A DNA stretch of 64,000 nucleotides, from NCBI RefSeq assembly GCF_002224265.1, contig NZ_CP012881.1, positions 3,038,001 through 3,102,000 on the forward strand, read 5' to 3'. The notes under the pieces are model-generated. The model worked only from the letters and a program-made list of their open reading frames with translations, was not told the DNA's origin and ran no database searches. Source of the stretch: Vibrio vulnificus NBRC 15645 = ATCC 27562 (lineage in GTDB: Bacteria > Pseudomonadota > Gammaproteobacteria > Enterobacterales > Vibrionaceae). Both the position numbers and the translations under genes were made by a program. This document shows positions 1 through 64,000 of the stretch, piece by piece. Every line of letters starts with the position of its first letter. Position 1 is the first letter of the stretch.

Positions 1-504
1 AGATTTGTTCATTTCTGTAGACTAATTGGTAGTAGATCGACAAAAGAAAAAGAGCTACATGAATTTTTAAATAAAAATCCACAAATTTTAGATAGTCATA
101 TGGCCTCTATGTTCAGCGAAGTTAGAATAGGTCGCTATAGATCAGACTTAGTTATACGTTATGAGCAAGTCGACAAAAAAGTAGTATTGGTTGAGCTGGA
201 GCGTCATAGTGATAAAATATTTACGAAGTCCAACCGTATAAGAAAAAAAGTTACTCATGCATCTCAACAAGTGGAAGACTGGATTAACGAAATTAGATTA
301 GGGACAAATAATGCACCGAAATGGTTAACGAATCAGTATAATCCTGAAGGTTTTGTCGTTATTGGTCGCTCAAAAGACCTCTCAGAAGACCAAAAACAAA
401 TTTTGTTTTCATTAAATGTGAATCGTAAGGTAAAGATAATAACCTATGATGATTTGTTGGAGCGAATGAAACGGCTTATGGGAATGATTGGTGGCTTAAA
501 CTAG
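1..504 (+). CDS. Shedu-like (DUF4263) anti-phage nuclease, C-terminal part
   Basis: The reading frame is already open at base 1, so the start lies outside the window; the first ATG at 100 is internal. The visible 167 residues contain ELHEFLNKNPQILDSH, then a PD-(D/E)xK-like core (SDLVIRY followed by VVLVELERH), HASQQVEDW, a glycine-rich GFVVIGR and a closing ITYDDLLERM. This order matches the C-terminal nuclease domain of SduA of the Shedu defence system (DUF4263), which is known to cut nucleic acid. The usual ELK of the active site reads ELE here, so catalytic competence is uncertain. The gene is the cargo of a cassette whose attC begins at 557. Family assignment is from motif recall; no search was run. 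Confidence 0.7.
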   Translation, partial: RFVHFCRLIGSRSTKEKELHEFLNKNPQILDSHMASMFSEVRIGRYRSDLVIRYEQVDKKVVLVELERHSDKIFTKSNRIRKKVTHASQQVEDWINEIRLGTNNAPKWLTNQYNPEGFVVIGRSKDLSEDQKQILFSLNVNRKVKIITYDDLLERMKRLMGMIGGLN

Positions 505-556
505 TAAATGCATCTATGCCGTTATTAATATGTGTTCTGGCGTTCTAATATGCGAA

Positions 557-681
557 TGCTAACAAATTGCTTAAGAGTGACAGCTAACCTTTGGCATTTT
601 TGGTTTGGGTGAGTTTAGTGATTACGGTGGCTTTGCTTGAACTTAATGGTTGGTTAGCTGCACCTTAGCAAAGCGTTATGT
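557..681 (+). repeat. attC site 1
   Basis: It opens with TGCTAAC and closes with GTTATGT. The inner arms GGTTAGCTGCACCTTAGC and GCTTAAG...CAGCTAACC pair, giving the typical attC hairpin. It belongs to the Shedu cassette. Confidence 0.85.
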
Positions 682-1135
682 TTAGTCACGTAAAATCAGT
701 TGGTTGCATCTTTTCTTTGCTTTCTCAGCTTTCTAATTTTGGTCTTGTCGGCAAGTTAACTTCAGTGTTCGCTGTTTTCTGGACTCCAATTCGTGGGCGC
801 TAAAAATTCTGAGAGTCGCCTCATTTAAGTTCAGTGCGTTTTTGAGTCGAATGACGCAAAGTTTGAGCTCCAATTTTCGGTTTTCCACGCTAAAACTCAA
901 TATCAGTAAATTCAAATTTATTAGTTAATTCAGTTTTTTAGCGTCTAGTTTTGGTTTTCAAAGATAAGTTGAGTTAAGCTTTGGTATCGCAAAACTTAAC
1001 CCTTTGAGCCTTAAACATAACAAGGCGTTTAAGTGGGATTCATGCCGCGTGGCATTTTTGGTATGCGGTGAGTTTTGGTGGTGAAAGTGGTCTGCGGGAA
1101 GTTGGTTTAGGCGGCATTCACCCCTTAACGCAGCG
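676..1135 (+). repeat. ORF-less cassette A1 (family A), attC 1015-1141
   Basis: The cassette starts TTATGTTTAGTCACGTAAAA and ends CTTAAACATAAC followed by attC. No open frame is maintained between family members, and the frames that are open carry no recognisable ribosome binding site. It is the first of nine family A copies and is followed directly by A2 and B1. Confidence 0.8.
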
Positions 1136-1141
1136 TTATGT
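1015..1141 (+). repeat. attC site 2
   Basis: ACATAAC to GTTATGT, of the common class with GGCGTTTAAG...GATTCATGCCGC. It terminates cassette A1. Confidence 0.85.
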
Positions 1142-1608
1142 TTAGTCACGTAAAATCAGTTGGTTGCATCTTTTCTTTGCTTTCTCAGCTTTCTAATTTT
1201 GGTCTTGTCGGCAAGTTACGTTTAGTGGTCGCTGTTTTCTGGACTCCAATTCGTGGGCGCTAAAAATTCAGAGAGTTGCCTCATTAAAGTTCAGTGCGTT
1301 TGTGAGTCGAATGAAGCGATGTTAGTTTCAACGTTTGAGCACCAGCTTTCGGTTTCTCACGCTAAAATCTCAATGTCAGTACAATCAAATTTATGAGTTA
1401 ATTCAGCTTTTTAGCTTCTAACTTTGGTTTTCAAAGATAAGTCGAGTTAAGCTCTTGGTATCGTAAAACTTAACCGTTCGAGTCTTAAACATAACAAGGC
1501 GTTTAAGCGGGATTCATGCCGCGTGGCATTTTTGGTTTGCGGTGATTTTTGTGGTGAAAGTGGTGTGCGGAAACTTGGTTTAGGCGGCACTCACCCCTTA
1601 ACGCGGCG
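1136..1608 (+). repeat. ORF-less cassette A2 (family A), attC 1489-1614
   Basis: Second family A copy. By eye it is identical over its whole length, including the attC, to copy A8 at 34392-34864. No supported gene. Confidence 0.8.
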
Positions 1609-1614
1609 TTATGC
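1489..1614 (+). repeat. attC site 3
   Basis: ACATAAC to GTTATGC, common GCGTTTAAGCGGG class; terminates A2. Confidence 0.85.
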
Positions 1615-2079
1615 TTAATCACCTAAAATCAGTGGTTTATGGTTTTTCTTTGTTCCCTAGGCTTTTCAGTTTTGTGTTTGTCGGCAAGCTGGCTTTTTTG
1701 AGCGCTGTTTTTCGGACACTTATTCTTTGGCGCTAGAAATTCAGAGAATTGCCTCATTCAATTCTTGGGCAAGCGCGAGGTTAGGGCGGTTGGCTCAATC
1801 AGAGACTTGATCTTAGGTTTTTTCGTTTTAGCTGCCAAATTTCAAAGTCTGATTTTCAAAATCATGAGTCATTTCAGTTTTTTGGTTTTTGGCTTTTGTT
1901 TGTGAATCAAAGTCGAGTTAATCTTGTTTTTAGTAAAACGTAAGCCATTGAAGCTTAAGCATAACAAGGCGTTTAAGCGGGATTCATGCCGCGTGGCATT
2001 TTTGGTTTGCAGTGAGTTTTGGTGGTGAAGGTGGTCTGCGGAAAGTTGGTTTATGCGGCATTCACCCCTTAACGCAGCG
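1609..2079 (+). repeat. ORF-less cassette B1 (family B), attC 1959-2085
   Basis: Starts TTATGCTTAATCACCTAAAA and ends AAGCTTAAGCATAAC. Family B is alignable with family A through GTCGGCAAG, the GCGCTGTTTT-GGAC stretch, GTTGCCTCA and GAGTTAA. Small indels break every frame between copies, so a protein is unlikely. Confidence 0.8.
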
Positions 2080-2085
2080 TTAAAT
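1959..2085 (+). repeat. attC site 4
   Basis: GCATAAC to GTTAAAT, common class; terminates B1. Confidence 0.85.
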
Positions 2086-2098
2086 GTAAAGGTCAGTT

Positions 2099-2815
2099 AT
2101 GCAAGATGTTTTAAAGGAAACAATTAAGTTTTCGACTGAAAAGGCGGTTTTGTTTCAGTTCAACTCTAAGAGTAAATTGGCAGCCTATAGTATGGGTATT
2201 TATTGCACATTAATAGAGCTATCGGATTCATTTCATACGCTCATGGATAGTCAAAACTATACGGGCTCATTGTCAATTTATCGCTCATTTATAGAGAATT
2301 ATGTCGATTTAAGAAACCTGCAATTAAATCCTCATTATGTATATCAATTGGATTACGGTAGCTATCTGCAGGAGCAGCGGTTATTGAAGGCAGCGGCAAA
2401 AGAAAACCCTTATTTGTCTTCAATTTCCCAATACGCTGATGAGAAACTTCCCTTAATTTCTGTTGAAATCGACAAGCTGAAGGAAAATGAAGACTACAAA
2501 CTCTGTTACACGATAAAAGACAAGTTTAGCCGTGCGAATATGGAAGCTGAATATGAAGGGTTATACCCGACATTAAGCGCAGAGTCGCACTGTAGTTTAG
2601 ATGCAATCTTTTCTCGTCACTTTAATATCGACCCAAAAACAGGCTGTGTAGATATTTCAATCAATGATAAATGTAACAGCAAGGACTACCACTTCTATAT
2701 CGTTAACCTGACCAATTACTTGATTACCGCAGGTATAGCGGTAGCCAATATAATGGAAGGGCAGCAACTGGATGTGTATGTCAGTAAAAAAGAGCAACTA
2801 TTAGATGTACTGTGA
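2099..2815 (+). CDS. DUF5677-family cassette protein
   Basis: 238 residues, mainly helical, no signal peptide or membrane segment. The pattern SIYRSFIENYVDLRNL near residue 60, a KFSRANMEAEYEGLY stretch near 143 and LSAESHCSL shortly after fit the DUF5677 family, whose function is unknown and which recurs in mobile and accessory DNA. The ATG lies 19 bases inside the cassette boundary, after AAAGGTCAG as a weak ribosome binding site. The gene fills its cassette and stops 8 bases before the attC. Family recognition is from motifs only. Confidence 0.65.
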   Translation: MQDVLKETIKFSTEKAVLFQFNSKSKLAAYSMGIYCTLIELSDSFHTLMDSQNYTGSLSIYRSFIENYVDLRNLQLNPHYVYQLDYGSYLQEQRLLKAAAKENPYLSSISQYADEKLPLISVEIDKLKENEDYKLCYTIKDKFSRANMEAEYEGLYPTLSAESHCSLDAIFSRHFNIDPKTGCVDISINDKCNSKDYHFYIVNLTNYLITAGIAVANIMEGQQLDVYVSKKEQLLDVL

Positions 2816-2822
2816 TTCTTAC

Positions 2823-2948
2823 ATTTAACAATCTGTTTAAGAGGGATTCGCAACGCGTGGCATTTTTACTATGCGTTAGTTTAAGTGTTTAAGGAGGTAT
2901 GCGGCGGCATCAGTATTGCGTTGCTCACCCCTTAACAGGGCGTTAGGG
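2823..2948 (+). repeat. attC site 5
   Basis: ATTTAAC to GTTAGGG, of the CTGTTTAAGAGGG...CAACGCGTGGC class; terminates the DUF5677 cassette. Confidence 0.85.
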
Positions 2949-2987
2949 GCTTTCGCATAATTTTAGTTAATACGAAGAGGTAGATTT

Positions 2988-3337
2988 TTGAGCGTTAAAA
3001 GTGTTGTTTGGTTTGTAGCAATTAGCTTTACGGTTTTATCATTGGCGTCGTCAGTAGTTGCTTTTAATGATCCTGTTTTTGAACTTAATGAGAACCAAGT
3101 TCTCTACCTTTATTCAACATCAGCACAGGTATTAGCTGGTATTTATGGGCTTACATTGTCCGGATTTATCTTTTTTCGAAACGAGCTAAGTCGTGAACAA
3201 TTCGAAGATAATTCACTTTCAGATGCTGTTGAACGGCTTAAAAAACGATATTTTTACTTATTAGGTGTAGTTACGTTCTGTACGTTTTTGACTCTGGGGT
3301 TATCAAATATGGTGATTGCAATGGAGGGCTCTAATAG
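2988..3337 (+). pseudogene. membrane-protein cassette gene truncated by IS3 copy 1
   Basis: It starts with TTG after GAAGAGG at 2974-2980. About 116 native residues remain: a hydrophobic segment at residues 6-26, a second near 45-63 and a third near 90-110, with charged RNELSREQ and RLKKRY loops between. It looks like a small multi-span inner-membrane protein of unknown function. The insertion sequence starts at 3338, so the last 14 codons of the open frame are IS-derived. The native 3' end and attC are not found on the far side of the IS. Confidence 0.65.
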
Positions 3338-3376
3338 CGGCGTTTTTCAAGGTAGTTGTCATCATTCGCTTAGTTA

Positions 3377-4385
3377 TTAAGCGGCTTTTCTTTCTGGATT
3401 TAGATGAACCTCACCAACGGGTTCACAGTTCCTTATCTTGCCTGACCAACGCTCTGGGTGTCGCTCTCTTGCTATCGACAACACATCCGAACGACGTCTT
3501 AAAATCTCGCTATCTTTACCACTGTGACGCTCTGATGGCGTAACGTAATTTAACTTACTGTGCTTGTGCTCGGTGTTGTACCAACGTACGAACGCCTCAA
3601 CCCAACTACGACTTGCATCGAGTTGTTCAAAGCCTTTTGTTGGCCAGCTAGGCATGTACTTCACTGTGCGGAACAGCGACTCAACATACGGGTTATCATC
3701 ACTGACTCTCGGGCGACTGTATGATGAAGTAATACCAAGCTCATCCATTTTCGCTCTGAACGTCAGTGACTTCATTGGCGCACCATTGTCCGAGTGAAGT
3801 ACCAGTGGCTGATTAAAGCATTGCTCGCGCATCAGCGTCCGCTGCAATAACTGTGACGCTAACTCACCGCATTCACATTCGTAGACATCATAGCCAACGA
3901 TTTTTCGGCTATAGATATCTTCAATCACGTAGAGAATAGTGCTGTCCCTTAACCACAGATGGCAAGTACGTAATGTCCCATGTGTACACCTGATTGGGAC
4001 CTGTTGCCGTATAACTTGTTGGCTTGGCCTGCCTTTGTCGACTTCGCTGACGACCTCGGGTATGAAGCTGACCTTCTGCTTTCAAAACCCGATAGTAGCT
4101 CGACTCTGAAGCAATATACTCACCATTATCAAGCAACGTCGGGACAATTTGAGTTGGTGGTAAACTTGCGTATTCAGGGCGGTTGCACACCTCAATAATC
4201 GCATTGCGCTCTTGCGGTGATAGCTTGTTAGCAGGCACAGGTCTAACGCAGGTCGGTCTTTTGTCTGTCCGTATTTCACCTCGCTGATACCAGCGTCGAT
4301 ACGTTCTCAAGTCGATTTGAACTTCATTGCAGGCGTACTCTAGACGGCAGCCACTTCGCTTGGCATCGTGGATAAGAGTGAGCAA
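3377..4385 (-). pseudogene. IS3-family orfB split by a 2-bp deletion (copy 1)
   Basis: The upstream piece (3921-4385) ends HYSLRD and carries the first catalytic aspartate (WDITYLP). The downstream piece (3377-3928) carries HSDNG and the glutamate region NPYVESLF. In copy 3 these are one 336-residue DDE integrase. The frame break falls between the first and second catalytic residues, so no active orfB can be made without a compensating frameshift. Confidence 0.88.
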
Positions 4386-4408
4386 GTATTGCCTTTCATC
4401 GGTTGAGG

Positions 4409-4909
4409 TTAATCTTCCTCTGGCTCTTCCCCGTAAAAGGCTCTCAGCTTTTTTCGAAGAACCAATAGCGCCGCCGTTTCCGCTAACGCTTTTTCTTTAA
4501 AGCGTAACTCTTTTTTCAGCTCTTTAATTTCAAGTTTGTCAGCTTTAGCTTGTTTCTTGGCTTCAGCCTCACGCTCTTTAGCAGACATAAACCCTTGCAT
4601 ACACTCACTTCGCCAACCTTGCACTTGTTCAGGGAACAAGCCTTTCTCGCGGCAATACTGACTGAGTTCATTCTCCGTCATCGAGTAAGTTTCAGCGACA
4701 ATGGCGAGTTTAGTTTGAGCAGACCACTGCTCTGATGAAGTATGACTATTTGGCACAGCGGCTCCTGAACGTCTAAGTTGCTGCCGCCAATGATACAGGG
4801 TGGCAGTGCTAATACCTTCCTCTTTTGCTACTTGGCTTACAGACATTGAATAAGGAGGCAGTAGCTTCTTCAATATGGCTTCTTTTCTTTCTGTTGGAAT
4901 GCGATTCAA
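4409..4909 (-). CDS. IS3-family transposase orfA (copy 1)
   Basis: 166 residues with an N-terminal helix-turn-helix (SQVAKEEGISTATLYHWR) and a C-terminal lysine/glutamate-rich coiled coil, the usual DNA-binding half of an IS3-family transposase. Near its 3' end an AAAAAAG heptamer (reverse complement of 4448-4454) is the typical slippery site for -1 frameshifting into orfB. The orfA protein sequence reads the same in all five copies. Confidence 0.9.
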   Translation of the reverse strand: MNRIPTERKEAILKKLLPPYSMSVSQVAKEEGISTATLYHWRQQLRRSGAAVPNSHTSSEQWSAQTKLAIVAETYSMTENELSQYCREKGLFPEQVQGWRSECMQGFMSAKEREAEAKKQAKADKLEIKELKKELRFKEKALAETAALLVLRKKLRAFYGEEPEED

Positions 4910-4973
4910 AACTCACTCATTACCACCCAAACTGGTTAAATTTTAACAGTGACAACTATCCTGCCAGAGGGGG

Positions 4974-5401
4974 GTTCCCTCGGCGTTTCAGTTTTGTGTT
5001 TGTCGGCAAGTTGGCTTTTTAGAGCGCTGTTTTTCGGACACTTATTCTTTGGCGCTAGAAATTCAGAGAATTGCCTCAATCAATTTTTGGGCAAGCGCGA
5101 GGTTAGGGCGGTTGGCTCAATCAGAAATTTGATCTTAGGTTTTTCGGTTTTATCTGCCAAAGTTCAAAGTCTGATTATCAAAACTATGATTCATTTCGGT
5201 TTTCTACGTTTTGGTTTTTGTTTGTGAATCAAAGTCGAGTTAATCTTGGTTCTAGTCAAACGTAAGCCATTGAAGCTTAAGCATAACAAAGCGTTTAAGT
5301 GGGATTTGGCACGCGTGGCATTTTCGGTTTGCGTTGGGCTCAGTGATTAAGTCGCTGTGCGGTAGCTTTTGTATTGCGTGCCTGCACCCCTTAACGCAGC
5401 G
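4974..5401 (+). repeat. family B ORF-less cassette, 5' end lost at IS copy 1
   Basis: Begins at TTCCCTCGGC, which corresponds to about base 45 of an intact B cassette, and ends with a normal B-type GCTTAAGCATAAC and attC. The missing 5' part, including the matching TTATGCTTAA core, was removed with the DNA left of the IS. Confidence 0.8.
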
Positions 5402-5407
5402 TTATGC
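5281..5407 (+). repeat. attC site 6
   Basis: GCATAAC to GTTATGC with a variant left arm (GGGATTTGGCACGCGTGGC); terminates the truncated B cassette. Confidence 0.85.
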
Positions 5408-5534
5408 AAATATTCAAATCAGCCCATTTCTCAATGCTTATGTCTTAGGCTGTAGATGTAAATAAATTGGCTAACTGGCTAAAGCATTCTGGTAAACTGC
5501 GTCCAAACTAAGCGGTATTATTAGGACCAAAGCA

Positions 5535-5756
5535 ATGAGCCAAGATCAGCCAAACAACCCTTTACATGGATTAACGTTAGAGAAAATCCTTGTTCGCTTA
5601 CAAGAGCACTATGGTTGGGAAGGGTTAGACAGAGAAATTCAAATTAACTGTTTTTACAGCAATCCATCAATCAAATCTTCTCTTAAGTTTTTGCGTCGCA
5701 CACAGTGGGCGAGAGACAAGGTTGAGGCTTTGTATATAGATACGTTTTGCCGTTAG
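5535..5756 (+). CDS. VF530-type (DUF2132) small DNA-binding protein
   Basis: 73 residues: [12 protein letters not shown], then [14 protein letters not shown], then [16 protein letters not shown] and a closing KVEALY. This is the whole-length signature of the VF530/DUF2132 family, a small helical fold reported to bind DNA. The ATG follows AGGACC at a normal distance. About 130 bases between the cassette core and the ATG have no other reading frame and may hold the promoter. It stops 7 bases before attC. Confidence 0.8.
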
Positions 5757-5763
5757 AACATTT

Positions 5764-5890
5764 GCATAACAAAGCGTTTAAGAGGGATTCATGCCGCGTG
5801 GCATTTTTGGTTTGCAGTGAGTTTTGGTGGTGAAAGCGGTCTGCAGAAACTTGGTTTATGCGGCACTCACCCCTTAACGCAGCGTTATAT
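5764..5890 (+). repeat. attC site 7
   Basis: GCATAAC to GTTATAT, common class; terminates the VF530 cassette. The TTA of the right core is also the stop codon of the opposite-strand ccdB gene of the next cassette. Confidence 0.85.
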
Positions 5891-6202
5891 GCCAGTAATC
5901 AGGAAGTCGATAGCAGCAATAATCTCGTTTCTAAAAGTGCTCAAATCATTTACCGGATCACGCAATATCTTAGTTGGTACACTCGCCATTTGGTGAGTTA
6001 GGATTACGAAGTCACCTTCATCAATGTGGATCACTGGGCATAGGTGAGTAGGGGCTTTCTTCTCTAACATTTCAACCGGTGTTAATGGAATCACCAGTCG
6101 GGTATTCAGTGTATCAAGCATTTCACTTTGAACATCAACAAAGTATGGGTAAGCGGTAGCAGTGCTTTTATCGTTATTTTGGTATAGTGAAAACTGTGAC
6201 AT
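5885..6202 (-). CDS. ccdB: CcdB-type gyrase-poisoning toxin
   Basis: 105 residues beginning MSQFSLYQN, with YPYFVDVQSEML, TRLVIPL, a central HLCPVIHIDEGDFVILTHQM and a C-terminal FLITGI, all characteristic of CcdB. The family traps DNA gyrase on DNA; the C-terminal tip is critical for that. The terminal isoleucine here replaces the W-G-I end of the F-plasmid protein only in part (TGI). It overlaps its antitoxin by one base. Its stop codon is the first three bases of the cassette, so the gene uses the cassette completely. Confidence 0.9.
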   Translation of the reverse strand: MSQFSLYQNNDKSTATAYPYFVDVQSEMLDTLNTRLVIPLTPVEMLEKKAPTHLCPVIHIDEGDFVILTHQMASVPTKILRDPVNDLSTFRNEIIAAIDFLITGI

Positions 6203-6447
6203 TAGAATACTCGATAAGAATCAGAAAACAGACCGTGATTTTCGGTTAGTTCATTGCAAGCGTTGATAGCATCAGCATTTTGCTCTAACCACTCAGTCTT
6301 ACGGCGCTGATTTACTTCTTTTTCAAGGGCTTTTTCCATTGTTGCCGAGAGGTTTATGTTTAGGCGCTTAGCTTCAGCGAGTAACTCGCTATTTAAGCTT
6401 AAGTTTGCAGCCTTCTTGGGTGCTTGCGTACTATATGCGTTTCTCAT
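6202..6447 (-). CDS. ccdA: CcdA-type antitoxin
   Basis: 81 residues: an N-terminal ribbon-helix-helix-like part (KAANLSLNSELLAEAKRLNINLS) and a C-terminal toxin-binding tail (WLEQNADAINACNELTENHGLFSD) as in CcdA. It precedes ccdB and is read against the cassette direction, so it must have its own promoter between 6448 and the attC. The last base overlaps ccdB, implying translational coupling. Confidence 0.9.
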   Translation of the reverse strand: MRNAYSTQAPKKAANLSLNSELLAEAKRLNINLSATMEKALEKEVNQRRKTEWLEQNADAINACNELTENHGLFSDSYRVF

Positions 6448-6471
6448 AATAATTACCTATGCGTATTTATG

Positions 6472-6494
6472 GTGCGCATTAAGTATAGGCGCAC
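6472..6494 (-). promoter_or_regulatory. putative ccdAB operator/promoter
   Basis: An inverted repeat GTGCGC-N11-GCGCAC lies 25-47 bases upstream of ccdA, and the minus-strand spacer contains TATACT, a good -10 hexamer. It is a plausible site for CcdA/CcdB autorepression. The arms are only 6 bp, so this is inference. Confidence 0.45.
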
Positions 6495-6501
6495 GAAAGG
6501 C

Positions 6502-6627
6502 ATATAACAAACAATTTAAGAGTGATTCCCCACGCTTGGCATTTTTAGTTTGGGTTTAGTTTAGTGTTTACGGCGTCCAAGTTGAGTGCAGTGGTAGCGT
6601 GGCTCACACCTTAATTGGGCGTTATGT
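6502..6627 (+). repeat. attC site 8
   Basis: ATATAAC to GTTATGT, of the CAATTTAAGAGTG...TTAATTGGGC class; terminates the ccdAB cassette. Confidence 0.85.
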
Positions 6628-6765
6628 GTCCGAGTAAGTTCGAAGATGTAATTGATAATCATGTAACTGTGCTTTCCTTCTCAAGGTCTTATTTTTAATC
6701 AGTTTTTAGTTATGTGGATTTGTTTTAAAAGTGTAGGCTAGTTTGTGTTTAAATGCGGAGGTCTC

Positions 6766-7191
6766 ATGGTTAAACATATTTATCAACAATACAATTCTCT
6801 TAAAGAAGGTGAAAAAGAGTATCTTAAATTAAACCCTCACCATGCTATAGCAATAAAAGAAGCGAAAGATGTTGCTTTTTTCGAAACAGAATCTCGCTTT
6901 GGCATCAATGGACACAATGATAAAAGCGATGCATTTCGTCATTGTTTTTGGTCTTCGATGCTAGCTCGTGACATTGGATACAAAAATGCTCTCGAATTTA
7001 CGACAGCACATGAAAACTTTCCGGAAAACCCAGAAAATGAAAAGGTCATGGATTTACACAATAATAAAGTTGGTATTCGGTTAGGGTTATCGATGGCGAG
7101 TAATGATAAACTTGCACATTATTGTTACACTTCATTGCTAGCAGGTCGTCTTAAGGTAATAAAGAAAGAGAAGAAAGAGAAGAAAAAATGA
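6766..7191 (+). CDS. DUF6973-like protein with HN/DAFRH motifs
   Basis: 141 residues from the ATG after GCGGAGG (an upstream in-frame start at 6745 is less likely). It carries KSDAFRHCFWSSMLARDIG near residue 65, AHE and MDLHNNKVG; the spaced His and Asn residues are those conserved in DUF6973, found alone and as C-terminal domains of large secreted proteins. The extreme C terminus is lysine/glutamate repeats. Its ATGA overlaps the start of a lipoprotein gene, so the two form one transcription unit in a single cassette. Function is unknown. Confidence 0.6.
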   Translation: MVKHIYQQYNSLKEGEKEYLKLNPHHAIAIKEAKDVAFFETESRFGINGHNDKSDAFRHCFWSSMLARDIGYKNALEFTTAHENFPENPENEKVMDLHNNKVGIRLGLSMASNDKLAHYCYTSLLAGRLKVIKKEKKEKKK

Positions 7192-7574
7192 AAAAATTGG
7201 TTATGATTTTCTTTATTTTACTTCAAGTATCCTGTTCAGATACAAATGAGATACAACTAAGATTAAATGACAGTAGTGTCGATTTTTCTGAAGTTGTCGA
7301 AGGTGATTGGAATCGAGTCTGTTTTTTAGGTCCGTACTCCAATAATACTGCTGCTCGTTCTTTACTGGGATTCGACTGGGATGCTGAGAATCTAAGTAGA
7401 ATATCAGATTTAGATAGTATTACACTTTTATTATTTGCTAATGATGACGAAGTTATTAAATATAGTGAATTATCAAGGGAAATTGATTTTTCACTTTTTA
7501 GTAATACATGTATAAAACGTACTGAGGCAAAATTTAGCATTGGTGTGAATGATGTAGTCAATGTAGGAAGATAA
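7188..7574 (+). CDS. small lipoprotein paired with the DUF6973 gene
   Basis: 128 residues. MKKLVMIFFILLQVSC is a lipoprotein signal with cysteine 16 as the modified residue. The mature part is acidic, about 112 residues, with EGDWNRVCFLGPYS and a second cysteine (NTCIK) that could form a disulphide. It overlaps the DUF6973 gene by four bases. The pairing of a possible enzyme with an exported lipoprotein resembles effector-immunity layouts, but nothing here proves that. Confidence 0.6.
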   Translation: MKKLVMIFFILLQVSCSDTNEIQLRLNDSSVDFSEVVEGDWNRVCFLGPYSNNTAARSLLGFDWDAENLSRISDLDSITLLLFANDDEVIKYSELSREIDFSLFSNTCIKRTEAKFSIGVNDVVNVGR

Positions 7575-7599
7575 AAATAAAAGTCACCTTAGTTGTAAC

Positions 7600-7725
7600 A
7601 CATAACAAACTGTTTAAGAGTGATTCGCAACGCATGGCATTTTTACTATGCGTTGCGTTTAGTGTTTAAGGTGCTATGCGGCGGCATCGGTATTGCGTTG
7701 CTCACACCTTAACAGGGCGTTATGC
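7600..7725 (+). repeat. attC site 9
   Basis: ACATAAC to GTTATGC, CTGTTTAAGAGTG class with TTAACAGGGC right arm; terminates the DUF6973 cassette. Confidence 0.85.
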
Positions 7726-8195
7726 TTAATCAACTAAAATCAGTGGTTTATGGTTTTCTTTGTTCCCTCAGCTTTTCAGTTTTGTGTTTGTCGGCAAGTC
7801 GGCTTTTTTGAGCGCTGCTTTTCGGACTCTTATTCTTTAGCGCTGGAAATTCAGAGAATTGCCTCATTCAATTCTCGGGCAAGCGCGAGGTTAGGGCGGT
7901 TAGCTCAATCAGAAATCCATTTTTAGGTTTTCAAACTTCAAACCAGATTTGCCAAAATTCCGAGCCTGATTATCAAAACTATGATTCATTTCGGTTTTCT
8001 ACGTTTTGGCTTTTGTTTCTGAATCAAAGTCGAGTTAATCTTGTTTTTAGTAAACGTAAGTCATTGAAGCTTAAGCATAACAAAGCGTTTAAGTGGGATT
8101 TGGCACGCGTGGCATTTTCGGTTTGCGTTGGGTTCAGTGATTAAGTCGCTGTGCGGTAGCTTTTGTAGTGCGTGCCTGCACCCCTTAACGCGGCG
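7720..8195 (+). repeat. ORF-less cassette B2 (family B), attC 8075-8201
   Basis: Starts TTATGCTTAATCAACTAAAA. Variant B subtype with CAGAAATCCATTTTTAGGTTTTCAAAC in the middle, shared with B3, B5 and B8. No supported gene. Confidence 0.8.
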
Positions 8196-8201
8196 TTATA
8201 T
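8075..8201 (+). repeat. attC site 10
   Basis: GCATAAC to GTTATAT; terminates B2. Confidence 0.85.
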
Positions 8202-8235
8202 GCTTTCAAAATCTGTGAGTAAAAAGGAGCTTAAA

Positions 8236-8604
8236 ATGATTCTAAATCATGTCTCAGTTGGTGTTTCAAATGTGGCATCTGCTGTGGCTTTTTACGATTC
8301 AGTTCTATCCGCATTATCGGTAAAGCGTTCGCATTACATTGAAAATGTGGCGGCTGCCTACGGTGAGAATTTTGAGTTTTGGGTAGGTTGTCCATGTGAA
8401 AATGGAGCTTCTTCTGATAACGGAACTCACATCGCTTTCAATGCGCCAAGTAAAGAAGCTGTTGACCTGTTTTATGCTACTGCATTAGAGCTTGGAGGCT
8501 CGTGTGCAGGTAAGCCTGGCTTACGTCCAGAGTACGCTGAGACTTACTATGCGGCATTTGTCCGCGATGCTGATGGAAACAAAGTTGAAGCAGTCTTTAT
8601 GTAG
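8236..8604 (+). CDS. VOC-superfamily (glyoxalase-fold) protein
   Basis: 122 residues from the ATG after AAGGAG. The open frame upstream to 8128 runs through the attC and is not used. MILNHVSVGVSNVASAVAFYDSVL opens the first beta-alpha-beta-beta-beta unit, GTHIAF starts the second, and YAAFVRDADGNKVEAV closes it. His 5, the His of THIAF and Glu of VEAV occupy metal-ligand positions of the fold. The substrate is unknown; relatives include glyoxalases, antibiotic-binding and dioxygenase proteins. Confidence 0.8.
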   Translation: MILNHVSVGVSNVASAVAFYDSVLSALSVKRSHYIENVAAAYGENFEFWVGCPCENGASSDNGTHIAFNAPSKEAVDLFYATALELGGSCAGKPGLRPEYAETYYAAFVRDADGNKVEAVFM

Positions 8605-8616
8605 TTAAAACAACGC

Positions 8617-8743
8617 ATATAACAAAGCGTTAAAGCGGGACTTAGCACGCGTGGCATTTTCAATTTGCGTTGGGTTTAGTGGTTACGGCACTATGCGGTA
8701 GCTTTTGTATTGCGTGCCTGCGCCCCTTAACGCGGCGTTATGC
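8617..8743 (+). repeat. attC site 11
   Basis: ATATAAC to GTTATGC; terminates the VOC cassette. Confidence 0.85.
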
Positions 8744-9214
8744 TTAATTAAATAAAATCAGTGGTTTATGGTTTTTCTTTGTTCCCTTGGCTTTGCAGTT
8801 CGGTGTTTGTCGGCAAGTTGGCTTTTTTGAGCGCTGTTTTCTGGACACTTATTCTTTGGCGCTAAAAACTCTGAGAGTTGCCTCAGTCAATTTTCGGGTA
8901 AGCGCGAGGCTATGGCGGTTGGCTCAATCAGAAATCCATTTCTAGGCTTTCAAACTTCAAACTAGATCTGCCAAAGTTCCGAGCCTGAATATCAAAACTA
9001 TGAGTCATTTCGGTTTTCTAATCTTTGTCTTTTGTTTGTGAATCAAATTCGAGTTAATCTTGGTTCTAGTTAATCGTAAGCCATTGAAGCTTAAGCATAA
9101 CAAGGCGTTTAAGCGGGATTCATGCCGCGTGGCATTTTTGGTATGCGGTGGTTTTGGTGGTGAAAGTGGTCTGCGGAAAGTTGGTTTAGGCGGGATTCAC
9201 CCCTTAACGCGGCG
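8738..9214 (+). repeat. ORF-less cassette B3 (family B), attC 9095-9220
   Basis: Starts TTATGCTTAATTAAATAAAA, subtype with CAGAAATCCATTTCTAGG. No supported gene. Confidence 0.8.
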
Positions 9215-9220
9215 TTAGCC
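9095..9220 (+). repeat. attC site 12
   Basis: GCATAAC to GTTAGCC; terminates B3. Confidence 0.85.
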
Positions 9221-9245
9221 GTCATCAATAAACAAAGTTTGCCTA

Positions 9246-9275
9246 ATGAGTAAAAAGGGTGTAGTTTTTACTCAT
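9246..9275 (+). promoter_or_regulatory. perfect inverted repeat over the brnT start
   Basis: ATGAGTAAAAA, 8-base spacer, TTTTTACTCAT: 11-bp perfect arms, the right arm ending on the first two bases of the brnT start codon. The position fits an operator for the BrnTA complex, which is known to autorepress, or an mRNA hairpin hiding the toxin start. Confidence 0.6.
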
Positions 9276-9540
9276 GATTAAATTTGAATTTGATGAAAAC
9301 AAAAGCAGAAGTAATCTCGAAAAGCATGGTATTGATTTTCATACAGCTCAAGGGTTGTGGAATGATTCAGATCTTATCGAGATCCCTGCTAACACGAGTG
9401 ATGAGCCCAGATATTTGGTTGTCGGCTTACTAAACGGTAAGCATTGGTCAGGAGTAATTACCTACCGAGGTACGAATATCAGGATCATCTCGGTTCGGCG
9501 TTCACGGAAAGCGGAGGTAAGCCTTTATGAAAGCGCATGA
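9274..9540 (+). CDS. brnT: BrnT-family ribonuclease toxin
   Basis: 88 residues: FEFDENKSRSNLEKHGIDF at the N terminus and IRIISVRRSRKAEVSLYE at the C terminus are the BrnT signature, a RelE-like mRNA interferase. The order toxin first, antitoxin second is normal for this family. The toxin overlaps the antitoxin gene by 14 bases. There is no obvious Shine-Dalgarno before the ATG; the start sits inside the inverted repeat. Confidence 0.9.
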   Translation: MIKFEFDENKSRSNLEKHGIDFHTAQGLWNDSDLIEIPANTSDEPRYLVVGLLNGKHWSGVITYRGTNIRIISVRRSRKAEVSLYESA

Positions 9541-9772
9541 ATTTGATGCCAAGTTTGAAAGTGACGACGATGATATCGTAATGAACTTGGATCTATCGCA
9601 AGCTAAAAGACCGATGCATAAGCAAAAACGAGTCAATGTGGATTTTCCAGCCTGGATGCTTGAGTCCTTGGACAGAGAAGCGAGTCGTATTGGTGTAACA
9701 CGTCAATCAATCATTAAAATTTGGTTGGCAGAAAGGTTAGAGAGCGTGTCTCATCATTCAAGTGTGAGATAA
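9527..9772 (+). CDS. brnA: BrnA-type ribbon-helix-helix antitoxin
   Basis: 81 residues. The N-terminal acidic part (EFDAKFESDDDDIVMNLDLS) is the toxin-binding region. The C-terminal KQKRVNVDFPAWMLESLDREASRIGVTRQSIIKIWLAERL is a CopG-like DNA-binding domain, typical of BrnA. The start ATG is inside brnT after GGAGG. Confidence 0.85.
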   Translation: MKAHEFDAKFESDDDDIVMNLDLSQAKRPMHKQKRVNVDFPAWMLESLDREASRIGVTRQSIIKIWLAERLESVSHHSSVR

Positions 9773-9774
9773 AC

Positions 9775-9899
9775 GGCTAACAAAGCATTTAAGAGGGACT
9801 CACAACGCGTGGCATTTTTGCCATGCGTCTGTTTTTGTGATGAATTTGCTATGCATTAAGTGCTTTGTGCGTTGTTCGCCCCTTAATGCGGCGTTATAT
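9775..9899 (+). repeat. attC site 13
   Basis: GGCTAAC to GTTATAT, variant arms CATTTAAGAGGG...CCTTAATGCGGC; terminates brnTA. Confidence 0.85.
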
Positions 9900-9918
9900 T
9901 GTTTTTGGAGTTCAGCGC

Positions 9919-10503
9919 TTGGAAATTGATGAAATAATGGCTTTAATTCGAGCGATCATCTTTGACCATTCTTGTAATGTTGAGAATGATAATGACCTAT
10001 TCGCTATAGTCTCGGTGAATACGAGTGATGCTTACAACTCAATTATGGACAGTTTCTACTTATTAGAAGATACCCAATTAGCGAAGCATTCGTTTTTAGA
10101 ACGAAATTCCTCGTTATCGATTGGCGAGTTGTACTTGTACTTTTATGGTGTTCTCAATGCTGTTTATATGCAACAGCAAGCTCTGTTAGTTTTACTCAGA
10201 AAAATGGGGATAGAATTTGAATTGAGTGAACTTCAAGGTTGTACAATCTTTGATATTCGAAACAGTTTCGCTGCGCATAGCGCAAATCGAGGTGGTAAAA
10301 AAGTCAAAGAACATAGCTTTGTATTAAATCGCCGCGCTCTTCGACAGGGAAAATTAAAGGGATACTCTGCGAATCATGAGAGTGGCTTTCTATCCCACGA
10401 TACAGATGTTTCAACGTTGATTTCTGAGTGGGACAAAGTTATTTCTAAGTATCTAGAAAGCATCTTTAACATGGTAAAAGAGAACTATGAAGCCACAATA
10501 TAA
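9919..10503 (+). CDS. HEPN-motif cassette protein
   Basis: 194 residues if the TTG at 9919 after GGAG is used (ATG at 9937 is the alternative; the frame further upstream is attC). The protein is mostly helical. DIRNSFAAHSANRG near residue 116 carries R-N-x4-H, which resembles the HEPN ribonuclease motif R-(phi)-x(3)-H with an extra residue. HEPN proteins are toxins and defence RNases; membership here is inferred from this motif and helical composition. The TAA stop lies inside the attC core. Confidence 0.5.
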   Translation: MEIDEIMALIRAIIFDHSCNVENDNDLFAIVSVNTSDAYNSIMDSFYLLEDTQLAKHSFLERNSSLSIGELYLYFYGVLNAVYMQQQALLVLLRKMGIEFELSELQGCTIFDIRNSFAAHSANRGGKKVKEHSFVLNRRALRQGKLKGYSANHESGFLSHDTDVSTLISEWDKVISKYLESIFNMVKENYEATI

Positions 10504-10623
10504 CAAAGCGTTAAAGAGGGACTTGTCACGCGTGGCATTCTCGGTTTGCAATTTGTTTCGTGGTTAAGGCGTATGCAGTCACTTTTGTAGTGCGTGCCTG
10601 CGCCCCTTAACGCGGCGTTATGT
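10498..10623 (+). repeat. attC site 14
   Basis: ATATAAC to GTTATGT; the left core supplies the stop codon of the preceding gene. Confidence 0.85.
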
Positions 10624-11088
10624 TTAGTCACGTAAAATCAGTTGGTTGCATCTTTTCTTTGCATTCTCGGCTTTCTAATTTTGGTCTTGTCGGCAAGTTA
10701 CGTTTAGTGCTCGCTGTTTTCTGGACTCCAATTCGTGGGCGCTAAAGGTTCAGAGAGTTTCCTCATTGAAATGCAGAGTGTAGGCGAGGTGAGTTAAGTG
10801 ATTTTGATTTCAAAGTTAAAGCCCGGCTTTTCGGTTTTCCACGTTAAAACTCAAAGTCAGAACATTCAAAATTATGAGTTAATTCAGATTGTTAGCGTCT
10901 GGTTTTGGTTTGCAAAGGTAAGTCGAGTTAAGCTAATGGTATTGCAAACTTAACCCTTTGGGCCTTAAACATAACAAGGCGTTCAAGAGGGATTCATGCC
11001 GCGTGGCATTTTTAGTTTGCGGTGATTTTTGTGGTGAAAGTGGTCTGCGGAAAGTTGGTTTAGGCGGCACTCACCCCTTAACGCAGCG
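10618..11088 (+). repeat. ORF-less cassette A3 (family A), attC 10969-11094
   Basis: Starts TTATGTTTAGTCACGTAAAA, diverges from A1/A2 mainly in the centre. No supported gene. Confidence 0.8.
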
Positions 11089-11094
11089 TTATGA
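10969..11094 (+). repeat. attC site 15
   Basis: ACATAAC to GTTATGA, common class; terminates A3. Confidence 0.85.
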
Positions 11095-11121
11095 GCACCC
11101 CAATAAAATGGTTCAGTAGTA

Positions 11122-11565
11122 ATGTTTTATAAAGAGCGAGAAGCTACAGTTGACGACTATGAGTTTCTCTTTGAATTAAAGAAATTAGCAGAGTTTGATG
11201 CAATAAAGTCAGTGTTCGGTTGGGATGAAAGCTTGCAATGGAAGTTGCATTTGGCAGAGTGGAACGAGGCAAAACCAACAATCATAGAAATTGATGGAAA
11301 GCGTGCAGGTAGTTATCTCCTTCAAAACAAAGGTGGCAGCCTATACTTTGGCCGATTTTTCTTGCTTCCAGAATTTCATGGTAAAGGTATTGGCTCAAGC
11401 ATCCTAAAACAGTGTATTGCGATAGCTTCAAAAGAAAATAAACGTATAGAACTGTGTTATTTACAAGGTAGTCGAGTTGCTAATTTGTATGGTCGTCATG
11501 GTTTTTCAGTTACATCTGAAAACGAAAATTTTGTGTTTATGGAGCGTTTGGCTTCGTGCTCATAA
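11122..11565 (+). CDS. GNAT-family N-acetyltransferase
   Basis: 147 residues. LLPEFHGKGIGSSILKQCIAIA is motif A with the Q/R-x-x-G-x-G/A acetyl-CoA loop (here HGKGIG), preceded by beta strand GSLYFGRFF; the C-terminal YGRHGFSVT is the usual end of the fold. Substrate unknown. Start ATG about 30 bases into the cassette with no strong ribosome binding site. The TAA stop is supplied by the attC core. Confidence 0.85.
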   Translation: MFYKEREATVDDYEFLFELKKLAEFDAIKSVFGWDESLQWKLHLAEWNEAKPTIIEIDGKRAGSYLLQNKGGSLYFGRFFLLPEFHGKGIGSSILKQCIAIASKENKRIELCYLQGSRVANLYGRHGFSVTSENENFVFMERLASCS

Positions 11566-11685
11566 CAAGGCGTTTAAGTGGGATTCATGCCGCGTGGCAT
11601 TTTTGGTTTGCAGTGAGTTTTGTGGCGAAAGTGGTCTGCGGAAAGCTGGTTTAGGCGGCATTCACCCCTTAACGCAGCGTTAGGT
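11560..11685 (+). repeat. attC site 16
   Basis: TCATAAC to GTTAGGT, common class; terminates the GNAT cassette. Confidence 0.85.
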
Positions 11686-11699
11686 GAATTGGGGGAATA

Positions 11700-12215
11700 A
11701 TGCAGCAAGTTTTAGAAACAGAACGTTTAATCCTTAGGCCATTTGAACACTCTGATGCAGAGCAAGTATCTGTGTTGGCCGGTGATAAACGAATCGCAGA
11801 AATGACGGCAAACATACCGCATCCATATAAAGTTTCAGATGCAATTTCATGGATCGAAACACATGAAGTTGGCTTTGCCAGCGGAGAGAGCATTGTTTAT
11901 GCGATTGTCCGTAAAGAATCGTTAGAGCTTATTGGAGCCGTGAGTTTGCCGAGCTTAAAAGATGGCCAAGGAATCTTGGGTTATTGGTTGGGCGTTGATT
12001 TTTGGGGGCAAGGTTATGCGACAGAAGCATCAAAGGCATTAATTGAGTACGCAAAAGAAAGTCATGGATTGCGAGAGTTAAAGGTCATGCATCTTGTTGG
12101 TAATGACCGTTCAAAGTCAGTTATCGATAAACTTGGTGTTACTTACGTAGAAAATCAAACACTTCGTATGCAAGGTGGTGAGAGAGAAGTTTGCGTTTAT
12201 CTTTCAGCGGTATAA
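11700..12215 (+). CDS. RimJ/RimL-type GNAT acetyltransferase
   Basis: 171 residues: ETERLILRPFEHSDAEQVSVLAGD at the start is typical of the RimJ/RimL branch. GYWLGVDFWGQGYATEASKALIEYA is motif A with Q-G-Y-A-T-E; NDRSKSVIDKLGV follows. The ATG is preceded by GGGGG. The gene is complete but its attC is missing: the expected CACCTAAC, matching the cassette start TTAGGTG, is absent and IS30 sequence begins 13 bases after the stop. Confidence 0.85.
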   Translation: MQQVLETERLILRPFEHSDAEQVSVLAGDKRIAEMTANIPHPYKVSDAISWIETHEVGFASGESIVYAIVRKESLELIGAVSLPSLKDGQGILGYWLGVDFWGQGYATEASKALIEYAKESHGLRELKVMHLVGNDRSKSVIDKLGVTYVENQTLRMQGGEREVCVYLSAV

Positions 12216-12228
12216 ATTCACTTAGTAT

Positions 12229-13303
12229 CAAGTTTGAAGTGCGACACTTTCTACAGATGCGCATGAATATACTCCAGTGGTGTTCTATACCCAAGTCTTT
12301 TGCGTGGGCGCGTATTTAATTTGTGTGCAATTTCATTGCATAGCTTCTGTGTCACGTGTGACATGGAAGTTCGTTTTGGTAAGTATTGTCGTATCAAACC
12401 ATTGGTGTTTTCATTAGTGCCTCGCTCCCATGAGTGGTATGGGTTTGCAAAGTAAAACAGACAGTTATGGTGTTTTTCTAGTTGTGCGTAACCATGAAAT
12501 TCAGTGCCGTTATCCGAAGTTATCGTCTTAAAAGGTAAGTCAGAGCGGGTCATGATTTTGCTCATTCTTACGTTGAGCGACTCGCTTGTTCTATCGTCCA
12601 TTTGCCCGATAAAAGTGTAGCCAGTCATTCTGTCGACTAAAGTCACGATACAGTGCTTGGTTCCGCGGCCAACGACAGTATCAATTTCCCAATGACCAGG
12701 CTCTTTTCGATGCTCAGCATTTTCTGGTCTTTCGGTAATATGACGCTTATTTGCAAGCCGTCCTCGACTGTCTTTTGAGTTGTACCTTTTACGCCTTTTC
12801 TTGGAAGATTGCCGTAGGTGTTTCCATAGTGTTCCACCGAGAGCTTTGTCGTTCCAAACGTGCTGATAAATGAGCTCGTGGCTCATTGTTGGATAGCCTC
12901 TCATTCTTAGATATCCGACGATTTGGTCAGGGCTCCAATCCAGTCGTAGCAAGGCCTCAGGTAACCTAAAGTCGCTTTTGCTGTAGCGCTTGTTTCTGCG
13001 CGAGCGGCTCAGCCGGTTACGAGCCATTTGCTGTGCCCGCCGTGGTTGATAAGAGTACCTATCGAAGAACTTGTTGTAACGACAATTGCGTTCAATTTCT
13101 CGATAGATAGTGGCTTTATGGCGCCCCAGTTGTTTAGCTATTTTAGCGGTACTAATTCCTTGCTTTCTGAGCGCAGAAATCATATATCTTTCGTTCTCAG
13201 TGAGGTGTGTGTATTTCATGTTTTTTACTTCTTGGCGGGAGCAAAGTTCATGATTATCGCACCTTACTGTTTTTATGTTCAGAGGTGTCGCACTTCGTAC
13301 TTG
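12229..13303 (-). mobile_element. IS30-family insertion sequence
   Basis: About 1075 bp bounded by imperfect inverted repeats CAAGT-xx-GAAGTGCGACAC (19 bp, two mismatches), with one transposase gene on the minus strand. No convincing direct target duplication is visible. The left flank is the end of a GNAT gene and the right flank the middle of another cassette gene. Confidence 0.85.
12251..13219 (-). CDS. IS30-family transposase
   Basis: 322 residues from MKYTHLTENERYMISAL. The N-terminal helix-turn-helix is TAKIAKQLGRHKATIYREI. The catalytic DDE core shows HWEIDTVVG, TSDNGTEFHG and NENTNGLIRQYLPK, all hallmarks of IS30. A longer frame upstream to 13405 crosses the inverted repeat and is not the gene. 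Apparently intact. Confidence 0.92.
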   Translation of the reverse strand: MKYTHLTENERYMISALRKQGISTAKIAKQLGRHKATIYREIERNCRYNKFFDRYSYQPRRAQQMARNRLSRSRRNKRYSKSDFRLPEALLRLDWSPDQIVGYLRMRGYPTMSHELIYQHVWNDKALGGTLWKHLRQSSKKRRKRYNSKDSRGRLANKRHITERPENAEHRKEPGHWEIDTVVGRGTKHCIVTLVDRMTGYTFIGQMDDRTSESLNVRMSKIMTRSDLPFKTITSDNGTEFHGYAQLEKHHNCLFYFANPYHSWERGTNENTNGLIRQYLPKRTSMSHVTQKLCNEIAHKLNTRPRKRLGYRTPLEYIHAHL

Positions 13304-13680
13304 AATCCAAGTTTGTATACTCAACGAAAGAATGGATTTGCTGTGGAAGTATCGGAGCTCCGTGGTGAAGGTATTGTTAGAGCGAAGACTTACCTCGAAA
13401 TACATGGAATCATAAATAGTGATAGCTTAAACGGAGTATGGTCCAATTTAAGTAGCTTCAACAAAGTAAGGAATTGCTTAGTACATTGTAATGGTTATGT
13501 AGACTCATATAAAAATAAAAAACAAATCATCAGCATTGTAAATGGTTCTACTTACTTAAGTTGGGATGATAAAGGTAAGTTAGTTATTGATAAAGAGTAC
13601 TTGGAATTTATCACTGGTGAAGTTGAAAAATATTTACTAGAAGTTCATAGGCAAATTTTCAAAAAAAAACGCATAACAAT
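13304..13680 (+). pseudogene. cassette gene remnant with HEPN-like motif
   Basis: About 120 in-frame residues follow the IS30 end (NPSLYTQRKNGFAVEVSEL...), containing SFNKVRNCLVHCNGYVDS, an R-N-x3-H HEPN-type motif, and a helical C terminus ending FKKKRITI. The 5' end is lost at IS30. The stop would have been in the attC core (GCATAAC at 13671-13677), but IS3 copy 2 starts at 13681. It is therefore truncated on both sides. Confidence 0.6.
13671..13680 (+). repeat. attC remnant cut by IS3 copy 2
   Basis: GCATAACAAT, a left attC core plus three bases, directly abutting the IS end; the rest of the attC is gone. Confidence 0.65.
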
Positions 13681-13719
13681 CGGCGTTTTTCAAGGTAGTT
13701 GTCATCATTCGCTTAGTTA

Positions 13720-14728
13720 TTAAGCGGCTTTTCTTTCTGGATTTAGATGAACCTCACCAACGGGTTCACAGTTCCTTATCTTGCCTGACCAACGCTCTGG
13801 GTGTCGCTCTCTTGCTATCGACAACACATCCGAACGACGTCTTAAAATCTCGCTATCTTTACCACTGTGACGCTCTGATGGCGTAACGTAATTTAACTTA
13901 CTGTGCTTGTGCTCGGTGTTGTACCAACGTACGAACGCCTCAACCCAACTACGACTTACATCGAGTTGTTCAAAGCCTTTTGTTGGCCAGCTAGGCATGT
14001 ACTTCACTGTGCGGAACAGCGACTCAACATACGGGTTATCATCACTGACTCTCGGGCGACTGTATGATGAAGTAATACCAAGCTCATCCATTTTCGCTCT
14101 GAACGTCAGTGACTTCATTGGCGCACCATTGTCCGAGTGAAGTACCAGTGGCTGATTAAAGCATTGCTCGCGCATCAGCGTCCGCTGCAATAACTGTGAC
14201 GCTAACTCACCGCATTCACATTCGTAGACATCATAGCCAACGATTTTTCGGCTATAGATATCTTCAATCACGTAGAGAATAGTGCTGTCCCTTAACCACA
14301 GATGGCAAGTACGTAATGTCCCATGTGTACACCTGATTGGGACCTGTTGCCGTATAACTTGTTGGCTTGGCCTGCCTTTGTCGACTTCGCTGACGACCTC
14401 GGGTATGAAGCTGACCTTCTGCTTTCAAAACCCGATAGTAGCTCGACTCTGAAGCAATATACTCACCATTATCAAGCAACGTCGGGACAATTTGAGTTGG
14501 TGGTAAACTTGCGTATTCAGGGCGGTTGCACACCTCAATAATCGCATTGCGCTCTTGCGGTGATAGCTTGTTAGCAGGCACAGGTCTAACGCAGGTCGGT
14601 CTTTTGTCTGTCCGTATTTCACCTCGCTGATACCAGCGTCGATACGTTCTCAAGTCGATTTGAACTTCATTGCAGGCGTACTCTAGACGGCAGCCACTTC
14701 GCTTGGCATCGTGGATAAGAGTGAGCAA
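13720..14728 (-). pseudogene. IS3-family orfB split by frameshift (copy 2)
   Basis: Two pieces, 14264-14728 and 13720-14271, with the same break after HYSLRD as copies 1, 4 and 5. Confidence 0.88.
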
Positions 14729-14751
14729 GTATTGCCTTTCATCGGTTGAGG

Positions 14752-15252
14752 TTAATCTTCCTCTGGCTCTTCCCCGTAAAAGGCTCTCAGCTTTTTTCGA
14801 AGAACCAATAGCGCCGCCGTTTCCGCTAACGCTTTTTCTTTAAAGCGTAACTCTTTTTTCAGCTCTTTAATTTCAAGTTTGTCAGCTTTAGCTTGTTTCT
14901 TGGCTTCAGCCTCACGCTCTTTAGCAGACATAAACCCTTGCATACACTCACTTCGCCAACCTTGCACTTGTTCAGGGAACAAGCCTTTCTCGCGGCAATA
15001 CTGACTGAGTTCATTCTCCGTCATCGAGTAAGTTTCAGCGACAATGGCGAGTTTAGTTTGAGCAGACCACTGCTCTGATGAAGTATGACTATTTGGCACA
15101 GCGGCTCCTGAACGTCTAAGTTGCTGCCGCCAATGATACAGGGTGGCAGTGCTAATACCTTCCTCTTTTGCTACTTGGCTTACAGACATTGAATAAGGAG
15201 GCAGTAGCTTCTTCAATATGGCTTCTTTTCTTTCTGTTGGAATGCGATTCAA
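14752..15252 (-). CDS. IS3-family transposase orfA (copy 2)
   Basis: Same 166-residue protein as in copy 1, with helix-turn-helix, coiled coil and the AAAAAAG slippery site near its end. Confidence 0.9.
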   Translation of the reverse strand: MNRIPTERKEAILKKLLPPYSMSVSQVAKEEGISTATLYHWRQQLRRSGAAVPNSHTSSEQWSAQTKLAIVAETYSMTENELSQYCREKGLFPEQVQGWRSECMQGFMSAKEREAEAKKQAKADKLEIKELKKELRFKEKALAETAALLVLRKKLRAFYGEEPEED

Positions 15253-15316
15253 AACTCACTCATTACCACCCAAACTGGTTAAATTTTAACAGTGACAACT
15301 ATCCTGCCAGAGGGGG

Positions 15317-15392
15317 GAAGGGTAAAGTTACGAACACGAGTTTAGACAGCTCTGGTGGAATAGACTTTCTTGATTTGGGTAGTAGTGACTAG
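15317..15392 (+). pseudogene. 3' tail of a cassette gene after IS3 copy 2
   Basis: In-frame residues KGKVTNTSLDSSGGIDFLDLGSSD then stop, followed at once by an attC. It is the C terminus of a gene whose body was lost at the IS. An identical tail follows copy 4. No family recognised. Confidence 0.5.
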
Positions 15393-15394
15393 CT

Positions 15395-15520
15395 ACATAA
15401 CAAACGCTTTAAGACGGATTCGCAACGCTCGACGGTTTTGGTTTGATTTGACTTTTGTGTTTACGGTGCAATAGTCGAGTTTTTTGGTAGCGTTGCTCAC
15501 CACTTAAGCGGGCGTTATGT
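15395..15520 (+). repeat. attC site 17
   Basis: ACATAAC to GTTATGT with distinct arms ACGCTTTAAGACGG...CACTTAAGCGGGC; identical to the site at 29701. Confidence 0.85.
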
Positions 15521-15976
15521 TTAGTCACGTAAAATCAGTTGGTTGCAGATTTTTTTGCTTTCTAATTTTGGTCTTGTCGGCAAGCTGGCTTTCGGTGGTC
15601 GCTGTTTTCTGGACTCCAATTCGTGGGCGCGAAAAATTCTAAGAGTTGCCTCATTAAAGCTCAGTGCGTTTATGAGTCGAATAAAGCGTCTTGGTTTCAA
15701 AGTTTGAGCTCCAGTTTTCGGTTTCTCACGCTAAAACTCAAAATCATTAGAATCAAATTTATGAGTTAATTCAGCTTTTTAGCGTTTAGTTTTGGTTTGC
15801 AAAGGTAAGTCGAGTTAAGCTCTTGGTATCGCAAACTTAACCCTTTGAGCCTTAAACATAACAAGGCGTTTAAGCGGGATTCATGCCGCGTGGCATTTTT
15901 GGTTTGCAGTCAGTTTTGGTGGTGAAGGTGGTCTGCGAAAAGTTGGTTTATGCGGCATTCACCCCTTAACGCAGCG
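15515..15976 (+). repeat. ORF-less cassette A4 (family A), attC 15856-15982
   Basis: Shortened near its start (GTTGCAGATTTTTTTGC). Reads as identical to A6 at 29821-30282. Confidence 0.8.
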
Positions 15977-15982
15977 TTATGC
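15856..15982 (+). repeat. attC site 18
   Basis: ACATAAC to GTTATGC; terminates A4. Confidence 0.85.
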
Positions 15983-16447
15983 TTAATCACGTAAAATCAG
16001 TTGGTTATGGTTTTTCTTTGTTCCCTCGGCTTTTCAGTTCGGTGTTTGTCGGCAAGTTGGCTTCTTAGAGCGCTGTTTTTCGGACATTTATTCTTTGGCG
16101 CTGGAAATTCAGAGAGTTGCCTCAGTCAATTTTCGGGTAAGCGCTAGGTTAGGGTAGTTGGCTCAATCAGAAATTTGATCTTAGGTTTTTTCGTTTTGGC
16201 TGCCACAGTTCAAAGTCTGATTTTCAAAATCATGAGTCATTTCAGTTTTTTGGTTTTTGGCTTTTGTGTGTAAATCAAAGTCGAGTTAATCTTGGTTTTG
16301 GTCAAACGTAACCCATTGAAGCTTAAGCATAACAAGGCGTTTAAGAGGGATTCATGCCGCGTGGCATTTTTGGTTTGCAGTGAGTTTTGGTGGTGAAAAT
16401 GGTCTGCGGAAAGTTGGTTTATGCGGCATTCACCCCTTAACGCAGCG
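15977..16447 (+). repeat. ORF-less cassette B4 (family B), attC 16327-16453
   Basis: Starts TTATGCTTAATCACGTAAAA; its next bases (TCAGTTGGTTATGG) mix A-like and B-like sequence. No supported gene. Confidence 0.8.
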
Positions 16448-16453
16448 TTAGGC
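16327..16453 (+). repeat. attC site 19
   Basis: GCATAAC to GTTAGGC; terminates B4. Confidence 0.85.
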
Positions 16454-16484
16454 GCCTATGAAATGGACTACGGAGTATTAGCTA

Positions 16485-17060
16485 ATGAAACTCGAAGAAC
16501 AAATTGAAAAGTTATCAGACATAGGGTTGTTGCTCAATGAAGGTGTGACTATTAACGATTTGCTACTTTCATATTCGAGAGAAGAATATGAATCGAATCC
16601 TTTTGATCTAATTCTTTTTGTATATGGAATAGAGATTGAAGAAGAGCCATGGGGACGGTTTGTTTGTGATCAAGCTTGGAACTTCGATGTAGAGGCGATT
16701 GAAGACGACGGTTCCTATGCTGAAATCGTAAAGCAGTTCCATCGAATTACAGGCAGAGCTAAGAATTTAGAAGGGTTGCGAGATAGCGTAAACCTAGAAG
16801 AACATTATGCAGAGCTTCGGTATTCAGTCGATGGTGTTAATAGGCTGCTGAAGCCTGAAATAGACGATGATTGGGCAGATGCGAAAACTATAGAAATTAT
16901 ACTAAGCGATTTACGTCAACCGGGATTTGACTTCTATCCAAAGGATAATGGGCAAGCCAGTATCTGGTTCTACCTGTCTGAAAGTCAGGCTATAGAGTTA
17001 AACAAACTCGCCAATAATGTGTTCAATTTAGAACGTAAACCATGGTGGAAAGTATGGTAG
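16485..17060 (+). CDS. hypothetical acidic cassette protein
   Basis: 191 residues, strongly acidic, no signal or membrane segment. Notable stretches: REEYESNPFDLILFVYG, EEEPWGRFVCDQAWNFDVEAIED, and KDNGQASIWFYLSESQAIELNKL near the C terminus. The Trp- and Glu-rich globular pattern resembles immunity-type or DUF proteins often seen as single cassettes, but I do not recognise the family. ATG after GGAGTATTAGCTA. Confidence 0.6.
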   Translation: MKLEEQIEKLSDIGLLLNEGVTINDLLLSYSREEYESNPFDLILFVYGIEIEEEPWGRFVCDQAWNFDVEAIEDDGSYAEIVKQFHRITGRAKNLEGLRDSVNLEEHYAELRYSVDGVNRLLKPEIDDDWADAKTIEIILSDLRQPGFDFYPKDNGQASIWFYLSESQAIELNKLANNVFNLERKPWWKVW

Positions 17061-17079
17061 TTCTCAGTGAGTTCAAGAC

Positions 17080-17207
17080 GCCTAACAAGCAATTTAAGAG
17101 GGATTCACAACGCTTGGCACTTTTGCTTCTACTTCAAATTTAGTGTTTACGGTACAATGCGTTAGGTTGGGTAGTGGCGTTGTTCACCCCTTAATTGGGC
17201 GTTAGTT
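17080..17207 (+). repeat. attC site 20
   Basis: GCCTAAC to GTTAGTT, CAATTTAAGAGGG...TTAATTGGGC class; terminates the preceding cassette. Confidence 0.85.
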
Positions 17208-17256
17208 TACCAGTGAAGATCATCACCCTAAATCCAATCCTAGGGTGAAATCTTAA

Positions 17257-17553
17257 TTACAGGTGGTTCTGCGGAAGTTGTGATTGACCGAGTACAGCAA
17301 CAACTAAAATGAAGCCATCTTCTTTTGTAAAGTAAGCGGTGTGCTTGCCTACAGGGAAATAAAAACCACTTGGGTATATCTCATCGCAACTGCGACCAAC
17401 AGCCGGGTTGTCAGCAAGCATTTGAAACCCTGTTAGTAAGGTATCTTTGTAGCTTCGCCATTGCATCTCAGAGAAATTGTTGACGGTATAGTTTCTGATT
17501 TTTTGTAAATGAGTCTGTGCTAATTTACTTAGCTTATATTTATTCTTTTGCAT
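17257..17553 (-). CDS. ParE-family toxin
   Basis: 98 residues with YKLSKLAQTHLQKIRNYTVNNFSEMQWRSY, then LADNPAVGRSCDEI and FPVGKHTAYFTKEDGFILVVAVLGQ: the ParE/RelE fold of the ParE branch, gyrase-targeting in characterised members. It follows its antitoxin on the minus strand with 6 bases between. The gene lies against the cassette direction. Confidence 0.88.
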   Translation of the reverse strand: MQKNKYKLSKLAQTHLQKIRNYTVNNFSEMQWRSYKDTLLTGFQMLADNPAVGRSCDEIYPSGFYFPVGKHTAYFTKEDGFILVVAVLGQSQLPQNHL

Positions 17554-17559
17554 AATGGG

Positions 17560-17808
17560 TTATAAGGCGTTTAAAAAGTCTTCACCATCAACCACATTGC
17601 CTTGTGCCAAGTCTTGCTTAGCTGACTCGAAACAATGTCTCAGGTAATCAGTTTTCATTGCCTCCAGCTCTTCATAGTCTTTAATCGACATAACAACTAC
17701 GGCATCTTTGCTATTTTTGCTAATTTTCACTGGCTCACGTTGAGCGCTCAGAAGTAACTCACCAAAATTACGTTTGGCATCATTTGCTGTTAATGTGTGC
17801 ATGATCAC
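17560..17808 (-). CDS. Phd/YefM-type antitoxin
   Basis: 82 residues: HTLTANDAKRNFGELLLSAQREPVKISKN...VVVMSIKDYEEL is the Phd/YefM DNA-binding fold; the C-terminal half is the toxin-neutralising tail. ATG 17808 or the next Met two codons on. It heads the two-gene operon. Confidence 0.88.
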   Translation of the reverse strand: MIMHTLTANDAKRNFGELLLSAQREPVKISKNSKDAVVVMSIKDYEELEAMKTDYLRHCFESAKQDLAQGNVVDGEDFLNAL

Positions 17809-17833
17809 TCTCCAAATCTGGAATCACAGTAAG

Positions 17834-17861
17834 ATTATAGTTGTTCGCACGAAATGGTCAA
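17834..17861 (-). promoter_or_regulatory. promoter of the phd/parE module
   Basis: On the minus strand TTGACC, 16 bases, TATAAT: a near-consensus sigma-70 promoter 26 bases before the antitoxin start. TCGTGCGA and TCGCACGA-like arms flank the -35 region and could be the operator. Confidence 0.7.
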
Positions 17862-17894
17862 TATGATTAAATCGTGCGATTTGTGCAAAGGGTA

Positions 17895-18023
17895 AACTAA
17901 CAAGCAATTTAAGAGGGATTCTCAACGCTTGGCATTTTTGCTTCTACTTCAAATTTAGTGTTTATGGCACAATGCTTTAGGTTTGGGTGGAGGCGTTGTT
18001 CACCCCTTAATTGGGCGTTATGT
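17895..18023 (+). repeat. attC site 21
   Basis: AACTAAC to GTTATGT, CAATTTAAGAGGG class; terminates the phd/parE cassette. Confidence 0.85.
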
Positions 18024-18102
18024 GAAATATGCGTCAATACTCACATTATAATGAAGGAGGTTTGAATAAAATTTCATTTTAAATCAAGATCTAGGATTCA
18101 AA

Positions 18103-18510
18103 ATGGAAGATTTGCAAGTACAAAAAAATGAAGTTAAAGATTCAAAATCCACAACTACAAAGGTCACACTTGAGCAAACAAATGTAGTTTTAACTATAGC
18201 GATAAAAATAGTAGTAATCGGTGTCTTACTCGCCTCTTTCATTGCTGGCAAGTCTGTCTATCAACAGTACGCACATTACGGACCGAGTTGTACGGAAAAT
18301 GCATCGAGTTTTCAATATTGGATCGATAAAGACGGGAAAGAGAAAGGGAAAATTGTTTCCGTACATCAATCACGTTTGCAAACAGAAAATGGAACAACAC
18401 AGTGCTTTGGTCAGTTTCAAACAGAGAGTGGGCAATATAAGGATTGGAGTGGGTCTATTATTGAGCTAATGAATAAAGAAGTTGTTGGTTGGGCTAGAGT
18501 CTCCAAATAA
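18103..18510 (+). CDS. single-span membrane cassette protein
   Basis: 135 residues: a polar N-terminal 28 residues, one hydrophobic helix (VVLTIAIKIVVIGVLLASFIAG, residues 29-50) and an outside domain of about 85 residues with two cysteines (PSCTENASS and TTQCFGQF) that could pair. Probably inner-membrane anchored with a periplasmic domain. Start ATG has no strong ribosome binding site; AGGAGG lies much further upstream at 18054. Family not recognised. Confidence 0.55.
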   Translation: MEDLQVQKNEVKDSKSTTTKVTLEQTNVVLTIAIKIVVIGVLLASFIAGKSVYQQYAHYGPSCTENASSFQYWIDKDGKEKGKIVSVHQSRLQTENGTTQCFGQFQTESGQYKDWSGSIIELMNKEVVGWARVSK

Positions 18511-18514
18511 TTAC

Positions 18515-18641
18515 ACATAACAAGGCGTTTAAGCGGGATTCATGCCGCATGGCATTTTTGGTTTGCAGTGAGTTTTGGTGGTGAAAGTGGTCTGCGGAAG
18601 CTTGGTTTATGCGGCATTCACCCCTTAACGCAGCGTTATAA
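18515..18641 (+). repeat. attC site 22
   Basis: ACATAAC to GTTATAA, common class; terminates the membrane-protein cassette. Confidence 0.85.
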
Positions 18642-18718
18642 CACAGAATCAACCTCTTGCTCAAAACGGTTGGTTGAACTATTATTTGTACGTTATTTTG
18701 TACTAATTGGAGTTCAAT

Positions 18719-19000
18719 ATGAGTCGTATTCATTTCGATCAAGATATTCAGCCGTTATCTGAATTTCGTGCAGGTGTAGCTTCTTACATAAAACAAATCA
18801 ATGAGACTCGCCGTCCATTGGTCATTACACAACGTGGTAAAGGTGTTGCTGTTGTTCTTGACGTTGCAGAGTATGAAGCAATGCAAGAGAAAATTGAATT
18901 ACTAGAAGAAATGCGTACAGCTGAAGCTCAATTAGCTTCAGGTCTTGGTGTTTCCAATGCTGATGCTCGCGCTCAAGTATTGGGACGCATTAAGAAATGA
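18719..19000 (+). CDS. Phd/YefM-type antitoxin
   Basis: 93 residues from the ATG after TTGGAG (the upstream start at 18707 is not needed). SEFRAGVASYIKQINETRRPLVITQRGKGVAVVLDVAEYEAMQ is the YefM/Phd fold; the acidic helical remainder binds the toxin. It overlaps the toxin gene by ATGA. The GTAC-N8-GTAC pair at 18689-18704 could be part of the operator. Confidence 0.9.
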   Translation: MSRIHFDQDIQPLSEFRAGVASYIKQINETRRPLVITQRGKGVAVVLDVAEYEAMQEKIELLEEMRTAEAQLASGLGVSNADARAQVLGRIKK

Positions 19001-19284
19001 AAGTAGTTTGGTCTCCTTTAGCGCTTCAAAAGCTAGGCGATGCAGCGGAGTTTATTTCTTTGGATAATCCATCTGCGGCAGAAAAGTGGGTAAATGAAGT
19101 TTTTGATAAAACTCAACTCCTTGGAAGTATGCCTGAAATGGGGCGCTTTGTTCCTGAAATGCCCCATACGAACTATCGCGAAATCATCTTTGGTCACTAT
19201 CGGATTATCTACAGCTTAAGTCATGAAATCCGCGTACTAACAGTTCGTAATTGTCGCCAAATATTGTCTGAAGATGACGTGTAA
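18997..19284 (+). CDS. ParE/RelE-family toxin
   Basis: 95 residues: VVWSPLALQKLGDAAEFISLDNPSAAEKWVNEVF, then MPEMGRFVPEM, YREIIFGHYRIIYSL and VLTVRNCRQIL, the standard ParE/RelE layout with R-x-I-Y core. Translation is coupled to the antitoxin by the four-base overlap. Confidence 0.9.
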   Translation: MKVVWSPLALQKLGDAAEFISLDNPSAAEKWVNEVFDKTQLLGSMPEMGRFVPEMPHTNYREIIFGHYRIIYSLSHEIRVLTVRNCRQILSEDDV

Positions 19285-19291
19285 AACTGTG

Positions 19292-19418
19292 TTATAACAA
19301 GGCGTTTAAGACGGATTCACAACGCGTGGCATTTTTAGTTTAATTTGGCTTTAGTGTTTACTGTGCAATGGTTTAGGTAAGGTGGTTGCGTTGTTCACCA
19401 CTTAACGCGGCGTTATGT
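19292..19418 (+). repeat. attC site 23
   Basis: TTATAAC to GTTATGT, GCGTTTAAGACGG variant; terminates the YefM/ParE cassette. Confidence 0.85.
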
Positions 19419-19884
19419 TTAGTCACTTAAAATCAGTTGGTTGCATCTTTTCTTTGCTTTCTCAGCTTTCTAATTTTGGTCTTGTCGGCAAGTTACTTTT
19501 AGTGGTCGCTGTTTTCTGGACTCCAATTCGTGGGCGCGAAAAATTCTGAGAGTTGCCTCATTAAAGCTCAGTGCGTTTGTGAGTCGAATAAAGCGTCTTA
19601 GTTTCAAAGTTTGAGCTCCAGCTTTCGGTTTTTCACGCTAGAACTCAAAATCATTAGAATCAAATTTATGAGTTAATTCAGCTTTTTAGCGTCTGGTTTT
19701 GGTTTTTAAAGGCAACTCGAGTTAAGCTCTTGGTATCGCAAAACTTAACCCTTTGAGCCTTAAACATAACAAGGCGTTTAAGAGGGATTCATGCCGCGTG
19801 GCATTTTTAGTATGCGGTGAGTTTTGGTGGTGAAGGTGGTCTGCAGAAGCTTGGTTTATGCGGCACTCACCCCTTAACGCAGCG
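19413..19884 (+). repeat. ORF-less cassette A5 (family A), attC 19764-19890
   Basis: Starts TTATGTTTAGTCACTTAAAA. No supported gene. Confidence 0.8.
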
Positions 19885-19890
19885 TTAGGC
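19764..19890 (+). repeat. attC site 24
   Basis: ACATAAC to GTTAGGC; terminates A5. Confidence 0.85.
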
Positions 19891-19908
19891 TAATAAGGAG
19901 AAGTTCAG

Positions 19909-20781
19909 TTGATATTCGGAGAAATTGAGTCATTTGTATCTTTAGTTGAAAGGGTAATTAAGCCTTTCAAAAAGGGAGACAAAACACCTCAGGAACTTTT
20001 ATCTACTCGTCTAGTTAGTGTTTTTGAAGCTCATGGAGTCCATAGAAATCAAATTCCTAATGTTATCGGGCATGGTTTAACATTCCATGATGTTAGTAGT
20101 GACAAACGTCTTCTTGAAAAGCTAAATAACGAAATTCTGACTTCTACATGTAATCTCTTCGGTATAAACCGAGATTGGTTAGACGGCTCATCAGAAGAGG
20201 TTTACCCAACCTATAACTTTTATAAGTACCCGCAGAAATTTAGTAATTTTCTCTCTGAACTAGTAACAAAATGTGGTTGTGAGAACCTTGATGGAGTGTT
20301 ACTTACTGTCGATAAAGTCGACCGAGGAACAGAGTCTGTCCTCATTCTGCAAGAGACTTTAGGTCATATTAATAATAAGCCTTACTTTCGTTACTACCTT
20401 TGTAGTGGCTGGGTATTCTCCTATTGGAAGTCACGTGGATATATAGCTGCAAGTGTTGCGATGTGCTGGAAAAATCAGGTTTATGTTCGAGGTCTATATC
20501 TAGATGCATCAACAGTCAGCCGCTATGCTAGTGGGGAGTCCTTATTAAACTTTGGTCAAGACGGAATCCATTTTCCTAATGGTGTTCGATGGTATGCGGA
20601 AGACTTAGCTGAAGATCCAGAAATGTATCTGAAAAATGTTGACCCAGAAGAAAACAAGTATGGTCTAGATGCTGCATTATCTTTATGGTTTCAGTTAAAC
20701 AATCAAGGCTTCCTAGACACTGGTTACTCTGATGGCACGGTTCTTAAAAAGTTTAGTGACGCTCGTGAAAAATTAGCCTAA
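19909..20781 (+). CDS. hypothetical protein, possible helix-turn-helix N terminus
   Basis: 290 residues from TTG after AAGGAG. Residues 27-95 (LLSTRLVSVFEAHGVHRNQIPNVIG...LFGINRDWLDGSSEEVYP) resemble an XRE-like DNA-binding region with the characteristic F/L-G-I-x-R-x-W-L-x-G end. The C-terminal 190 residues form an uncharacterised domain with aromatic-rich YFRYYLCSGWVFSYWKSRGYIAASVAMCW. The TAA stop is in the attC core. A transcriptional regulator with a sensing domain is possible but not proven. Confidence 0.5.
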   Translation: MIFGEIESFVSLVERVIKPFKKGDKTPQELLSTRLVSVFEAHGVHRNQIPNVIGHGLTFHDVSSDKRLLEKLNNEILTSTCNLFGINRDWLDGSSEEVYPTYNFYKYPQKFSNFLSELVTKCGCENLDGVLLTVDKVDRGTESVLILQETLGHINNKPYFRYYLCSGWVFSYWKSRGYIAASVAMCWKNQVYVRGLYLDASTVSRYASGESLLNFGQDGIHFPNGVRWYAEDLAEDPEMYLKNVDPEENKYGLDAALSLWFQLNNQGFLDTGYSDGTVLKKFSDAREKLA

Positions 20782-20872
20782 CAAAGCATTTAAGAGTGAT
20801 TCGCAACGCTTGGCGTTTTCGCTTCGCTCAAGTATAGCCAAGCGTAGCTCACACCTTAATGCGGCGTTATGC
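20776..20872 (+). repeat. attC site 25, short form (97 nt)
   Basis: GCCTAAC to GTTATGC, arms CATTTAAGAGTG...ACACCTTAATGCGGC, with a much smaller apical loop than the other sites (about 97 rather than about 126 nt). Confidence 0.8.
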
Positions 20873-21343
20873 TTAATTACGTAAAATCAGTGGGTTATGG
20901 TTTTTCTTTGTTCCCTCGGCTTTTCAGTTTTGTGTTTGTCGGCAAGCCGGCTTTTTTTTCGCTGTTTTTCGGACACTTATTCTTTGGCGCTGAAAATTCA
21001 GAGAGTTGCCTCAATCAATTTTCGGGTAAGCGCGAGGTTAGGGCGGTTCGCTCAATCAGAAATCCATTTCTAGGTTTTCAAACTTCAAAATGGATTTGCC
21101 AAAATTCCGAACCTGAATATCAAAACTATGATTCATTTCAGTTTTCTACGTTTTGGTTTTTGTTTGTAAATCAAAGTCGAGTTAATCTTGTTTTTAGTAA
21201 AACGTAAGCCATTGAAGCTTAAGCATAACAAGGCGTTTAAGCGGGATTCATGCCGCGTGGCATTTTTGGTATGCGGTTGGTTTTGGTGGTGAAAGTGGTC
21301 TGCGGAAGGTTGGTTTATGCGGCATTCACCCCTTAACGCAGCG
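20867..21343 (+). repeat. ORF-less cassette B5 (family B), attC 21223-21349
   Basis: The only B copy with one frame open from its ATG at 20869 (inside the attC core) to 21207, 112 codons. The frame is closed by indels in the other copies and there is no ribosome binding site, so I treat it as chance. Confidence 0.75.
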
Positions 21344-21349
21344 TTATAC
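21223..21349 (+). repeat. attC site 26
   Basis: GCATAAC to GTTATAC; terminates B5. Confidence 0.85.
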
Positions 21350-21432
21350 AACACACTTCATGAACACTCGTCTTGATGCATTTGAATTACTAATGTAACA
21401 TGCTGTTTTTATTAAATTAGTTGGTTAAAAAT

Positions 21433-21648
21433 ATGACAAAATTTACAGAGTATAAAGTGGTGCACATTGTTGAAGGTGGCTGCGGTACAATCCTGCTTGG
21501 GGCTAGTGGTTTGCCTGTACAGAAGATGGAAGCAGAGCTTAATAAATATGCACAAAGTGGATGGCAAGTTGTATTCCAAGTAGTTGAACAGAAACGCTTT
21601 ATGCTGTTTTGGAAAAGAGAAGCAGTGATCATTACTCTGGGTCGCTAA
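21433..21648 (+). CDS. DUF4177-domain protein
   Basis: 71 residues. YKVVHIVEGGCG, MEAELNKYAQSGWQVVFQVV and EAVIITLGR fit DUF4177, a small alpha/beta fold of unknown function. It is the first of three tightly packed genes in one cassette; only two bases separate its stop from the YidD-like gene. A TTG four codons upstream is an alternative start. Confidence 0.7.
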   Translation: MTKFTEYKVVHIVEGGCGTILLGASGLPVQKMEAELNKYAQSGWQVVFQVVEQKRFMLFWKREAVIITLGR

Positions 21649-21650
21649 GC

Positions 21651-21875
21651 TTGCTTAAGTACATCTCTTTGAAATTGATTCATCGCTACCAAGCTAGCGG
21701 TGGATCAAAGCAGTTGTTGAATATTGAATGTAATTTTGAGCCAACATGCTCTGAATACACAAGACAATGTATTGCAAAGTACGGAGCAGTAAAAGGTTGG
21801 AAGCTTGGTTTGGCGAGAATTAAACGTTGTAATCAACCGAATCTCGTTGAAAAAATACATGATGAGGTGCCTTAA
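21651..21875 (+). CDS. YidD-family membrane protein insertion factor (cassette paralogue)
   Basis: 74 residues from TTG. LIHRYQASGG, CNFEPTCSEYTRQCIAKYGAVKGWKLGLARIKRCNQPN is the YidD signature (three conserved cysteines, P-T-C-S-E-Y, R-I-x-R-C). Chromosomal yidD normally sits between rnpA and yidC and assists membrane-protein insertion. Here an additional copy travels as integron cargo with a TM2-type membrane protein. The stop overlaps the next start by one base (TAATG). Confidence 0.8.
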   Translation: MLKYISLKLIHRYQASGGSKQLLNIECNFEPTCSEYTRQCIAKYGAVKGWKLGLARIKRCNQPNLVEKIHDEVP

Positions 21876-22264
21876 TGCGAATGTTTGAATCCACTGAACA
21901 GTTAGAAGAAAACGAAGAGCTGCTAAGAAAGCAGGTGAACTTGTTACCTGAAGTACAGAAAAAAGAATTTTATAATCGCCAATCAAAACAGCTCAAAGAT
22001 CCTGACACCTATGCAACGTTGAATTGGCTTTTCCTTGGTGGTTTTCACCATTGTTATCTTGGCAAATACGGATTGTTTGCATTGGAAATAACAATCCTAT
22101 TAGTAAGCGTTGTTGGTCTTGTCTTAGGTCACTCCAGCGCACTTCTAATCCTCATGTTGCTAGTAATTTATGAGTTACCACAATTGTTCTTTTCTCAAAA
22201 AATAGCCCGACAACACAACTATGACTTATCTTGTAAAATTTTTAATGACGTCAGACGCAACTAG
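21875..22264 (+). CDS. TM2-domain-like membrane protein
   Basis: 129 residues: a charged helical N terminus (residues 1-45), then TYATLNWLFLGGFHHCYLGKYGLFALEITILLVSVVGLVLG, the TM2-like two-helix unit with G-x-H-x-x-Y-L-G, and a third hydrophobic stretch. Predicted inner-membrane. It is translationally coupled to the YidD-like gene, which suggests the pair acts together in its own insertion or folding (inference). Confidence 0.65.
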   Translation: MRMFESTEQLEENEELLRKQVNLLPEVQKKEFYNRQSKQLKDPDTYATLNWLFLGGFHHCYLGKYGLFALEITILLVSVVGLVLGHSSALLILMLLVIYELPQLFFSQKIARQHNYDLSCKIFNDVRRN

Positions 22265-22277
22265 ACTAAAACTTTTT

Positions 22278-22403
22278 GTATAACAAGGCGTTTAAGAGGG
22301 ATTCATGCCGCGTGGCATTTTTGGTTTACAGTGAGCTTTGTGGTGAAAGTGGTCTGCGGAAGCTTGGTTTATGCGGCACTCACCCCTTAACGCAGCGTTA
22401 TGC
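22278..22403 (+). repeat. attC site 27
   Basis: GTATAAC to GTTATGC; terminates the DUF4177-YidD-TM2 cassette. Confidence 0.85.
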
Positions 22404-22417
22404 TTAATCAAGTAAAA

Positions 22418-24345
22418 GTGTGCCGTGGGCACAGGATCCTGTTATCTAAGGAAGGTAAACAGGAGAATGAGCATAAGCTCATGAAGAGATGGAGGTAGGC
22501 CCTCCAGAGTCTGCTGTCGGAAGTCGGCTCTAAACCACTTTCAAGTGGCTGTTATTAAGAGTAATGGTCAGAAGCGTTGAAGGAAAGTCAGAATAGAATT
22601 CTGGCAAGGTAGAGTGCAAGGAGATGAGTAATCCCGAACCCATGTGGACGCGTCGTTAATTAGAACCAGCATCAAAACTGAGGTCGTTTTATTATCTCAG
22701 GACGAGTACACCGGTAAATTCCGAATGCTGGGTGTGCGGTGCTCGGCGTAAAGTGGGCATGACTTTGCACTAGGCTCTTTGTGGGAACCACGGGAACCAG
22801 TCATCACGATGTAAAGGAAGAAATATAAATGACTAAATTCATGAGTATGAGAGTACCGATGCGTGATACTGGGGCGGAGCAATTCGTAGTAGTGATGAAG
22901 GGCTTGTAATGAGCGTGGAGCGAAGGGATTGCGTCAAGTCGGTTGGAACGATGACTCAACTGCCGACAGGCAGGAGGAGGTCGCACGGACAACCAAAACC
23001 TTTTGCAATATCCAAATGGGATGTAATGACTGCGTTCGAGAAGGTAAAAGCCAACAAAGGCGGAGCCGGAGTGGATGGAGTAACGATAGAGGACTTTGAA
23101 AAAGACCTTAAAAACAACCTTTACAAGATATGGAACAGAATGTCATCGGGGTCCTACTTTCCCACACCGGTCGCAGCGGTAAGTATACCGAAAAAGTCTG
23201 GTGGAGAGAGGGTATTGGGTATCCCAACGGTCAGCGACCGAGTGGCGCAAACTGTGGTAAGAGACAAGCTTGAAATCATGCTCGAGCATCACTTCCTAGA
23301 TGACTCTTACGGCTATCGAGTGGGTAAATCTGCTCATGATGCGATAGAAGTCACTAGAAGACGATGTTGGCAGTATGATTGGGTACTAGAGTTTGATATC
23401 AAAGGTCTCTTTGACAATATTCGTCATGACTTGTTGATGAAAGCGGTAAAGAAACATGTTCAGCTCGCTGAAGAGAGTCAGAGCCGGGATTATCAATGGA
23501 TAACACTGTACATCGAAAGGTGGTTAGTTGCTCCGTTACAGAAAGCAGATGGGACGCAAACAGAAAGAGAGTTAGGAACGCCACAAGGTGGCGTGGTAAG
23601 CCCAGTGCTTGCCAACCTATTTCTTCACTATGTTTTTGATAAATGGCTGGAGAAGAATTATCCAGACAACCCATGGTGTCGATACGCAGATGATGGACTT
23701 GTCCATGCAAGGACAAAGCCGAAAGCGGAGAAGTTGAGGGATGAGCTAGCGAAGCGCTTCAAGGAGTGCGGACTGGAGATGCACCCAATTAAGACGAAGA
23801 TTGTTTACTGCAAAGATGATATTAGACGAGGGTCAGGTAAGCATATAGAGCATAAACAATTTGATTTTCTAGGGTATACCTTCAGGGCCAGAACAAATAA
23901 GTGTAAACGTACAGGTCAACTCTATAATCGATTCCTGCCTGCGGTCAGTATGGCAGCAAAGAAAGTCATGCGAAGGCAAATCAGAGAGCTAAGAGTTCGC
24001 CAGGAAACGCAGTACAGCTTAGAGCAATTAAGCAGATGGTTAAGTCCAATGCTGAATGGTTGGATAAACTACTACGGAAAGTTCAGGCGAAGCGAATTAG
24101 ACTCGGTATTCAGACACTTCAACAAGACTTTAGTACGTTGGGCGAGAAGGAAATTCAAATCGCTAAAATGTCACAAAAGTCGAACCGTAGCGTTCTTTGA
24201 TAAGCTATCGGCTCAATGCCTAGATTGTTTCCTCACTGGAAATTTGGTTCAGCAAGAAGTTTTACTTGATGGGAGCCGTATGAGCTGAGAGGTTCACGTA
24301 CGGTTCTGCGAGAGGCTGCTGGGGTGGTTCCGGTGGCCTACTCAC
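22418..24345 (+). mobile_element. group II intron with reverse transcriptase ORF
   Basis: The 5' end GTGTGCC matches the GUGYG intron start. About 490 bases of domain I-IV RNA precede the ORF. Domain V is 24273-24306 (GAGCCGTATG ... ACGGTTC) and domain VI follows to CCTACTCAC with a candidate bulged A. The 3' boundary is uncertain by one base. Its orientation is the same as the cassettes. Total about 1.93 kb. Confidence 0.9.
22909..24288 (+). CDS. ltrA: group II intron reverse transcriptase/maturase
   Basis: 459 residues. Reverse transcriptase blocks: GVDGVTIEDF, RVLGIPTVSDRVAQ, FDIKGLFDNIRHDLL, TPQGGVVSPVLANLFLH and the catalytic WCRYADDGLVHA. It is followed by the maturase X domain (QLSRWLSPMLNGWINYYGKF). 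No HNH endonuclease domain is visible after the maturase region, so mobility would be of the endonuclease-free kind. The ORF end overlaps RNA domain V by 16 bases. An internal ATG at residue 15 is an alternative start. Confidence 0.92.
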   Translation: MSVERRDCVKSVGTMTQLPTGRRRSHGQPKPFAISKWDVMTAFEKVKANKGGAGVDGVTIEDFEKDLKNNLYKIWNRMSSGSYFPTPVAAVSIPKKSGGERVLGIPTVSDRVAQTVVRDKLEIMLEHHFLDDSYGYRVGKSAHDAIEVTRRRCWQYDWVLEFDIKGLFDNIRHDLLMKAVKKHVQLAEESQSRDYQWITLYIERWLVAPLQKADGTQTERELGTPQGGVVSPVLANLFLHYVFDKWLEKNYPDNPWCRYADDGLVHARTKPKAEKLRDELAKRFKECGLEMHPIKTKIVYCKDDIRRGSGKHIEHKQFDFLGYTFRARTNKCKRTGQLYNRFLPAVSMAAKKVMRRQIRELRVRQETQYSLEQLSRWLSPMLNGWINYYGKFRRSELDSVFRHFNKTLVRWARRKFKSLKCHKSRTVAFFDKLSAQCLDCFLTGNLVQQEVLLDGSRMS

Positions 24346-24676
24346 CTCAGTGATTTATGGTTTTTCTTTGCTCCCTCGGCTTTTCAGTTTTGTGTTTGTC
24401 GGCAAGTTGGCTTCAGTGGGCGCTGTTTTCTGGACACTTATTCTTTGGCGCTGGAAATTCTGAGAGTTGCCTCAGTCAATTTTCGGGCAAGCGCGAGGTT
24501 AGGGCGGTTGGCTCAATCAGAAATTTGATCTTAGGTTTTTGAGTTTTGACTGCCAAAGTTCAAAGTCTGATTTTCAAAATTATGAGTCATTTCTGTTTTC
24601 TACGTTTTGGTTTTTGTTTGTAAATCAAAGTCGAGTTAATCTTGGTTCTATTAAAACGTAACCCATTGAAGCTTAA

Positions 24677-24803
24677 GCATAACAAGGCGTTTAAGCGGGA
24701 TTCATGCCGCGTGGCATTTTTGGTATGCGGTGGCTTTTGGTGGTGAAAGTGGTCTGCGGAAAGTTGGTTTATGCGGCATTCACCCCTTAACGCAGCGTTA
24801 GGC
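24677..24803 (+). repeat. attC site 28
   Basis: GCATAAC to GTTAGGC; terminates the intron-bearing B6 cassette. Confidence 0.85.
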
Positions 24804-24822
24804 TACAGCAAGTCGCTATAAA

Positions 24823-25198
24823 ATGGAGATGGAAATGGAAAATCTGAATACCGTAGAAATAAAGTCATTCGTCCCCGCTAAAGACTTTGAAATCTCTAAG
24901 CGCTTTTATCAGACAATGGGTTTTGAAATGGCATCTGAGTTTGACGGCATCGCATATTTCAAATCAGGCTCTTGTTCTTTCTTGCTTCAAAACTTTTACG
25001 AAGCTGCTCACAGCAATAATTTTATGATGCACCTCTTAGTTGAAGATGCTCAAAGTTGGTACACATGTTTTAAAACTCAACCTAGACAAAGAGTTTGGTG
25101 TAAAGATCACAGAACTTATTGAACAGCCTTGGGGAATGCTCGAGTTTTGTTTAACAGACCCGAGTGGTGTGTTGTGGCGCGTAGCCGAAAATCAGTAG
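24823..25198 (+). pseudogene. frameshifted VOC-superfamily protein
   Basis: The first frame gives 80-odd residues of a VOC fold (EIKSFVPAKDFEISKRFYQTMGFEM, SCSFLLQNFYE). Near 25070, at TTTTAAAAC, the frame must shift to read LNLDKEFGVKITELIEQPWGMLEFCLTDPSGVLWRVAENQ, the usual VOC C terminus, ending TAG at 25196. Without the shift the protein ends RVWCKDHRTY. Either a true inactivating indel or a sequencing error. Confidence 0.75.
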
Positions 25199-25326
25199 CC
25201 TAACAAGCAATTTAAGAGGGATTCACAACGCTTGGCACTTTTGCTTCTACTTCAAATTTAGTGTTTACGGTACATTGCTTTAGGTTTGGGTGGTAGCGTT
25301 GCTCACCCCTTAATTGGGCGTTATGT
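25198..25326 (+). repeat. attC site 29
   Basis: GCCTAAC to GTTATGT, CAATTTAAGAGGG class; terminates the VOC pseudogene cassette. Confidence 0.85.
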
Positions 25327-25476
25327 TTACTTGTATTTCAAAGGCTTAAATGTCTTGGGCTCTAGTTCTTTGTCCCTCTGGCAATTCGTCCCTAGTAGAC
25401 TCAGCAAATCCGAATTGCCGGTCTAAGTTCTTGAATCCGGCGTTTTTCAAGGTAGTTGTCATCATTCGCTTAGTTA

Positions 25477-26487
25477 TTAAGCGGCTTTTCTTTCTGGATT
25501 TAGATGAACCTCACCAACGGGTTCACAGTTCCTTATCTTGCCTGACCAACGCTCTGGGTGTCGCTCTCTTGCTACCGACAACACATCCGAACGACGTCTT
25601 AAAATCTCGCTATCTTTACCACTGTGACGCTCTGATGGCGTAACGTAATTTAACTTACTGTGCTTGTGCTCGGTGTTGTACCAACGTACGAACGCCTCAA
25701 CCCAACTACGACTTGCATCGAGTTGTTCAAAGCCTTTTGTTGGCCAGCTAGGCATGTACTTCACTGTGCGGAACAGCGACTCAACATACGGGTTATCATC
25801 ACTGACTCTCGGGCGACTGTATGATGAAGTAATACCAAGCTCATCCATTTTCGCTCTGAACGTCAGTGACTTCATTGGCGCACCATTGTCCGAGTGAAGT
25901 ACCAGTGGCTGATTAAAGCATTGCTCGCGCATCAGCGTCCGCTGCAATAACTGTGACGCTAACTCACCGCATTCACATTCGTAGACATCATAGCCAACGA
26001 TTTTTCGGCTATAGATATCTTCAATCACGTAGAGGTAATAGTGCTGTCCCTTAACCACAGATGGCAAGTACGTAATGTCCCATGTGTACACCTGATTGGG
26101 ACCTGTTGCCGTATAACTTGTTGGCTTGGCCTGCCTTTGTCGACTTCGCTGACGACCTCGGGTATGAAGCTGACCTTCTGCTTTCAAAACCCGATAGTAG
26201 CTCGACTCTGAAGCAATATACTCACCGTTATCAAGCAACGTCGGGACAATTTGAGTTGGTGGTAAACTTGCGTATTCAGGGCGGTTGCACACCTCAATAA
26301 TCGCATTGCGCTCTTGCGGTGATAGCTTGTTAGCAGGCACAGGTCTAACGCAGGTCGGTCTTTTGTCTGTCCGTATTTCACCTCGCTGATACCAGCGTCG
26401 ATACGTTCTCAAGTCGATTTGAACTTCATTGCAGGCGTACTCTAGACGGCAGCCACTTCGCTTGGCATCGTGGATAAGAGTGAGCAA
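25477..26487 (-). CDS. IS3-family transposase orfB, intact (copy 3)
   Basis: 336 residues from an internal TTG; the true product is an OrfAB fusion by -1 frameshifting, and the frame is open upstream to near the orfA end (GRLTSTDERQYLLTLI). DDE core: VYTWDITYLP, LHSDNGAPMKS and SDDNPYVESLFRTVKY, followed by YNTEHKHSKLNYVTPSERH, as in IS3-family integrases. Confidence 0.93.
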   Translation of the reverse strand: MLTLIHDAKRSGCRLEYACNEVQIDLRTYRRWYQRGEIRTDKRPTCVRPVPANKLSPQERNAIIEVCNRPEYASLPPTQIVPTLLDNGEYIASESSYYRVLKAEGQLHTRGRQRSRQRQAKPTSYTATGPNQVYTWDITYLPSVVKGQHYYLYVIEDIYSRKIVGYDVYECECGELASQLLQRTLMREQCFNQPLVLHSDNGAPMKSLTFRAKMDELGITSSYSRPRVSDDNPYVESLFRTVKYMPSWPTKGFEQLDASRSWVEAFVRWYNTEHKHSKLNYVTPSERHSGKDSEILRRRSDVLSVARERHPERWSGKIRNCEPVGEVHLNPERKAA

Positions 26488-26510
26488 GTATTGCCTTTCA
26501 TCGGTTGAGG

Positions 26511-27011
26511 TTAATCTTCCTCTGGCTCTTCCCCGTAAAAGGCTCTCAGCTTTTTTCGAAGCACCAATAGCGCCGCCGTTTCCGCTAACGCTTTTTCTTT
26601 AAAGCGTAACTCTTTTTTCAGCTCTTTAATTTCAAGTTTGTCAGCTTTAGCTTGTTTCTTGGCTTCAGCCTCACGCTCTTTGGCAGACATAAACCCTTGC
26701 ATACACTCACTTCGCCAACCTTGCACTTGTTCAGGGAACAAGCCTTTCTCGCGACAATACTGACTGAGTTCATTCTCCGTCATCGAGTAAGTTTCAGCGA
26801 CAATGGCGAGTTTAGTTTGAGCAGACCACTGCTCTGATGAAGTATGACTATTTGGCACAGCGGCTCCTGAACGTCTAAGTTGCTGCCGCCAATGATACAG
26901 GGTGGCTGTGCTAATACCTTCCTCTTTTGCTACTTGGCTTACAGACATTGAATAAGGAGGCAGTAGCTTCTTCAATATGGCTTCTTTTCTTTCTGTTGGA
27001 ATGCGATTCAA
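26511..27011 (-). CDS. IS3-family transposase orfA (copy 3)
   Basis: Same 166-residue helix-turn-helix/coiled-coil protein as the other copies, with a handful of silent base differences that mark copy 3 as a separate lineage. Confidence 0.92.
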   Translation of the reverse strand: MNRIPTERKEAILKKLLPPYSMSVSQVAKEEGISTATLYHWRQQLRRSGAAVPNSHTSSEQWSAQTKLAIVAETYSMTENELSQYCREKGLFPEQVQGWRSECMQGFMSAKEREAEAKKQAKADKLEIKELKKELRFKEKALAETAALLVLRKKLRAFYGEEPEED

Positions 27012-27422
27012 AACTCACTCATTACCACCCAAACTGGTTAAATTTTAACAGTGACAACTATCCTGCCAGAGGGGGAATCTCTCAGCTCGCAAAACATGCC
27101 AATGTTCGTGGGTTGCTTCATTGTCAGGTCGTGGTGGCTGGCTTCTTGTTTAACTGACTCAAAGTCGCTTCTAGGTTCTTAGCCAGTTAGCATTTCGGCT
27201 TGGCAGTTGCCTCGGCAATTTGCCATTGTTCTGCGCTTTGGTTGGAAAGAGAGGGCGTTTGTTGGAGTTTTGTCGGGTTGCCTCATTGGGCAGGGAAGTG
27301 TTCATACTTGTTTTGGGTTGGTCGCATTTGGTGGTCAAGTGAGTATTAGTCTTGTGACTAGGCTCAGAAACTACAGCGAGAAATTCAGTTCTTTGTCATG
27401 TAAATCAATCGTTTGTAGTAAA

Positions 27423-27552
27423 ACATAACAAGTTGCTTAAGAGGGATTCCCAACGCTTGGTATTTTTGGTTTAAACTTGGCTTCAGTGATTACGGTGGCA
27501 AGGTTTTGGTTTTGTGATAATGCGTTGCTCACCCCTTAGCAAGGCGTTATGT
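27423..27552 (+). repeat. attC site 30
   Basis: ACATAAC to GTTATGT, GTTGCTTAAGAGGG...CCTTAGCAAGGC variant; terminates cassette C. Confidence 0.85.
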
Positions 27553-27566
27553 TTCCGGAGGGAAAG

Positions 27567-27971
27567 TTGAATTATCCAGAGTGGGATGAGTCCGTAAGTG
27601 ATAGAGCTATTATTAGTGAGTTCTATGACCAATTACTGAAACGATATCCAGAAGTCCGAGAGGATATAGAGTTTAATGAAGGTTTGTTGCACCTTGATAT
27701 GGCTAGTTTGCAGAGAGTGGCGGAAAAGCTGTGCAAAGAGAGGAAGTTAGCTGAACTAGAAAGTTGCTTTCTCTGGGTTAACTCTTTGTTTTGCCGGAGT
27801 AGAAATGAATTGTTAAACGCCATAAATGTTTCATTTCTAGAGTGCTTTCTGTATTCCCCGTGCCTGAGTAAACAGGAGTTCAAAAATGCTATGCCCCCGG
27901 AGTTGTATCAAGGCTATGAAGAAATAATGAGTTATATCGAGGAGCTGGGGAAACAGAGTATTTCACAATAA
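27567..27971 (+). CDS. hypothetical cassette protein, DUF7674-like
   Basis: 134 residues from the TTG after GGAGGG; the ATG at 27549 lies in the attC core and would place the ribosome binding site inside the gene. Helical protein with FYDQLLKRYPEVREDI, LLHLDMASLQRVAEKL, INVSFLECFLYSP and PPELYQGYEEIMSYI, a spacing like that of DUF7674-type proteins (unknown function). Ends 9 bases before the attC core. Confidence 0.5.
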   Translation: MNYPEWDESVSDRAIISEFYDQLLKRYPEVREDIEFNEGLLHLDMASLQRVAEKLCKERKLAELESCFLWVNSLFCRSRNELLNAINVSFLECFLYSPCLSKQEFKNAMPPELYQGYEEIMSYIEELGKQSISQ

Positions 27972-27980
27972 GTACTTGAA

Positions 27981-27986
27981 ACATAA
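27981..27986 (+). repeat. attC remnant cut by IS3 copy 4
   Basis: GAAACATAA before the IS matches the cassette start TTATGTTTC, so this is the native left core of the preceding cassette; the IS begins on the final C of the core. Confidence 0.7.
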
Positions 27987-28025
27987 CGGCGTTTTTCAAG
28001 GTAGTTGTCATCATTCGCTTAGTTA

Positions 28026-29034
28026 TTAAGCGGCTTTTCTTTCTGGATTTAGATGAACCTCACCAACGGGTTCACAGTTCCTTATCTTGCCTGACCAACG
28101 CTCTGGGTGTCGCTCTCTTGCTATCGACAACACATCCGAACGACGTCTTAAAATCTCGCTATCTTTACCACTGTGACGCTCTGATGGCGTAACGTAATTT
28201 AACTTACTGTGCTTGTGCTCGGTGTTGTACCAACGTACGAACGCCTCAACCCAACTACGACTTACATCGAGTTGTTCAAAGCCTTTTGTTGGCCAGCTAG
28301 GCATGTACTTCACTGTGCGGAACAGCGACTCAACATACGGGTTATCATCACTGACTCTCGGGCGACTGTATGATGAAGTAATACCAAGCTCATCCATTTT
28401 CGCTCTGAACGTCAGTGACTTCATTGGCGCACCATTGTCCGAGTGAAGTACCAGTGGCTGATTAAAGCATTGCTCGCGCATCAGCGTCCGCTGCAATAAC
28501 TGTGACGCTAACTCACCGCATTCACATTCGTAGACATCATAGCCAACGATTTTTCGGCTATAGATATCTTCAATCACGTAGAGAATAGTGCTGTCCCTTA
28601 ACCACAGATGGCAAGTACGTAATGTCCCATGTGTACACCTGATTGGGACCTGTTGCCGTATAACTTGTTGGCTTGGCCTGCCTTTGTCGACTTCGCTGAC
28701 GACCTCGGGTATGAAGCTGACCTTCTGCTTTCAAAACCCGATAGTAGCTCGACTCTGAAGCAATATACTCACCATTATCAAGCAACGTCGGGACAATTTG
28801 AGTTGGTGGTAAACTTGCGTATTCAGGGCGGTTGCACACCTCAATAATCGCATTGCGCTCTTGCGGTGATAGCTTGTTAGCAGGCACAGGTCTAACGCAG
28901 GTCGGTCTTTTGTCTGTCCGTATTTCACCTCGCTGATACCAGCGTCGATACGTTCTCAAGTCGATTTGAACTTCATTGCAGGCGTACTCTAGACGGCAGC
29001 CACTTCGCTTGGCATCGTGGATAAGAGTGAGCAA
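28026..29034 (-). pseudogene. IS3-family orfB split by frameshift (copy 4)
   Basis: Pieces 28570-29034 and 28026-28577, broken after HYSLRD as in copies 1, 2 and 5. Confidence 0.88.
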
Positions 29035-29057
29035 GTATTGCCTTTCATCGGTTGAGG

Positions 29058-29558
29058 TTAATCTTCCTCTGGCTCTTCCCCGTAAAAGGCTCTCAGCTTT
29101 TTTCGAAGAACCAATAGCGCCGCCGTTTCCGCTAACGCTTTTTCTTTAAAGCGTAACTCTTTTTTCAGCTCTTTAATTTCAAGTTTGTCAGCTTTAGCTT
29201 GTTTCTTGGCTTCAGCCTCACGCTCTTTAGCAGACATAAACCCTTGCATACACTCACTTCGCCAACCTTGCACTTGTTCAGGGAACAAGCCTTTCTCGCG
29301 GCAATACTGACTGAGTTCATTCTCCGTCATCGAGTAAGTTTCAGCGACAATGGCGAGTTTAGTTTGAGCAGACCACTGCTCTGATGAAGTATGACTATTT
29401 GGCACAGCGGCTCCTGAACGTCTAAGTTGCTGCCGCCAATGATACAGGGTGGCAGTGCTAATACCTTCCTCTTTTGCTACTTGGCTTACAGACATTGAAT
29501 AAGGAGGCAGTAGCTTCTTCAATATGGCTTCTTTTCTTTCTGTTGGAATGCGATTCAA
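29058..29558 (-). CDS. IS3-family transposase orfA (copy 4)
   Basis: Same 166-residue protein as copy 2. Confidence 0.9.
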   Translation of the reverse strand: MNRIPTERKEAILKKLLPPYSMSVSQVAKEEGISTATLYHWRQQLRRSGAAVPNSHTSSEQWSAQTKLAIVAETYSMTENELSQYCREKGLFPEQVQGWRSECMQGFMSAKEREAEAKKQAKADKLEIKELKKELRFKEKALAETAALLVLRKKLRAFYGEEPEED

Positions 29559-29622
29559 AACTCACTCATTACCACCCAAACTGGTTAAATTTTAACAGTG
29601 ACAACTATCCTGCCAGAGGGGG

Positions 29623-29698
29623 GAAGGGTAAAGTTACGAACACGAGTTTAGACAGCTCTGGTGGAATAGACTTTCTTGATTTGGGTAGTAGTGACTAG
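29623..29698 (+). pseudogene. 3' tail of a cassette gene after IS3 copy 4
   Basis: Identical to the 15317-15392 tail (KGKVTNTSLDSSGG...), part of the duplicated segment. Confidence 0.5.
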
Positions 29699-29700
29699 CT

Positions 29701-29826
29701 ACATAACAAACGCTTTAAGACGGATTCGCAACGCTCGACGGTTTTGGTTTGATTTGACTTTTGTGTTTACGGTGCAATAGTCGAGTTTTTTGGTAGCGTT
29801 GCTCACCACTTAAGCGGGCGTTATGT
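29701..29826 (+). repeat. attC site 31
   Basis: ACATAAC to GTTATGT, identical to the site at 15395. Confidence 0.85.
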
Positions 29827-30282
29827 TTAGTCACGTAAAATCAGTTGGTTGCAGATTTTTTTGCTTTCTAATTTTGGTCTTGTCGGCAAGCTGGCTTTCG
29901 GTGGTCGCTGTTTTCTGGACTCCAATTCGTGGGCGCGAAAAATTCTAAGAGTTGCCTCATTAAAGCTCAGTGCGTTTATGAGTCGAATAAAGCGTCTTGG
30001 TTTCAAAGTTTGAGCTCCAGTTTTCGGTTTCTCACGCTAAAACTCAAAATCATTAGAATCAAATTTATGAGTTAATTCAGCTTTTTAGCGTTTAGTTTTG
30101 GTTTGCAAAGGTAAGTCGAGTTAAGCTCTTGGTATCGCAAACTTAACCCTTTGAGCCTTAAACATAACAAGGCGTTTAAGCGGGATTCATGCCGCGTGGC
30201 ATTTTTGGTTTGCAGTCAGTTTTGGTGGTGAAGGTGGTCTGCGAAAAGTTGGTTTATGCGGCATTCACCCCTTAACGCAGCG
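29821..30282 (+). repeat. ORF-less cassette A6 (family A), attC 30162-30288
   Basis: Reads as identical to A4; the identity ends exactly at the attC core, after which A4 is followed by B4 and A6 by A7. Confidence 0.8.
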
Positions 30283-30288
30283 TTATGT
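30162..30288 (+). repeat. attC site 32
   Basis: ACATAAC to GTTATGT; terminates A6. Confidence 0.85.
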
Positions 30289-30740
30289 TTAATCAGGTAA
30301 AATCAGTTGGTTGCATCTTTTCTTTGCTTTCTCAGCTTTCTAATTTTGCTCTTGTCGGCAAGTTACATTTAGTGGTCGCTGTTTTCTGGACTCCTATTCG
30401 TGGGCGCGAAAAATTCAGAGAGTTGCCTCATTGAAATTCAGTGAATTTGCGAGTGAATGAAGCCATCTTAGTTTCAAGTTTTCGGTTTTTCACGCTAAAA
30501 CTCAAAATCATTAGAATCAAATTTATGAGTTAATTCAGCTTTTTAGCGTCTGGTTTTGGTTTTCAAAGTTAAGTCGAGTTAAGCTCTTGGGATCGTAAAA
30601 CTTAACCGTTCGAGCCTTAAACATAACAAGGCGTTTAAGTGGGATTCATGCCGCGTGGCATTTTTAGCTTGCGGTGATTTTTGCGGTGAAAGTGGTGTGC
30701 GGAAACTTGGTTTATGCGGCATTCACCCCTTAACGCAGCG
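30283..30740 (+). repeat. ORF-less cassette A7 (family A), attC 30621-30746
   Basis: Starts TTATGTTTAATCAGGTAAAA, with a small central deletion relative to A2. No supported gene. Confidence 0.8.
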
Positions 30741-30746
30741 TTATAT
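30621..30746 (+). repeat. attC site 33
   Basis: ACATAAC to GTTATAT; terminates A7. Confidence 0.85.
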
Positions 30747-30769
30747 CAAATTTACATCACACATCTAAA

Positions 30770-30785
30770 CTGTATGTATATACAT
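30770..30785 (+). promoter_or_regulatory. LexA-box-like palindrome upstream of the esterase gene
   Basis: CTGTATGTATATACAT: CTGT-N8-ACAT, one base from the LexA half-site rule CTGT-N8-ACAG, containing the perfect palindrome ATGTATATACAT. It lies 51 bases before the start codon, upstream of a TATATT -10 candidate (30799-30804). LexA binding is speculative; another dimeric repressor is equally possible. Confidence 0.35.
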
Positions 30786-30836
30786 GAGTCTGCATTGGTA
30801 TATTATTCTCCGATCTTTTAGTTATAGAGTTATAGA

Positions 30837-31751
30837 ATGACCAACCACCTAGAAGCTGGCATCAGAGAGCTAGTCGAAGAATTTCAATCTAATGGTAAAC
30901 CTTGCCCTTCAGCACAAACAATCGCTGAACGCCGTGCTGGTTATATCGGTAGCACCGCACTAGCAGGCGAGAGTCCTAAAATTGAAAGTGAATACTTAGA
31001 TGTACTCAATGGTATTCCAGTTAAGATTTACAAGCCCACAAGTGAAGCGAACTTACCTATCGCGGTCTATTTTCATGGAGGTTGTTTCATCAGTGGTGGT
31101 TTTGAAACACATGATGTTCAGCTAAGACAAATTGCTCTTCTGTCCAACGCTATAGTTGTTTGCATTCAATACAGACTGGCACCGGAACATACTTATCCAG
31201 CAGCACATGACGATGTATACCAAGCTGTACTTGGTATTAAGGAGCAAGCGCATAAGTATGGTGGTGATTCAGAGCATTTGGTATTTATAGGTGATAGCGC
31301 AGGTGGGCAGTTAGCTTTGGCTACAACGCTTAGGTTAAAGAAGCTAGAACAGTGGTTACCTCGTCAGCAGATTCTTATCTATCCAATGTTGGATCCAAAA
31401 GGTAGTACGCAGAGCTACAGAGAAAACGCTTCAGATTACATTATAACGGCAGATATGCTTCTTTCTGGCTTCGAGCTATACGCGAACTGTAGCTGCCAAG
31501 AAATTAATGAACCAGAGCTTAACCTTTTAAATGGTGACTTTAGTGGTTTGCCTACCACTACTATTATCACAGCAGAGTTTGACCCATTACGTGATGAGGG
31601 CGAGCAACTATACAAGTTGATGCTTGCACAAGGAGTTGAGGTTTACCGAGAGTATTATTTAGGTGTCATTCATGGTTTCTTTCAGTTGTCTGGTGTGTGT
31701 AATTCAGCAAAGCGTTGTATCACGGCAATTGCAAACCAAATAAAAAATTAG
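30837..31751 (+). CDS. alpha/beta-hydrolase, HSL-type (family IV) esterase
   Basis: 304 residues. The oxyanion motif reads YFHGGCF (usually HGGG/HGGGF), the nucleophile elbow GDSAGGQLA (serine near residue 159), the acid FDPLRDEG and the catalytic histidine VIHGFF. YRLAPEHTYPAAHDD is the second hallmark of the hormone-sensitive-lipase group. Cytosolic, no signal. Likely hydrolyses short-chain esters; the natural substrate is unknown. Nearly 100 bases of leader with a palindrome precede it, unlike most cassettes, suggesting its own regulated promoter. Confidence 0.88.
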   Translation: MTNHLEAGIRELVEEFQSNGKPCPSAQTIAERRAGYIGSTALAGESPKIESEYLDVLNGIPVKIYKPTSEANLPIAVYFHGGCFISGGFETHDVQLRQIALLSNAIVVCIQYRLAPEHTYPAAHDDVYQAVLGIKEQAHKYGGDSEHLVFIGDSAGGQLALATTLRLKKLEQWLPRQQILIYPMLDPKGSTQSYRENASDYIITADMLLSGFELYANCSCQEINEPELNLLNGDFSGLPTTTIITAEFDPLRDEGEQLYKLMLAQGVEVYREYYLGVIHGFFQLSGVCNSAKRCITAIANQIKN

Positions 31752-31878
31752 ATATAACAAGGCGTTCAAGTGGGATTCATGCCGCGTGGCATTTTTGGTA
31801 TGCGGTTGGTTTCGGTGGGGAAAGTGGTCTGCGGAAAGTTGGTTTAGGCGGCATTCACCCCTTAACGCAGCGTTATAC
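31752..31878 (+). repeat. attC site 34
   Basis: ATATAAC to GTTATAC, directly after the esterase stop. Confidence 0.85.
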
Positions 31879-32314
31879 GAAGTGTCCAAAACTTCCGTTG
31901 TTTCTCGTTCTTGTTGCCTTTGGCAGTGTATTTTGAATCGGCCTTTTCTCGCGCAAAATGTGGGTAGGGCAAGTTAATCGGCAGACTGTTTTTTGCTGAA
32001 AGTCAGCAGCGTTGAGTTTAGTTGTACAAAGGCTTCGGTGTTGGCTGAATGTTCCTGTTCATTTGTTGTTGAACTTCCTTCTGCACATAGTTACTTTGGT
32101 TGTTTGTTGAATCACAAAAAGTGTTTGGTTTAATTGTGGTTTTTTGAGTTTTGGGTAATCTGTTTTTGCCCAGTTTGGCTGTATGCGTACGCTCGTATAA
32201 CAAACAATTCAAGCGGATTCCCAACGCGTGGCATTTTTGGTTTGCGGTGATTTTGGGTGTTTAAGGTGGTGTGCGGCAGGTTGGTTTGTGCGTTGCTCAC
32301 CACTTAATTGGGCG
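31873..32314 (+). repeat. ORF-less cassette D, attC 32195-32320
   Basis: About 320 bases between cores (TTATACGAAG at the start, CTCGTATAAC at the end) with no credible gene on either strand. T-rich on this strand. It is not clearly alignable with families A or B. Confidence 0.6.
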
Positions 32315-32320
32315 TTATGG
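32195..32320 (+). repeat. attC site 35
   Basis: GTATAAC to GTTATGG, arms CAATTCAAGCGG...CACTTAATTGGGC; terminates cassette D. Confidence 0.85.
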
Positions 32321-32423
32321 CTTCTTTTAAAAGTTATACTGGTTGGATGAACAGTGTTTGTTGTTTGTGTTCTATTCGTTGTGTAAAGTGTTGTTTTTAC
32401 TTTAATCAAAGAGGGCATAATGA

Positions 32424-32642
32424 ATGCGTGAATCCTTACGCCGTAAAGTGTTAGATGTTTGTGCTAAGAAAATCGCACAAAAGGGTGAGAATGTTGGTGT
32501 TTCATTTTATGCATTTTTCGCTAATAAAAACGACGATCCAGAGTTGTTAATGGAAGCAGCTACTTGGTGGATTCAAACTCACCAGCTAGATCACTTCGAA
32601 AAAGCCAACAAAATCATAGAAATGATTAAATCAGGCAAGTAA
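32424..32642 (+). CDS. DUF6500-family small protein, copy 1
   Basis: 72 residues, RESLRRKVLDVCAKKIAQKG, VGVSFYAFFANKNDDPELLMEAATWWI, DHFEKANKIIEMI: full-length match to the DUF6500 pattern (function unknown). It starts at the second of two overlapping ATGs, after AAAGAGGG; the first ATG at 32420 leads to a stop after three codons. The entire cassette body is repeated exactly at 33504. Confidence 0.75.
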   Translation: MRESLRRKVLDVCAKKIAQKGENVGVSFYAFFANKNDDPELLMEAATWWIQTHQLDHFEKANKIIEMIKSGK

Positions 32643-32662
32643 AGAACACCTTAAGTCCAAGC

Positions 32663-32787
32663 CATAACAAGGCGTTTAAGCGGGATTCATGCCGCGTGGC
32701 ATTTTTGGTTTGCGGTGATTTTTGTGGTGAAAGTGGTGTGCGGAAACTTGGTTTAGGCGGCACTCACCCCTTAACGCGGCGTTATGC
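32663..32787 (+). repeat. attC site 36
   Basis: CCATAAC to GTTATGC; terminates DUF6500 copy 1. Confidence 0.85.
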
Positions 32788-33081
32788 GCCCAAAATTGGA
32801 TTCACATCCATGCTTTTGTGAAGGATACGGATAATCTCAATATTTTGACTGCCGATCTGACGATAAAATATTACGTGGCTTCCTTGTGGAAACTTTCTGT
32901 AGCCATCGCGAATTTCGTCACAGGCTTTACCAATATCAGGATTTTCGGCTAACAGCCAAAATGAGTCATCAAACTGTTTTAGATAAATATTTCGCTGTTC
33001 GCGACCCCAGCGTCGAGAGGTAAACAAGGCTATATCTCTTAAATCAGATTTCGCCTTGTTAGTTAACTGAAATGGTCTCAT
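32782..33081 (-). CDS. parE: ParE toxin
   Basis: 99 residues: FQLTNKAKSDLRDIALFTSRRWGREQRNIYLKQFDDSFWLLAENPDIGKACDEIRDGYRKFPQGSHVIFYR, typical ParE. The stop codon is the TTA of the cassette boundary, read on the minus strand. It overlaps parD by four bases. Confidence 0.9.
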   Translation of the reverse strand: MRPFQLTNKAKSDLRDIALFTSRRWGREQRNIYLKQFDDSFWLLAENPDIGKACDEIRDGYRKFPQGSHVIFYRQIGSQNIEIIRILHKSMDVNPILGA

Positions 33082-33320
33082 TTTCTCTCTTCGCTATCTA
33101 ACTCATTGATAAACGAATCAAGGTCATAATCCGCAACTCCACTTTCTTCGCCCTCAACAAGCAACTGGCGTAAAGTGTTCATTTTAGTTTCTTGGGTTTC
33201 AAGTAAACGTAAAGCAGAACGAATAACTTCACTTGCAGAGCCATAGCGGCCGCTTTGGATTTGATTAGCAATAAAACCGTCAAAATGGTCACCCAAAGTA
33301 ATACTAGTGTTCTTAGCCAT
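33078..33320 (-). CDS. parD: ParD antitoxin
   Basis: 80 residues: ITLGDHFDGFIANQIQSGRYGSASEVIRSALRLLE is the ParD ribbon-helix-helix domain, followed by the acidic toxin-binding tail ESGVADYDLDSFINELD. First gene of the minus-strand operon. Confidence 0.92.
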   Translation of the reverse strand: MAKNTSITLGDHFDGFIANQIQSGRYGSASEVIRSALRLLETQETKMNTLRQLLVEGEESGVADYDLDSFINELDSEERK

Positions 33321-33382
33321 AACTTAGTCCTCAGTACCAATAGATACCTAATTATGGTATTAGTTGAGCTTGGATGCAAGGC

Positions 33383-33509
33383 GCATAACAAAGCGTTCAA
33401 GTGGGACTTGGCACGCGTGGCATTTTTGGCTTGCAGTTTATTTAGTGGTTAGGGTGTGATGCGGTAACGTTTGTAGTGCGTGCCTGCGCCCCTTAACGCG
33501 GCGTTATGG
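33383..33509 (+). repeat. attC site 37
   Basis: GCATAAC to GTTATGG; terminates parDE. Confidence 0.85.
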
Positions 33510-33612
33510 CTTCTTTTAAAAGTTATACTGGTTGGATGAACAGTGTTTGTTGTTTGTGTTCTATTCGTTGTGTAAAGTGTTGTTTTTACTTTAATCAAAG
33601 AGGGCATAATGA

Positions 33613-33831
33613 ATGCGTGAATCCTTACGCCGTAAAGTGTTAGATGTTTGTGCTAAGAAAATCGCACAAAAGGGTGAGAATGTTGGTGTTTCATTTTATG
33701 CATTTTTCGCTAATAAAAACGACGATCCAGAGTTGTTAATGGAAGCAGCTACTTGGTGGATTCAAACTCACCAGCTAGATCACTTCGAAAAAGCCAACAA
33801 AATCATAGAAATGATTAAATCAGGCAAGTAA
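33613..33831 (+). CDS. DUF6500-family small protein, copy 2
   Basis: Identical in protein and in the 100-base leader to the gene at 32424. Only the outer loops of the attC differ between the two cassettes. The intact ORF in both copies and the identical leader point to recent cassette duplication. Confidence 0.75.
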   Translation: MRESLRRKVLDVCAKKIAQKGENVGVSFYAFFANKNDDPELLMEAATWWIQTHQLDHFEKANKIIEMIKSGK

Positions 33832-33850
33832 AGAACACCTTAAGTCCAAG

Positions 33851-33977
33851 CCATAACAAGGCGTTTAAGCGGGATTCATGCCGCATGGCATTTTTGGTTT
33901 GCGGTGAGTTTTGGTGGTGAAAGTGGTCTGCGGAAACTTGGTTTGTGCGGCATTCACCCCTTAACGCAGCGTTAGTT
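33851..33977 (+). repeat. attC site 38
   Basis: CCATAAC to GTTAGTT; terminates DUF6500 copy 2. Confidence 0.85.
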
Positions 33978-34012
33978 GCTAGAAGATAAATTCGTATCAA
34001 AGGAGAAGCAAA

Positions 34013-34246
34013 GTGGTACATGCTTACGGCGCTGAGGAAACAAAAGCGTTCTGTTGTAACTGCAAAAAAGTTACGGTTCATAAGTATGAGAGCTTTTCAA
34101 AAACAGAACCTAAAACTGAATCAAGAGGTTTCTTTTCTGGGTTACTTGCTGCAATAGCAAGTGCTTTGATGGAAGGTGAGCCAACGGGTGATTATAAATG
34201 TAAGGTTTGTGGTACTAACCTTAGCACGCCAGACTACTTGGACTAA
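34013..34246 (+). CDS. small zinc-ribbon protein
   Basis: 77 residues from GTG after AGGAG. Two cysteine pairs, FCCNCKKVTVH near residue 13 and YKCKVCGTNL near 64, make a probable zinc ribbon. Between them lies a moderately hydrophobic, glycine/alanine stretch (FFSGLLAAIASALM). Family not recognised. Confidence 0.6.
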   Translation: MVHAYGAEETKAFCCNCKKVTVHKYESFSKTEPKTESRGFFSGLLAAIASALMEGEPTGDYKCKVCGTNLSTPDYLD

Positions 34247-34271
34247 GTTCTTTGGCAAACATCAGTTACGC

Positions 34272-34397
34272 AACTAACAAGGCGTTTAAGTGGGATTCAT
34301 GCCGCGTGGCATTTTTAGTTTGCGGTGATTTTTGTGGTGAAAGTGGTCTGCGGGAAGTTGGTTTATGCGGCATTCACCCCTTAACGCAGCGTTATGT
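34272..34397 (+). repeat. attC site 39
   Basis: AACTAAC to GTTATGT; terminates the zinc-ribbon cassette. Confidence 0.85.
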
Positions 34398-34864
34398 TTA
34401 GTCACGTAAAATCAGTTGGTTGCATCTTTTCTTTGCTTTCTCAGCTTTCTAATTTTGGTCTTGTCGGCAAGTTACGTTTAGTGGTCGCTGTTTTCTGGAC
34501 TCCAATTCGTGGGCGCTAAAAATTCAGAGAGTTGCCTCATTAAAGTTCAGTGCGTTTGTGAGTCGAATGAAGCGATGTTAGTTTCAACGTTTGAGCACCA
34601 GCTTTCGGTTTCTCACGCTAAAATCTCAATGTCAGTACAATCAAATTTATGAGTTAATTCAGCTTTTTAGCTTCTAACTTTGGTTTTCAAAGATAAGTCG
34701 AGTTAAGCTCTTGGTATCGTAAAACTTAACCGTTCGAGTCTTAAACATAACAAGGCGTTTAAGCGGGATTCATGCCGCGTGGCATTTTTGGTTTGCGGTG
34801 ATTTTTGTGGTGAAAGTGGTGTGCGGAAACTTGGTTTAGGCGGCACTCACCCCTTAACGCGGCG
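34392..34864 (+). repeat. ORF-less cassette A8 (family A), attC 34745-34870
   Basis: By eye identical to A2 (1136-1608) through the attC. Confidence 0.8.
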
Positions 34865-34870
34865 TTATGT
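34745..34870 (+). repeat. attC site 40
   Basis: ACATAAC to GTTATGT; terminates A8. Confidence 0.85.
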
Positions 34871-34887
34871 GAAATAAGGAAAAGCTA

Positions 34888-35535
34888 GTGAAGTGTAGTA
34901 GTTGTAACATACAAGTAGATGATGGTGAATTGAAACTTATTGAAGGTGACATGGTATGCAAGTCATGCTTCAAAGCGCAGACTGATGATGCACTTGTGCC
35001 AAATATGATGCGAAAAACGTTTAAGCCAAAGGTAAAACATGTGTCAAAAAAAAGTTCCCGTGTTGGGAGGGTTGAATATACTTACTTTATGTTAATTACT
35101 TGGCTTCTGTTACCTGTATTAGTTCAAGTTTTCTTAATGTGGTTTGTAAATAACCCAGTTGCCAATAATTTACTTAATAATGATGTTCATCGCTTTCTAG
35201 TTGGATTTACGCCAATGCAAGTGAATAGCAACGATGGTGCATATGGATTCTATTATGATGTGTTTGCATTATGGTTTATTCAAATTCCATTATCAGTCGT
35301 ATTTTCAGATGGACGAGTTAAAGACATTGGTTGGAAGCCATGGTTGGCGTTTGTGCTATGGTTGCCATTAGTAAATTTGATTCTATGTTTTAAGAAAGGA
35401 GGAGATGGTGAAAATAGTTACGGGATCCCAGCTCCTCGCGTTTCCTTAGTGGCTCGCATTATAGTATTTGGAGCACCAATTCTTATACCAATAATACTCA
35501 TTATTTGTGCTCTCTATATTCATGGCGCTATCTAG
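34888..35535 (+). CDS. zinc-finger plus DUF805-like membrane protein
   Basis: 215 residues from GTG after AAGGA. The N terminus CSSCNIQVDDGELKLIEGDMVCKSCF is a four-cysteine zinc finger. Residues 58-215 hold about four membrane helices with DGRVKDIGWKPWLAFVLWLPLVNLILCFKKGGDGENSYG, the DUF805 signature (D-x-G...P...G-x-x-G-x-N-x-Y-G). Function of DUF805 unknown. The zinc finger would be cytoplasmic. Confidence 0.7.
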   Translation: MKCSSCNIQVDDGELKLIEGDMVCKSCFKAQTDDALVPNMMRKTFKPKVKHVSKKSSRVGRVEYTYFMLITWLLLPVLVQVFLMWFVNNPVANNLLNNDVHRFLVGFTPMQVNSNDGAYGFYYDVFALWFIQIPLSVVFSDGRVKDIGWKPWLAFVLWLPLVNLILCFKKGGDGENSYGIPAPRVSLVARIIVFGAPILIPIILIICALYIHGAI

Positions 35536-35536
35536 C

Positions 35537-35663
35537 ACATAACAAAGCGTTTAAGAGGGATTCATGCCGCGTGGCATTTTTGGTTTGCGTTGAGTTTTGG
35601 TGGTGAAAGTGGTCTGCGGAAAGCTGGTTTAGGCGGCACTCACCCCTTAACGCGGCGTTATGT
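35537..35663 (+). repeat. attC site 41
   Basis: ACATAAC to GTTATGT, one base after the preceding stop. Confidence 0.85.
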
Positions 35664-36119
35664 TTAGTCACGTAAAATCAGTTGGTTGCAGATTTTTTTG
35701 CTTTCTAATTTTGGCCTTGTCGGCAAGCTGGCTTTCGGTGGTCGCTGTTTTCTGGACTCCAATTCGTGGGCGCTAAAAATTCTGAGAGTTGCCTCATTAA
35801 AGCTCAGTGCGTTTGTGAGTCGAATAAAGCGTCTTAGTTTCAAAGTTTGAGCTCTAGTTTTCTGTTTCTCACGTTAAAACTCAAAGTTAGCACAATCAAA
35901 TTTATGATTTAATTCAGCTTTTTAGCGTCTGGTTTTGGTTTGCAAAGGTAAGTCGAGTTAAGCTATTGGTATCGCAAACTTAACCCTTTGAGCCTTAAAC
36001 ATAACAAGGCGTTTAAGCGGGATTCATGCCGCGTGGCATTTTTTGTTTGCGGTGATTTTTGGTGGTGAAAGTGGTCTGCAGAAGCTTGGTTTATGCGGCA
36101 TTCACCCCTTAACGCGGCG
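35658..36119 (+). repeat. ORF-less cassette A9 (family A), attC 35999-36125
   Basis: Shortened start like A4/A6 (GTTGCAGATTTTTTTGC) but divergent elsewhere. No supported gene. Confidence 0.8.
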
Positions 36120-36125
36120 TTATGT
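35999..36125 (+). repeat. attC site 42
   Basis: ACATAAC to GTTATGT; terminates A9. Confidence 0.85.
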
Positions 36126-36151
36126 GTCCTCAGTGAAAATAAGACGGAACT

Positions 36152-36686
36152 ATGTTCATAGAATCATTAAAAATCAGGCTTCGCTCACTTGAAGTTGATG
36201 ATGCTGAATACTTTTATCAGTGGTCTGGTGATAGGGAAGTGACACAATTCAGCCTGTCAGCTTATGCCTATCCGCAATCTCGTTCAGATATTGCTAAGTG
36301 GCTGTCGGACATTAACTCAAGTTCAAAGACGATTTCTTTTGGTATCGAGTAGAGAAAGCCAAAAACTGATTGGTTATGCTGGTATTTCAGGGATTAGCTC
36401 ACTTAACCGAAGTGGTGAGTATTTTATCCTCATTGGTGATAAAGCATTTTGGGGCAAGGGGCTAGGAACAGAAGTCACGCGTTTAGTCACTAATTATGGA
36501 TTCCGAGAGCTTGGCTTACATCGAATAGAATTGACCGCATATTGTGACAACGTAGCGGCAATCAAAGCTTATGAAAAGGCAGGCTATCAGCACGAAGGTA
36601 TCAAAAGAGAATCGGGTTATCGCAATGGCCGATTCATGGACAAAGTCCAAATGTCCGTTTTATCGCGAGAGTGGCCGGCCACATAA
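36152..36686 (+). pseudogene. frameshifted GNAT acetyltransferase
   Basis: The first frame gives MFIESLKIRLRSLEVDDAEYFYQW...SSSKTISFGIE then TAG at 36350. The second frame continues SRESQKLIGYAGISGI, YFILIGDKAFWGKGLGTEVTRLV (motif A), LTAYCDNVAAIKAYEKAGYQHEG, the end of a RimJ/RimL-like GNAT. A one-base change near 36345 would join them. Its attC is of V. cholerae type and supplies the stop codon. Confidence 0.78.
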
Positions 36687-36808
36687 CAAACGCCTCAAGA
36701 GGGACTGTCAACGCGTGGCGTTTCCAGTCCCATTGAGCCGCGGTGGTTGCAGTTGTTGTGTTTGAGTTTAGTGGCATGCGTTGCCAGCCCCTTAGGCGGG
36801 CGTTAGGT
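36681..36808 (+). repeat. attC site 43, V. cholerae-repeat (VCR) type
   Basis: ACATAAC to GTTAGGT with AACGCCTCAAGAGGGACTGT, CGCGTGGCGTTTCCAGTCCC and CCAGCCCCTTAGGCGGGC, essentially the canonical VCR and clearly unlike every other site in the window. Confidence 0.88.
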
Positions 36809-36828
36809 GTTTCTAGGAGATGGAAGAT

Positions 36829-37752
36829 ATGTTTAACCAATGGGAAGTGAAAGAGGCGTTCGCTGAGATAACAGTGGAATGTTGGGGTGACTTGGTCTAT
36901 CTCCTCGAAGCTAGTTTTTTAGATTGGTCGGAATTTATATTTCGAGGACAAGCTGACTCTGATTGGACTTTAAGATCTAAGTTTGATCGGGACTATAAAA
37001 ATATGCTCTCTGAGATTAGTAATTATAATTCTTCAGAAGCCTCTAAAATCAAAGGTTTGATACAGCTTAAGCCTCGACATGATTTACTTAAAGAACATTT
37101 GTCTAGGTTTAAGACTAACACTGTTGGCAGAAGAGGTGCTAGCCCTACTAGCTTGAATGATATGGAATGGTGGTCTTTAGGTCAGCACTTTGGTTTGTCT
37201 ACACCTTTGCTTGATTGGTCTAGATCGCCTTATGTATCGCTATATTTTTCACTCATCTCTCAAACTTTACCTGAATCTGGGTATCACGCACTTTGGGTAT
37301 TCTCTCCAGCAGCGTTTCATGATTTACATATTAATCAAGACCATAGAGTTGAATCAGAAGACGAAAGTATTAGATTCATCCATGATGCATTGTGTGAGGA
37401 AAACCAGAGGGTTATTAGTCAGGGAGGTGTTTTCACACTTACGCCTAACGGCGAAGATATTGACGAATTCATCCCTAAGGTACTCAATTTAAATGGGCAT
37501 GCACCTGTGTTGTATAAAATCAAAATACCAATGTCTAATAGAGATGACTTTTTGAGGCATTTGGAGTCAATGAACGTGCATAGTGGGACACTTTTCCCTG
37601 ATTTAATTGGTGCTGCAGATTTAGCAAATAGGCAACTGGAAAAGGAAAAAACGCTTTTGCTTCGCCGAAAAAGTGATAGCTTTGCCGATAGGTTATTCAG
37701 CCTTAATCTATACCACGAAACACCTAACAAAGCGTTTAAGAGTGATTCGTAA
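36829..37752 (+). CDS. FRG-domain protein
   Basis: 307 residues from the ATG 9 bases after AGGAG (the ATG at 36820 directly abuts the ribosome binding site). FIFRGQADSDWTLRSKFDRD near residue 35 is the FRG motif; MEWWSLGQHFGLSTPLLDWSRSPYVSLYFSL follows, the second conserved block. Function unknown; the family is frequent in mobile DNA and phage-defence neighbourhoods. The frame does not stop before the attC: its last dozen residues (PNKAFKSDS) are encoded by the left arm of its own attC. Confidence 0.78.
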   Translation: MFNQWEVKEAFAEITVECWGDLVYLLEASFLDWSEFIFRGQADSDWTLRSKFDRDYKNMLSEISNYNSSEASKIKGLIQLKPRHDLLKEHLSRFKTNTVGRRGASPTSLNDMEWWSLGQHFGLSTPLLDWSRSPYVSLYFSLISQTLPESGYHALWVFSPAAFHDLHINQDHRVESEDESIRFIHDALCEENQRVISQGGVFTLTPNGEDIDEFIPKVLNLNGHAPVLYKIKIPMSNRDDFLRHLESMNVHSGTLFPDLIGAADLANRQLEKEKTLLLRRKSDSFADRLFSLNLYHETPNKAFKSDS

Positions 37753-37847
37753 CGCGTGGCATTTTTACCATGCGTTGGTATTTGTGGTTAAGATGGTTTG
37801 CAGGGGCTCCAGCATTGCGTTACTCACACCTTAACGCGGCGTTATGT
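37722..37847 (+). repeat. attC site 44
   Basis: ACCTAAC to GTTATGT; the left arm encodes the C terminus of the FRG protein. Confidence 0.85.
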
Positions 37848-37860
37848 GCTTGGAGATAAA

Positions 37861-38277
37861 ATGAGAAAACTATCAATCATTACATTGGGTGTATCAAATA
37901 TCGAGGTTTCCGCAAAGTTCTATGAAACCGTACTTGGATTAGAACGCACAGATTATCAATCTGATGAAATTGTATTTCTGGATATTGATGGTCCGGAATT
38001 AGCTCTGTTTCCCAAATCCGAATTAGCAAAAGATGTTGGTGTTGAACCAAATGGATCAGGCTTTGCCGGTATTACACTGGCTAGAAATGTTCGTTCGTCT
38101 GGTGAAGTGCTTAGTCTGCTGAAAAAAGCTGAGGATAATGGTGGGAAAATCGTCAAACAGGGACAGGCAGTGTTTTGGGGTGGTTTTTCAGGTTACTTCT
38201 CTGATCCAGATGGATACTTGTGGGAGATAGCTGTAGGTTCAGAGCTCTATAAAGCAGAAATTGAGCAACGCACATAA
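37861..38277 (+). CDS. VOC-superfamily protein
   Basis: 138 residues from ATG after TTGGAG. LSIITLGVSNIEVSAKFYETVLGLER, FAGITLARNV, GGKIVKQGQAVFWGGFSGYFSDPDGYLWEIAVG: a complete two-module VOC fold with the usual F-x-D-P-D-G-x-x-W-E-I end and glutamate ligand. Substrate unknown. TAA stop within the attC core. Confidence 0.85.
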   Translation: MRKLSIITLGVSNIEVSAKFYETVLGLERTDYQSDEIVFLDIDGPELALFPKSELAKDVGVEPNGSGFAGITLARNVRSSGEVLSLLKKAEDNGGKIVKQGQAVFWGGFSGYFSDPDGYLWEIAVGSELYKAEIEQRT

Positions 38278-38397
38278 CAAATTGTTCAAGAGGGATTCGC
38301 AACGCGTGGCATTTTTACTATGCGTTGGTATTAGTGTTTAAGGCGGTATGCGGTGGCATCGGTATTGCGTTGCTCACCCCTTAACAAGGCGTTATGC
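38272..38397 (+). repeat. attC site 45
   Basis: ACATAAC to GTTATGC; terminates the VOC cassette. Confidence 0.85.
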
Positions 38398-38868
38398 TTA
38401 ATCATGTAAAATTAGTGGTTTATGGTTTTTCTCTGTTCCCTCAGCTTTTCAGTTTTGTGTTTGTCGGCAGTCGGCTTTTTTGAGCGCTGTTTTTCGGACA
38501 TCAATTCTTTGGCGCTGAAAATTCTGAGTGTTGCCTCAATCAATTTTCGGGCAATCGCGAGGTTAGGGCGGTTGGCTCAATCAGAAATTTGATCTTAGGT
38601 TTTTTCGTTTTAGCTGCCAAAGTTCAAAGTCTGATTTTCAAAATCATGAGTCATTTCAGTTTTTTGGTTTTTGGTTTTTGGCTTTTGTTTGTGAATCAAA
38701 GTCGAGTTAATCTTGTTTTTAGTAAAACGTAAGCCATTGAAGCTTAAGCATAACAAGGCGTTTAAGCGGGATTCATGCCGCGTGGCATTTTTGGTTTGCA
38801 GTGAGTTTTGGAGGTGAAAGTGGTTTGCAGAAACTTGATTTATGCGGCACTCACCCCTTAACGCGGCG
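38392..38868 (+). repeat. ORF-less cassette B7 (family B), attC 38748-38874
   Basis: Starts TTATGCTTAATCATGTAAAA. No supported gene. Confidence 0.8.
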
Positions 38869-38874
38869 TTAGCT
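38748..38874 (+). repeat. attC site 46
   Basis: GCATAAC to GTTAGCT; terminates B7. Confidence 0.85.
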
Positions 38875-38945
38875 TACTAGTTCAACTTGTTGACTATATT
38901 CGAGTTTTATATAGAATTATCCCCTAGTGGATTTAGGCAGAGGTT

Positions 38946-38972
38946 TGGAGTTCAATTCTCCACTTCAGCACC
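38946..38972 (+). other. tRNA 3'-end-like segment (T-arm plus acceptor-like tail)
   Basis: TGGAG-TTCAATT-CTCCA forms a 5-bp stem with a 7-base loop fitting the TTCRANY T-loop rule, followed by seven bases CTTCAGC and ACC, exactly the spacing of a tRNA 3' end. The complementary 5' acceptor GCTGAAG is absent upstream, so it is not a whole tRNA. A tRNA or tmRNA fragment captured in a cassette is one reading; chance is another. Confidence 0.35.
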
Positions 38973-39068
38973 CTGGACATAATAACCGGACTCACGTTTG
39001 TAATTATCACACTAAATTACATCAACAATTTGTTAGTTTCACATCCGACAAATAAACGAGGAGGTTTT

Positions 39069-39248
39069 ATGGAAAGATTCGTTCAAAACGTAAAGTATTT
39101 CGCTTCAGCAGTAGTAAATGGGGTGAGTGCGGTTTGTTCTGGTGTTGTCGCAACTGGTGTAACTTCAGGGTTGAACCTAGAGAGTGTAAGCTCTCAGGGC
39201 TTCTTCCTAAGTCCACTCATTCCTACCAAGTTCGTCACCAGCCATTAA
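39069..39248 (+). CDS. small hydrophobic cassette protein
   Basis: 59 residues from the ATG after an excellent GAGGAGG (39058-39064). An amphipathic, alanine/valine-rich middle (YFASAVVNGVSAVCSGVVATGVTSG) could lie in or on a membrane. No family recognised. The ribosome binding site is the best evidence that it is real. It shares its cassette with the tRNA-like segment upstream. Confidence 0.55.
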   Translation: MERFVQNVKYFASAVVNGVSAVCSGVVATGVTSGLNLESVSSQGFFLSPLIPTKFVTSH

Positions 39249-39255
39249 CCCCGTA

Positions 39256-39381
39256 AGCTAACAAACAATTTAAGAGTGATTCTGCACGCTTGGCATTTTT
39301 GGTTTGGGTTTAGTTCAGTGATTACGGTGGTCAAATTGAGTATCGTGGTCGCGTGCTTCACACCTTAATTGGGCGTTAGCT
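39256..39381 (+). repeat. attC site 47
   Basis: AGCTAAC to GTTAGCT, CAATTTAAGAGTG class. Confidence 0.85.
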
Positions 39382-39383
39382 TT

Positions 39384-39803
39384 TCATATGTTAGGCAGCT
39401 TGCTTTTCAGTTCCAAAAGTAGCAAGTAGGCAGAGTTGCCAGTCATTTCATATGGAGAAAACGCGCTTGTTGCTGAGAATTTAAGAGTCACAGGTTTTGT
39501 TGTGCTGGACGCAGGGATATAGCCCATGGTCCAATCGTGAAAGTCTCTACTGTCAATTTCAGAGTAATCAAGGATGACCACATTATGGTGTCTCGAATCA
39601 TTAATAATTGAGCGATAGACTTGGTTGACAGTGTTTCGTTCACCTTCTAGGCATTGAAGGAAGTGCTGGCTGTTGAAGAAAAGAATACCAGTTATCCCTA
39701 GTTTCAAATTGTTGTGCTTGGCGGACTCTAAAATGGCATCAACGTCAGCATGTGTCATTTGCTCTGTTATGGTGCTCGTATAAATGAGTCTTGTAAGTTT
39801 CAT
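39384..39803 (-). CDS. BLUF-domain blue-light receptor
   Basis: 139 residues, nearly all BLUF. LTRLIYTSTIT contains the conserved tyrosine, HNNLKLGITGILFFNSQHFLQCLEGE contains the flavin-contacting asparagine and the signalling glutamine, and DWTMGY the tryptophan/methionine region. Binds FAD and changes hydrogen bonding on blue light. No output domain is attached, so it must act on a partner protein. Read against the cassette direction; the start is taken at MKL (AGGAT upstream) rather than further upstream frames. Confidence 0.88.
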   Translation of the reverse strand: MKLTRLIYTSTITEQMTHADVDAILESAKHNNLKLGITGILFFNSQHFLQCLEGERNTVNQVYRSIINDSRHHNVVILDYSEIDSRDFHDWTMGYIPASSTTKPVTLKFSATSAFSPYEMTGNSAYLLLLELKSKLPNI

Positions 39804-39851
39804 ATTGGGCATCCTATGTGTTTTTAAAACTATAAGACAAGTTGGCGAAAA

Positions 39852-39978
39852 AGCTAACAAAGCGTTAAAGAGGGACTTGGCACGCGTGGCATTTTCAATT
39901 TGCGTTGGGTTTAGTGGTTAAGGTTTTATGCGGCCACTTTTGTATTGCGTGCCTGCGCCCCTTAACGCGGCGTTAGCC
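39852..39978 (+). repeat. attC site 48
   Basis: AGCTAAC to GTTAGCC; terminates the BLUF cassette. Confidence 0.85.
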
Positions 39979-39999
39979 GTCATGGAGCTTGCTATACTC

Positions 40000-40023
40000 A
40001 AAGTGATAGAATAGTATCACTTT
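40000..40023 (+). promoter_or_regulatory. operator-like inverted repeat upstream of a TA module
   Basis: AAAGTGATA-N6-TATCACTTT, 9-bp perfect arms, 24 bases before the antitoxin start. Phd/YefM antitoxins bind such palindromes to repress their own operon. Confidence 0.6.
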
Positions 40024-40046
40024 AGTATTCCTTTGGAGCAGCTCTC

Positions 40047-40304
40047 ATGAAAGTAGAACTAGTTACATCACTCAAACGTCAAGCAACTAAGATCCTCGCG
40101 GATCTCCACGACACCAAAGAACCGGTGTTAATTACTGAGCATGGTAAGCCATCCGCGTATCTCGTTGATGTTGATGACTACGAGTTTATGCAAAATCGTT
40201 TAGCTATTCTTGAGGGTATTGCACGAGGTGAGCGTGCACTAGCTGATGGTAAAGTGTTAAGTCATGATGAAGCCAAGGACAAAATGTCAAAATGGCTGAA
40301 ATAA
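40047..40304 (+). CDS. Phd/YefM-type antitoxin
   Basis: 85 residues: VTSLKRQATKILADLHDTKEPVLITEHGKPSAYLVDVDDYEFMQ, the Phd/YefM DNA-binding fold, followed by a helical toxin-binding tail. ATG after TTGGAGCAG. Overlaps the toxin by 13 bases. Confidence 0.9.
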   Translation: MKVELVTSLKRQATKILADLHDTKEPVLITEHGKPSAYLVDVDDYEFMQNRLAILEGIARGERALADGKVLSHDEAKDKMSKWLK

Positions 40305-40594
40305 TCTGGACTGAGCCAGCGTTATCTGACCTCAACGATATCGCTGAATACATCGCACTTGAAAATATCGTAGCTGCAAAGCAGTTAGTGCAAACGATCT
40401 TCTCCAAAGTCGAACGCCTGCAAACTTTCCCAGAGTCAGGTCGTATTCCACCCGAGCTAGAACATTTAAGTTATCGTGAAGTTGTCGTTAATCCATGTCG
40501 TGTTTTCTATAAACAAGACGGTGGCAAAGTGTTTATTCTGTTTGTTATGCGTGCAGAGAGAGATTTGCGTAAGTTCCTGTTGAGTAAGCAGTAA
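40292..40594 (+). CDS. RelE/ParE-family toxin
   Basis: 100 residues: IIWTEPALSDLNDIAEYIALENIVAAKQLVQTIF, FPESGRIPPEL, YREVVVNPCRVFYKQDGGKVFILFVMRAERDL. Standard RelE/ParE fold; which target (ribosome-bound mRNA or gyrase) cannot be told from sequence. Confidence 0.9.
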   Translation: MAEIIWTEPALSDLNDIAEYIALENIVAAKQLVQTIFSKVERLQTFPESGRIPPELEHLSYREVVVNPCRVFYKQDGGKVFILFVMRAERDLRKFLLSKQ

Positions 40595-40609
40595 CCTTTG
40601 GGAATGAGC

Positions 40610-40735
40610 GGCTAACAAACTGTTTAAGAGTGATTCGCAACGCGTGGCATTTTTACCATGCCTTTGCTTTAGTGGTTAAGGTGGTATGCGGGAGCTTCGG
40701 TATTGCGTTGCTCACACCTTAACAGGGCGTTATGT
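40610..40735 (+). repeat. attC site 49
   Basis: GGCTAAC to GTTATGT, CTGTTTAAGAGTG class. Confidence 0.85.
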
Positions 40736-40795
40736 GCTTTTTCGGAAAATCTCAAAATCGCGTACAATCAGCGTTTTGAAATAGCGGAAATCATC

Positions 40796-41209
40796 ATGTC
40801 TAAAACTGTTCAGCAGCAAATCGGAAACGTCGCTCTAGTCGTTGAAAATTACGACGATGCTATTGAGTTCTATACTCAAAAACTTCAGTTCACACTGGTT
40901 GAAGATACTGACTTAGGTGGAGGTAAACGCTGGGTTCAAGTTCCCCCTCCAAACTCCAATGGTACGAATTTGCTCTTGGCTCAAGCGAGTACACCAGAAC
41001 AAACGCAAGTAGTAGGAAATCAAACGGGTGGTCGTGTGTTCTTGTTCCTACAAACTAATGATTTCTGGCGAGACTACGAGTTAATGAAGACAAATGGTGT
41101 TGTATTTAATGAAGAGCCACGAGTTGAAGAGTACGGTACAGTGGTGGTATTCCAAGATCTCTATGGTAACAAATGGGATTTACTGCAACTAAACAGAGCA
41201 ACCAAATAG
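40796..41209 (+). CDS. VOC-superfamily protein
   Basis: 137 residues. IGNVALVVENYDDAIEFYTQKLQFTLVEDTDLGGGKRWVQV opens the first module and RVFLFLQTNDFWRDYELMKTNGVVF to VVVFQDLYGNKWDLLQ the second. Glyoxalase/bleomycin-resistance-like; substrate unknown. ATG after GCGGAAATCATC; the upstream frame runs through attC. Confidence 0.85.
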   Translation: MSKTVQQQIGNVALVVENYDDAIEFYTQKLQFTLVEDTDLGGGKRWVQVPPPNSNGTNLLLAQASTPEQTQVVGNQTGGRVFLFLQTNDFWRDYELMKTNGVVFNEEPRVEEYGTVVVFQDLYGNKWDLLQLNRATK

Positions 41210-41214
41210 CACGC

Positions 41215-41343
41215 ACATAACAAGCAATTTAAGAGGGATTCACAACGCTTTGCATTTTTGCTTCTACTTCAAATTTAGTGGTTATGGCACAATGCTTTAG
41301 GTTAGGGTGTAGGCGTTGTTCACCCCTTAATTGGGCGTTATAC
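41215..41343 (+). repeat. attC site 50
   Basis: ACATAAC to GTTATAC, CAATTTAAGAGGG class; terminates the VOC cassette. Confidence 0.85.
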
Positions 41344-41348
41344 CGCAA

Positions 41349-41639
41349 TCAATCATCTAACCTTTTCATGGCTTTACGGTAAACATCGCTACGTTCTCGT
41401 TTTCCGACTGCTAAGACGGTTACAATGATGACATCGTCTTCAACTTTGTAGACGAGACGGTAGCCCGATTGACGCAACTTAATTTTATACATGTTGTCAG
41501 CTCCAGAAAGTTTTGAAGCTGGAACATGTGGGTTATCTAAGCGCTCGATTAGCTTTTTCTTAAATTGTTGTTGCAGAGTAGAGCCAAGCTTTTTCCACTC
41601 TTTGAGTGCGCTCTTTTTAAAGTCGAGTTTATAGGTCAT
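41349..41639 (-). CDS. relE: RelE-type mRNA interferase toxin
   Basis: 96 residues: YKLDFKKSALKEWKKLGSTLQQQFKKKLIERL, SKLSGADNMYKIKLRQSGYRLVYKVEDDVIIVTVLAVGKRERSDVY. The K-L-R-x-x-G-Y-R-L-V-Y and G-K-R-x-R blocks are those of RelE proper. Overlaps the antitoxin gene by 11 bases. Confidence 0.92.
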   Translation of the reverse strand: MTYKLDFKKSALKEWKKLGSTLQQQFKKKLIERLDNPHVPASKLSGADNMYKIKLRQSGYRLVYKVEDDVIIVTVLAVGKRERSDVYRKAMKRLDD

Positions 41640-41877
41640 CAATATTTACCGAAATGCTCTCTTCAGATTCACGCTCTTTAGCGATAGCTAGTAGTTCAAG
41701 ATCTTCGAGTCTGTCCATCATCATTTCGTACGCTTCGGCAGGTACGCAATAAAATGCTGGCTCATTTCGGTTTAACACAGCAACAGGTTCGCCATAAGCA
41801 CTAGTTGCAACTTTCATAGGGTTAGCTTTCAACTCGGTAATGCTTGCAGCAACATCGGCTAAAATTCTAGTGGTCAT
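41629..41877 (-). CDS. relB: RelB-type antitoxin
   Basis: 82 residues: ADVAASITELKANPMKVATSAYGEPVAVLNRNEPAFYCVPAEAYEMMMDRLEDLEL, the Phd-like RelB/StbD form. Promoter lies between 41878 and the attC, on the minus strand. Confidence 0.88.
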   Translation of the reverse strand: MTTRILADVAASITELKANPMKVATSAYGEPVAVLNRNEPAFYCVPAEAYEMMMDRLEDLELLAIAKERESEESISVNIDDL

Positions 41878-41931
41878 ATAATCGGTCTCTTAAGTGGTCT
41901 TTATGTTGGTCATTTTAGCCTCAATAAAGCG

Positions 41932-42057
41932 GTATAACAAGTTGCTTAAGAGTGATTCGCAACGCGTGGCATTTTTACTATGCGTCGGTTTTTGTGGTTA
42001 AGGTGGTATGCGGCAGCTTCGGCATTGCGTGCCTCACACCTTAATTGGGCGTTATGC
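41932..42057 (+). repeat. attC site 51
   Basis: GTATAAC to GTTATGC; terminates relBE. Confidence 0.85.
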
Positions 42058-42528
42058 TTAATCGCGTAAAATCAGTGGTTTATGGTTTTCTTTGTTCCCT
42101 CGGCTTGTTAGTTTCGAGTTTTTCGGCAAGTTGGCTTTTTTGAGCGCTGCTTTTCGGACACTTATTCTTTGGCGCTGGAAATTCAGAGAATTGCCTCATT
42201 CAATTCTCGGGCAAGCGCGAGGTTAGGGCGGTTGGCTCAATCAGAAATCCATTTTTAGGTTTTCAAACTTCAAACCAGATTTGCCAAAATTCCGAGCCTC
42301 ATTATCAAAACTATGATTCATTTCAGTTTTTTGGTTTTTGGCTTTTGTTTGTGAATCAAAGTCGAGTTAATCTTGTTTTTAGTAAAACGTAACCCATTGA
42401 AGCTTAAGCATAACAAGGCGTTTAAGAGGGATTCATGCCGCGTGGCATTTTTGGTTTGCAGTCAGTTTTGGTGGTGAAAGTGGCCTGCGGAAAGTTGGTT
42501 TAGACGGCACTCACCCCTTAACGCAGCG
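42052..42528 (+). repeat. ORF-less cassette B8 (family B), attC 42408-42534
   Basis: Starts TTATGCTTAATCGCGTAAAA; last ORF-less cassette before the array end. Confidence 0.8.
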
Positions 42529-42534
42529 TTAGGC
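42408..42534 (+). repeat. attC site 52 (last in the array)
   Basis: GCATAAC to GTTAGGC. No further attC is found to the right. Confidence 0.85.
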
Positions 42535-42558
42535 CCAAATAGTATACAAGGAGGTTCA

Positions 42559-43282
42559 ATGAGTAAATTAGTGGTTTATTTGTCGGCAATTGTGGTTGCA
42601 TGTTTAGTAGTAGCAGAGCCCGCATTTGCTGGCCCTGGAGGAAAAATTGCAAGCGTGTTATCTGAGACATTCTGGGGAAAGGTACTAATACTATGTTTAT
42701 TAATCTTTTTTTCACCGCTTATAGTGTACGTGTTTTGCAAGGAGAAACTAGCTGAGCAACGCGCTAGAAAAGATCTAAGGTTTATGGCTGGCTACAGTGA
42801 GTTGTTTGAGTGGTTAAAAGTACAAGAAAGAGTAAAGGATTGTTTCTATCGAGTGCATGCTGGTTGGGAGAGTGAAGACTTATCGAGTGTTTCAGACTGG
42901 ATGACAGATTGGTATTGGCAAAATCAGCAGCAAGTACATCTTGAGAATTGGAAAAAACAAGGGTTAGTTAATGTGTGTAAGGTAACCCATTTGTCCAAAA
43001 TTAAACCACTACTATTTGTTCATAGGAATCAATCTGTAGAACATGAAGGTTCTATGGTAGTGGTTGCTATTACCGGAGAAACTCAAGATTACCTAATGGT
43101 AAAAGAGACAGGAAAAATTGTAGAAGGGAGCAAAAAGTTCAAAGATGTCGAAACAATATGGACTTTGACCTTGACCAATGGGGTTTGGAAAGTTTCGAAC
43201 ATTGAAAGCAGTACGATGTCTATAGATTATGTCAATGAAGCTAAGCATTTGCCCAAGATTGAGACTACGGTGCTAAGCGACC
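42559..43282 (+). pseudogene. Tim44-domain-like membrane protein truncated by IS3 copy 5
   Basis: About 241 native residues from the ATG after AAGGAGG. A signal-like hydrophobic N terminus ending AFAGPG is followed by a second membrane helix (WGKVLILCLLIFFSPLIVYVFC) and a Tim44-like domain (DLRFMAGYSELFEWLKVQERVKDCFYRVHAGWE, WMTDWYWQNQQ). The frame enters the IS at 43283 and ends with 12 IS-encoded residues. Only a short C-terminal piece is probably lost, so it may still be partly functional. Its attC is missing. Confidence 0.7.
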
Positions 43283-43346
43283 CCCCCTCTGGCAGGATAG
43301 TTGTCACTGTTAAAATTTAACCAGTTTGGGTGGTAATGAGTGAGTT

Positions 43347-43847
43347 TTGAATCGCATTCCAACAGAAAGAAAAGAAGCCATATTGAAGAAGCTACTGCCT
43401 CCTTATTCAATGTCTGTAAGCCAAGTAGCAAAAGAGGAAGGTATTAGCACAGCCACCCTGTATCATTGGCGGCAGCAACTTAGACGTTCAGGAGCCGCTG
43501 TGCCAAATAGTCATACTTCATCAGAGCAGTGGTCTGCTCAAACTAAACTCGCCATTGTCGCTGAAACTTACTCGATGACGGAGAATGAACTCAGTCAGTA
43601 TTGCCGCGAGAAAGGCTTGTTCCCTGAACAAGTGCAAGGTTGGCGAAGTGAGTGTATGCAAGGGTTTATGTCTGCTAAAGAGCGTGAGGCTGAAGCCAAG
43701 AAACAAGCTAAAGCTGACAAACTTGAAATTAAAGAGCTGAAAAAAGAGTTACGCTTTAAAGAAAAAGCGTTAGCGGAAACGGCGGCGCTATTGGTTCTTC
43801 GAAAAAAGCTGAGAGCCTTTTACGGGGAAGAGCCAGAGGAAGATTAA
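43347..43847 (+). CDS. IS3-family transposase orfA (copy 5)
   Basis: Same 166-residue protein as in the other copies. Confidence 0.9.
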   Translation: MNRIPTERKEAILKKLLPPYSMSVSQVAKEEGISTATLYHWRQQLRRSGAAVPNSHTSSEQWSAQTKLAIVAETYSMTENELSQYCREKGLFPEQVQGWRSECMQGFMSAKEREAEAKKQAKADKLEIKELKKELRFKEKALAETAALLVLRKKLRAFYGEEPEED

Positions 43848-43870
43848 CCTCAACCGATGAAAGGCAATAC

Positions 43871-44879
43871 TTGCTCACTCTTATCCACGATGCCAAGCGA
43901 AGTGGCTGCCGTCTAGAGTACGCCTGCAATGAAGTTCAAATCGACTTGAGAACGTATCGACGCTGGTATCAGCGAGGTGAAATACGGACAGACAAAAGAC
44001 CGACCTGCGTTAGACCTGTGCCTGCTAACAAGCTATCACCGCAAGAGCGCAATGCGATTATTGAGGTGTGCAACCGCCCTGAATACGCAAGTTTACCACC
44101 AACTCAAATTGTCCCGACGTTGCTTGATAATGGTGAGTATATTGCTTCAGAGTCGAGCTACTATCGGGTTTTGAAAGCAGAAGGTCAGCTTCATACCCGA
44201 GGTCGTCAGCGAAGTCGACAAAGGCAGGCCAAGCCAACAAGTTATACGGCAACAGGTCCCAATCAGGTGTACACATGGGACATTACGTACTTGCCATCTG
44301 TGGTTAAGGGACAGCACTATTCTCTACGTGATTGAAGATATCTATAGCCGAAAAATCGTTGGCTATGATGTCTACGAATGTGAATGCGGTGAGTTAGCGT
44401 CACAGTTATTGCAGCGGACGCTGATGCGCGAGCAATGCTTTAATCAGCCACTGGTACTTCACTCGGACAATGGTGCGCCAATGAAGTCACTGACGTTCAG
44501 AGCGAAAATGGATGAGCTTGGTATTACTTCATCATACAGTCGCCCGAGAGTCAGTGATGATAACCCGTATGTTGAGTCGCTGTTCCGCACAGTGAAGTAC
44601 ATGCCTAGCTGGCCAACAAAAGGCTTTGAACAACTCGATGCAAGTCGTAGTTGGGTTGAGGCGTTCGTACGTTGGTACAACACCGAGCACAAGCACAGTA
44701 AGTTAAATTACGTTACGCCATCAGAGCGTCACAGTGGTAAAGATAGCGAGATTTTAAGACGTCGTTCGGATGTGTTGTCGATAGCAAGAGAGCGACACCC
44801 AGAGCGTTGGTCAGGCAAGATAAGGAACTGTGAACCCGTTGGTGAGGTTCATCTAAATCCAGAAAGAAAAGCCGCTTAA
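43871..44879 (+). pseudogene. IS3-family orfB split by frameshift (copy 5)
   Basis: Pieces 43871-44335 and 44328-44879, with the same break after HYSLRD. Confidence 0.88.
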
Positions 44880-44918
44880 TAACTAAGCGAATGATGACAA
44901 CTACCTTGAAAAACGCCG

Positions 44919-45197
44919 GTAAACTCTTGCTCTCATTGCCCAATATTAGTGATTGTAATCATTTAACTCAGTGTCCAAACTGTTGGTGCGGTTGAAAATC
45001 TATACCGACAACTTTAGTGAACATGACTTTTACTCCTGATCCTAATGCTGTACCAGTCGTGCTGTACAGCAATGTTAGAAGGGAGGTGCGTCAATAACAT
45101 CAAAGCGTGCCATAAATATGGTGGGCATACTACTTAAGGGACGTGATTCATATCAGGGAGCATGAAATACTGCCAGATTAAGTCTGGATTACTACAG
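44919..45197 (+). other. array/chromosome junction, no gene seen
   Basis: 279 bases without attC or a convincing gene. A 24-codon frame (45023-45097) has no ribosome binding site. An inverted repeat CTGGATT/AATCCAG at the igaA-like stop (45184-45210) may be a weak transcription end for that minus-strand gene. Confidence 0.5.
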
Positions 45198-47390
45198 CTA
45201 GCTAATCCAGGCATTTTCCGATTTAACTCGCCTCTTGTTATGGGATCTGCTACTAAGCCAATACATAATGAGTAGGAGCAACATCGTTAGACCAAACAAT
45301 GCCATAAATGCATGATTGATGACTGTCTCCATCGCTTGGTTAGAGCGAATGCGGGGAGCTAAAATGAGCGTAAGTTGTCCTTCGTCGTTATTCACTGCCT
45401 TCAAGATAGTTGCATCAACGCGTTGATAAGCAACTTCAGCCTGCATTTGGATTAACCTATTCAATGTCTCTATTTTAACATCGTCATGGACAGGATATGG
45501 ATTTGCTCTCATCATGGCTATCTCTTGCAAATCAGCACTCGTTGGCCCCATCCACTGAATAGAAAGAATGTTTTGCTTTGGGGGTGGTAACTTCAATGAA
45601 GCATGATTGTTTCGCCATATTGTACTTCTCAGGTTATGTAATTTACCTTGATAATTTTTAAGGCTATCACTATTTTTAAGTAACTTTTCATTCGCAAACT
45701 CGCCACCTTGTAATGCTTCGTCCCAACAGTAGTCGCTACAGTGGCTTTTTGTTGCCTCTCGCCATAATACTGAAAACTCGTGTTTGAACGCTGAACAATC
45801 TGCAGCCAATGAATCTGTACTTCTAGTTGAGCTTCCTGTAGCTAATGTATTATCCGTTTTAACACCCTCACTCTTTGCATCAGTTGGGCAGTATTTCGCT
45901 AAATGATTAGCGATTTCCATTAAGCTCTTTACAGTAAATATTGCTAATTCACTTCGCCTATACATGACTAAATTATCGACTGAATACGACTTTTTCACTT
46001 CAAAAGCGAGCATCATCAACATGTAGTCTCCTTCTGAGACGTCGGGGGTATAATCTGGCTCATTGCTGATAAAATCTATATACTCTTCGACCAACTCAGT
46101 ATTAGGAACCACTTGAAAGTCTTCATCCGTCAACGCATATTTAAATACGTTGCAATAGAGAAGAGCATTATCTTTTGAAAAGCTATCTAAACATAAACGG
46201 GGTTGATTGATTGATAAATGATCGCCAACTTTTAAATCGCTCGATGCCCAATCTTGAATGGTGCTAATTTGATAGGATGCGCTATTTTTAAGCATGGCAA
46301 AAGCCGCATCGCGCCATTCCAATTTTGTGTTGAAAGCGATGATTAAACTAGCGCAGAGTAATCCCACAGCAGCAGTAAGATATTGTGGTTTTCTTTTCGC
46401 AAAATCTCGTTCTGAAATTTCGTTTAAACCTATTCGCACAACGGCCGATTGATTCTGTTCAATTTCAAAGTATACATTTTTATTAATACTCGCCGTATTT
46501 TGCCAATGGCTTGGCATCCAAGCCTTTTTTGTTTTCCCGTTTGGTTCAGTGAATGTCAGCCAAGTTTTTCGATCAGAGCTCTCTAGAGACTCTATTTTGC
46601 CGAAATACCTCGTTATCACTATATTGCTAGGTTCATATTTTGGCTTTGTCTTTAAAAGAAGTATCAGTACTGCAATAACAGTTACCGTAAGCAGAACTAC
46701 TGGAGCAAGCCATATAGGTTCAATGGCAATATCAATCTTGTTGATGTACGTAAAAATACTCGCAGCCACTACTATAATTAGCGGTACGGGAAAATTGTAA
46801 AATGGAGGTGATAGATACAAAACTTCTGTTTGGGTGGCGGGTCGTTTAGACTTTAACACGGTTTGACGGGCAGTGTGCGTTGCTGGCCCCATACCTTGCT
46901 CTACAGGTTGTGTTGTGCTTGACGCATATGCTTCAGCTCCCTTAGAGAAGAGTGATGGCGCATTTGCAAGAGTATTATTGATTTCATCGACAATATAGTA
47001 ATCGTTAAGACGAAGGACTAGAATTGTCTCGGCAACCACAACGACTTCAGCAAGTTGATCCTCAGTATCAAGGAAGTATATCGCTTTATCGGATATTGCT
47101 ACCGGATAATCTGCCAAAGCGAGGAATTTCGTTTTTCCTTCATCATCTGGAATTACATGCACCTCAAAAGGTTCAGTGATGTAATAAACCTCAGAATATC
47201 CGACATCAAAGCCATATAACTCTGAGAGGGCGGAACGCTCTTCTTCAGAAAGGTTTGCATCACGCTTCACACTTAGCAACTTAGTCCGACGCTCTTTTAA
47301 GGCTGCTTCTTTATCACTACTACTATTGAATAGTGTATTGATTAAGCTAAAAACAAGAAATATTTTTATTATGATGGCAAGTTCATACAT
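45198..47390 (-). CDS. igaA: IgaA/UmoB-family inner-membrane protein
   Basis: 730 residues, close to the about 710 of enterobacterial IgaA (YrfF). An N-terminal anchor (residues 4-20), LSEEERSAL early as in IgaA, paired helices near 205-250, KKAWMPSHWQ, a helix near 340, GVGDH-like LKVGDHLSI, a large periplasmic part with several cysteines, and a C-terminal helix (MALFGLTMLLLLIMYWL). In enterobacteria IgaA restrains the Rcs phosphorelay. Assignment rests on collinearity of motifs with weak identity. It is the first core gene beyond the array. Confidence 0.7.
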   Translation of the reverse strand: MYELAIIIKIFLVFSLINTLFNSSSDKEAALKERRTKLLSVKRDANLSEEERSALSELYGFDVGYSEVYYITEPFEVHVIPDDEGKTKFLALADYPVAISDKAIYFLDTEDQLAEVVVVAETILVLRLNDYYIVDEINNTLANAPSLFSKGAEAYASSTTQPVEQGMGPATHTARQTVLKSKRPATQTEVLYLSPPFYNFPVPLIIVVAASIFTYINKIDIAIEPIWLAPVVLLTVTVIAVLILLLKTKPKYEPSNIVITRYFGKIESLESSDRKTWLTFTEPNGKTKKAWMPSHWQNTASINKNVYFEIEQNQSAVVRIGLNEISERDFAKRKPQYLTAAVGLLCASLIIAFNTKLEWRDAAFAMLKNSASYQISTIQDWASSDLKVGDHLSINQPRLCLDSFSKDNALLYCNVFKYALTDEDFQVVPNTELVEEYIDFISNEPDYTPDVSEGDYMLMMLAFEVKKSYSVDNLVMYRRSELAIFTVKSLMEIANHLAKYCPTDAKSEGVKTDNTLATGSSTRSTDSLAADCSAFKHEFSVLWREATKSHCSDYCWDEALQGGEFANEKLLKNSDSLKNYQGKLHNLRSTIWRNNHASLKLPPPKQNILSIQWMGPTSADLQEIAMMRANPYPVHDDVKIETLNRLIQMQAEVAYQRVDATILKAVNNDEGQLTLILAPRIRSNQAMETVINHAFMALFGLTMLLLLIMYWLSSRSHNKRRVKSENAWIS

Positions 47391-47898
47391 GTAAATATAA
47401 AGTCCTTTTTATGTTGAGCATTTGTTGTCTTTATCAATTTTCAACCAATGATAGAAGCAAATACGCAATTTCCGTATTAATCAACATCCATAAAATTACC
47501 CAAGATATCTCAATCCTAATAGAAAAGTGATCACATCTACGTTTCATATAGCTCATGATAGGATGCAAATAATTCCACCAATAAATATAACCGTAGCGTT
47601 TTAACTCACGTTAGAAAACATATTGATCATCATTGGTAATTGATGAATTTGTTAATTTAGTTGGATGTGAAAATTCATCTGATCGACATTATCAGAGCAA
47701 ATTCAACGAAAGGCCATATAAAAAATGTCGCAATTAAGAGACGGGTTGCGTAAAGTTTCATATCATGCAATTGGTGCTTACTGCGGCTTTGTTTCTAAAT
47801 TCGAGTTCAATTAAAAACGCGCCTAGCATGGCTAATTGTAAGGTGATTAGCTTCGTTCCAGATATACCTAGCCTCGTAAGCCCATCCAATGTTTTGAG
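47391..47898. other. intergenic stretch, AT-rich
   Basis: About 500 bases between the igaA-like gene and the IS10-group element. The only frame of note is on the minus strand, 47758 to 47898, which continues across the target duplication to give a 46-codon ORF (MLKTLDGLTRLGI...) in the pre-insertion sequence; no ribosome binding site, so not called as a gene. Confidence 0.5.
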
Positions 47899-47907
47899 CA
47901 TGGAGTA

Positions 47908-49236
47908 CTGAGGGATCCCCTCATAAATCCGCCAGTGCATAGCCATCTTTTAAGAGCAGCTCAGCTAGAGTCATGGCCGCTGCTAAAAGGTGTTGAGTAG
48001 TAATCTCGTAGTCTGGTCGCCTGAGGACTTCCATACCTAATCGAACGGTAGACAGGACATTTCGATTTCTGACTGTATTCGCTTGAAAATGCCTATCCCA
48101 TCCTTGTTGCTGTGCATGTATTCCTACCAGCCAAAACATGAGTTGCAGCATTAAAGCTATCAGCAAAATAATATCGAACCTTTTGGGGCAACTAGTGCGA
48201 CTTTGACGTAGACCTAATCCATAAGCGGGACTCTTTAAGTCTCGGAAGGTTTCCTCTATCTGCATGCGCTTTGCGTAAAGCCTCACCAACTGCTTGGGAG
48301 TACGAGCCGCCGTTGGTAAGTTAGTTGCCAATACCCATGGCTCTTTTGCTGAGTCAGAGTACACCTTCGGCGATGGATGGTGACAGTTTGTTCGGGTAGA
48401 ACGCTGATTCTTACGGCCTTTAGGCAATGCTCTATACAGCGCTATTTGGCAGTTGATGGCATTGCTTCGGGTCAGCTTTTGATAACCAAGACTTTTGGCT
48501 CTGCTAGAGGCTTTGCTATGTAACTTACTGACTGGCTGCCAATTTTCGGCACCGAGTTCAGCAAATTGTACTTTACCTCTTACTCGACTCAGCCAGTACC
48601 ATCCGTGCTCTTCAACAGACTTGTACCATGGCACTTTAAATCCAGCATCACTGATAATGAGTGGGGTCACCGAGGAAGGTAAAATGTTCGCTAGGTCAGA
48701 TAAAAACTGGTCATGAGCCGACTTAGAGCACTGCATTGAAAGTGGAAAGGCCTTTTCATATAAAGTGACCGAACGCCCTTGTAGCGCCACTGATGCTCGG
48801 AGCACCATAAGTCTCTTGTGTTCACGGATATCAGACCAATCGACGAGAACCACGGGCATAGGGTTACCCGCACAGATAAAGCTAGCATGCCAACGATAAA
48901 CGGCGAGTCTCTTTTGGTGCAGGTGGTGGTTACCTAAAAGACGATCCATCCGCTTTATGTTGTGCTTAGTTCTAGCTTGGCAAGGTAAGTTGCGGCCAAG
49001 TTCGGTGAGCGTAAGGGTTTTGCTATCAAGTAATGCTCGGCAAGCTAGCATTAAGCTATTAAGTCGCTTTAAATGCAGTTCAGGGCAGAATTGGTAGAGA
49101 GAATCATGTAAGATATTGAGTTCGCACATCTTGTTGTTTGGTTGTTGTTTTTTGGCGAAACCATTTGATCACATGACAAGATGTGCATCTACCTTAACTT
49201 GATGATTTTTATCTAAATCATCAGGGGATTCCTCAG
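47908..49236 (-). mobile_element. IS4-family (IS10-group) insertion sequence, intact
   Basis: 1329 bp with terminal repeats CTGAGGGATCCCCTCA and TCAGGGGATTCCTCAG and a perfect 9-bp target duplication CATGGAGTA at 47899-47907 and 49237-49245. A single intact transposase gene is present. A simple recent insertion, in contrast to most IS3 copies. Confidence 0.95.
47921..49129 (-). CDS. IS4-family transposase
   Basis: 402 residues, the usual size for IS10-group enzymes. VVLVDWSDIRE holds the first catalytic aspartate, LIISDAGFKVPWY the second and YAKRMQIEETFRDLKSPAYGLGLRQSR the Y-(2)-R-(3)-E-(6)-K signature of the IS4 family. Intact. Confidence 0.95.
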   Translation of the reverse strand: MCELNILHDSLYQFCPELHLKRLNSLMLACRALLDSKTLTLTELGRNLPCQARTKHNIKRMDRLLGNHHLHQKRLAVYRWHASFICAGNPMPVVLVDWSDIREHKRLMVLRASVALQGRSVTLYEKAFPLSMQCSKSAHDQFLSDLANILPSSVTPLIISDAGFKVPWYKSVEEHGWYWLSRVRGKVQFAELGAENWQPVSKLHSKASSRAKSLGYQKLTRSNAINCQIALYRALPKGRKNQRSTRTNCHHPSPKVYSDSAKEPWVLATNLPTAARTPKQLVRLYAKRMQIEETFRDLKSPAYGLGLRQSRTSCPKRFDIILLIALMLQLMFWLVGIHAQQQGWDRHFQANTVRNRNVLSTVRLGMEVLRRPDYEITTQHLLAAAMTLAELLLKDGYALADL

Positions 49237-49396
49237 CATGGAGTAGTTCTAGCCAACTTGGCCGTTGTCATTTCTTAATCTGGCAGAACATCACCGTCTC
49301 TGAAAGCGAACGTGTATGGTGGCCATACTTATTTTTCCTATAATTATTTGCACCATATAGCTGCTGCTGATCGACAGCTAAATTGCGAGGATGGCC

Positions 49397-49621
49397 ATGT
49401 TCCATAAGAGTTATCACTTATCTCGCTGGAATTCACTGTTTGGCTCGTTTAATGAGAATCGCTTCGGATCACAACTTAGTGTCATACACACTATCACCAG
49501 ATATCTCTATGATTCTTTGTCGCGCCTGTTTGAACAATTTGGGGAGCACTTCACCGTGCTTACATTTGCGGCGATGATTTCAGACGTGCCGCACTTCCCA
49601 CCTGAATCCAGCCCTTTGTGA
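49397..49621 (+). CDS. hypothetical small protein
   Basis: 74 residues starting MFHKSYHLSRWNSLFGSFN after GCGAGGATGG (ATG at 49391 is the alternative). Aromatic-rich, no membrane segment, ends FPPESSPL. Unrecognised. The ribosome binding site and open length are the only support. Confidence 0.35.
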   Translation: MFHKSYHLSRWNSLFGSFNENRFGSQLSVIHTITRYLYDSLSRLFEQFGEHFTVLTFAAMISDVPHFPPESSPL

Positions 49622-49791
49622 CAAATGGGGTGCTGTTGCAAATTTTAGACAAATTTCAAGTTCGCACATTTCTTATTCAAGCTTTTTCCAAAAAACACAA
49701 TATGCAACTGTGTTTTATTCGCTTTTATTAGAAAAGCCTGCGCAAATAGGGTTAATTACCGGCAGTTAACCGATATAAGGAATGAGAAGTG

Positions 49792-50361
49792 ATGAGCATG
49801 GTAAGGAATTACAAGCAAATGGCGATGTCATATTGTTTTATCACGCTTTGTATGTTGGCAATGAGCACCGTAGTTGCTGCTAAAGAATTAGAAGCAAAAC
49901 AGGTATTAGCCGGTAAGTTAATTATTCAGGTGCCAACAGAATTGCAAACAATGCCTCAAGAGTTGATTGAAGTTAAGTTTCCAAATTCCAACCGACCCAC
50001 TGACGTGTTGAGTGATTCGACAGGTGGTGTGACTCTTGCGTTTAATCATACTCAAAATGCACTTTCACCGAATCAAATCAGAGAAGCGCACGGTGTCATC
50101 TCTAATATGTTTAAGAATAGATATCCCTCAGCGACTTGGTTCAGAGATGAAGTCAGTACTCTTAACGGTCAAGAATTTATCATCATGGAGTTGATTACTC
50201 CTGCAATAGACACTCAAATTCACAACATCATTTATGGAACCTCCATAGACAACAGGCTTTTATTTGTCGCGTTTAATACAACAGTAGAGCAATCTGAACA
50301 ATGGTTGCCGATCGGCAAACAAATCATGGCCTCAATACAACTGGCCAATTCGTCATTGTGA
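49792..50361 (+). CDS. secreted hypothetical protein, DcrB/PsbP-like layout
   Basis: 189 residues after TAAGGAATGAG. N-terminal signal peptide (SYCFITLCMLAMSTVVAA, cleavage near AAKEL). The mature part starts GKLIIQVPTELQTMPQELIEVKFPNSNRPTDVLSD and ends WLPIGKQIMASIQL, an alpha/beta arrangement like PsbP/DcrB-type periplasmic proteins. Seventeen bases upstream of a membrane-protein gene, so probably one operon. Family placement is tentative. Confidence 0.6.
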   Translation: MSMVRNYKQMAMSYCFITLCMLAMSTVVAAKELEAKQVLAGKLIIQVPTELQTMPQELIEVKFPNSNRPTDVLSDSTGGVTLAFNHTQNALSPNQIREAHGVISNMFKNRYPSATWFRDEVSTLNGQEFIIMELITPAIDTQIHNIIYGTSIDNRLLFVAFNTTVEQSEQWLPIGKQIMASIQLANSSL

Positions 50362-50377
50362 GTGGAGTAGGGAAAAC

Positions 50378-51001
50378 ATGGATACAGCATTTAATGAGAA
50401 AACGCGGAAAAGCTCAATAATTCTAAAGGTCGTTGTGTTTGTATTTTGTGTGGTGGTTATCGGCCAGACGAGCGCAATCTACCTCCCTGCAATGAATGGA
50501 AAATTACCCAATTTATCTTCGCTCTTAGGAATTGTGGTTTGTTATATTGCACTCTTCAGTACGGGAGCCATGTCAATAAAGAGAAGTAAAGTTTGGTTCG
50601 GACTGCTTGGTATGATCGTTGGCACTGTGGTTTTCTTTGGCGCGAGTTTTTTGGCAAGTTACGTTACTGCGAAAGATCGTGCTATCGATAGATCGGTGGT
50701 GGAAAGAAACAAAACTTTGCCAATGATGCTGGATGAATACACTCAACTGGATAAGATCTCGGTGAATCACAAGAGCAAAGGGTACAATTTGCATTTATCA
50801 CTGATTGGACACTCAAAAATGGATATTGATGTCGAGGTGTTGAATGAAGTCTTTGACGTCGACATCAAACCGACTACCTGCACGAATGAACAGTTAAGAA
50901 TGCTTTTTGAGCTGGGCTATAGTATTAATTATCTCTATTTGGACAAGAACCAAGAACGTATTAACTACTATAATATTAGGCCAGAAGACTGTGGTATTTA
51001 A
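50378..51001 (+). CDS. hypothetical inner-membrane protein
   Basis: 207 residues: three hydrophobic helices (residues 13-35, 45-65 and 73-96), then a soluble domain of about 110 residues with two cysteines (TTCTNEQ and EDCGI). ATG after GGAGTAGGGAAAAC. Probably co-transcribed with the secreted protein before it; a terminator follows. Function unknown. Confidence 0.65.
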   Translation: MDTAFNEKTRKSSIILKVVVFVFCVVVIGQTSAIYLPAMNGKLPNLSSLLGIVVCYIALFSTGAMSIKRSKVWFGLLGMIVGTVVFFGASFLASYVTAKDRAIDRSVVERNKTLPMMLDEYTQLDKISVNHKSKGYNLHLSLIGHSKMDIDVEVLNEVFDVDIKPTTCTNEQLRMLFELGYSINYLYLDKNQERINYYNIRPEDCGI

Positions 51002-51024
51002 GAGTCTAAAATCTTGAGATAAAA

Positions 51025-51054
51025 ATAAAGCGCGATAGAAAAGTCGCGCTTTAT
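51025..51054 (+). terminator. rho-independent terminator, probably bidirectional
   Basis: ATAAAGCGCGA, loop TAGAAAAG, TCGCGCTTTAT: strong GC stem with A/T runs on both sides, placed between the converging operon (ending 51001) and norM (ending 51101). Confidence 0.85.
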
Positions 51055-51100
51055 TTCGTCGATTTGTTGAATCTTGTCGACTGAAAGCGAGGGCTAGTAG

Positions 51101-52471
51101 CTATCTCGCTTCATAGTTCAACTGAATTTCATCATTTTGGCGGTGAAGCCAGTGTAGGCGAACTCCCAACATAATGGCCGCGGAAGATAAGCCGACGATG
51201 AATCCTACCCAGAAGCCTTGTGCCCCCATAGGTTCAACAATCCAATCGGTAAGACCAAGAACATACCCAGTAGGTAGACCAAGTAACCAATAGGCGATAA
51301 ATGTTCGGTTGAATATTGCTCGCATGTCTTTATAACCACGTAGCGCACCAGCCGCGATAACTTGTATCGCATCGGTACATTGATAAATAGCGGCAAAGAT
51401 CAACAACTGCATTGCTAAGGTGATAACTACTCGGTTGTCGGTATAGAGGAGAGCAATTTGTTCTCTCAGAACAACCGTCAGTAAAGCGGTAAACACGGCG
51501 GTTGAAAGACCAACTAAGATACCAACATGAGAAGCAATGCGTGCGCCTTCTGTCGATTTCTCACCTAGCATATGCCCGACACGGATACTGGTCGCTGCGC
51601 CAATACTCATAGGTAACATGAACACCAATGAAGAAAAGTTAATGGCAACTTGGTGTGCGGCAACGACAGTAGAACCTAATGGTGCAACCAACAAAGCGAC
51701 GACCGCGAACAGAGTTACTTCAAAGAAAAGTGCGGCAGCAACCGGAAACCCAAGTTTAAATAGCTTAACTTGCGCTTTTAGCTGAGGTGGATGAAACGTA
51801 GTAAACAATTGAATCTGCCTTAGTCTCTGTGACGTTGTCACATAAAGCAGTAGCAACAAAAACATAATCCAATACACAATGGCGGTAGCAACGCCACAAC
51901 CTACACCACCAAGGGCTGGCGCACCCAATTTACCGTAAACGAACATCCAGTTCAGTGGAATGTTCAATAGTAAGCCGATGAAACCGATCACCATGGCAGG
52001 TTTTGTTAAAGACAAGCCATCAGTCAAACTACGTAGTGTTTGAAACAATAGAAAAGCAGGTACAGCAAACATCACAGCGTGTATATAGCCAATGGTTTTG
52101 GTTGCCATTACCGCATCGACATTCATGTAACCGAGTATCGACTGAGTTTGAAACAAAACGGCAATGATAGGGATACTGATCAATAGGGCCATAACAGCGC
52201 CTTGCTGAATTTCAAACGGAACTTGCTCTCTATTGCCAGCCCCATTGAGCTGAGCGACAACAGGGACCAGAGCCATCAATAGTCCAATACCAAACAAAAT
52301 TGAAGGCAGCCAGATACTTGCAGCGACAGAAACTGCAGCCATGTCTGTTGCACTGACGCCCCCCGCCATCACGGTGTCCACGAACCCCATACCGGTTTGA
52401 GCAACAGATGCAATCAAAACTGGTGTGGCGAGCTTAATCAAACTAGAAGCTTCTTTTTTATAGCGATGCAC
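51101..52471 (-). CDS. norM: MATE-family multidrug/sodium antiporter NorM
   Basis: 456 residues from GTG (HRYKKEASSLIKLATPVLIASVAQTGMGFVDTVMAG), exactly the length and N terminus of Vibrio NorM; the open frame upstream to 52552 is not used. Twelve membrane helices in two halves, with the conserved aspartate in FVDTVMAG and the GALRGYKDMRAIF loop. Exports fluoroquinolones and dyes in exchange for Na+ in characterised homologues. Divergent from ribE, as in other vibrios. Confidence 0.93.
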   Translation of the reverse strand: MHRYKKEASSLIKLATPVLIASVAQTGMGFVDTVMAGGVSATDMAAVSVAASIWLPSILFGIGLLMALVPVVAQLNGAGNREQVPFEIQQGAVMALLISIPIIAVLFQTQSILGYMNVDAVMATKTIGYIHAVMFAVPAFLLFQTLRSLTDGLSLTKPAMVIGFIGLLLNIPLNWMFVYGKLGAPALGGVGCGVATAIVYWIMFLLLLLYVTTSQRLRQIQLFTTFHPPQLKAQVKLFKLGFPVAAALFFEVTLFAVVALLVAPLGSTVVAAHQVAINFSSLVFMLPMSIGAATSIRVGHMLGEKSTEGARIASHVGILVGLSTAVFTALLTVVLREQIALLYTDNRVVITLAMQLLIFAAIYQCTDAIQVIAAGALRGYKDMRAIFNRTFIAYWLLGLPTGYVLGLTDWIVEPMGAQGFWVGFIVGLSSAAIMLGVRLHWLHRQNDEIQLNYEAR

Positions 52472-52599
52472 GTTAACTCCAATGTTTAAGAAAAAGATAA
52501 ATATGCTAAGCGTGCGACGCACGTTGGGACGTTTTCGATCGGCAAAGGCCACAAAAGTGGTTTATAAGGCGCTAAAAAACAGTAGTTGCACAACCTAAA

Positions 52600-52650
52600 C
52601 TAAGGGGGCAGTATGGAAATCCGACGGTGCATGGCGCTTAAGGCATATTC
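52600..52650 (+). promoter_or_regulatory. structured ribE leader, partial FMN-riboswitch resemblance
   Basis: AAGGGGGCAG, GGAAATCC and GACGGT follow each other as blocks of an RFN element do, and CGGTG/CACCG can pair. The element is too short and incomplete to be called a working FMN riboswitch. It may be a remnant or another leader structure. Confidence 0.25.
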
Positions 52651-52706
52651 CACCGTGATAATAATGGAATCTCATATTTCAGGCTACAGAAAAGAAGGTA
52701 ACTTAG

Positions 52707-53327
52707 ATGTTTACAGGCATAGTACAAGGTACGGCAGAGGTTATTATCATTGAGGCAAAAGAGTCATTCCAAACTCATACCATTCGATTATGTGGTGAGA
52801 TGCTTAGTGGCTTGGCCATTGGTGCTTCAGTGGCTCATAATGGATGCTGCTTGACGGTGACAAAGATAGCCGATGAGCTTGTCAGCTTTGACTTAATGCA
52901 AGCAACACTCCAGTTAACCAACTTAGGAGCGCTTCGTGTTGGCGATCGAGTCAACATCGAGAGAGCGGCAAAGTTTGGGGATGAAATTGGTGGTCACTCA
53001 ATGTCGGGCCACATCAGTACTACCGCAACGATCGATCAGATCATTGATACACCAAATAACCGAACCATTTGGTTCAAACTGCCTTACGATGATGCGATGA
53101 AATACATATTGGCGAAGGGCTACATAGGCGTAGATGGATGCTCGTTAACGATTGGGGAAGTCGAAGCAGATCGTTTTAGTGTGCATCTCATTCCGGAGAC
53201 ATTAAATCGAACTCTGTTTGGTCAGCGTAACGTTGGGGAAAGCGTAAATATCGAGTTTGATCCGCAAACCCAAGCGATTGTTGACACTGTTGAACGTGTA
53301 CTTTTGTCAAAAGGTGTCGTTGCTTAA
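52707..53327 (+). CDS. ribE: riboflavin synthase, alpha subunit
   Basis: 206 residues beginning [12 protein letters not shown], with two similar lumazine-binding halves: [16 protein letters not shown] and [13 protein letters not shown] in the first, [32 protein letters not shown] in the second. Converts two molecules of dimethylribityllumazine to riboflavin. Complete; ATG after GAAGG. Confidence 0.95.
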
Positions 53328-53354
53328 GCGACACCAATCCACCAGCCCATGTAA

Positions 53355-53558
53355 CTAGAAGACTTGCTCGTCGTCGGCATCGACGATGAGATTAATGGTG
53401 TCGTGCAGTTCATCCACCATCATGTTTAAATGAATGGCATGACAACATGCAGGGCAGTCATCATAAAACTCCTGGTCGCCATTGCTGGCGTCTAGAGTAA
53501 TTCCGATTTTATGGCCGCAGTGTGGGCACGCAAATTTCTTCTCAGTGTAGTTACGCAT
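53355..53558 (-). CDS. CPXCG-motif cysteine-rich protein
   Basis: 67 residues: FACPHCGHKIGI, then DDCPACCHAIHL, two CPxC pairs forming a zinc ribbon, with an acidic C terminus. Matches the small CPXCG family of unknown function, commonly found in gammaproteobacteria. Confidence 0.85.
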   Translation of the reverse strand: MRNYTEKKFACPHCGHKIGITLDASNGDQEFYDDCPACCHAIHLNMMVDELHDTINLIVDADDEQVF

Positions 53559-53791
53559 ACATCTTATTCCTTACGTCTAACCTGTCTAACTTAGGGAGCT
53601 ACGCTTTAGATTTAGTGCTTCCTATACCACGACATACCAAGCTTGGGTGTTCGTTTTCATAGTAGGCAGAGAAGTTGCTATTTGGGCCGAATTAAGTACG
53701 AAACTTGACTATTAACTCAATATTGAAACGCTTTCTTAGAGTTGATAGTGATGTGCGTCGAAAATTGCATGACGCACATCTAAAAATAACG

Positions 53792-54658
53792 TTAGTAGGA
53801 AAGGATTTTGTCGATCGATTTTTGCGCCTGCTCTAAATAGTGGCCGCCAAATTGGTTACAGTGATTGAGAATATGATAAAGATTGTAGATCTCTTTGCGC
53901 TGAGTATAACCGAAAGGAAGTGGTGCAATATCTTCGTAGCCACAATAAAACTCAGCGCTAAATCCACCAAAAAGTTCCGTCATCGCAATGTCACATTCTC
54001 GATCTCCCCAGTAACAGGCTGGGTCATAACAAATAGGTCCAAAGGCAGATAAAGCCACATTACCATGCCACAAATCGCCGTGAATGAGAGAGGGGCGGGG
54101 ATTGTGGTTAAGTAACTGCCGAGCAACAACTTCAACAATCTCATCAATCGCTCCGAATGTGACCCCTTTTTCTTTCAGAAGTTGCAATTGCCAGCCTATT
54201 CGTTGCTCTGAGAAAAAGGTAGACCACTTCTTATGCCACGCATTGGGTTGCAAAGTCGCACCTAAGTAGTTGTCTTGATCACAGCCATACTCTTTCTGTT
54301 CGCCCCAAAGATGAAGATAAGCTAATTGTTGGCCAAATTTATAGCTGTTTTCGGGGTCTTCAAGGGGCTTTGTAGGGAGGAAATTAAGGATGATAAATGC
54401 GTTGGATTTCGTATTACCAATCAAAACCAACTCTGGTAGGGTGACGCTGTCGGTTTGGCGAAGCAAACGAAGGTTTTCCGCTTCAACCTGGAACTTACTT
54501 AAAAAATCTTTTGAGTTGATCTTAACGAAATAGCGCTGCTCACCATCGCTGATCATATAGCATTCGTTGATGTCGCCACCAGACAAATGCACTTTTTCAA
54601 CGATATCGTAGGAAAACATTAAGGTTTCAGAAAGCTGTTGAGAAATGGCCTGCCACAT
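53792..54658 (-). CDS. fructosamine kinase family protein
   Basis: 288 residues from MWQAISQQLSETLMF after GAGGACGACT. HLSGGDINECYMI, YFVKINSKDFLSKFQVEAENLRLL, SLIHGDLWHGNVA (catalytic loop) and CYDPACYWGDRECDIAM (metal-binding D-P) are the YniA/fructosamine-3-kinase pattern. Phosphorylates ketosamines of glycated proteins so that they decay, or small-molecule analogues. Complete. Confidence 0.92.
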   Translation of the reverse strand: MWQAISQQLSETLMFSYDIVEKVHLSGGDINECYMISDGEQRYFVKINSKDFLSKFQVEAENLRLLRQTDSVTLPELVLIGNTKSNAFIILNFLPTKPLEDPENSYKFGQQLAYLHLWGEQKEYGCDQDNYLGATLQPNAWHKKWSTFFSEQRIGWQLQLLKEKGVTFGAIDEIVEVVARQLLNHNPRPSLIHGDLWHGNVALSAFGPICYDPACYWGDRECDIAMTELFGGFSAEFYCGYEDIAPLPFGYTQRKEIYNLYHILNHCNQFGGHYLEQAQKSIDKILSY

Positions 54659-54885
54659 AGTCGTCCTCTCTTTTTGATCACCGCACATCTAATAGTTTAA
54701 TTCATAACTCAATTTCGGATTTGGTTAACTGACAAACTTTTCAAACATTGTGATTATTTTGATTCGCGAATTAACACAACTGTGAATCGAGTCGCTTAGT
54801 CATTGCTAATTTAGTGGCTTCGGCACTAGAGCATTTATTATTCGACAAGTATCATTCAGTTTTTGATGTTGGTTCCAATAGTGGT

Positions 54886-55851
54886 ATGAAAATCCTAATC
54901 TGTGACGATTCGGCAGTAGCCAGAAAGTCAATCAGTCGCTCCATTGTATGCGACAGAGCGATTCATCTAATCGAAGCTCGAGATGGCTACGAAGCTTTGC
55001 AGATCATGATGGAACAAAATATCGATCTTTTGTTTCTTGATCTCACGATGCCAATCATGGATGGGTTCGAGTTACTCGCTTCGCTCCCTGTCAGCCAACA
55101 TCACACTGATGTCATTGTCATTTCGGGAGATGTTCAAGCCGAAGCGAAACAACGCTGCCTTGAGTTAGGTGCGTTCGCGTTTGTATCTAAACCGTTTTCC
55201 AAAAGAGAAATAGAACCGTTCTTTAGCCAATTTGGCTTGCAATACGCCGACCCACATTCAAAACCAGAACTTTCCGCCGATCCTAAACTCACCTCATTTT
55301 CGAAATTTAAAGAGATCACCAACATTGCACTTGGCAAAGGGGCCGCCATTATGGCTGATCACCTTAACGAGTTTATTCAACTGCCTGTGCCGAATGTTGG
55401 CCCGCTGACCTACGGTGAACTTTACATGACCATGGTGGACGTGATTAAACGAGAAGGTGCCGTCGCGGTTTCACAGCGTTTTGTCGGTGGTGGTATCCAT
55501 GGCGAGGCACTAGTTTGTTTATGGGGACGCGATATTGATGTGATTGGCCAAAAGTTGGGTTATCACCAAGACTTTACCACTCACAATGAGATCATCCTTA
55601 ACGTCTCTAACTTACTCGTGTCGTCTTTTTTGACCTCACTTGGTAGCCAACTCGACAAGCAATTTTCGTTACGACAGCCGGCCATTATCGATAGTTTTTC
55701 AGCCATAGGAGGCAGCGACAAAGAGTCTCAAGAGCTTTTTACGGTCGAATACACCTATTTTGCTGAATCACTGGATTTCGAATGTGAAGTTTTATTTCTC
55801 ATTGATAAACCTTCCGTTGGTATTATCTACGAAATTATGGAGTCACTATGA
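54886..55851 (+). CDS. response regulator with CheX-like phosphatase domain
   Basis: 321 residues from MKILICDDSAVARKS. Receiver domain residues 1-120 with the acidic pair DD, phospho-acceptor LFLDLTMPIMDG, threonine/serine VISGD and lysine VSKPF. Residues about 145-320 resemble CheC/CheX (GEALVCLWGRDIDVIGQKLG, HNEIILNVSNLLVSSFLTSLG). The ATGA overlap with the next gene couples it to a diguanylate cyclase, so phosphorylation state likely feeds c-di-GMP signalling (inference). Confidence 0.85.
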   Translation: MKILICDDSAVARKSISRSIVCDRAIHLIEARDGYEALQIMMEQNIDLLFLDLTMPIMDGFELLASLPVSQHHTDVIVISGDVQAEAKQRCLELGAFAFVSKPFSKREIEPFFSQFGLQYADPHSKPELSADPKLTSFSKFKEITNIALGKGAAIMADHLNEFIQLPVPNVGPLTYGELYMTMVDVIKREGAVAVSQRFVGGGIHGEALVCLWGRDIDVIGQKLGYHQDFTTHNEIILNVSNLLVSSFLTSLGSQLDKQFSLRQPAIIDSFSAIGGSDKESQELFTVEYTYFAESLDFECEVLFLIDKPSVGIIYEIMESL

Positions 55852-56810
55852 ACTCTGATCTGACGTTAAATATCGCCGATTTTCACTGGGTGACGCAGAT
55901 ACTCGATACTATGGACTCTGGGCTGGTGGTGATTGACCGCTCTTACAACGTCTGTGTTTGGAACAGTTTTATGCAATCCTATAGTGGCGTTATGTCTCAG
56001 ACAATCTTGGGTAAAAATCTCTTTGAGTTTTTTTCTGATTTACCGCGCACTTGGTTAGAAACTAAGGTTAATACCGCCGCAATATTGGAAACTCGCTCTT
56101 TCTCGAGTTGGGAAAACCGCCCTTATCTTTTCAAGTTTCATAACTTTTCACCTGTTTCCAATGGCAGTACCTACATGTATCAGGATATTGTCATTACACC
56201 ATTGCGCTCACTGTGTGGTGACGTTAGTCATGTCGCCATTCAAATCAATGATGTCTCTGAAATTGCACGCAGTAAAACGCATTTGAAAGAAACCAATCAC
56301 CATTTATCTGAAATCAGCCGTCGCGATGGCTTAACGGGGCTGTTTAACCGCGCCTTTTGGGAGCAATCGCTTAAAGAAGAGTTTTCTCGGATGCAGTTCT
56401 TGGACACGCCGAGTTCTTTGGTCATTTTTGATATTGACCACTTTAAAAAAGTCAACGACACCTATGGGCATCACGCCGGTGATGAGGTAATACGTAGGAC
56501 CGCGTCTTTACTGAAGAAAACCGCGAGAAACAGTGACCTGTGTGGTCGATTTGGTGGCGAAGAGTTTACGGTTTTGCTGCCTCATACCAGCGCAGATCAG
56601 GCGCGTTATTTTTCAGAGCGGTTACGAAAACGTATTGAACAAGAAATTGTTTGCGTGGAAAAATTTGCGATTAATTACACCATCAGTTTGGGTGTCTGTG
56701 AATTTGATGCAAAATTCACCTCTCATACGGAGTGGCTAAAAGCAGCAGACAGTGCGTTATATCACTCAAAAGAAGGCGGCAGGAACCAAACGACCGTTCA
56801 TGAAGAGTGA
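55848..56810 (+). CDS. PAS-GGDEF diguanylate cyclase
   Basis: 320 residues. PAS domain at residues 15-130 (SGLVVIDRSYNVCVWNSFMQSYSG), then GGDEF from RRDGLTGLFNRAFWEQ with FDIDHFKKVNDTYGHHAGDEV and the active site FGGEEF. RNSD five residues before the active site is an intact inhibitory I-site, so feedback-inhibited c-di-GMP synthesis is expected. Cytosolic. Overlaps the receiver-CheX gene by four bases. Confidence 0.93.
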   Translation: MNSDLTLNIADFHWVTQILDTMDSGLVVIDRSYNVCVWNSFMQSYSGVMSQTILGKNLFEFFSDLPRTWLETKVNTAAILETRSFSSWENRPYLFKFHNFSPVSNGSTYMYQDIVITPLRSLCGDVSHVAIQINDVSEIARSKTHLKETNHHLSEISRRDGLTGLFNRAFWEQSLKEEFSRMQFLDTPSSLVIFDIDHFKKVNDTYGHHAGDEVIRRTASLLKKTARNSDLCGRFGGEEFTVLLPHTSADQARYFSERLRKRIEQEIVCVEKFAINYTISLGVCEFDAKFTSHTEWLKAADSALYHSKEGGRNQTTVHEE

Positions 56811-56967
56811 TCTTTGTTCGCTTTTGGTGCAAAGTCCGCCATATAGTCAAATTCTGGCAATTATAATTGATTAAATGGATGAAATTTTCTCGACATGGCT
56901 TAGTATTAACAGAGAGAAAAAAGATGTAAGCTTACACAGTAAGTAAGCATTCAGACGGAGAAAAAGA

Positions 56968-57312
56968 GTGGTTGTTGAAACCGATGGATACTTAGCTCTT
57001 ATTGAGCACCTTGCCTTAAATCTTGATGTATTCGCGTCTGACGTTGGCGATACGGGCACAGAAACCATTGAAGATGTGGTGACAGACATGATCGCCTCAA
57101 ACATCATGGCGATTTTTGAACAGAACCCAGAGCTGCATTCTAGCGTTCGCTTCAAACTGTTAAAAGAAGCGGATTCAGTAGCGGAAGATCTAGGAGAAGT
57201 TCTGGCTGGGGTATGGCTCAAAAAAGCCACCAATGAACAGATTAATTTTTTAGATGAGTATATTGCTTTAGTAAAAAATCTGTTCGATACCGCTGTAGCA
57301 AAATACGACTAA
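56968..57312 (+). CDS. DUF3802 family protein
   Basis: 114 residues from GTG after ACGGAG. VVETDGYLALIEHLALNLDVFASD...EDVVTDMIASNIMAIFEQNPELHSSVRFKLLKEAD is the DUF3802 pattern common in Vibrionaceae and relatives. Acidic, helical, function unknown. Single gene ahead of a terminator. Confidence 0.85.
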   Translation: MVVETDGYLALIEHLALNLDVFASDVGDTGTETIEDVVTDMIASNIMAIFEQNPELHSSVRFKLLKEADSVAEDLGEVLAGVWLKKATNEQINFLDEYIALVKNLFDTAVAKYD

Positions 57313-57352
57313 GCCGCAATATTCGCTGATTTGTTTTTAGTCCGCAGTATTC

Positions 57353-57383
57353 ATAAGAAGGGTTACATTGTAACCCTTCTTAT
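57353..57383. terminator. bidirectional terminator
   Basis: ATAAGAAGGGTTA-cattg-TAACCCTTCTTAT, perfect 13-bp stem, between converging genes. It covers the last codons of the NlpC/P60 gene, whose stop codon lies within it. Confidence 0.9.
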
Positions 57384-57830
57384 TTGCCAAAATTTACTCG
57401 CCCAATATGGATTATCGGTTCGCGATATGATGACTCCCTTTGAAGTAGACGCATGCATGAACTGCTGGTGGTTAAGATAGATCCCAACGTGATAATCGGA
57501 TTTCGTTGTTTTGAAGAACAGTAGATCGCCTTGTTGCCTCTCTTCCCAACGTACTGGCTGGGAAGCATTAAACTGTGCCAACGTCGTTCTTGGTAGTGCT
57601 CGTTGATAGGCGTGGAGAAACGCTTGTTGTACAAAAGCAGAGCAATCAATCCCTTCTTTCGTATTCCCACCAAACTGATAGGGCGTGCCATACCATTCGC
57701 CGTAAAAGGTTTTTAACTCTCGGTTTTGTTCCCAAAGTGCTGCTGATGTTTCTGGGGCTTTCGGGCTTTGGCTACAGCCACTCAGCAACGCAAAAATGGA
57801 TATAATAATGAATCGGTTACATTGAGCCAC
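57363..57830 (-). CDS. NlpC/P60-family lipoprotein endopeptidase
   Basis: 155 residues. The lipoprotein signal ends LLSGC (Cys 19). NlpC/P60 domain: GTPYQFGGNTKEGIDCSAFVQQAF with the catalytic cysteine, QGDLLFFKTTKSDYHVGIYL with the histidine, FMHASTSKGV. Expected to cut peptidoglycan stem peptides from the outer-membrane or periplasmic face, like Spr/MepS. Confidence 0.92.
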   Translation of the reverse strand: MAQCNRFIIISIFALLSGCSQSPKAPETSAALWEQNRELKTFYGEWYGTPYQFGGNTKEGIDCSAFVQQAFLHAYQRALPRTTLAQFNASQPVRWEERQQGDLLFFKTTKSDYHVGIYLNHQQFMHASTSKGVIISRTDNPYWASKFWQIRRVTM

Positions 57831-57935
57831 TTGTCATCTCGCTGTCTTATATTTGTCACGTAAGCGTCACAGCCATCTCATAGACTCACCCCCAATCACA
57901 TACTGATTTCTGTGAATGGATTTGCTGGTTTGTCT

Positions 57936-59963
57936 ATGTCTTTCAATAAACGCTACTCTTTGTCGCTGATCCAAATGATCAGTGGTTTGTTCATTACTTT
58001 CCTTCTGTTTGTTATTGCATTGTCGTCATCGAGTTACCGTGGTGTCAATCAAATCGGTGTACAGTTTGATACCTTATCAGAGCAAGCTCTCCCTTTAGCA
58101 CTCAATAACGCCAAACTTACCCAAAATATTTTGGAGCAAATAAAGTTACTCAATTACAGCTCGACACTGAAAAGCGCAACTGAACTAGATGCAACGCGAG
58201 CTAGGATTGTGCAGCTGAATGACACCATCGCTTTGTTGATCGCTCAAGTGACGGAAATGGGTGAACGATTTGAACATGTCGTCACTCAAGATGAAAAAAA
58301 CATCTTGCTTGAGAATGCTAACCGCCTTCAACAACTTAGTGATCGCGTCATTAAGTCTCAAGTGAAGACGATCAGTGAACAAGAGGAGCTTGATAAAAGC
58401 ATCTCCACCTTTCGTTACGGGTTAAGTTCGATTGGCCCTGAAATGACACGTATCAGCTCTTTTCTCGCCATCGATAATCCTGAGTCACAAGATGCCTCTA
58501 ACCGCTTTAGTGCAGGGGCAAGTTCAATGGAAAGTACGTTCTTGATGTTGCTGATGCAACAAGATCTGACGGGTGCAGAGAAAGAATACCAAGAAATGAA
58601 AAATCGCATCGCCGGTATAGAACTAGCGTTTGACGACTTTAAAGATTGGCACCCTGATGTCATGGAGTTTAGCAGTCTGAGTGCGCCCTATAACATCGTG
58701 CTGGATGGCTTCAAACCAAATGGCTTGCTTTCTTTGGTGATGACTAGGGTAGAACGCCAACAAGCCCAGCAGTTCGATATCCAGAAGGCAACCGTGTTGT
58801 CTAATAACACGCTCAGTTTGCTCAATGAGATTTCCGCCTCTTCAATGGCACTCATCGACGATAGTGAACAGATTGTCCACCAAACGATCGAACGACTGAT
58901 TTCACTGCTTGTCATTGGCAGTGCAGTCGTCGCTATCGTCATTGTTGTCGCTGGAATTCGTTTCCGAGCATGGGTCAACAGCGGCTTACGCAATACGCTC
59001 GGTGGTTTGTCCGCTATGGCCGATAACGACTACCGAAATGACATTGTGTCAGCTGGGCCAAGAGAGCTGAAAGAAATCAGCATGAAACTCAATCAAGTGA
59101 TCGCCTCGACACGATCATCGCTGAGTATCGTCACCAACAATTGTGAATCGCTCTATCAAAGTGCAGAAACCAGCCATTACGCAGCTGAACACTCGAGTGT
59201 AAGTTTAGCCAATCAAAACGACTCTCTAGCCACCATTGCGACCACTGTCGCTCAGTTGGAAGCCTCTATCGACAGCATCGCACAAATGACGTCGGCATCA
59301 AGCTATGATGCAAACGAAGCGGCGCAAAGTACAACGCATGGTGTCGATGTGGTCGAAGAGAGTTTAGCGCGATTGGAATCGCTGCGATTGTCGCTCAATG
59401 TCAACGAAGAAGCGATGAGTGAGCTTGATCAGCGGGTGGATGCGATACGCGAGATGGTCGACATGATCAGTGGCATTGCAGCCAATACCAATCTGCTTGC
59501 TCTGAATGCGGCGATTGAAGCTGCGAGAGCGGGCGAGCAGGGCAGAGGCTTTGCCGTTGTGGCTGATGAAGTGCGAAAACTTGCCTCCGATACTTCAAAG
59601 CAAACCAGTAATATTAGCGAAATGATCAATGAACTGACTTTAGCGGCGGATAAGAGTCGCCATGCGGTTGAAGATTCGCGTAAAGGGATGTCACAAGCGC
59701 TGCTTTCAAGCGGAGAGGTTCGCTGCGCGTTCTCAGATATTGAACGGGTAGTACAACAGATCCGAGCAAGAGTTGAACAAATTACCCATGCCACTCAAGA
59801 GCAGCAGAGAGCAACCGTCGATGTGACTCGTGCAATTGCCCATATCTCTGACCAAGGTGAGCAAACCCGTGCGCAGCTGGAGGCGATGGTGGAGAGTTCA
59901 CAACAAGTATCGAACATCGCTGCCAAACAACAAGAGATGCTGCACAGCTACCAACTTACGTGA
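57936..59963 (+). CDS. methyl-accepting chemotaxis protein
   Basis: 675 residues from [13 protein letters not shown] (GTG at 57912 is an alternative). First membrane helix at residues 13-34, a long helical periplasmic sensor to about 315, second helix [24 protein letters not shown], then the signalling domain with the hairpin tip [40 protein letters not shown]. The N-terminal helical region is large, like helical bimodular sensors. No C-terminal CheR-binding pentapeptide. Confidence 0.94.
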
Positions 59964-59989
59964 CGTGCCACCGCTCTTCTCTAGTGGAT

Positions 59990-60796
59990 TCAGAAGTGGT
60001 TTCTAAACGGCTGGGTGAGCATCTTATCCAGCCGTTGTTCATTAGGATTGCGAATCTCTGGAATGCCAATAACAACACCTTCATGACCCGCTTTAGGTTG
60101 TGCGCGATAGGTGCGAAAACAACGGTCCCATACCGATAGAAAAAAACCGAAATTGGAGTGGGTCTCTTTCACCTCCGTCGAGTGATGCACTCGGTGCATA
60201 TCTGGTGTCACAATCCACTTTCTTAACCAATGATCTAGGGTTAAAGGCAACTTGGCGTTACTGTGATTAAACATCGCGCTTACGTTGAGGATGATTTCAA
60301 ACACCACCACCGCGAGAGGCGATACACCAAGTAAGCTGACAAACGTTATTTTGATCAGCATGGAGAGCAAAATCTCTATTGGATGAAAACGAGTTCCTGT
60401 GGTGACATCAATATCCAAATCAGCGTGATGCATTCGATGTAATCGCCACAGCGGTTTTACGCGATGAAACAACAAATGCTGACAATAGATAATGAGATCC
60501 AACAGCAGCACCGACAATAGGATATTGACGATGTCATTCAAACCGAGCAGATGGAAAAGACCAAATTGATGCTGCTGGGCCAAGATTGCCGCTTGGAATG
60601 CGACGATTGGAAGCAACAACGCAACTAAAACACTATTAAGCAGCACAAGCGAGAGATTGTTCAGCCAGCGAAACGAGCGTGAAACTGTCCATGGTTTACG
60701 TGGCAGTTTATTCTCCCACAATAAGCACAGCAGCAAGGTTCCAATAAAAAATCCCATGCGGATAAGAGACGGATCGGTCATGGCGGTTTGGTTCAT
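59990..60796 (-). CDS. sterol desaturase/fatty acid hydroxylase family protein
   Basis: 268 residues, about four to five membrane helices. Histidine clusters HLLFHRVKPLWRLHRMHHAD, FNHSN and MHRVHHSTEVKETHSNFG form the di-iron site of the family. Likely an integral-membrane hydroxylase acting on a lipid; substrate unknown. Confidence 0.88.
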   Translation of the reverse strand: MNQTAMTDPSLIRMGFFIGTLLLCLLWENKLPRKPWTVSRSFRWLNNLSLVLLNSVLVALLLPIVAFQAAILAQQHQFGLFHLLGLNDIVNILLSVLLLDLIIYCQHLLFHRVKPLWRLHRMHHADLDIDVTTGTRFHPIEILLSMLIKITFVSLLGVSPLAVVVFEIILNVSAMFNHSNAKLPLTLDHWLRKWIVTPDMHRVHHSTEVKETHSNFGFFLSVWDRCFRTYRAQPKAGHEGVVIGIPEIRNPNEQRLDKMLTQPFRNHF

Positions 60797-60913
60797 GGAA
60801 TTTCCCTACCTGGTTATTGATTCGGGTGACGGAGACGGTAAGTCAGTGAGAGCTTGTCGTATAAGAGAACTGCCGATAAAATCGTGCACCCATTTTTATA
60901 CTTGATACTCTTC

Positions 60914-61669
60914 ATGCGCATTCACGCTTTTCATCGGTTATATCAATACCGTCAGTCAATCTCAACAAAACCTTTTCACGCTCGTGGCTGCAATATCAAG
61001 CGGTGTGTCTATTGCCAAGTGGTTGAAACGCATTGCCTGTGCGAGTTCCAACCCGATATAGAGACCGATGTAGCCTGCATGTTGATTGTGTCGGACAACG
61101 AAGTGTTTAAACCGAGTAATACTGGACGTCTGATTGCTGACACGGTAAAAGAAACCTATGTCTATCAATGGAATCGAACCGAGCCAGATCCCCAAATGCT
61201 GGCACTTCTTAATGATGCCAATTATCGACCAGTGATTGTCTTTCCCGCAGACTATGTCGATGATGCTTCACGCCTGATTGACATTGCCAAAGTCAGTCAG
61301 CAAACCCCAGCGAATGGTGGCAAAGCGAAATGGCTGTTTGTGTTTCTCGATGGCAGTTGGCGTGAAGCGAGAAAAATCTTCCGACGTTCTGAATTTTTAC
61401 AGTCTCTCCCTGTACTGTCTGTTTCCCCAGAGCATGTCTCGGAATACCTCATGCGCCGCTCAGAGAATGAACAGCATTTGTCGACAGTGGAAGTGGCATC
61501 CTTGGTCTTGCAGCAAGCTGGGCAGCAAGAGGCTGCAGATTGCCTACAAGCGTGGTTTCAAACGTTTAGAGAAAGTTATCTGCTCAGCAAAAGTCGTGGA
61601 AAAGGTGATGTCTCTCGCCCGGCCTTGCAACATTTCATCACCCATTACAAAAGCGAGAGTTCACTCTAA
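60914..61669 (+). CDS. DTW-domain tRNA-uridine aminocarboxypropyltransferase
   Basis: 251 residues from MRIHAFHRLYQ (frames further upstream lack a start signal). GCNIKRCVYCQVVETHCLCEF is the zinc-binding start, LIVSDNEVFKPSNTGRL and FVFLDGSWREARKIFRRSEFL the DTW-type core with D-G-S-W, and STVEVASLVL follows. The Escherichia coli TapT (YfiP) homologue places acp3U in tRNA variable loops using SAM. Confidence 0.9.
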   Translation: MRIHAFHRLYQYRQSISTKPFHARGCNIKRCVYCQVVETHCLCEFQPDIETDVACMLIVSDNEVFKPSNTGRLIADTVKETYVYQWNRTEPDPQMLALLNDANYRPVIVFPADYVDDASRLIDIAKVSQQTPANGGKAKWLFVFLDGSWREARKIFRRSEFLQSLPVLSVSPEHVSEYLMRRSENEQHLSTVEVASLVLQQAGQQEAADCLQAWFQTFRESYLLSKSRGKGDVSRPALQHFITHYKSESSL

Positions 61670-61844
61670 GCTTTGCTATTTGATTGCTGGCAACTTGCGC
61701 AAACAGACGTCATGAGCGGATAAATCTCGTCTATGTCACGGTTTGCAGGCGTAGAGATATGGATAATGGCGCAAGTTTTCATAATTTATGCTTATTTTAG
61801 GGGCTCATTTTTGGCTCCATGCAGCAATTTCAGGAGAGAAATTC

Positions 61845-62756
61845 ATGTATTACGGCTTTGATGTTGGTGGCACTAAAATCGAATTTGGTGCGTTTAACGA
61901 AAAACTAGAGCGCGTGGCAACAGAACGTGTACCGACACCAACCAACGATTATCCGTTATTGTTAGAAACCATCGCAGGTCTTGTCGCAAAATACGACCAA
62001 GAGTTTGCTTGTGAAGGCAAAATTGGCCTTGGTTTACCAGGCATGGAAGATGCTGACGATGCAACGGTACTGACGGTTAACGTACCTGCGGCAAAAGGCA
62101 AGCCGTTACGTGCGGATCTGGAAGCCAAAATTGGTCGTAGCGTAAAAATTGAAAACGATGCGAACTGTTTTGCACTCTCTGAAGCATGGGATGAAGAATT
62201 GCAAGACGCACCATCAGTGATGGGGTTGATCTTAGGTACGGGCTTTGGTGGCGGTTTGATCTACGAAGGCAAAGTCTTCTCAGGTCGCAATAACGTTGCT
62301 GGTGAGCTTGGTCACATGCGCTTGCCATTGGATGCATGGTTCCATTTAGGCGACAACGCGCCGCTGCTAGGTTGTGGCTGTGGTAAAAAAGGCTGTCTAG
62401 ACAGCTATCTTTCTGGCCGTGGTTTTGAACTGCTTTACGCCCATTACTACGGTGAAGAGAAGAAAGCCATCGACATCATCAAGGCCAACGCAGCAGGCGA
62501 TGAGAAAGCCGCAGAGCATGTCGAGCGTTTTATGGAACTTCTTGCGATCTGTTTTGGTAACATCTTCACCGCGAATGACCCACACGTTGTTGCTCTCGGT
62601 GGTGGCTTGTCGAACTTTGAACTGATTTATGAAGAGATGCCAAAGCGTGTGCCTAAGTATCTGCTTTCTGTCGCTAAGTGTCCGAAGATCATCAAAGCAA
62701 AACACGGCGATTCAGGCGGTGTACGTGGTGCAGCATTCTTGAACATCAAAGGCTAA
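61845..62756 (+). CDS. nagK: N-acetylglucosamine kinase
   Basis: 303 residues from [17 protein letters not shown] after CAGGAGAG. ROK family: ATP loop DVGGTK, catalytic [42 protein letters not shown] and the zinc finger [18 protein letters not shown]. Phosphorylates GlcNAc, feeding chitin-derived sugar or recycled wall sugar into amino-sugar metabolism. Followed by a strong terminator. Confidence 0.95.
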
Positions 62757-62779
62757 TTTGCGGCAAAACCCATTGATGA

Positions 62780-62812
62780 AAAAGGCTTGCAATCATGCAA
62801 GCCTTTTCTTTT
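62780..62812 (+). terminator. nagK terminator
   Basis: AAAAGGCTTGC-aatcat-GCAAGCCTTTTCTTTT, 24 bases after the nagK stop. Confidence 0.92.
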
Positions 62813-62851
62813 AGACCCATTCCATCACGGGCAATCCGAAGCTGAAGCGAA

Positions 62852-63118
62852 TTACTTATTCTTCTTACCGACGCCTAGGTTTTCTTTCTGTTTCATCGTG
62901 ATCACGCCAAAGCCAAGCTTTTTAAAGTGATTATCGCGGTAGTTGCGCACGGCTTTTGTATCAGAAATCGCTTCAATTTGCTGTTCCATTTTCAGATAGT
63001 CGCGAATATCAATTCCTTCCGCTTCTGCAACCGCTTCATGAATATTACGGTGTTTTTCGTAAGAAAATGGCAAAGTTTTTTCAACACCCTTATAGGTGTA
63101 AATAATGGTACGAATCAT
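62852..63118 (-). CDS. DUF2960 family protein
   Basis: 88 residues from MIRTIIYTYKGVEKTLPFSYEKHRNIHEAVAEAEGIDI, ending KKLGFGVITMKQKENLGVGKKNK: full-length DUF2960, a Vibrionaceae/Shewanella-type small basic protein of unknown function. Start after GAGAG; the frame upstream adds four residues only. Confidence 0.85.
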   Translation of the reverse strand: MIRTIIYTYKGVEKTLPFSYEKHRNIHEAVAEAEGIDIRDYLKMEQQIEAISDTKAVRNYRDNHFKKLGFGVITMKQKENLGVGKKNK

Positions 63119-63181
63119 GAAATCTCTCAAAATAAAAGGCCAGACGCGCTGACCTTGTATCTGTTTCTAACAACAACAGGG

Positions 63182-64000
63182 CTAGATTCTGCCTTGAAGT
63201 GGAATAATTGTCACGCTTTCTCCCGTTTTTACGCTATCAACCGCGGGAGAAATTTCAATCAAGCAGTTTGCTTCACTCATCGAACGCAAAATGCCAGAGC
63301 CTTGTTTCCCAGTTGTGCGAACGGTTAGACGGCCAGTTTCATCCAATTCATAGATACCACGGCTAAACTCCGTTCGACCTTGGCGAGAACGCAAATTTTC
63401 TTTGGCAATCGCACTGACTTTCAATGGCTTCCAGCCTAGCTCGCCTTGCATTTTACGCACAGCAGGCTCAACAAAGTTGATGAATGACACCATCACGGCA
63501 ACAGGGTTGCCCGGAAGGCCAAAAAACGGCTTTTCATTGATCTGACCGAATGCCAATGGGCGCCCAGGACGCATATTGATGCGCCAGAAATCAATTTCTC
63601 CGAGCTTGTCGAGAGCCAGTTTGATGTAGTCTGCATCACCAACGGAGACACCACCAGAAGTGATGACCACATCCGCTTGTTGCGCGGCGCTTTCCAGTGC
63701 ATCAATCATCGATTGCTCGTTATCTTCTAGAATGCCGAAATCCAAGATGTCGCAGCCGAGCTTCTCAAGCATGCCCATAATAGTAAAACGGTTTGAATCG
63801 TAGATAGAGTTCGCTTTTTGTTCTGTCCCAGGCGCCTGAACTTCGTCGCCGGTGGAGAAGACCGCCACTTTCAATTTACGTAATACATTGGCTTGTGCGA
63901 AACCAAGAGAAGCCATCATGCCCATCTCAGGCGAGGCGAGGCGAGTCCCCGCGGTAAACACGCTACTGCCGATGGTTAAGTCTTCACCCGCTTGGCGTAC
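63182..64000 (-). CDS. moeA: molybdopterin molybdotransferase MoeA, C-terminal part
   Basis: The frame is open to the window edge, so the 5' end is missing; 272 residues are visible. VRQAGEDLTIGSSVFTAGTRL, KVAVFSTGDEV, IYDSNRFTIMGML, DVVITSGGVSVGDADYIK, WRINMRPGRPLAFGQI and FGLPGNPVAVMVSF are MoeA signatures. Inserts molybdenum into adenylylated molybdopterin. The C-terminal domain is complete (stop 63182). Confidence 0.96.
   Translation of the reverse strand, partial: VRQAGEDLTIGSSVFTAGTRLASPEMGMMASLGFAQANVLRKLKVAVFSTGDEVQAPGTEQKANSIYDSNRFTIMGMLEKLGCDILDFGILEDNEQSMIDALESAAQQADVVITSGGVSVGDADYIKLALDKLGEIDFWRINMRPGRPLAFGQINEKPFFGLPGNPVAVMVSFINFVEPAVRKMQGELGWKPLKVSAIAKENLRSRQGRTEFSRGIYELDETGRLTVRTTGKQGSGILRSMSEANCLIEISPAVDSVKTGESVTIIPLQGRI

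What the first reader, a model, noticed from the sequence alone, without database searches (positions are those of the whole stretch)
676..42528. Two related ORF-less cassette families make up about a third of the array
Eighteen cassettes (A1-A9, B1-B8 and one truncated B) share about 340-base bodies with no conserved frame, yet keep conserved blocks such as GTCGGCAAG, the GCTGTTTT-GGAC region, GTTGCCTCA, GAGTTAA and a family-specific start and end. Identical or near-identical amplification without a protein suggests either a functional non-coding element (structured RNA, promoter, decoy) or a selfish cassette optimised for recombination. An integron-encoded small RNA is known in Xanthomonas (sRNA-Xcc1), so RNA is a real option.
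Basis: partly seen in the sequence, partly recalled or inferred. Interest (0 to 1): 0.8.

Follow-up and report, generated by a model that had tools for sequence, protein, structure and literature searches.

The report
Gene-less integron cassettes with IHF-like sites
About a third of the movable cassettes in this Vibrio gene-capture array carry no recognisable gene but belong to one widely copied DNA family; it shows no clear sign of encoding a protein or a structured RNA, and instead keeps a site that looks like a docking point for a DNA-bending protein close to the spot where cassettes are cut and joined.

Summary
In detail: 18 copies among the window's 51 cassettes (9 A, 7 intact B, one B split by a group II intron, one truncated B). 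The family fills 73 of 227 cassettes of the 157 kb array and recurs in other Vibrio arrays with a distant third family, D. Copies are dispersed; near-identical ones occur in different species.

Structured RNA is not supported: covariation on 166 relatives gave one suggestive pair (E 0.08), part of the attC arm, while the same test recovers the attC fold. Protein is not supported: the ~41-codon ATG frame lacks synonymous bias and D lacks the ATG.

At +19 from the crossover lies the IHF consensus WATCARNNNNTTR: 150 of 166 A/B, 173 of 177 D, 19 of 23 in a held-out genome, with variable N4 and purines at R.

Best reading: mobile gene-less DNA elements with an IHF-like site beside the recombination point; binding and effect are inferred. 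Gene-less families (Boucher 2006) and promoter activity (Blanco 2024) are known; my searches showed no paper on this site.

The parts
676..1018 (+). A body, IHF-like site 694-706 AATCAGTTGGTTG
1136..1492 (+). A body, IHF-like site 1154-1166; identical to the body at 34392-34748
1609..1962 (+). B body, IHF-like site 1627-1639 AATCAGTGGTTTA
4975..5284 (+). B body lacking its first ~43 bases (and so the IHF-like site), abutted by an insertion element at ~3338-4974
7720..8078 (+). B body, IHF-like site 7738-7750
8738..9098 (+). B body, IHF-like site 8756-8768
10618..10972 (+). A body, IHF-like site 10636-10648
15515..15859 (+). A body, IHF-like site 15533-15545
15977..16330 (+). B body, IHF-like site 15995-16007 AATCAGTTGGTTA
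19413..19767 (+). A body, IHF-like site 19431-19443
20867..21226 (+). B body, IHF-like site 20885-20897 AATCAGTGGGTTA
22398..24680 (+). B cassette body split by a group II intron: body 22398-22417, intron ~22418-24346, body 24347-24680; the intron interrupts the IHF-like site
29821..30165 (+). A body, IHF-like site 29839-29851
30283..30624 (+). A body, IHF-like site 30301-30313
34392..34748 (+). A body, IHF-like site 34410-34422
35658..36002 (+). A body, IHF-like site 35676-35688
38392..38751 (+). B body; IHF-like site has one mismatch (38410-38422 AATTAGTGGTTTA)
42052..42411 (+). B body, IHF-like site 42070-42082
561..42531 (+). Window part of the array whose attC sites bound these cassettes; R'' AACAA.. 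to R' ..GTTA, crossover between G and TT

Best explanation
These are members of one superfamily of gene-less integron cassettes, spread through several Vibrio arrays, that move as single cassettes. Their conserved content looks like DNA-level information, not a protein or a structured RNA. Two parts are recognisable: the outermost ~8 bases of each end, which are the two sides of the attC arm (shown; a feature of the other cassettes too), and a match to the IHF consensus WATCARNNNNTTR starting 19 bases from the crossover point (shown as sequence; binding inferred). Proposed mechanism, inferred: IHF binds and sharply bends the first ~35 bp of the cassette, against the att crossover point, and this favours capture or retention of the cassette, so that it multiplies; any effect on transcription of neighbours would come on top. 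Shown: the site's position and its presence in A, B, D and the long relatives, and the lack of protein-coding and covariation signals. Not shown: occupancy by IHF, movement in an assay, and any effect on recombination.
For: Dispersal: 72 of 226 parsed cassettes plus the attI-adjacent copy; 22 adjacent family-family pairs against 22.5 +- 3.2 in permutations; seven pairs of identical bodies, up to ~84 kb apart. The cassette beside the inferred attI is an A copy. Near-identical bodies in genomes of different species: 99.4% between G000 and G116, 98.9% between G088 and G140; 62 genome-label changes on the A/B tree against 93.2 shuffled and 13 minimum. IHF consensus within the first 40 bases: 150 of 166 unique A/B and 173 of 177 unique D, at exactly +19 in 147 and 172, 20 of 20 unique long relatives, 15 of 16 intact window copies, and 19 of 23 copies of a genome not used to find the motif, located with a model that lacked the start region. 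Markov expectation 0.6-0.8% (made for the A/B bodies and the other cassettes); other cassettes of the array 7 of 161; of the six plus-strand ones listed, three are relatives. Substitutions per column: consensus positions 2.4 (A/B) and 2.0 (D), N4 14.0 and 14.3, body mean 8.1 and 8.8. Changes from a purine at the two R positions stay purine in 11 of 12 (p 0.005) and 15 of 15 (p 0.00025), against 52% and 57% elsewhere. The array (157,142 bp) has 113 IHF consensus matches against 13 for the reversed pattern; the genome has 891 against 226. The genome has four PF00216 (IHF/HU family) matches.
Against: No binding or recombination data. The 6-4-3 contrast of slow and fast columns at +19 is high but not unique: rank 8 of 342 and 17 of 341 by difference, 3 and 4 by ratio. 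Fixed spacing to the crossover is suggestive only: 3 indel events in columns 1-18 against 6.2 expected, p 0.14. A/B, D and the long type are related, so they are not independent tests. Other slow blocks (TTGTCGGCAA, TTGCCTCATT, GAGTTAATCT) are not explained by IHF. Purified IntI1 has the activities needed for the first strand transfer (PMC2117344, one passage read). Five B copies have the site split by an intron and persist. Only one array's attI-adjacent cassette was looked at, and with a third of the array in this family one such find is expected often by chance. Species trees were not made, so the exchange between species rests on body identity alone.
Confidence: 0.42

Rival explanations
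1. Promoter cassettes: the bodies carry sense-strand promoters that switch on neighbouring cassettes, and that benefit maintains them. The IHF-like site would then be an activator site.
For: Blanco et al. 2024 (PMC11014356; abstract, results parts 1-2 of 3, one methods section and discussion read) found sense-strand promoter activity in 11 of 13 V. vulnificus gene-less cassettes. [quoted passage not shown] IHF is reported as a weak activator of class 1 integron promoters (review PMC8876359, passages).
Against: No sigma-70-like pair is shared by most bodies: on the sense strand 4 of 32 A, 5 of 30 B and 3 of 177 D have one, against 14-16% in shuffled sequence; on the antisense strand 1 of 32, 6 of 30 and 25 of 177, against 23-31%. 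A few antisense or B sites recur in small subsets (at most 9 of 177 for one exact pair). Blanco et al. report that prediction does not match activity, so this counts little. Whether any cassette they tested belongs to this family could not be checked.
Confidence: 0.27
2. Purely selfish or neutral cassettes: copied because they are short, harmless and have good attC sites; conservation reflects recent copying and gene conversion.
For: No cargo found; dispersed single copies, near-identical copies in different species; terminal arm about as long as in other cassettes.
Against: Substitutions are uneven along the body (variance/mean 6.4 and 12.1; alignment error may add to this) and at the IHF-like site follow the consensus down to purine-only positions in two families.
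Confidence: 0.23
3. Functional structured RNA (sRNA or riboswitch-like).
For: Conserved blocks GTCGGCAAG and GTTGCCTCA are complementary (GGCAA/TTGCC) and recur in D and in both modules of the long relatives; being nearly invariant they could pair without covarying. RNAalifold z -3.6 and -3.7 (the two strands) on the full A/B alignment and -3.1 in one D sub-window on the minus strand.
Against: No Watson-Crick pair inside the body reached E<1 in A/B or D, and no pair reached E<0.1 in A alone, B alone (both shallow, 1.1-1.4 changes per column) or A/B/D combined (best E 0.58, TT/AA); the positive control works at the A/B depth. Without the attC arm the z-scores are -1.5 and -2.2 (A/B) and +0.3 and -0.5 (D). 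No Rfam match.
Confidence: 0.05
4. Small protein or decayed gene: the 41-codon ATG frame of A and B encodes a small hydrophobic peptide, or did so once.
For: The frame runs open from the ATG through FWTPI(R/L)GR in 30 of 32 A copies; the exceptions are one early stop and one frameshift.
Against: Synonymous changes are not in excess: A 36 of 158 against 41.9 expected, B 46 of 174 against 47.5, all 94 of 387 against 104.4. Many B copies have stops or frameshifts. D has no ATG there. No Pfam or NCBIfam match over a cut-off for four translated copies.
Confidence: 0.03

Closest known systems
Highly paralogous non-coding cassette family of V. vulnificus (Boucher et al. 2006, PMC1382264; passages read)
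   Same: Gene-less, 45 and 34 copies in two Vibrio arrays; the authors say non-coding cassettes have close homologues in other vibrios and none outside, and propose selfish, promoter or RNA roles.
   Different: Sequence identity with that family was not tested. New here: full-array census, third family D, covariation test with a positive control, and the IHF-like site.
Promoter cassettes (Blanco et al. 2024, PMC11014356; sections read)
   Same: Gene-less cassettes of Vibrio superintegrons; bodies there 335-515 bp, here ~332-371.
   Different: Here no shared sigma-70-like promoter is seen; activity not tested. The parts I read do not mention IHF sites.
IHF-binding repeats of enterobacteria (BIME-1/RIP/RIB; recalled, no call)
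   Same: Dispersed non-coding repeats carrying an IHF site.
   Different: Those are intergenic palindromic repeats; these are cassettes with attC sites.
IHF as accessory factor at att sites of lambda-type recombination and next to CRISPR leaders (recalled; lambda case also in a passage of PMC2117344)
   Same: IHF site at a fixed place beside a recombination point.
   Different: I know of no accessory protein established for attC recombination (recalled); here it is only inferred.
sRNA cassette of Xanthomonas
   Same: Gene-less cassette.
   Different: No RNA-structure support here.

Membership tests
Integron gene cassette | Bounded by attC sites with R''/R' arms that pair | tested here: met
   65 bodies parsed between attC sites; start-end complementarity mean 7.5 bp, mismatched starts and ends 2.0; attC covariation
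Integron gene cassette | Individually mobile | tested here: inconclusive
   Dispersed, not clustered, identical copies at a distance, one beside attI: indirect, no assay
Boucher non-coding cassette family | Many paralogues in one array, no ORF, homologues only in vibrios | tested here: inconclusive
   73 of 227 cassettes here; any match in 18 of 148 genomes of the genus incl. own, near full length in 12 of these 148; one of 11 pattern hits is in a Pseudoalteromonas MAG; identity with their family not checked
[quoted passage not shown]
   Needs a reporter or 5'-end RNA-seq
Promoter cassette | Shared sigma-70-like promoter (not required by Blanco et al.) | tested here: not met
   4 of 32 A, 5 of 30 B, 3 of 177 D on the sense strand; not clearly above shuffled 14-16%
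Structured RNA / sRNA cassette | Covarying base pairs in the body | tested here: not met
   positive control
Structured RNA / sRNA cassette | Discrete transcript | not testable with these tools
   No RNA data
Protein-coding cassette | Conserved frame with synonymous bias | tested here: not met
IHF-site element | Match to WATCARNNNNTTR with constraint on its fixed positions | tested here: met
IHF-site element | IHF binds | not testable with these tools
   Needs EMSA, footprint or ChIP
BIME/REP repeat | Palindromic REP units | not tested
   No search for REP units was made

The most novel reading that the evidence does not exclude
The superfamily spreads because it brings its own IHF bend to the recombination point: IHF at +19 acts as an accessory site for attC recombination or for array architecture, and has loaded a third of a superintegron with IHF sites all facing one way. 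That would make these the first integron cassettes known to me whose cargo is an accessory recombination or nucleoid site.
Probability: 0.27. Interest if true: 0.78.

Novelty: new variant of a known kind. Interest (0 to 1): 0.52.

Why it matters
What the many gene-less cassettes of large Vibrio arrays do was posed as a question in 2006 (PMC1382264, passages). This work argues against the RNA and small-protein answers with controls and points to one 13-bp site whose role can be tested directly by mutation. If IHF acts there, host physiology would be tied to cassette traffic or to array expression.

Tried and rejected
Conserved peptide: the ATG frame looked convincing by eye but failed the synonymous test and the D comparison; one off-frame window (A, third frame, no ATG start seen by eye) had z 4.3, the largest of 72 window-frame-strand tests, and did not recur in B (-0.8). 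Structured RNA: not supported. Special family ends: shared with the other cassettes. Tandem duplication as the main route of amplification: no clustering. Shared sigma-70 promoter: not found. Fixed spacing to the crossover as proof of function: not significant. Uniqueness of the 6-4-3 pattern: not unique. The first attempt at the held-out genome returned no starts because the stretch searched for the cassette boundary was too narrow; redid it with 23 of 29 hits usable. That genome had been noticed through a start motif that ends in the first six bases of the site, so the test is independent for the copies but not for the choice of genome; 160 kb of it was fetched.

Rows dropped: of 374 full-length copies, 6 were left out of the A/B and D sets (five intron-split B copies and one weak match) and identical copies were merged (178 to 166, 190 to 177). 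In G000 one D-type cassette and one cassette sharing only the first 78 positions are not counted among the 73. First-look caps mean that copy counts in other genomes are lower bounds.
Full report
Setting. The window is bases 3038001-3102000 of contig 1 of a 5.0 Mb, two-contig genome. That it is a Vibrio is inferred from the cassette family, the array and the named pattern hits. The window's left 42.5 kb is the distal end of a chromosomal integron array. I fetched the rest of the array and parsed attC sites: 227 sites, 226 complete cassettes between them, 156.8 kb. An ORF on the minus strand at 2922216-2923194 ends in a motif that I recall as typical of tyrosine recombinases, and the first cassette beside it, with no attC found before it, is an A copy.

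The observation. Clustering of the 226 bodies gives one dominant group of 65: 32 A, 30 B, two A-ended B-like hybrids and one divergent copy. Five B copies split by a group II intron, one B copy cut by an insertion element and one interrupted by other DNA make 72 of 226, and the attI-adjacent copy makes 73 of 227.

How they spread. Copies are not clustered: 22 adjacent pairs against 22.5 +- 3.2 in permutations. Nearest relatives lie a median 34.7 kb apart (46.4 kb for all same-family pairs), and seven pairs of bodies are identical, 1.5 to 84 kb apart. All 62 matches to the start motif in the genome lie on one strand. A B body finds any match in 18 of 148 sampled genomes of the genus, own included, and a near full-length match in 12 of them; the start motif occurs in 19 of 227, with 62, 73, 33 and 32 copies in four genomes. 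A pattern scan of named genomes gave 11 stretches: six of Vibrio mimicus, two of a Vibrio sp., one each of V. fujianensis, V. sinaloensis and a Pseudoalteromonas MAG; the pattern was strict, close kin of the window may be left out, and I did not examine the MAG for contamination. Bodies from different genomes are up to 99.4% alike, and genome labels change 62 times on the A/B tree (shuffled 93.2, minimum 13) and 41 times on the D tree (61.1, 7), so there is local expansion and, I infer, exchange between species. A third family, D, starts TTAGCTTAAA and has 190 full copies, mostly in two genomes. A long form has model positions ~1-190 followed by ~41-354, an internal duplication.

Not a protein. 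Both families share an ATG frame that begins in the R' box (A: MFSHVKSVGCIFSLL...FWTPIRGR). It is attractive by eye and open to that point in 30 of 32 A copies. But synonymous changes are at or below expectation (A 36/158 vs 41.9; B 46/174 vs 47.5; all 94/387 vs 104.4), many B copies are shifted or stopped, and D has no ATG there. No Pfam or NCBIfam match passes its cut-off for four translated copies (one Pfam hit at E 0.1, 13 bits against 27).

Not a covarying RNA. I used a tree-based null (substitutions re-placed on branches; APC-corrected G statistic; my own code). On 166 unique A/B sequences with 8.1 changes per column, only pair 6-351 had E<1 (E 0.08; CG 84, TA 81 of 166): this is the attC arm, whose other columns hardly vary. 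D gave one pair below E 1 (0.75, AC/CA, not Watson-Crick). A alone, B alone and the combined A/B/D alignment gave no pair below E 0.1 (best combined pair E 0.58, TT/AA; A and B alone are shallow). Applied to 215 unique attC sites of the same array, each with its own body ends, the method gave 13 pairs with E<0.05, 12 of them complementary, and still 8-12 pairs at E<0.1 when thinned to 40-80 sites with 5-8 changes per column. RNAalifold on 25 diverse rows gave z -3.6 and -3.7 with the ends but -1.5 (plus) and -2.2 (minus) without them in A/B; in D -1.4 and -2.1 with the ends, +0.3 and -0.5 without; one D sub-window on the minus strand reached -3.1, of ten D rows. The nearly invariant complement GGCAA/TTGCC is outside the power of covariation, so a small structured core is not excluded.

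The ends. Start and end complementarity averages 7.5 bp in the 65 family bodies, 6.8 in the 161 others, and 2.0 when starts and ends of different cassettes are combined. Among 374 relatives the start/end pairs are TTAGCTTA/TTAAGCTA 190, TTATGTTT/TTAAACAT 88 and TTATGCTT/TTAAGCAT 85. The family-specific ends are therefore the cassette's own attC arm.

The IHF-like site. Among slow columns, positions 19-31 read AATCARNNNNTTR. This is the IHF consensus WATCARNNNNTTR (recalled; papers carrying that string or WATCAANNNNTTR appear in the listing, not read for it). It occurs within the first 40 bases in 150 of 166 A/B and 173 of 177 D copies, against 0.6-0.8% in Markov sequence made from the A/B bodies and from the other cassettes, and in 7 of the 161 other cassettes; three of the six plus-strand ones listed are relatives. 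Columns: A/B consensus mean 2.44 changes, N4 14.0; D 2.0 and 14.25. At position 31 A/B has A 95, G 71 and no pyrimidine; at position 24 D has A 157, G 20. Twenty-six of 27 changes from a purine at R positions keep a purine, against 52-57% elsewhere. The long relatives have it in 20 of 20 unique starts. In a genome fetched afterwards, copies located with a model lacking the first 44 positions have it in 19 of 23, all 19 at +19; the four exceptions each differ at one position. Caveats: other offsets show a similar slow-fast-slow pattern, and fixed spacing is not significant (3 indels against 6.2 expected, p 0.14). The array holds 113 consensus matches, 99 of them on the plus strand, against 13 for the reversed pattern, of 891 in the genome. 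The genome has four PF00216 matches, the family that holds IHF and HU.

Mechanism. IHF contacts about 35 bp with its consensus in the right-hand third (recalled from the lambda H' complex), so the protein would cover roughly bases +1 to +35, flush with the crossover. I think the likeliest use is as an accessory site that raises capture or retention of the cassette; promoter activation is the main rival, given Blanco et al. 2024 and weak activation of class 1 integron promoters by IHF (PMC8876359 passages). A shared sigma-70 promoter was not seen.

Prior work. Boucher et al. 2006 (passages) described a non-coding family with 45 and 34 copies in two V. vulnificus arrays and named selfish, promoter and RNA options. 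On IHF: one search listed four papers holding integron, IHF, attC and Vibrio (passages of two read; two seen in the listing only); one search listed three holding superintegron and integration host factor (passages of PMC11288032 read, but not its superintegron passages; two in the listing only); one search listed 12 of 2,570, none of the 12 with 'IHF binding site'. Nothing I saw describes IHF sites in Vibrio cassettes. Most subscription journals are outside that library.

Noticed in passing
22418-24346 (and four more copies elsewhere in the array): A group II intron (RT and maturase domains, Rfam group-II-D1D4-2) sits at the same position, after base 20, in five B cassettes. The introns differ by 0-1 of ~1930 bases while the bodies behind them differ by 24-60 bases and the 20 bases before are identical; this suggests independent homing into this family, inside the IHF-like site, though swapping of bodies by recombination is not excluded.
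   Followed up: partly
3338-4974, 13681-15317, 25438-27075, 27983-29623 (+), 43282-44918 (-): Five copies in the window of a ~1.64 kb insertion element (HTH_Tnp_1 and rve domains in the one copy checked), over 99% alike; one truncates a B body. The rest of the array was not searched for it.
   Followed up: partly
L072, L088, L090, L092 and others: Long relatives (~510 bp) carry an internal duplication of a module containing GTCGGCAA...TTGCCTCA.
   Followed up: partly
47921-49191: A DDE transposase gene next to an RNA-OUT antisense RNA match, beyond the array.
   Followed up: no
G000 2936683-2939411: Six family cassettes in a row (B A B B A A), the longest run in the parsed array.
   Followed up: no
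bodies, conserved blocks near positions 70, 141 and 307: TTGTCGGCAA, TTGCCTCATT and GAGTTAATCT are slow in A/B, and close versions of the first two recur in D; no explanation found.
   Followed up: no
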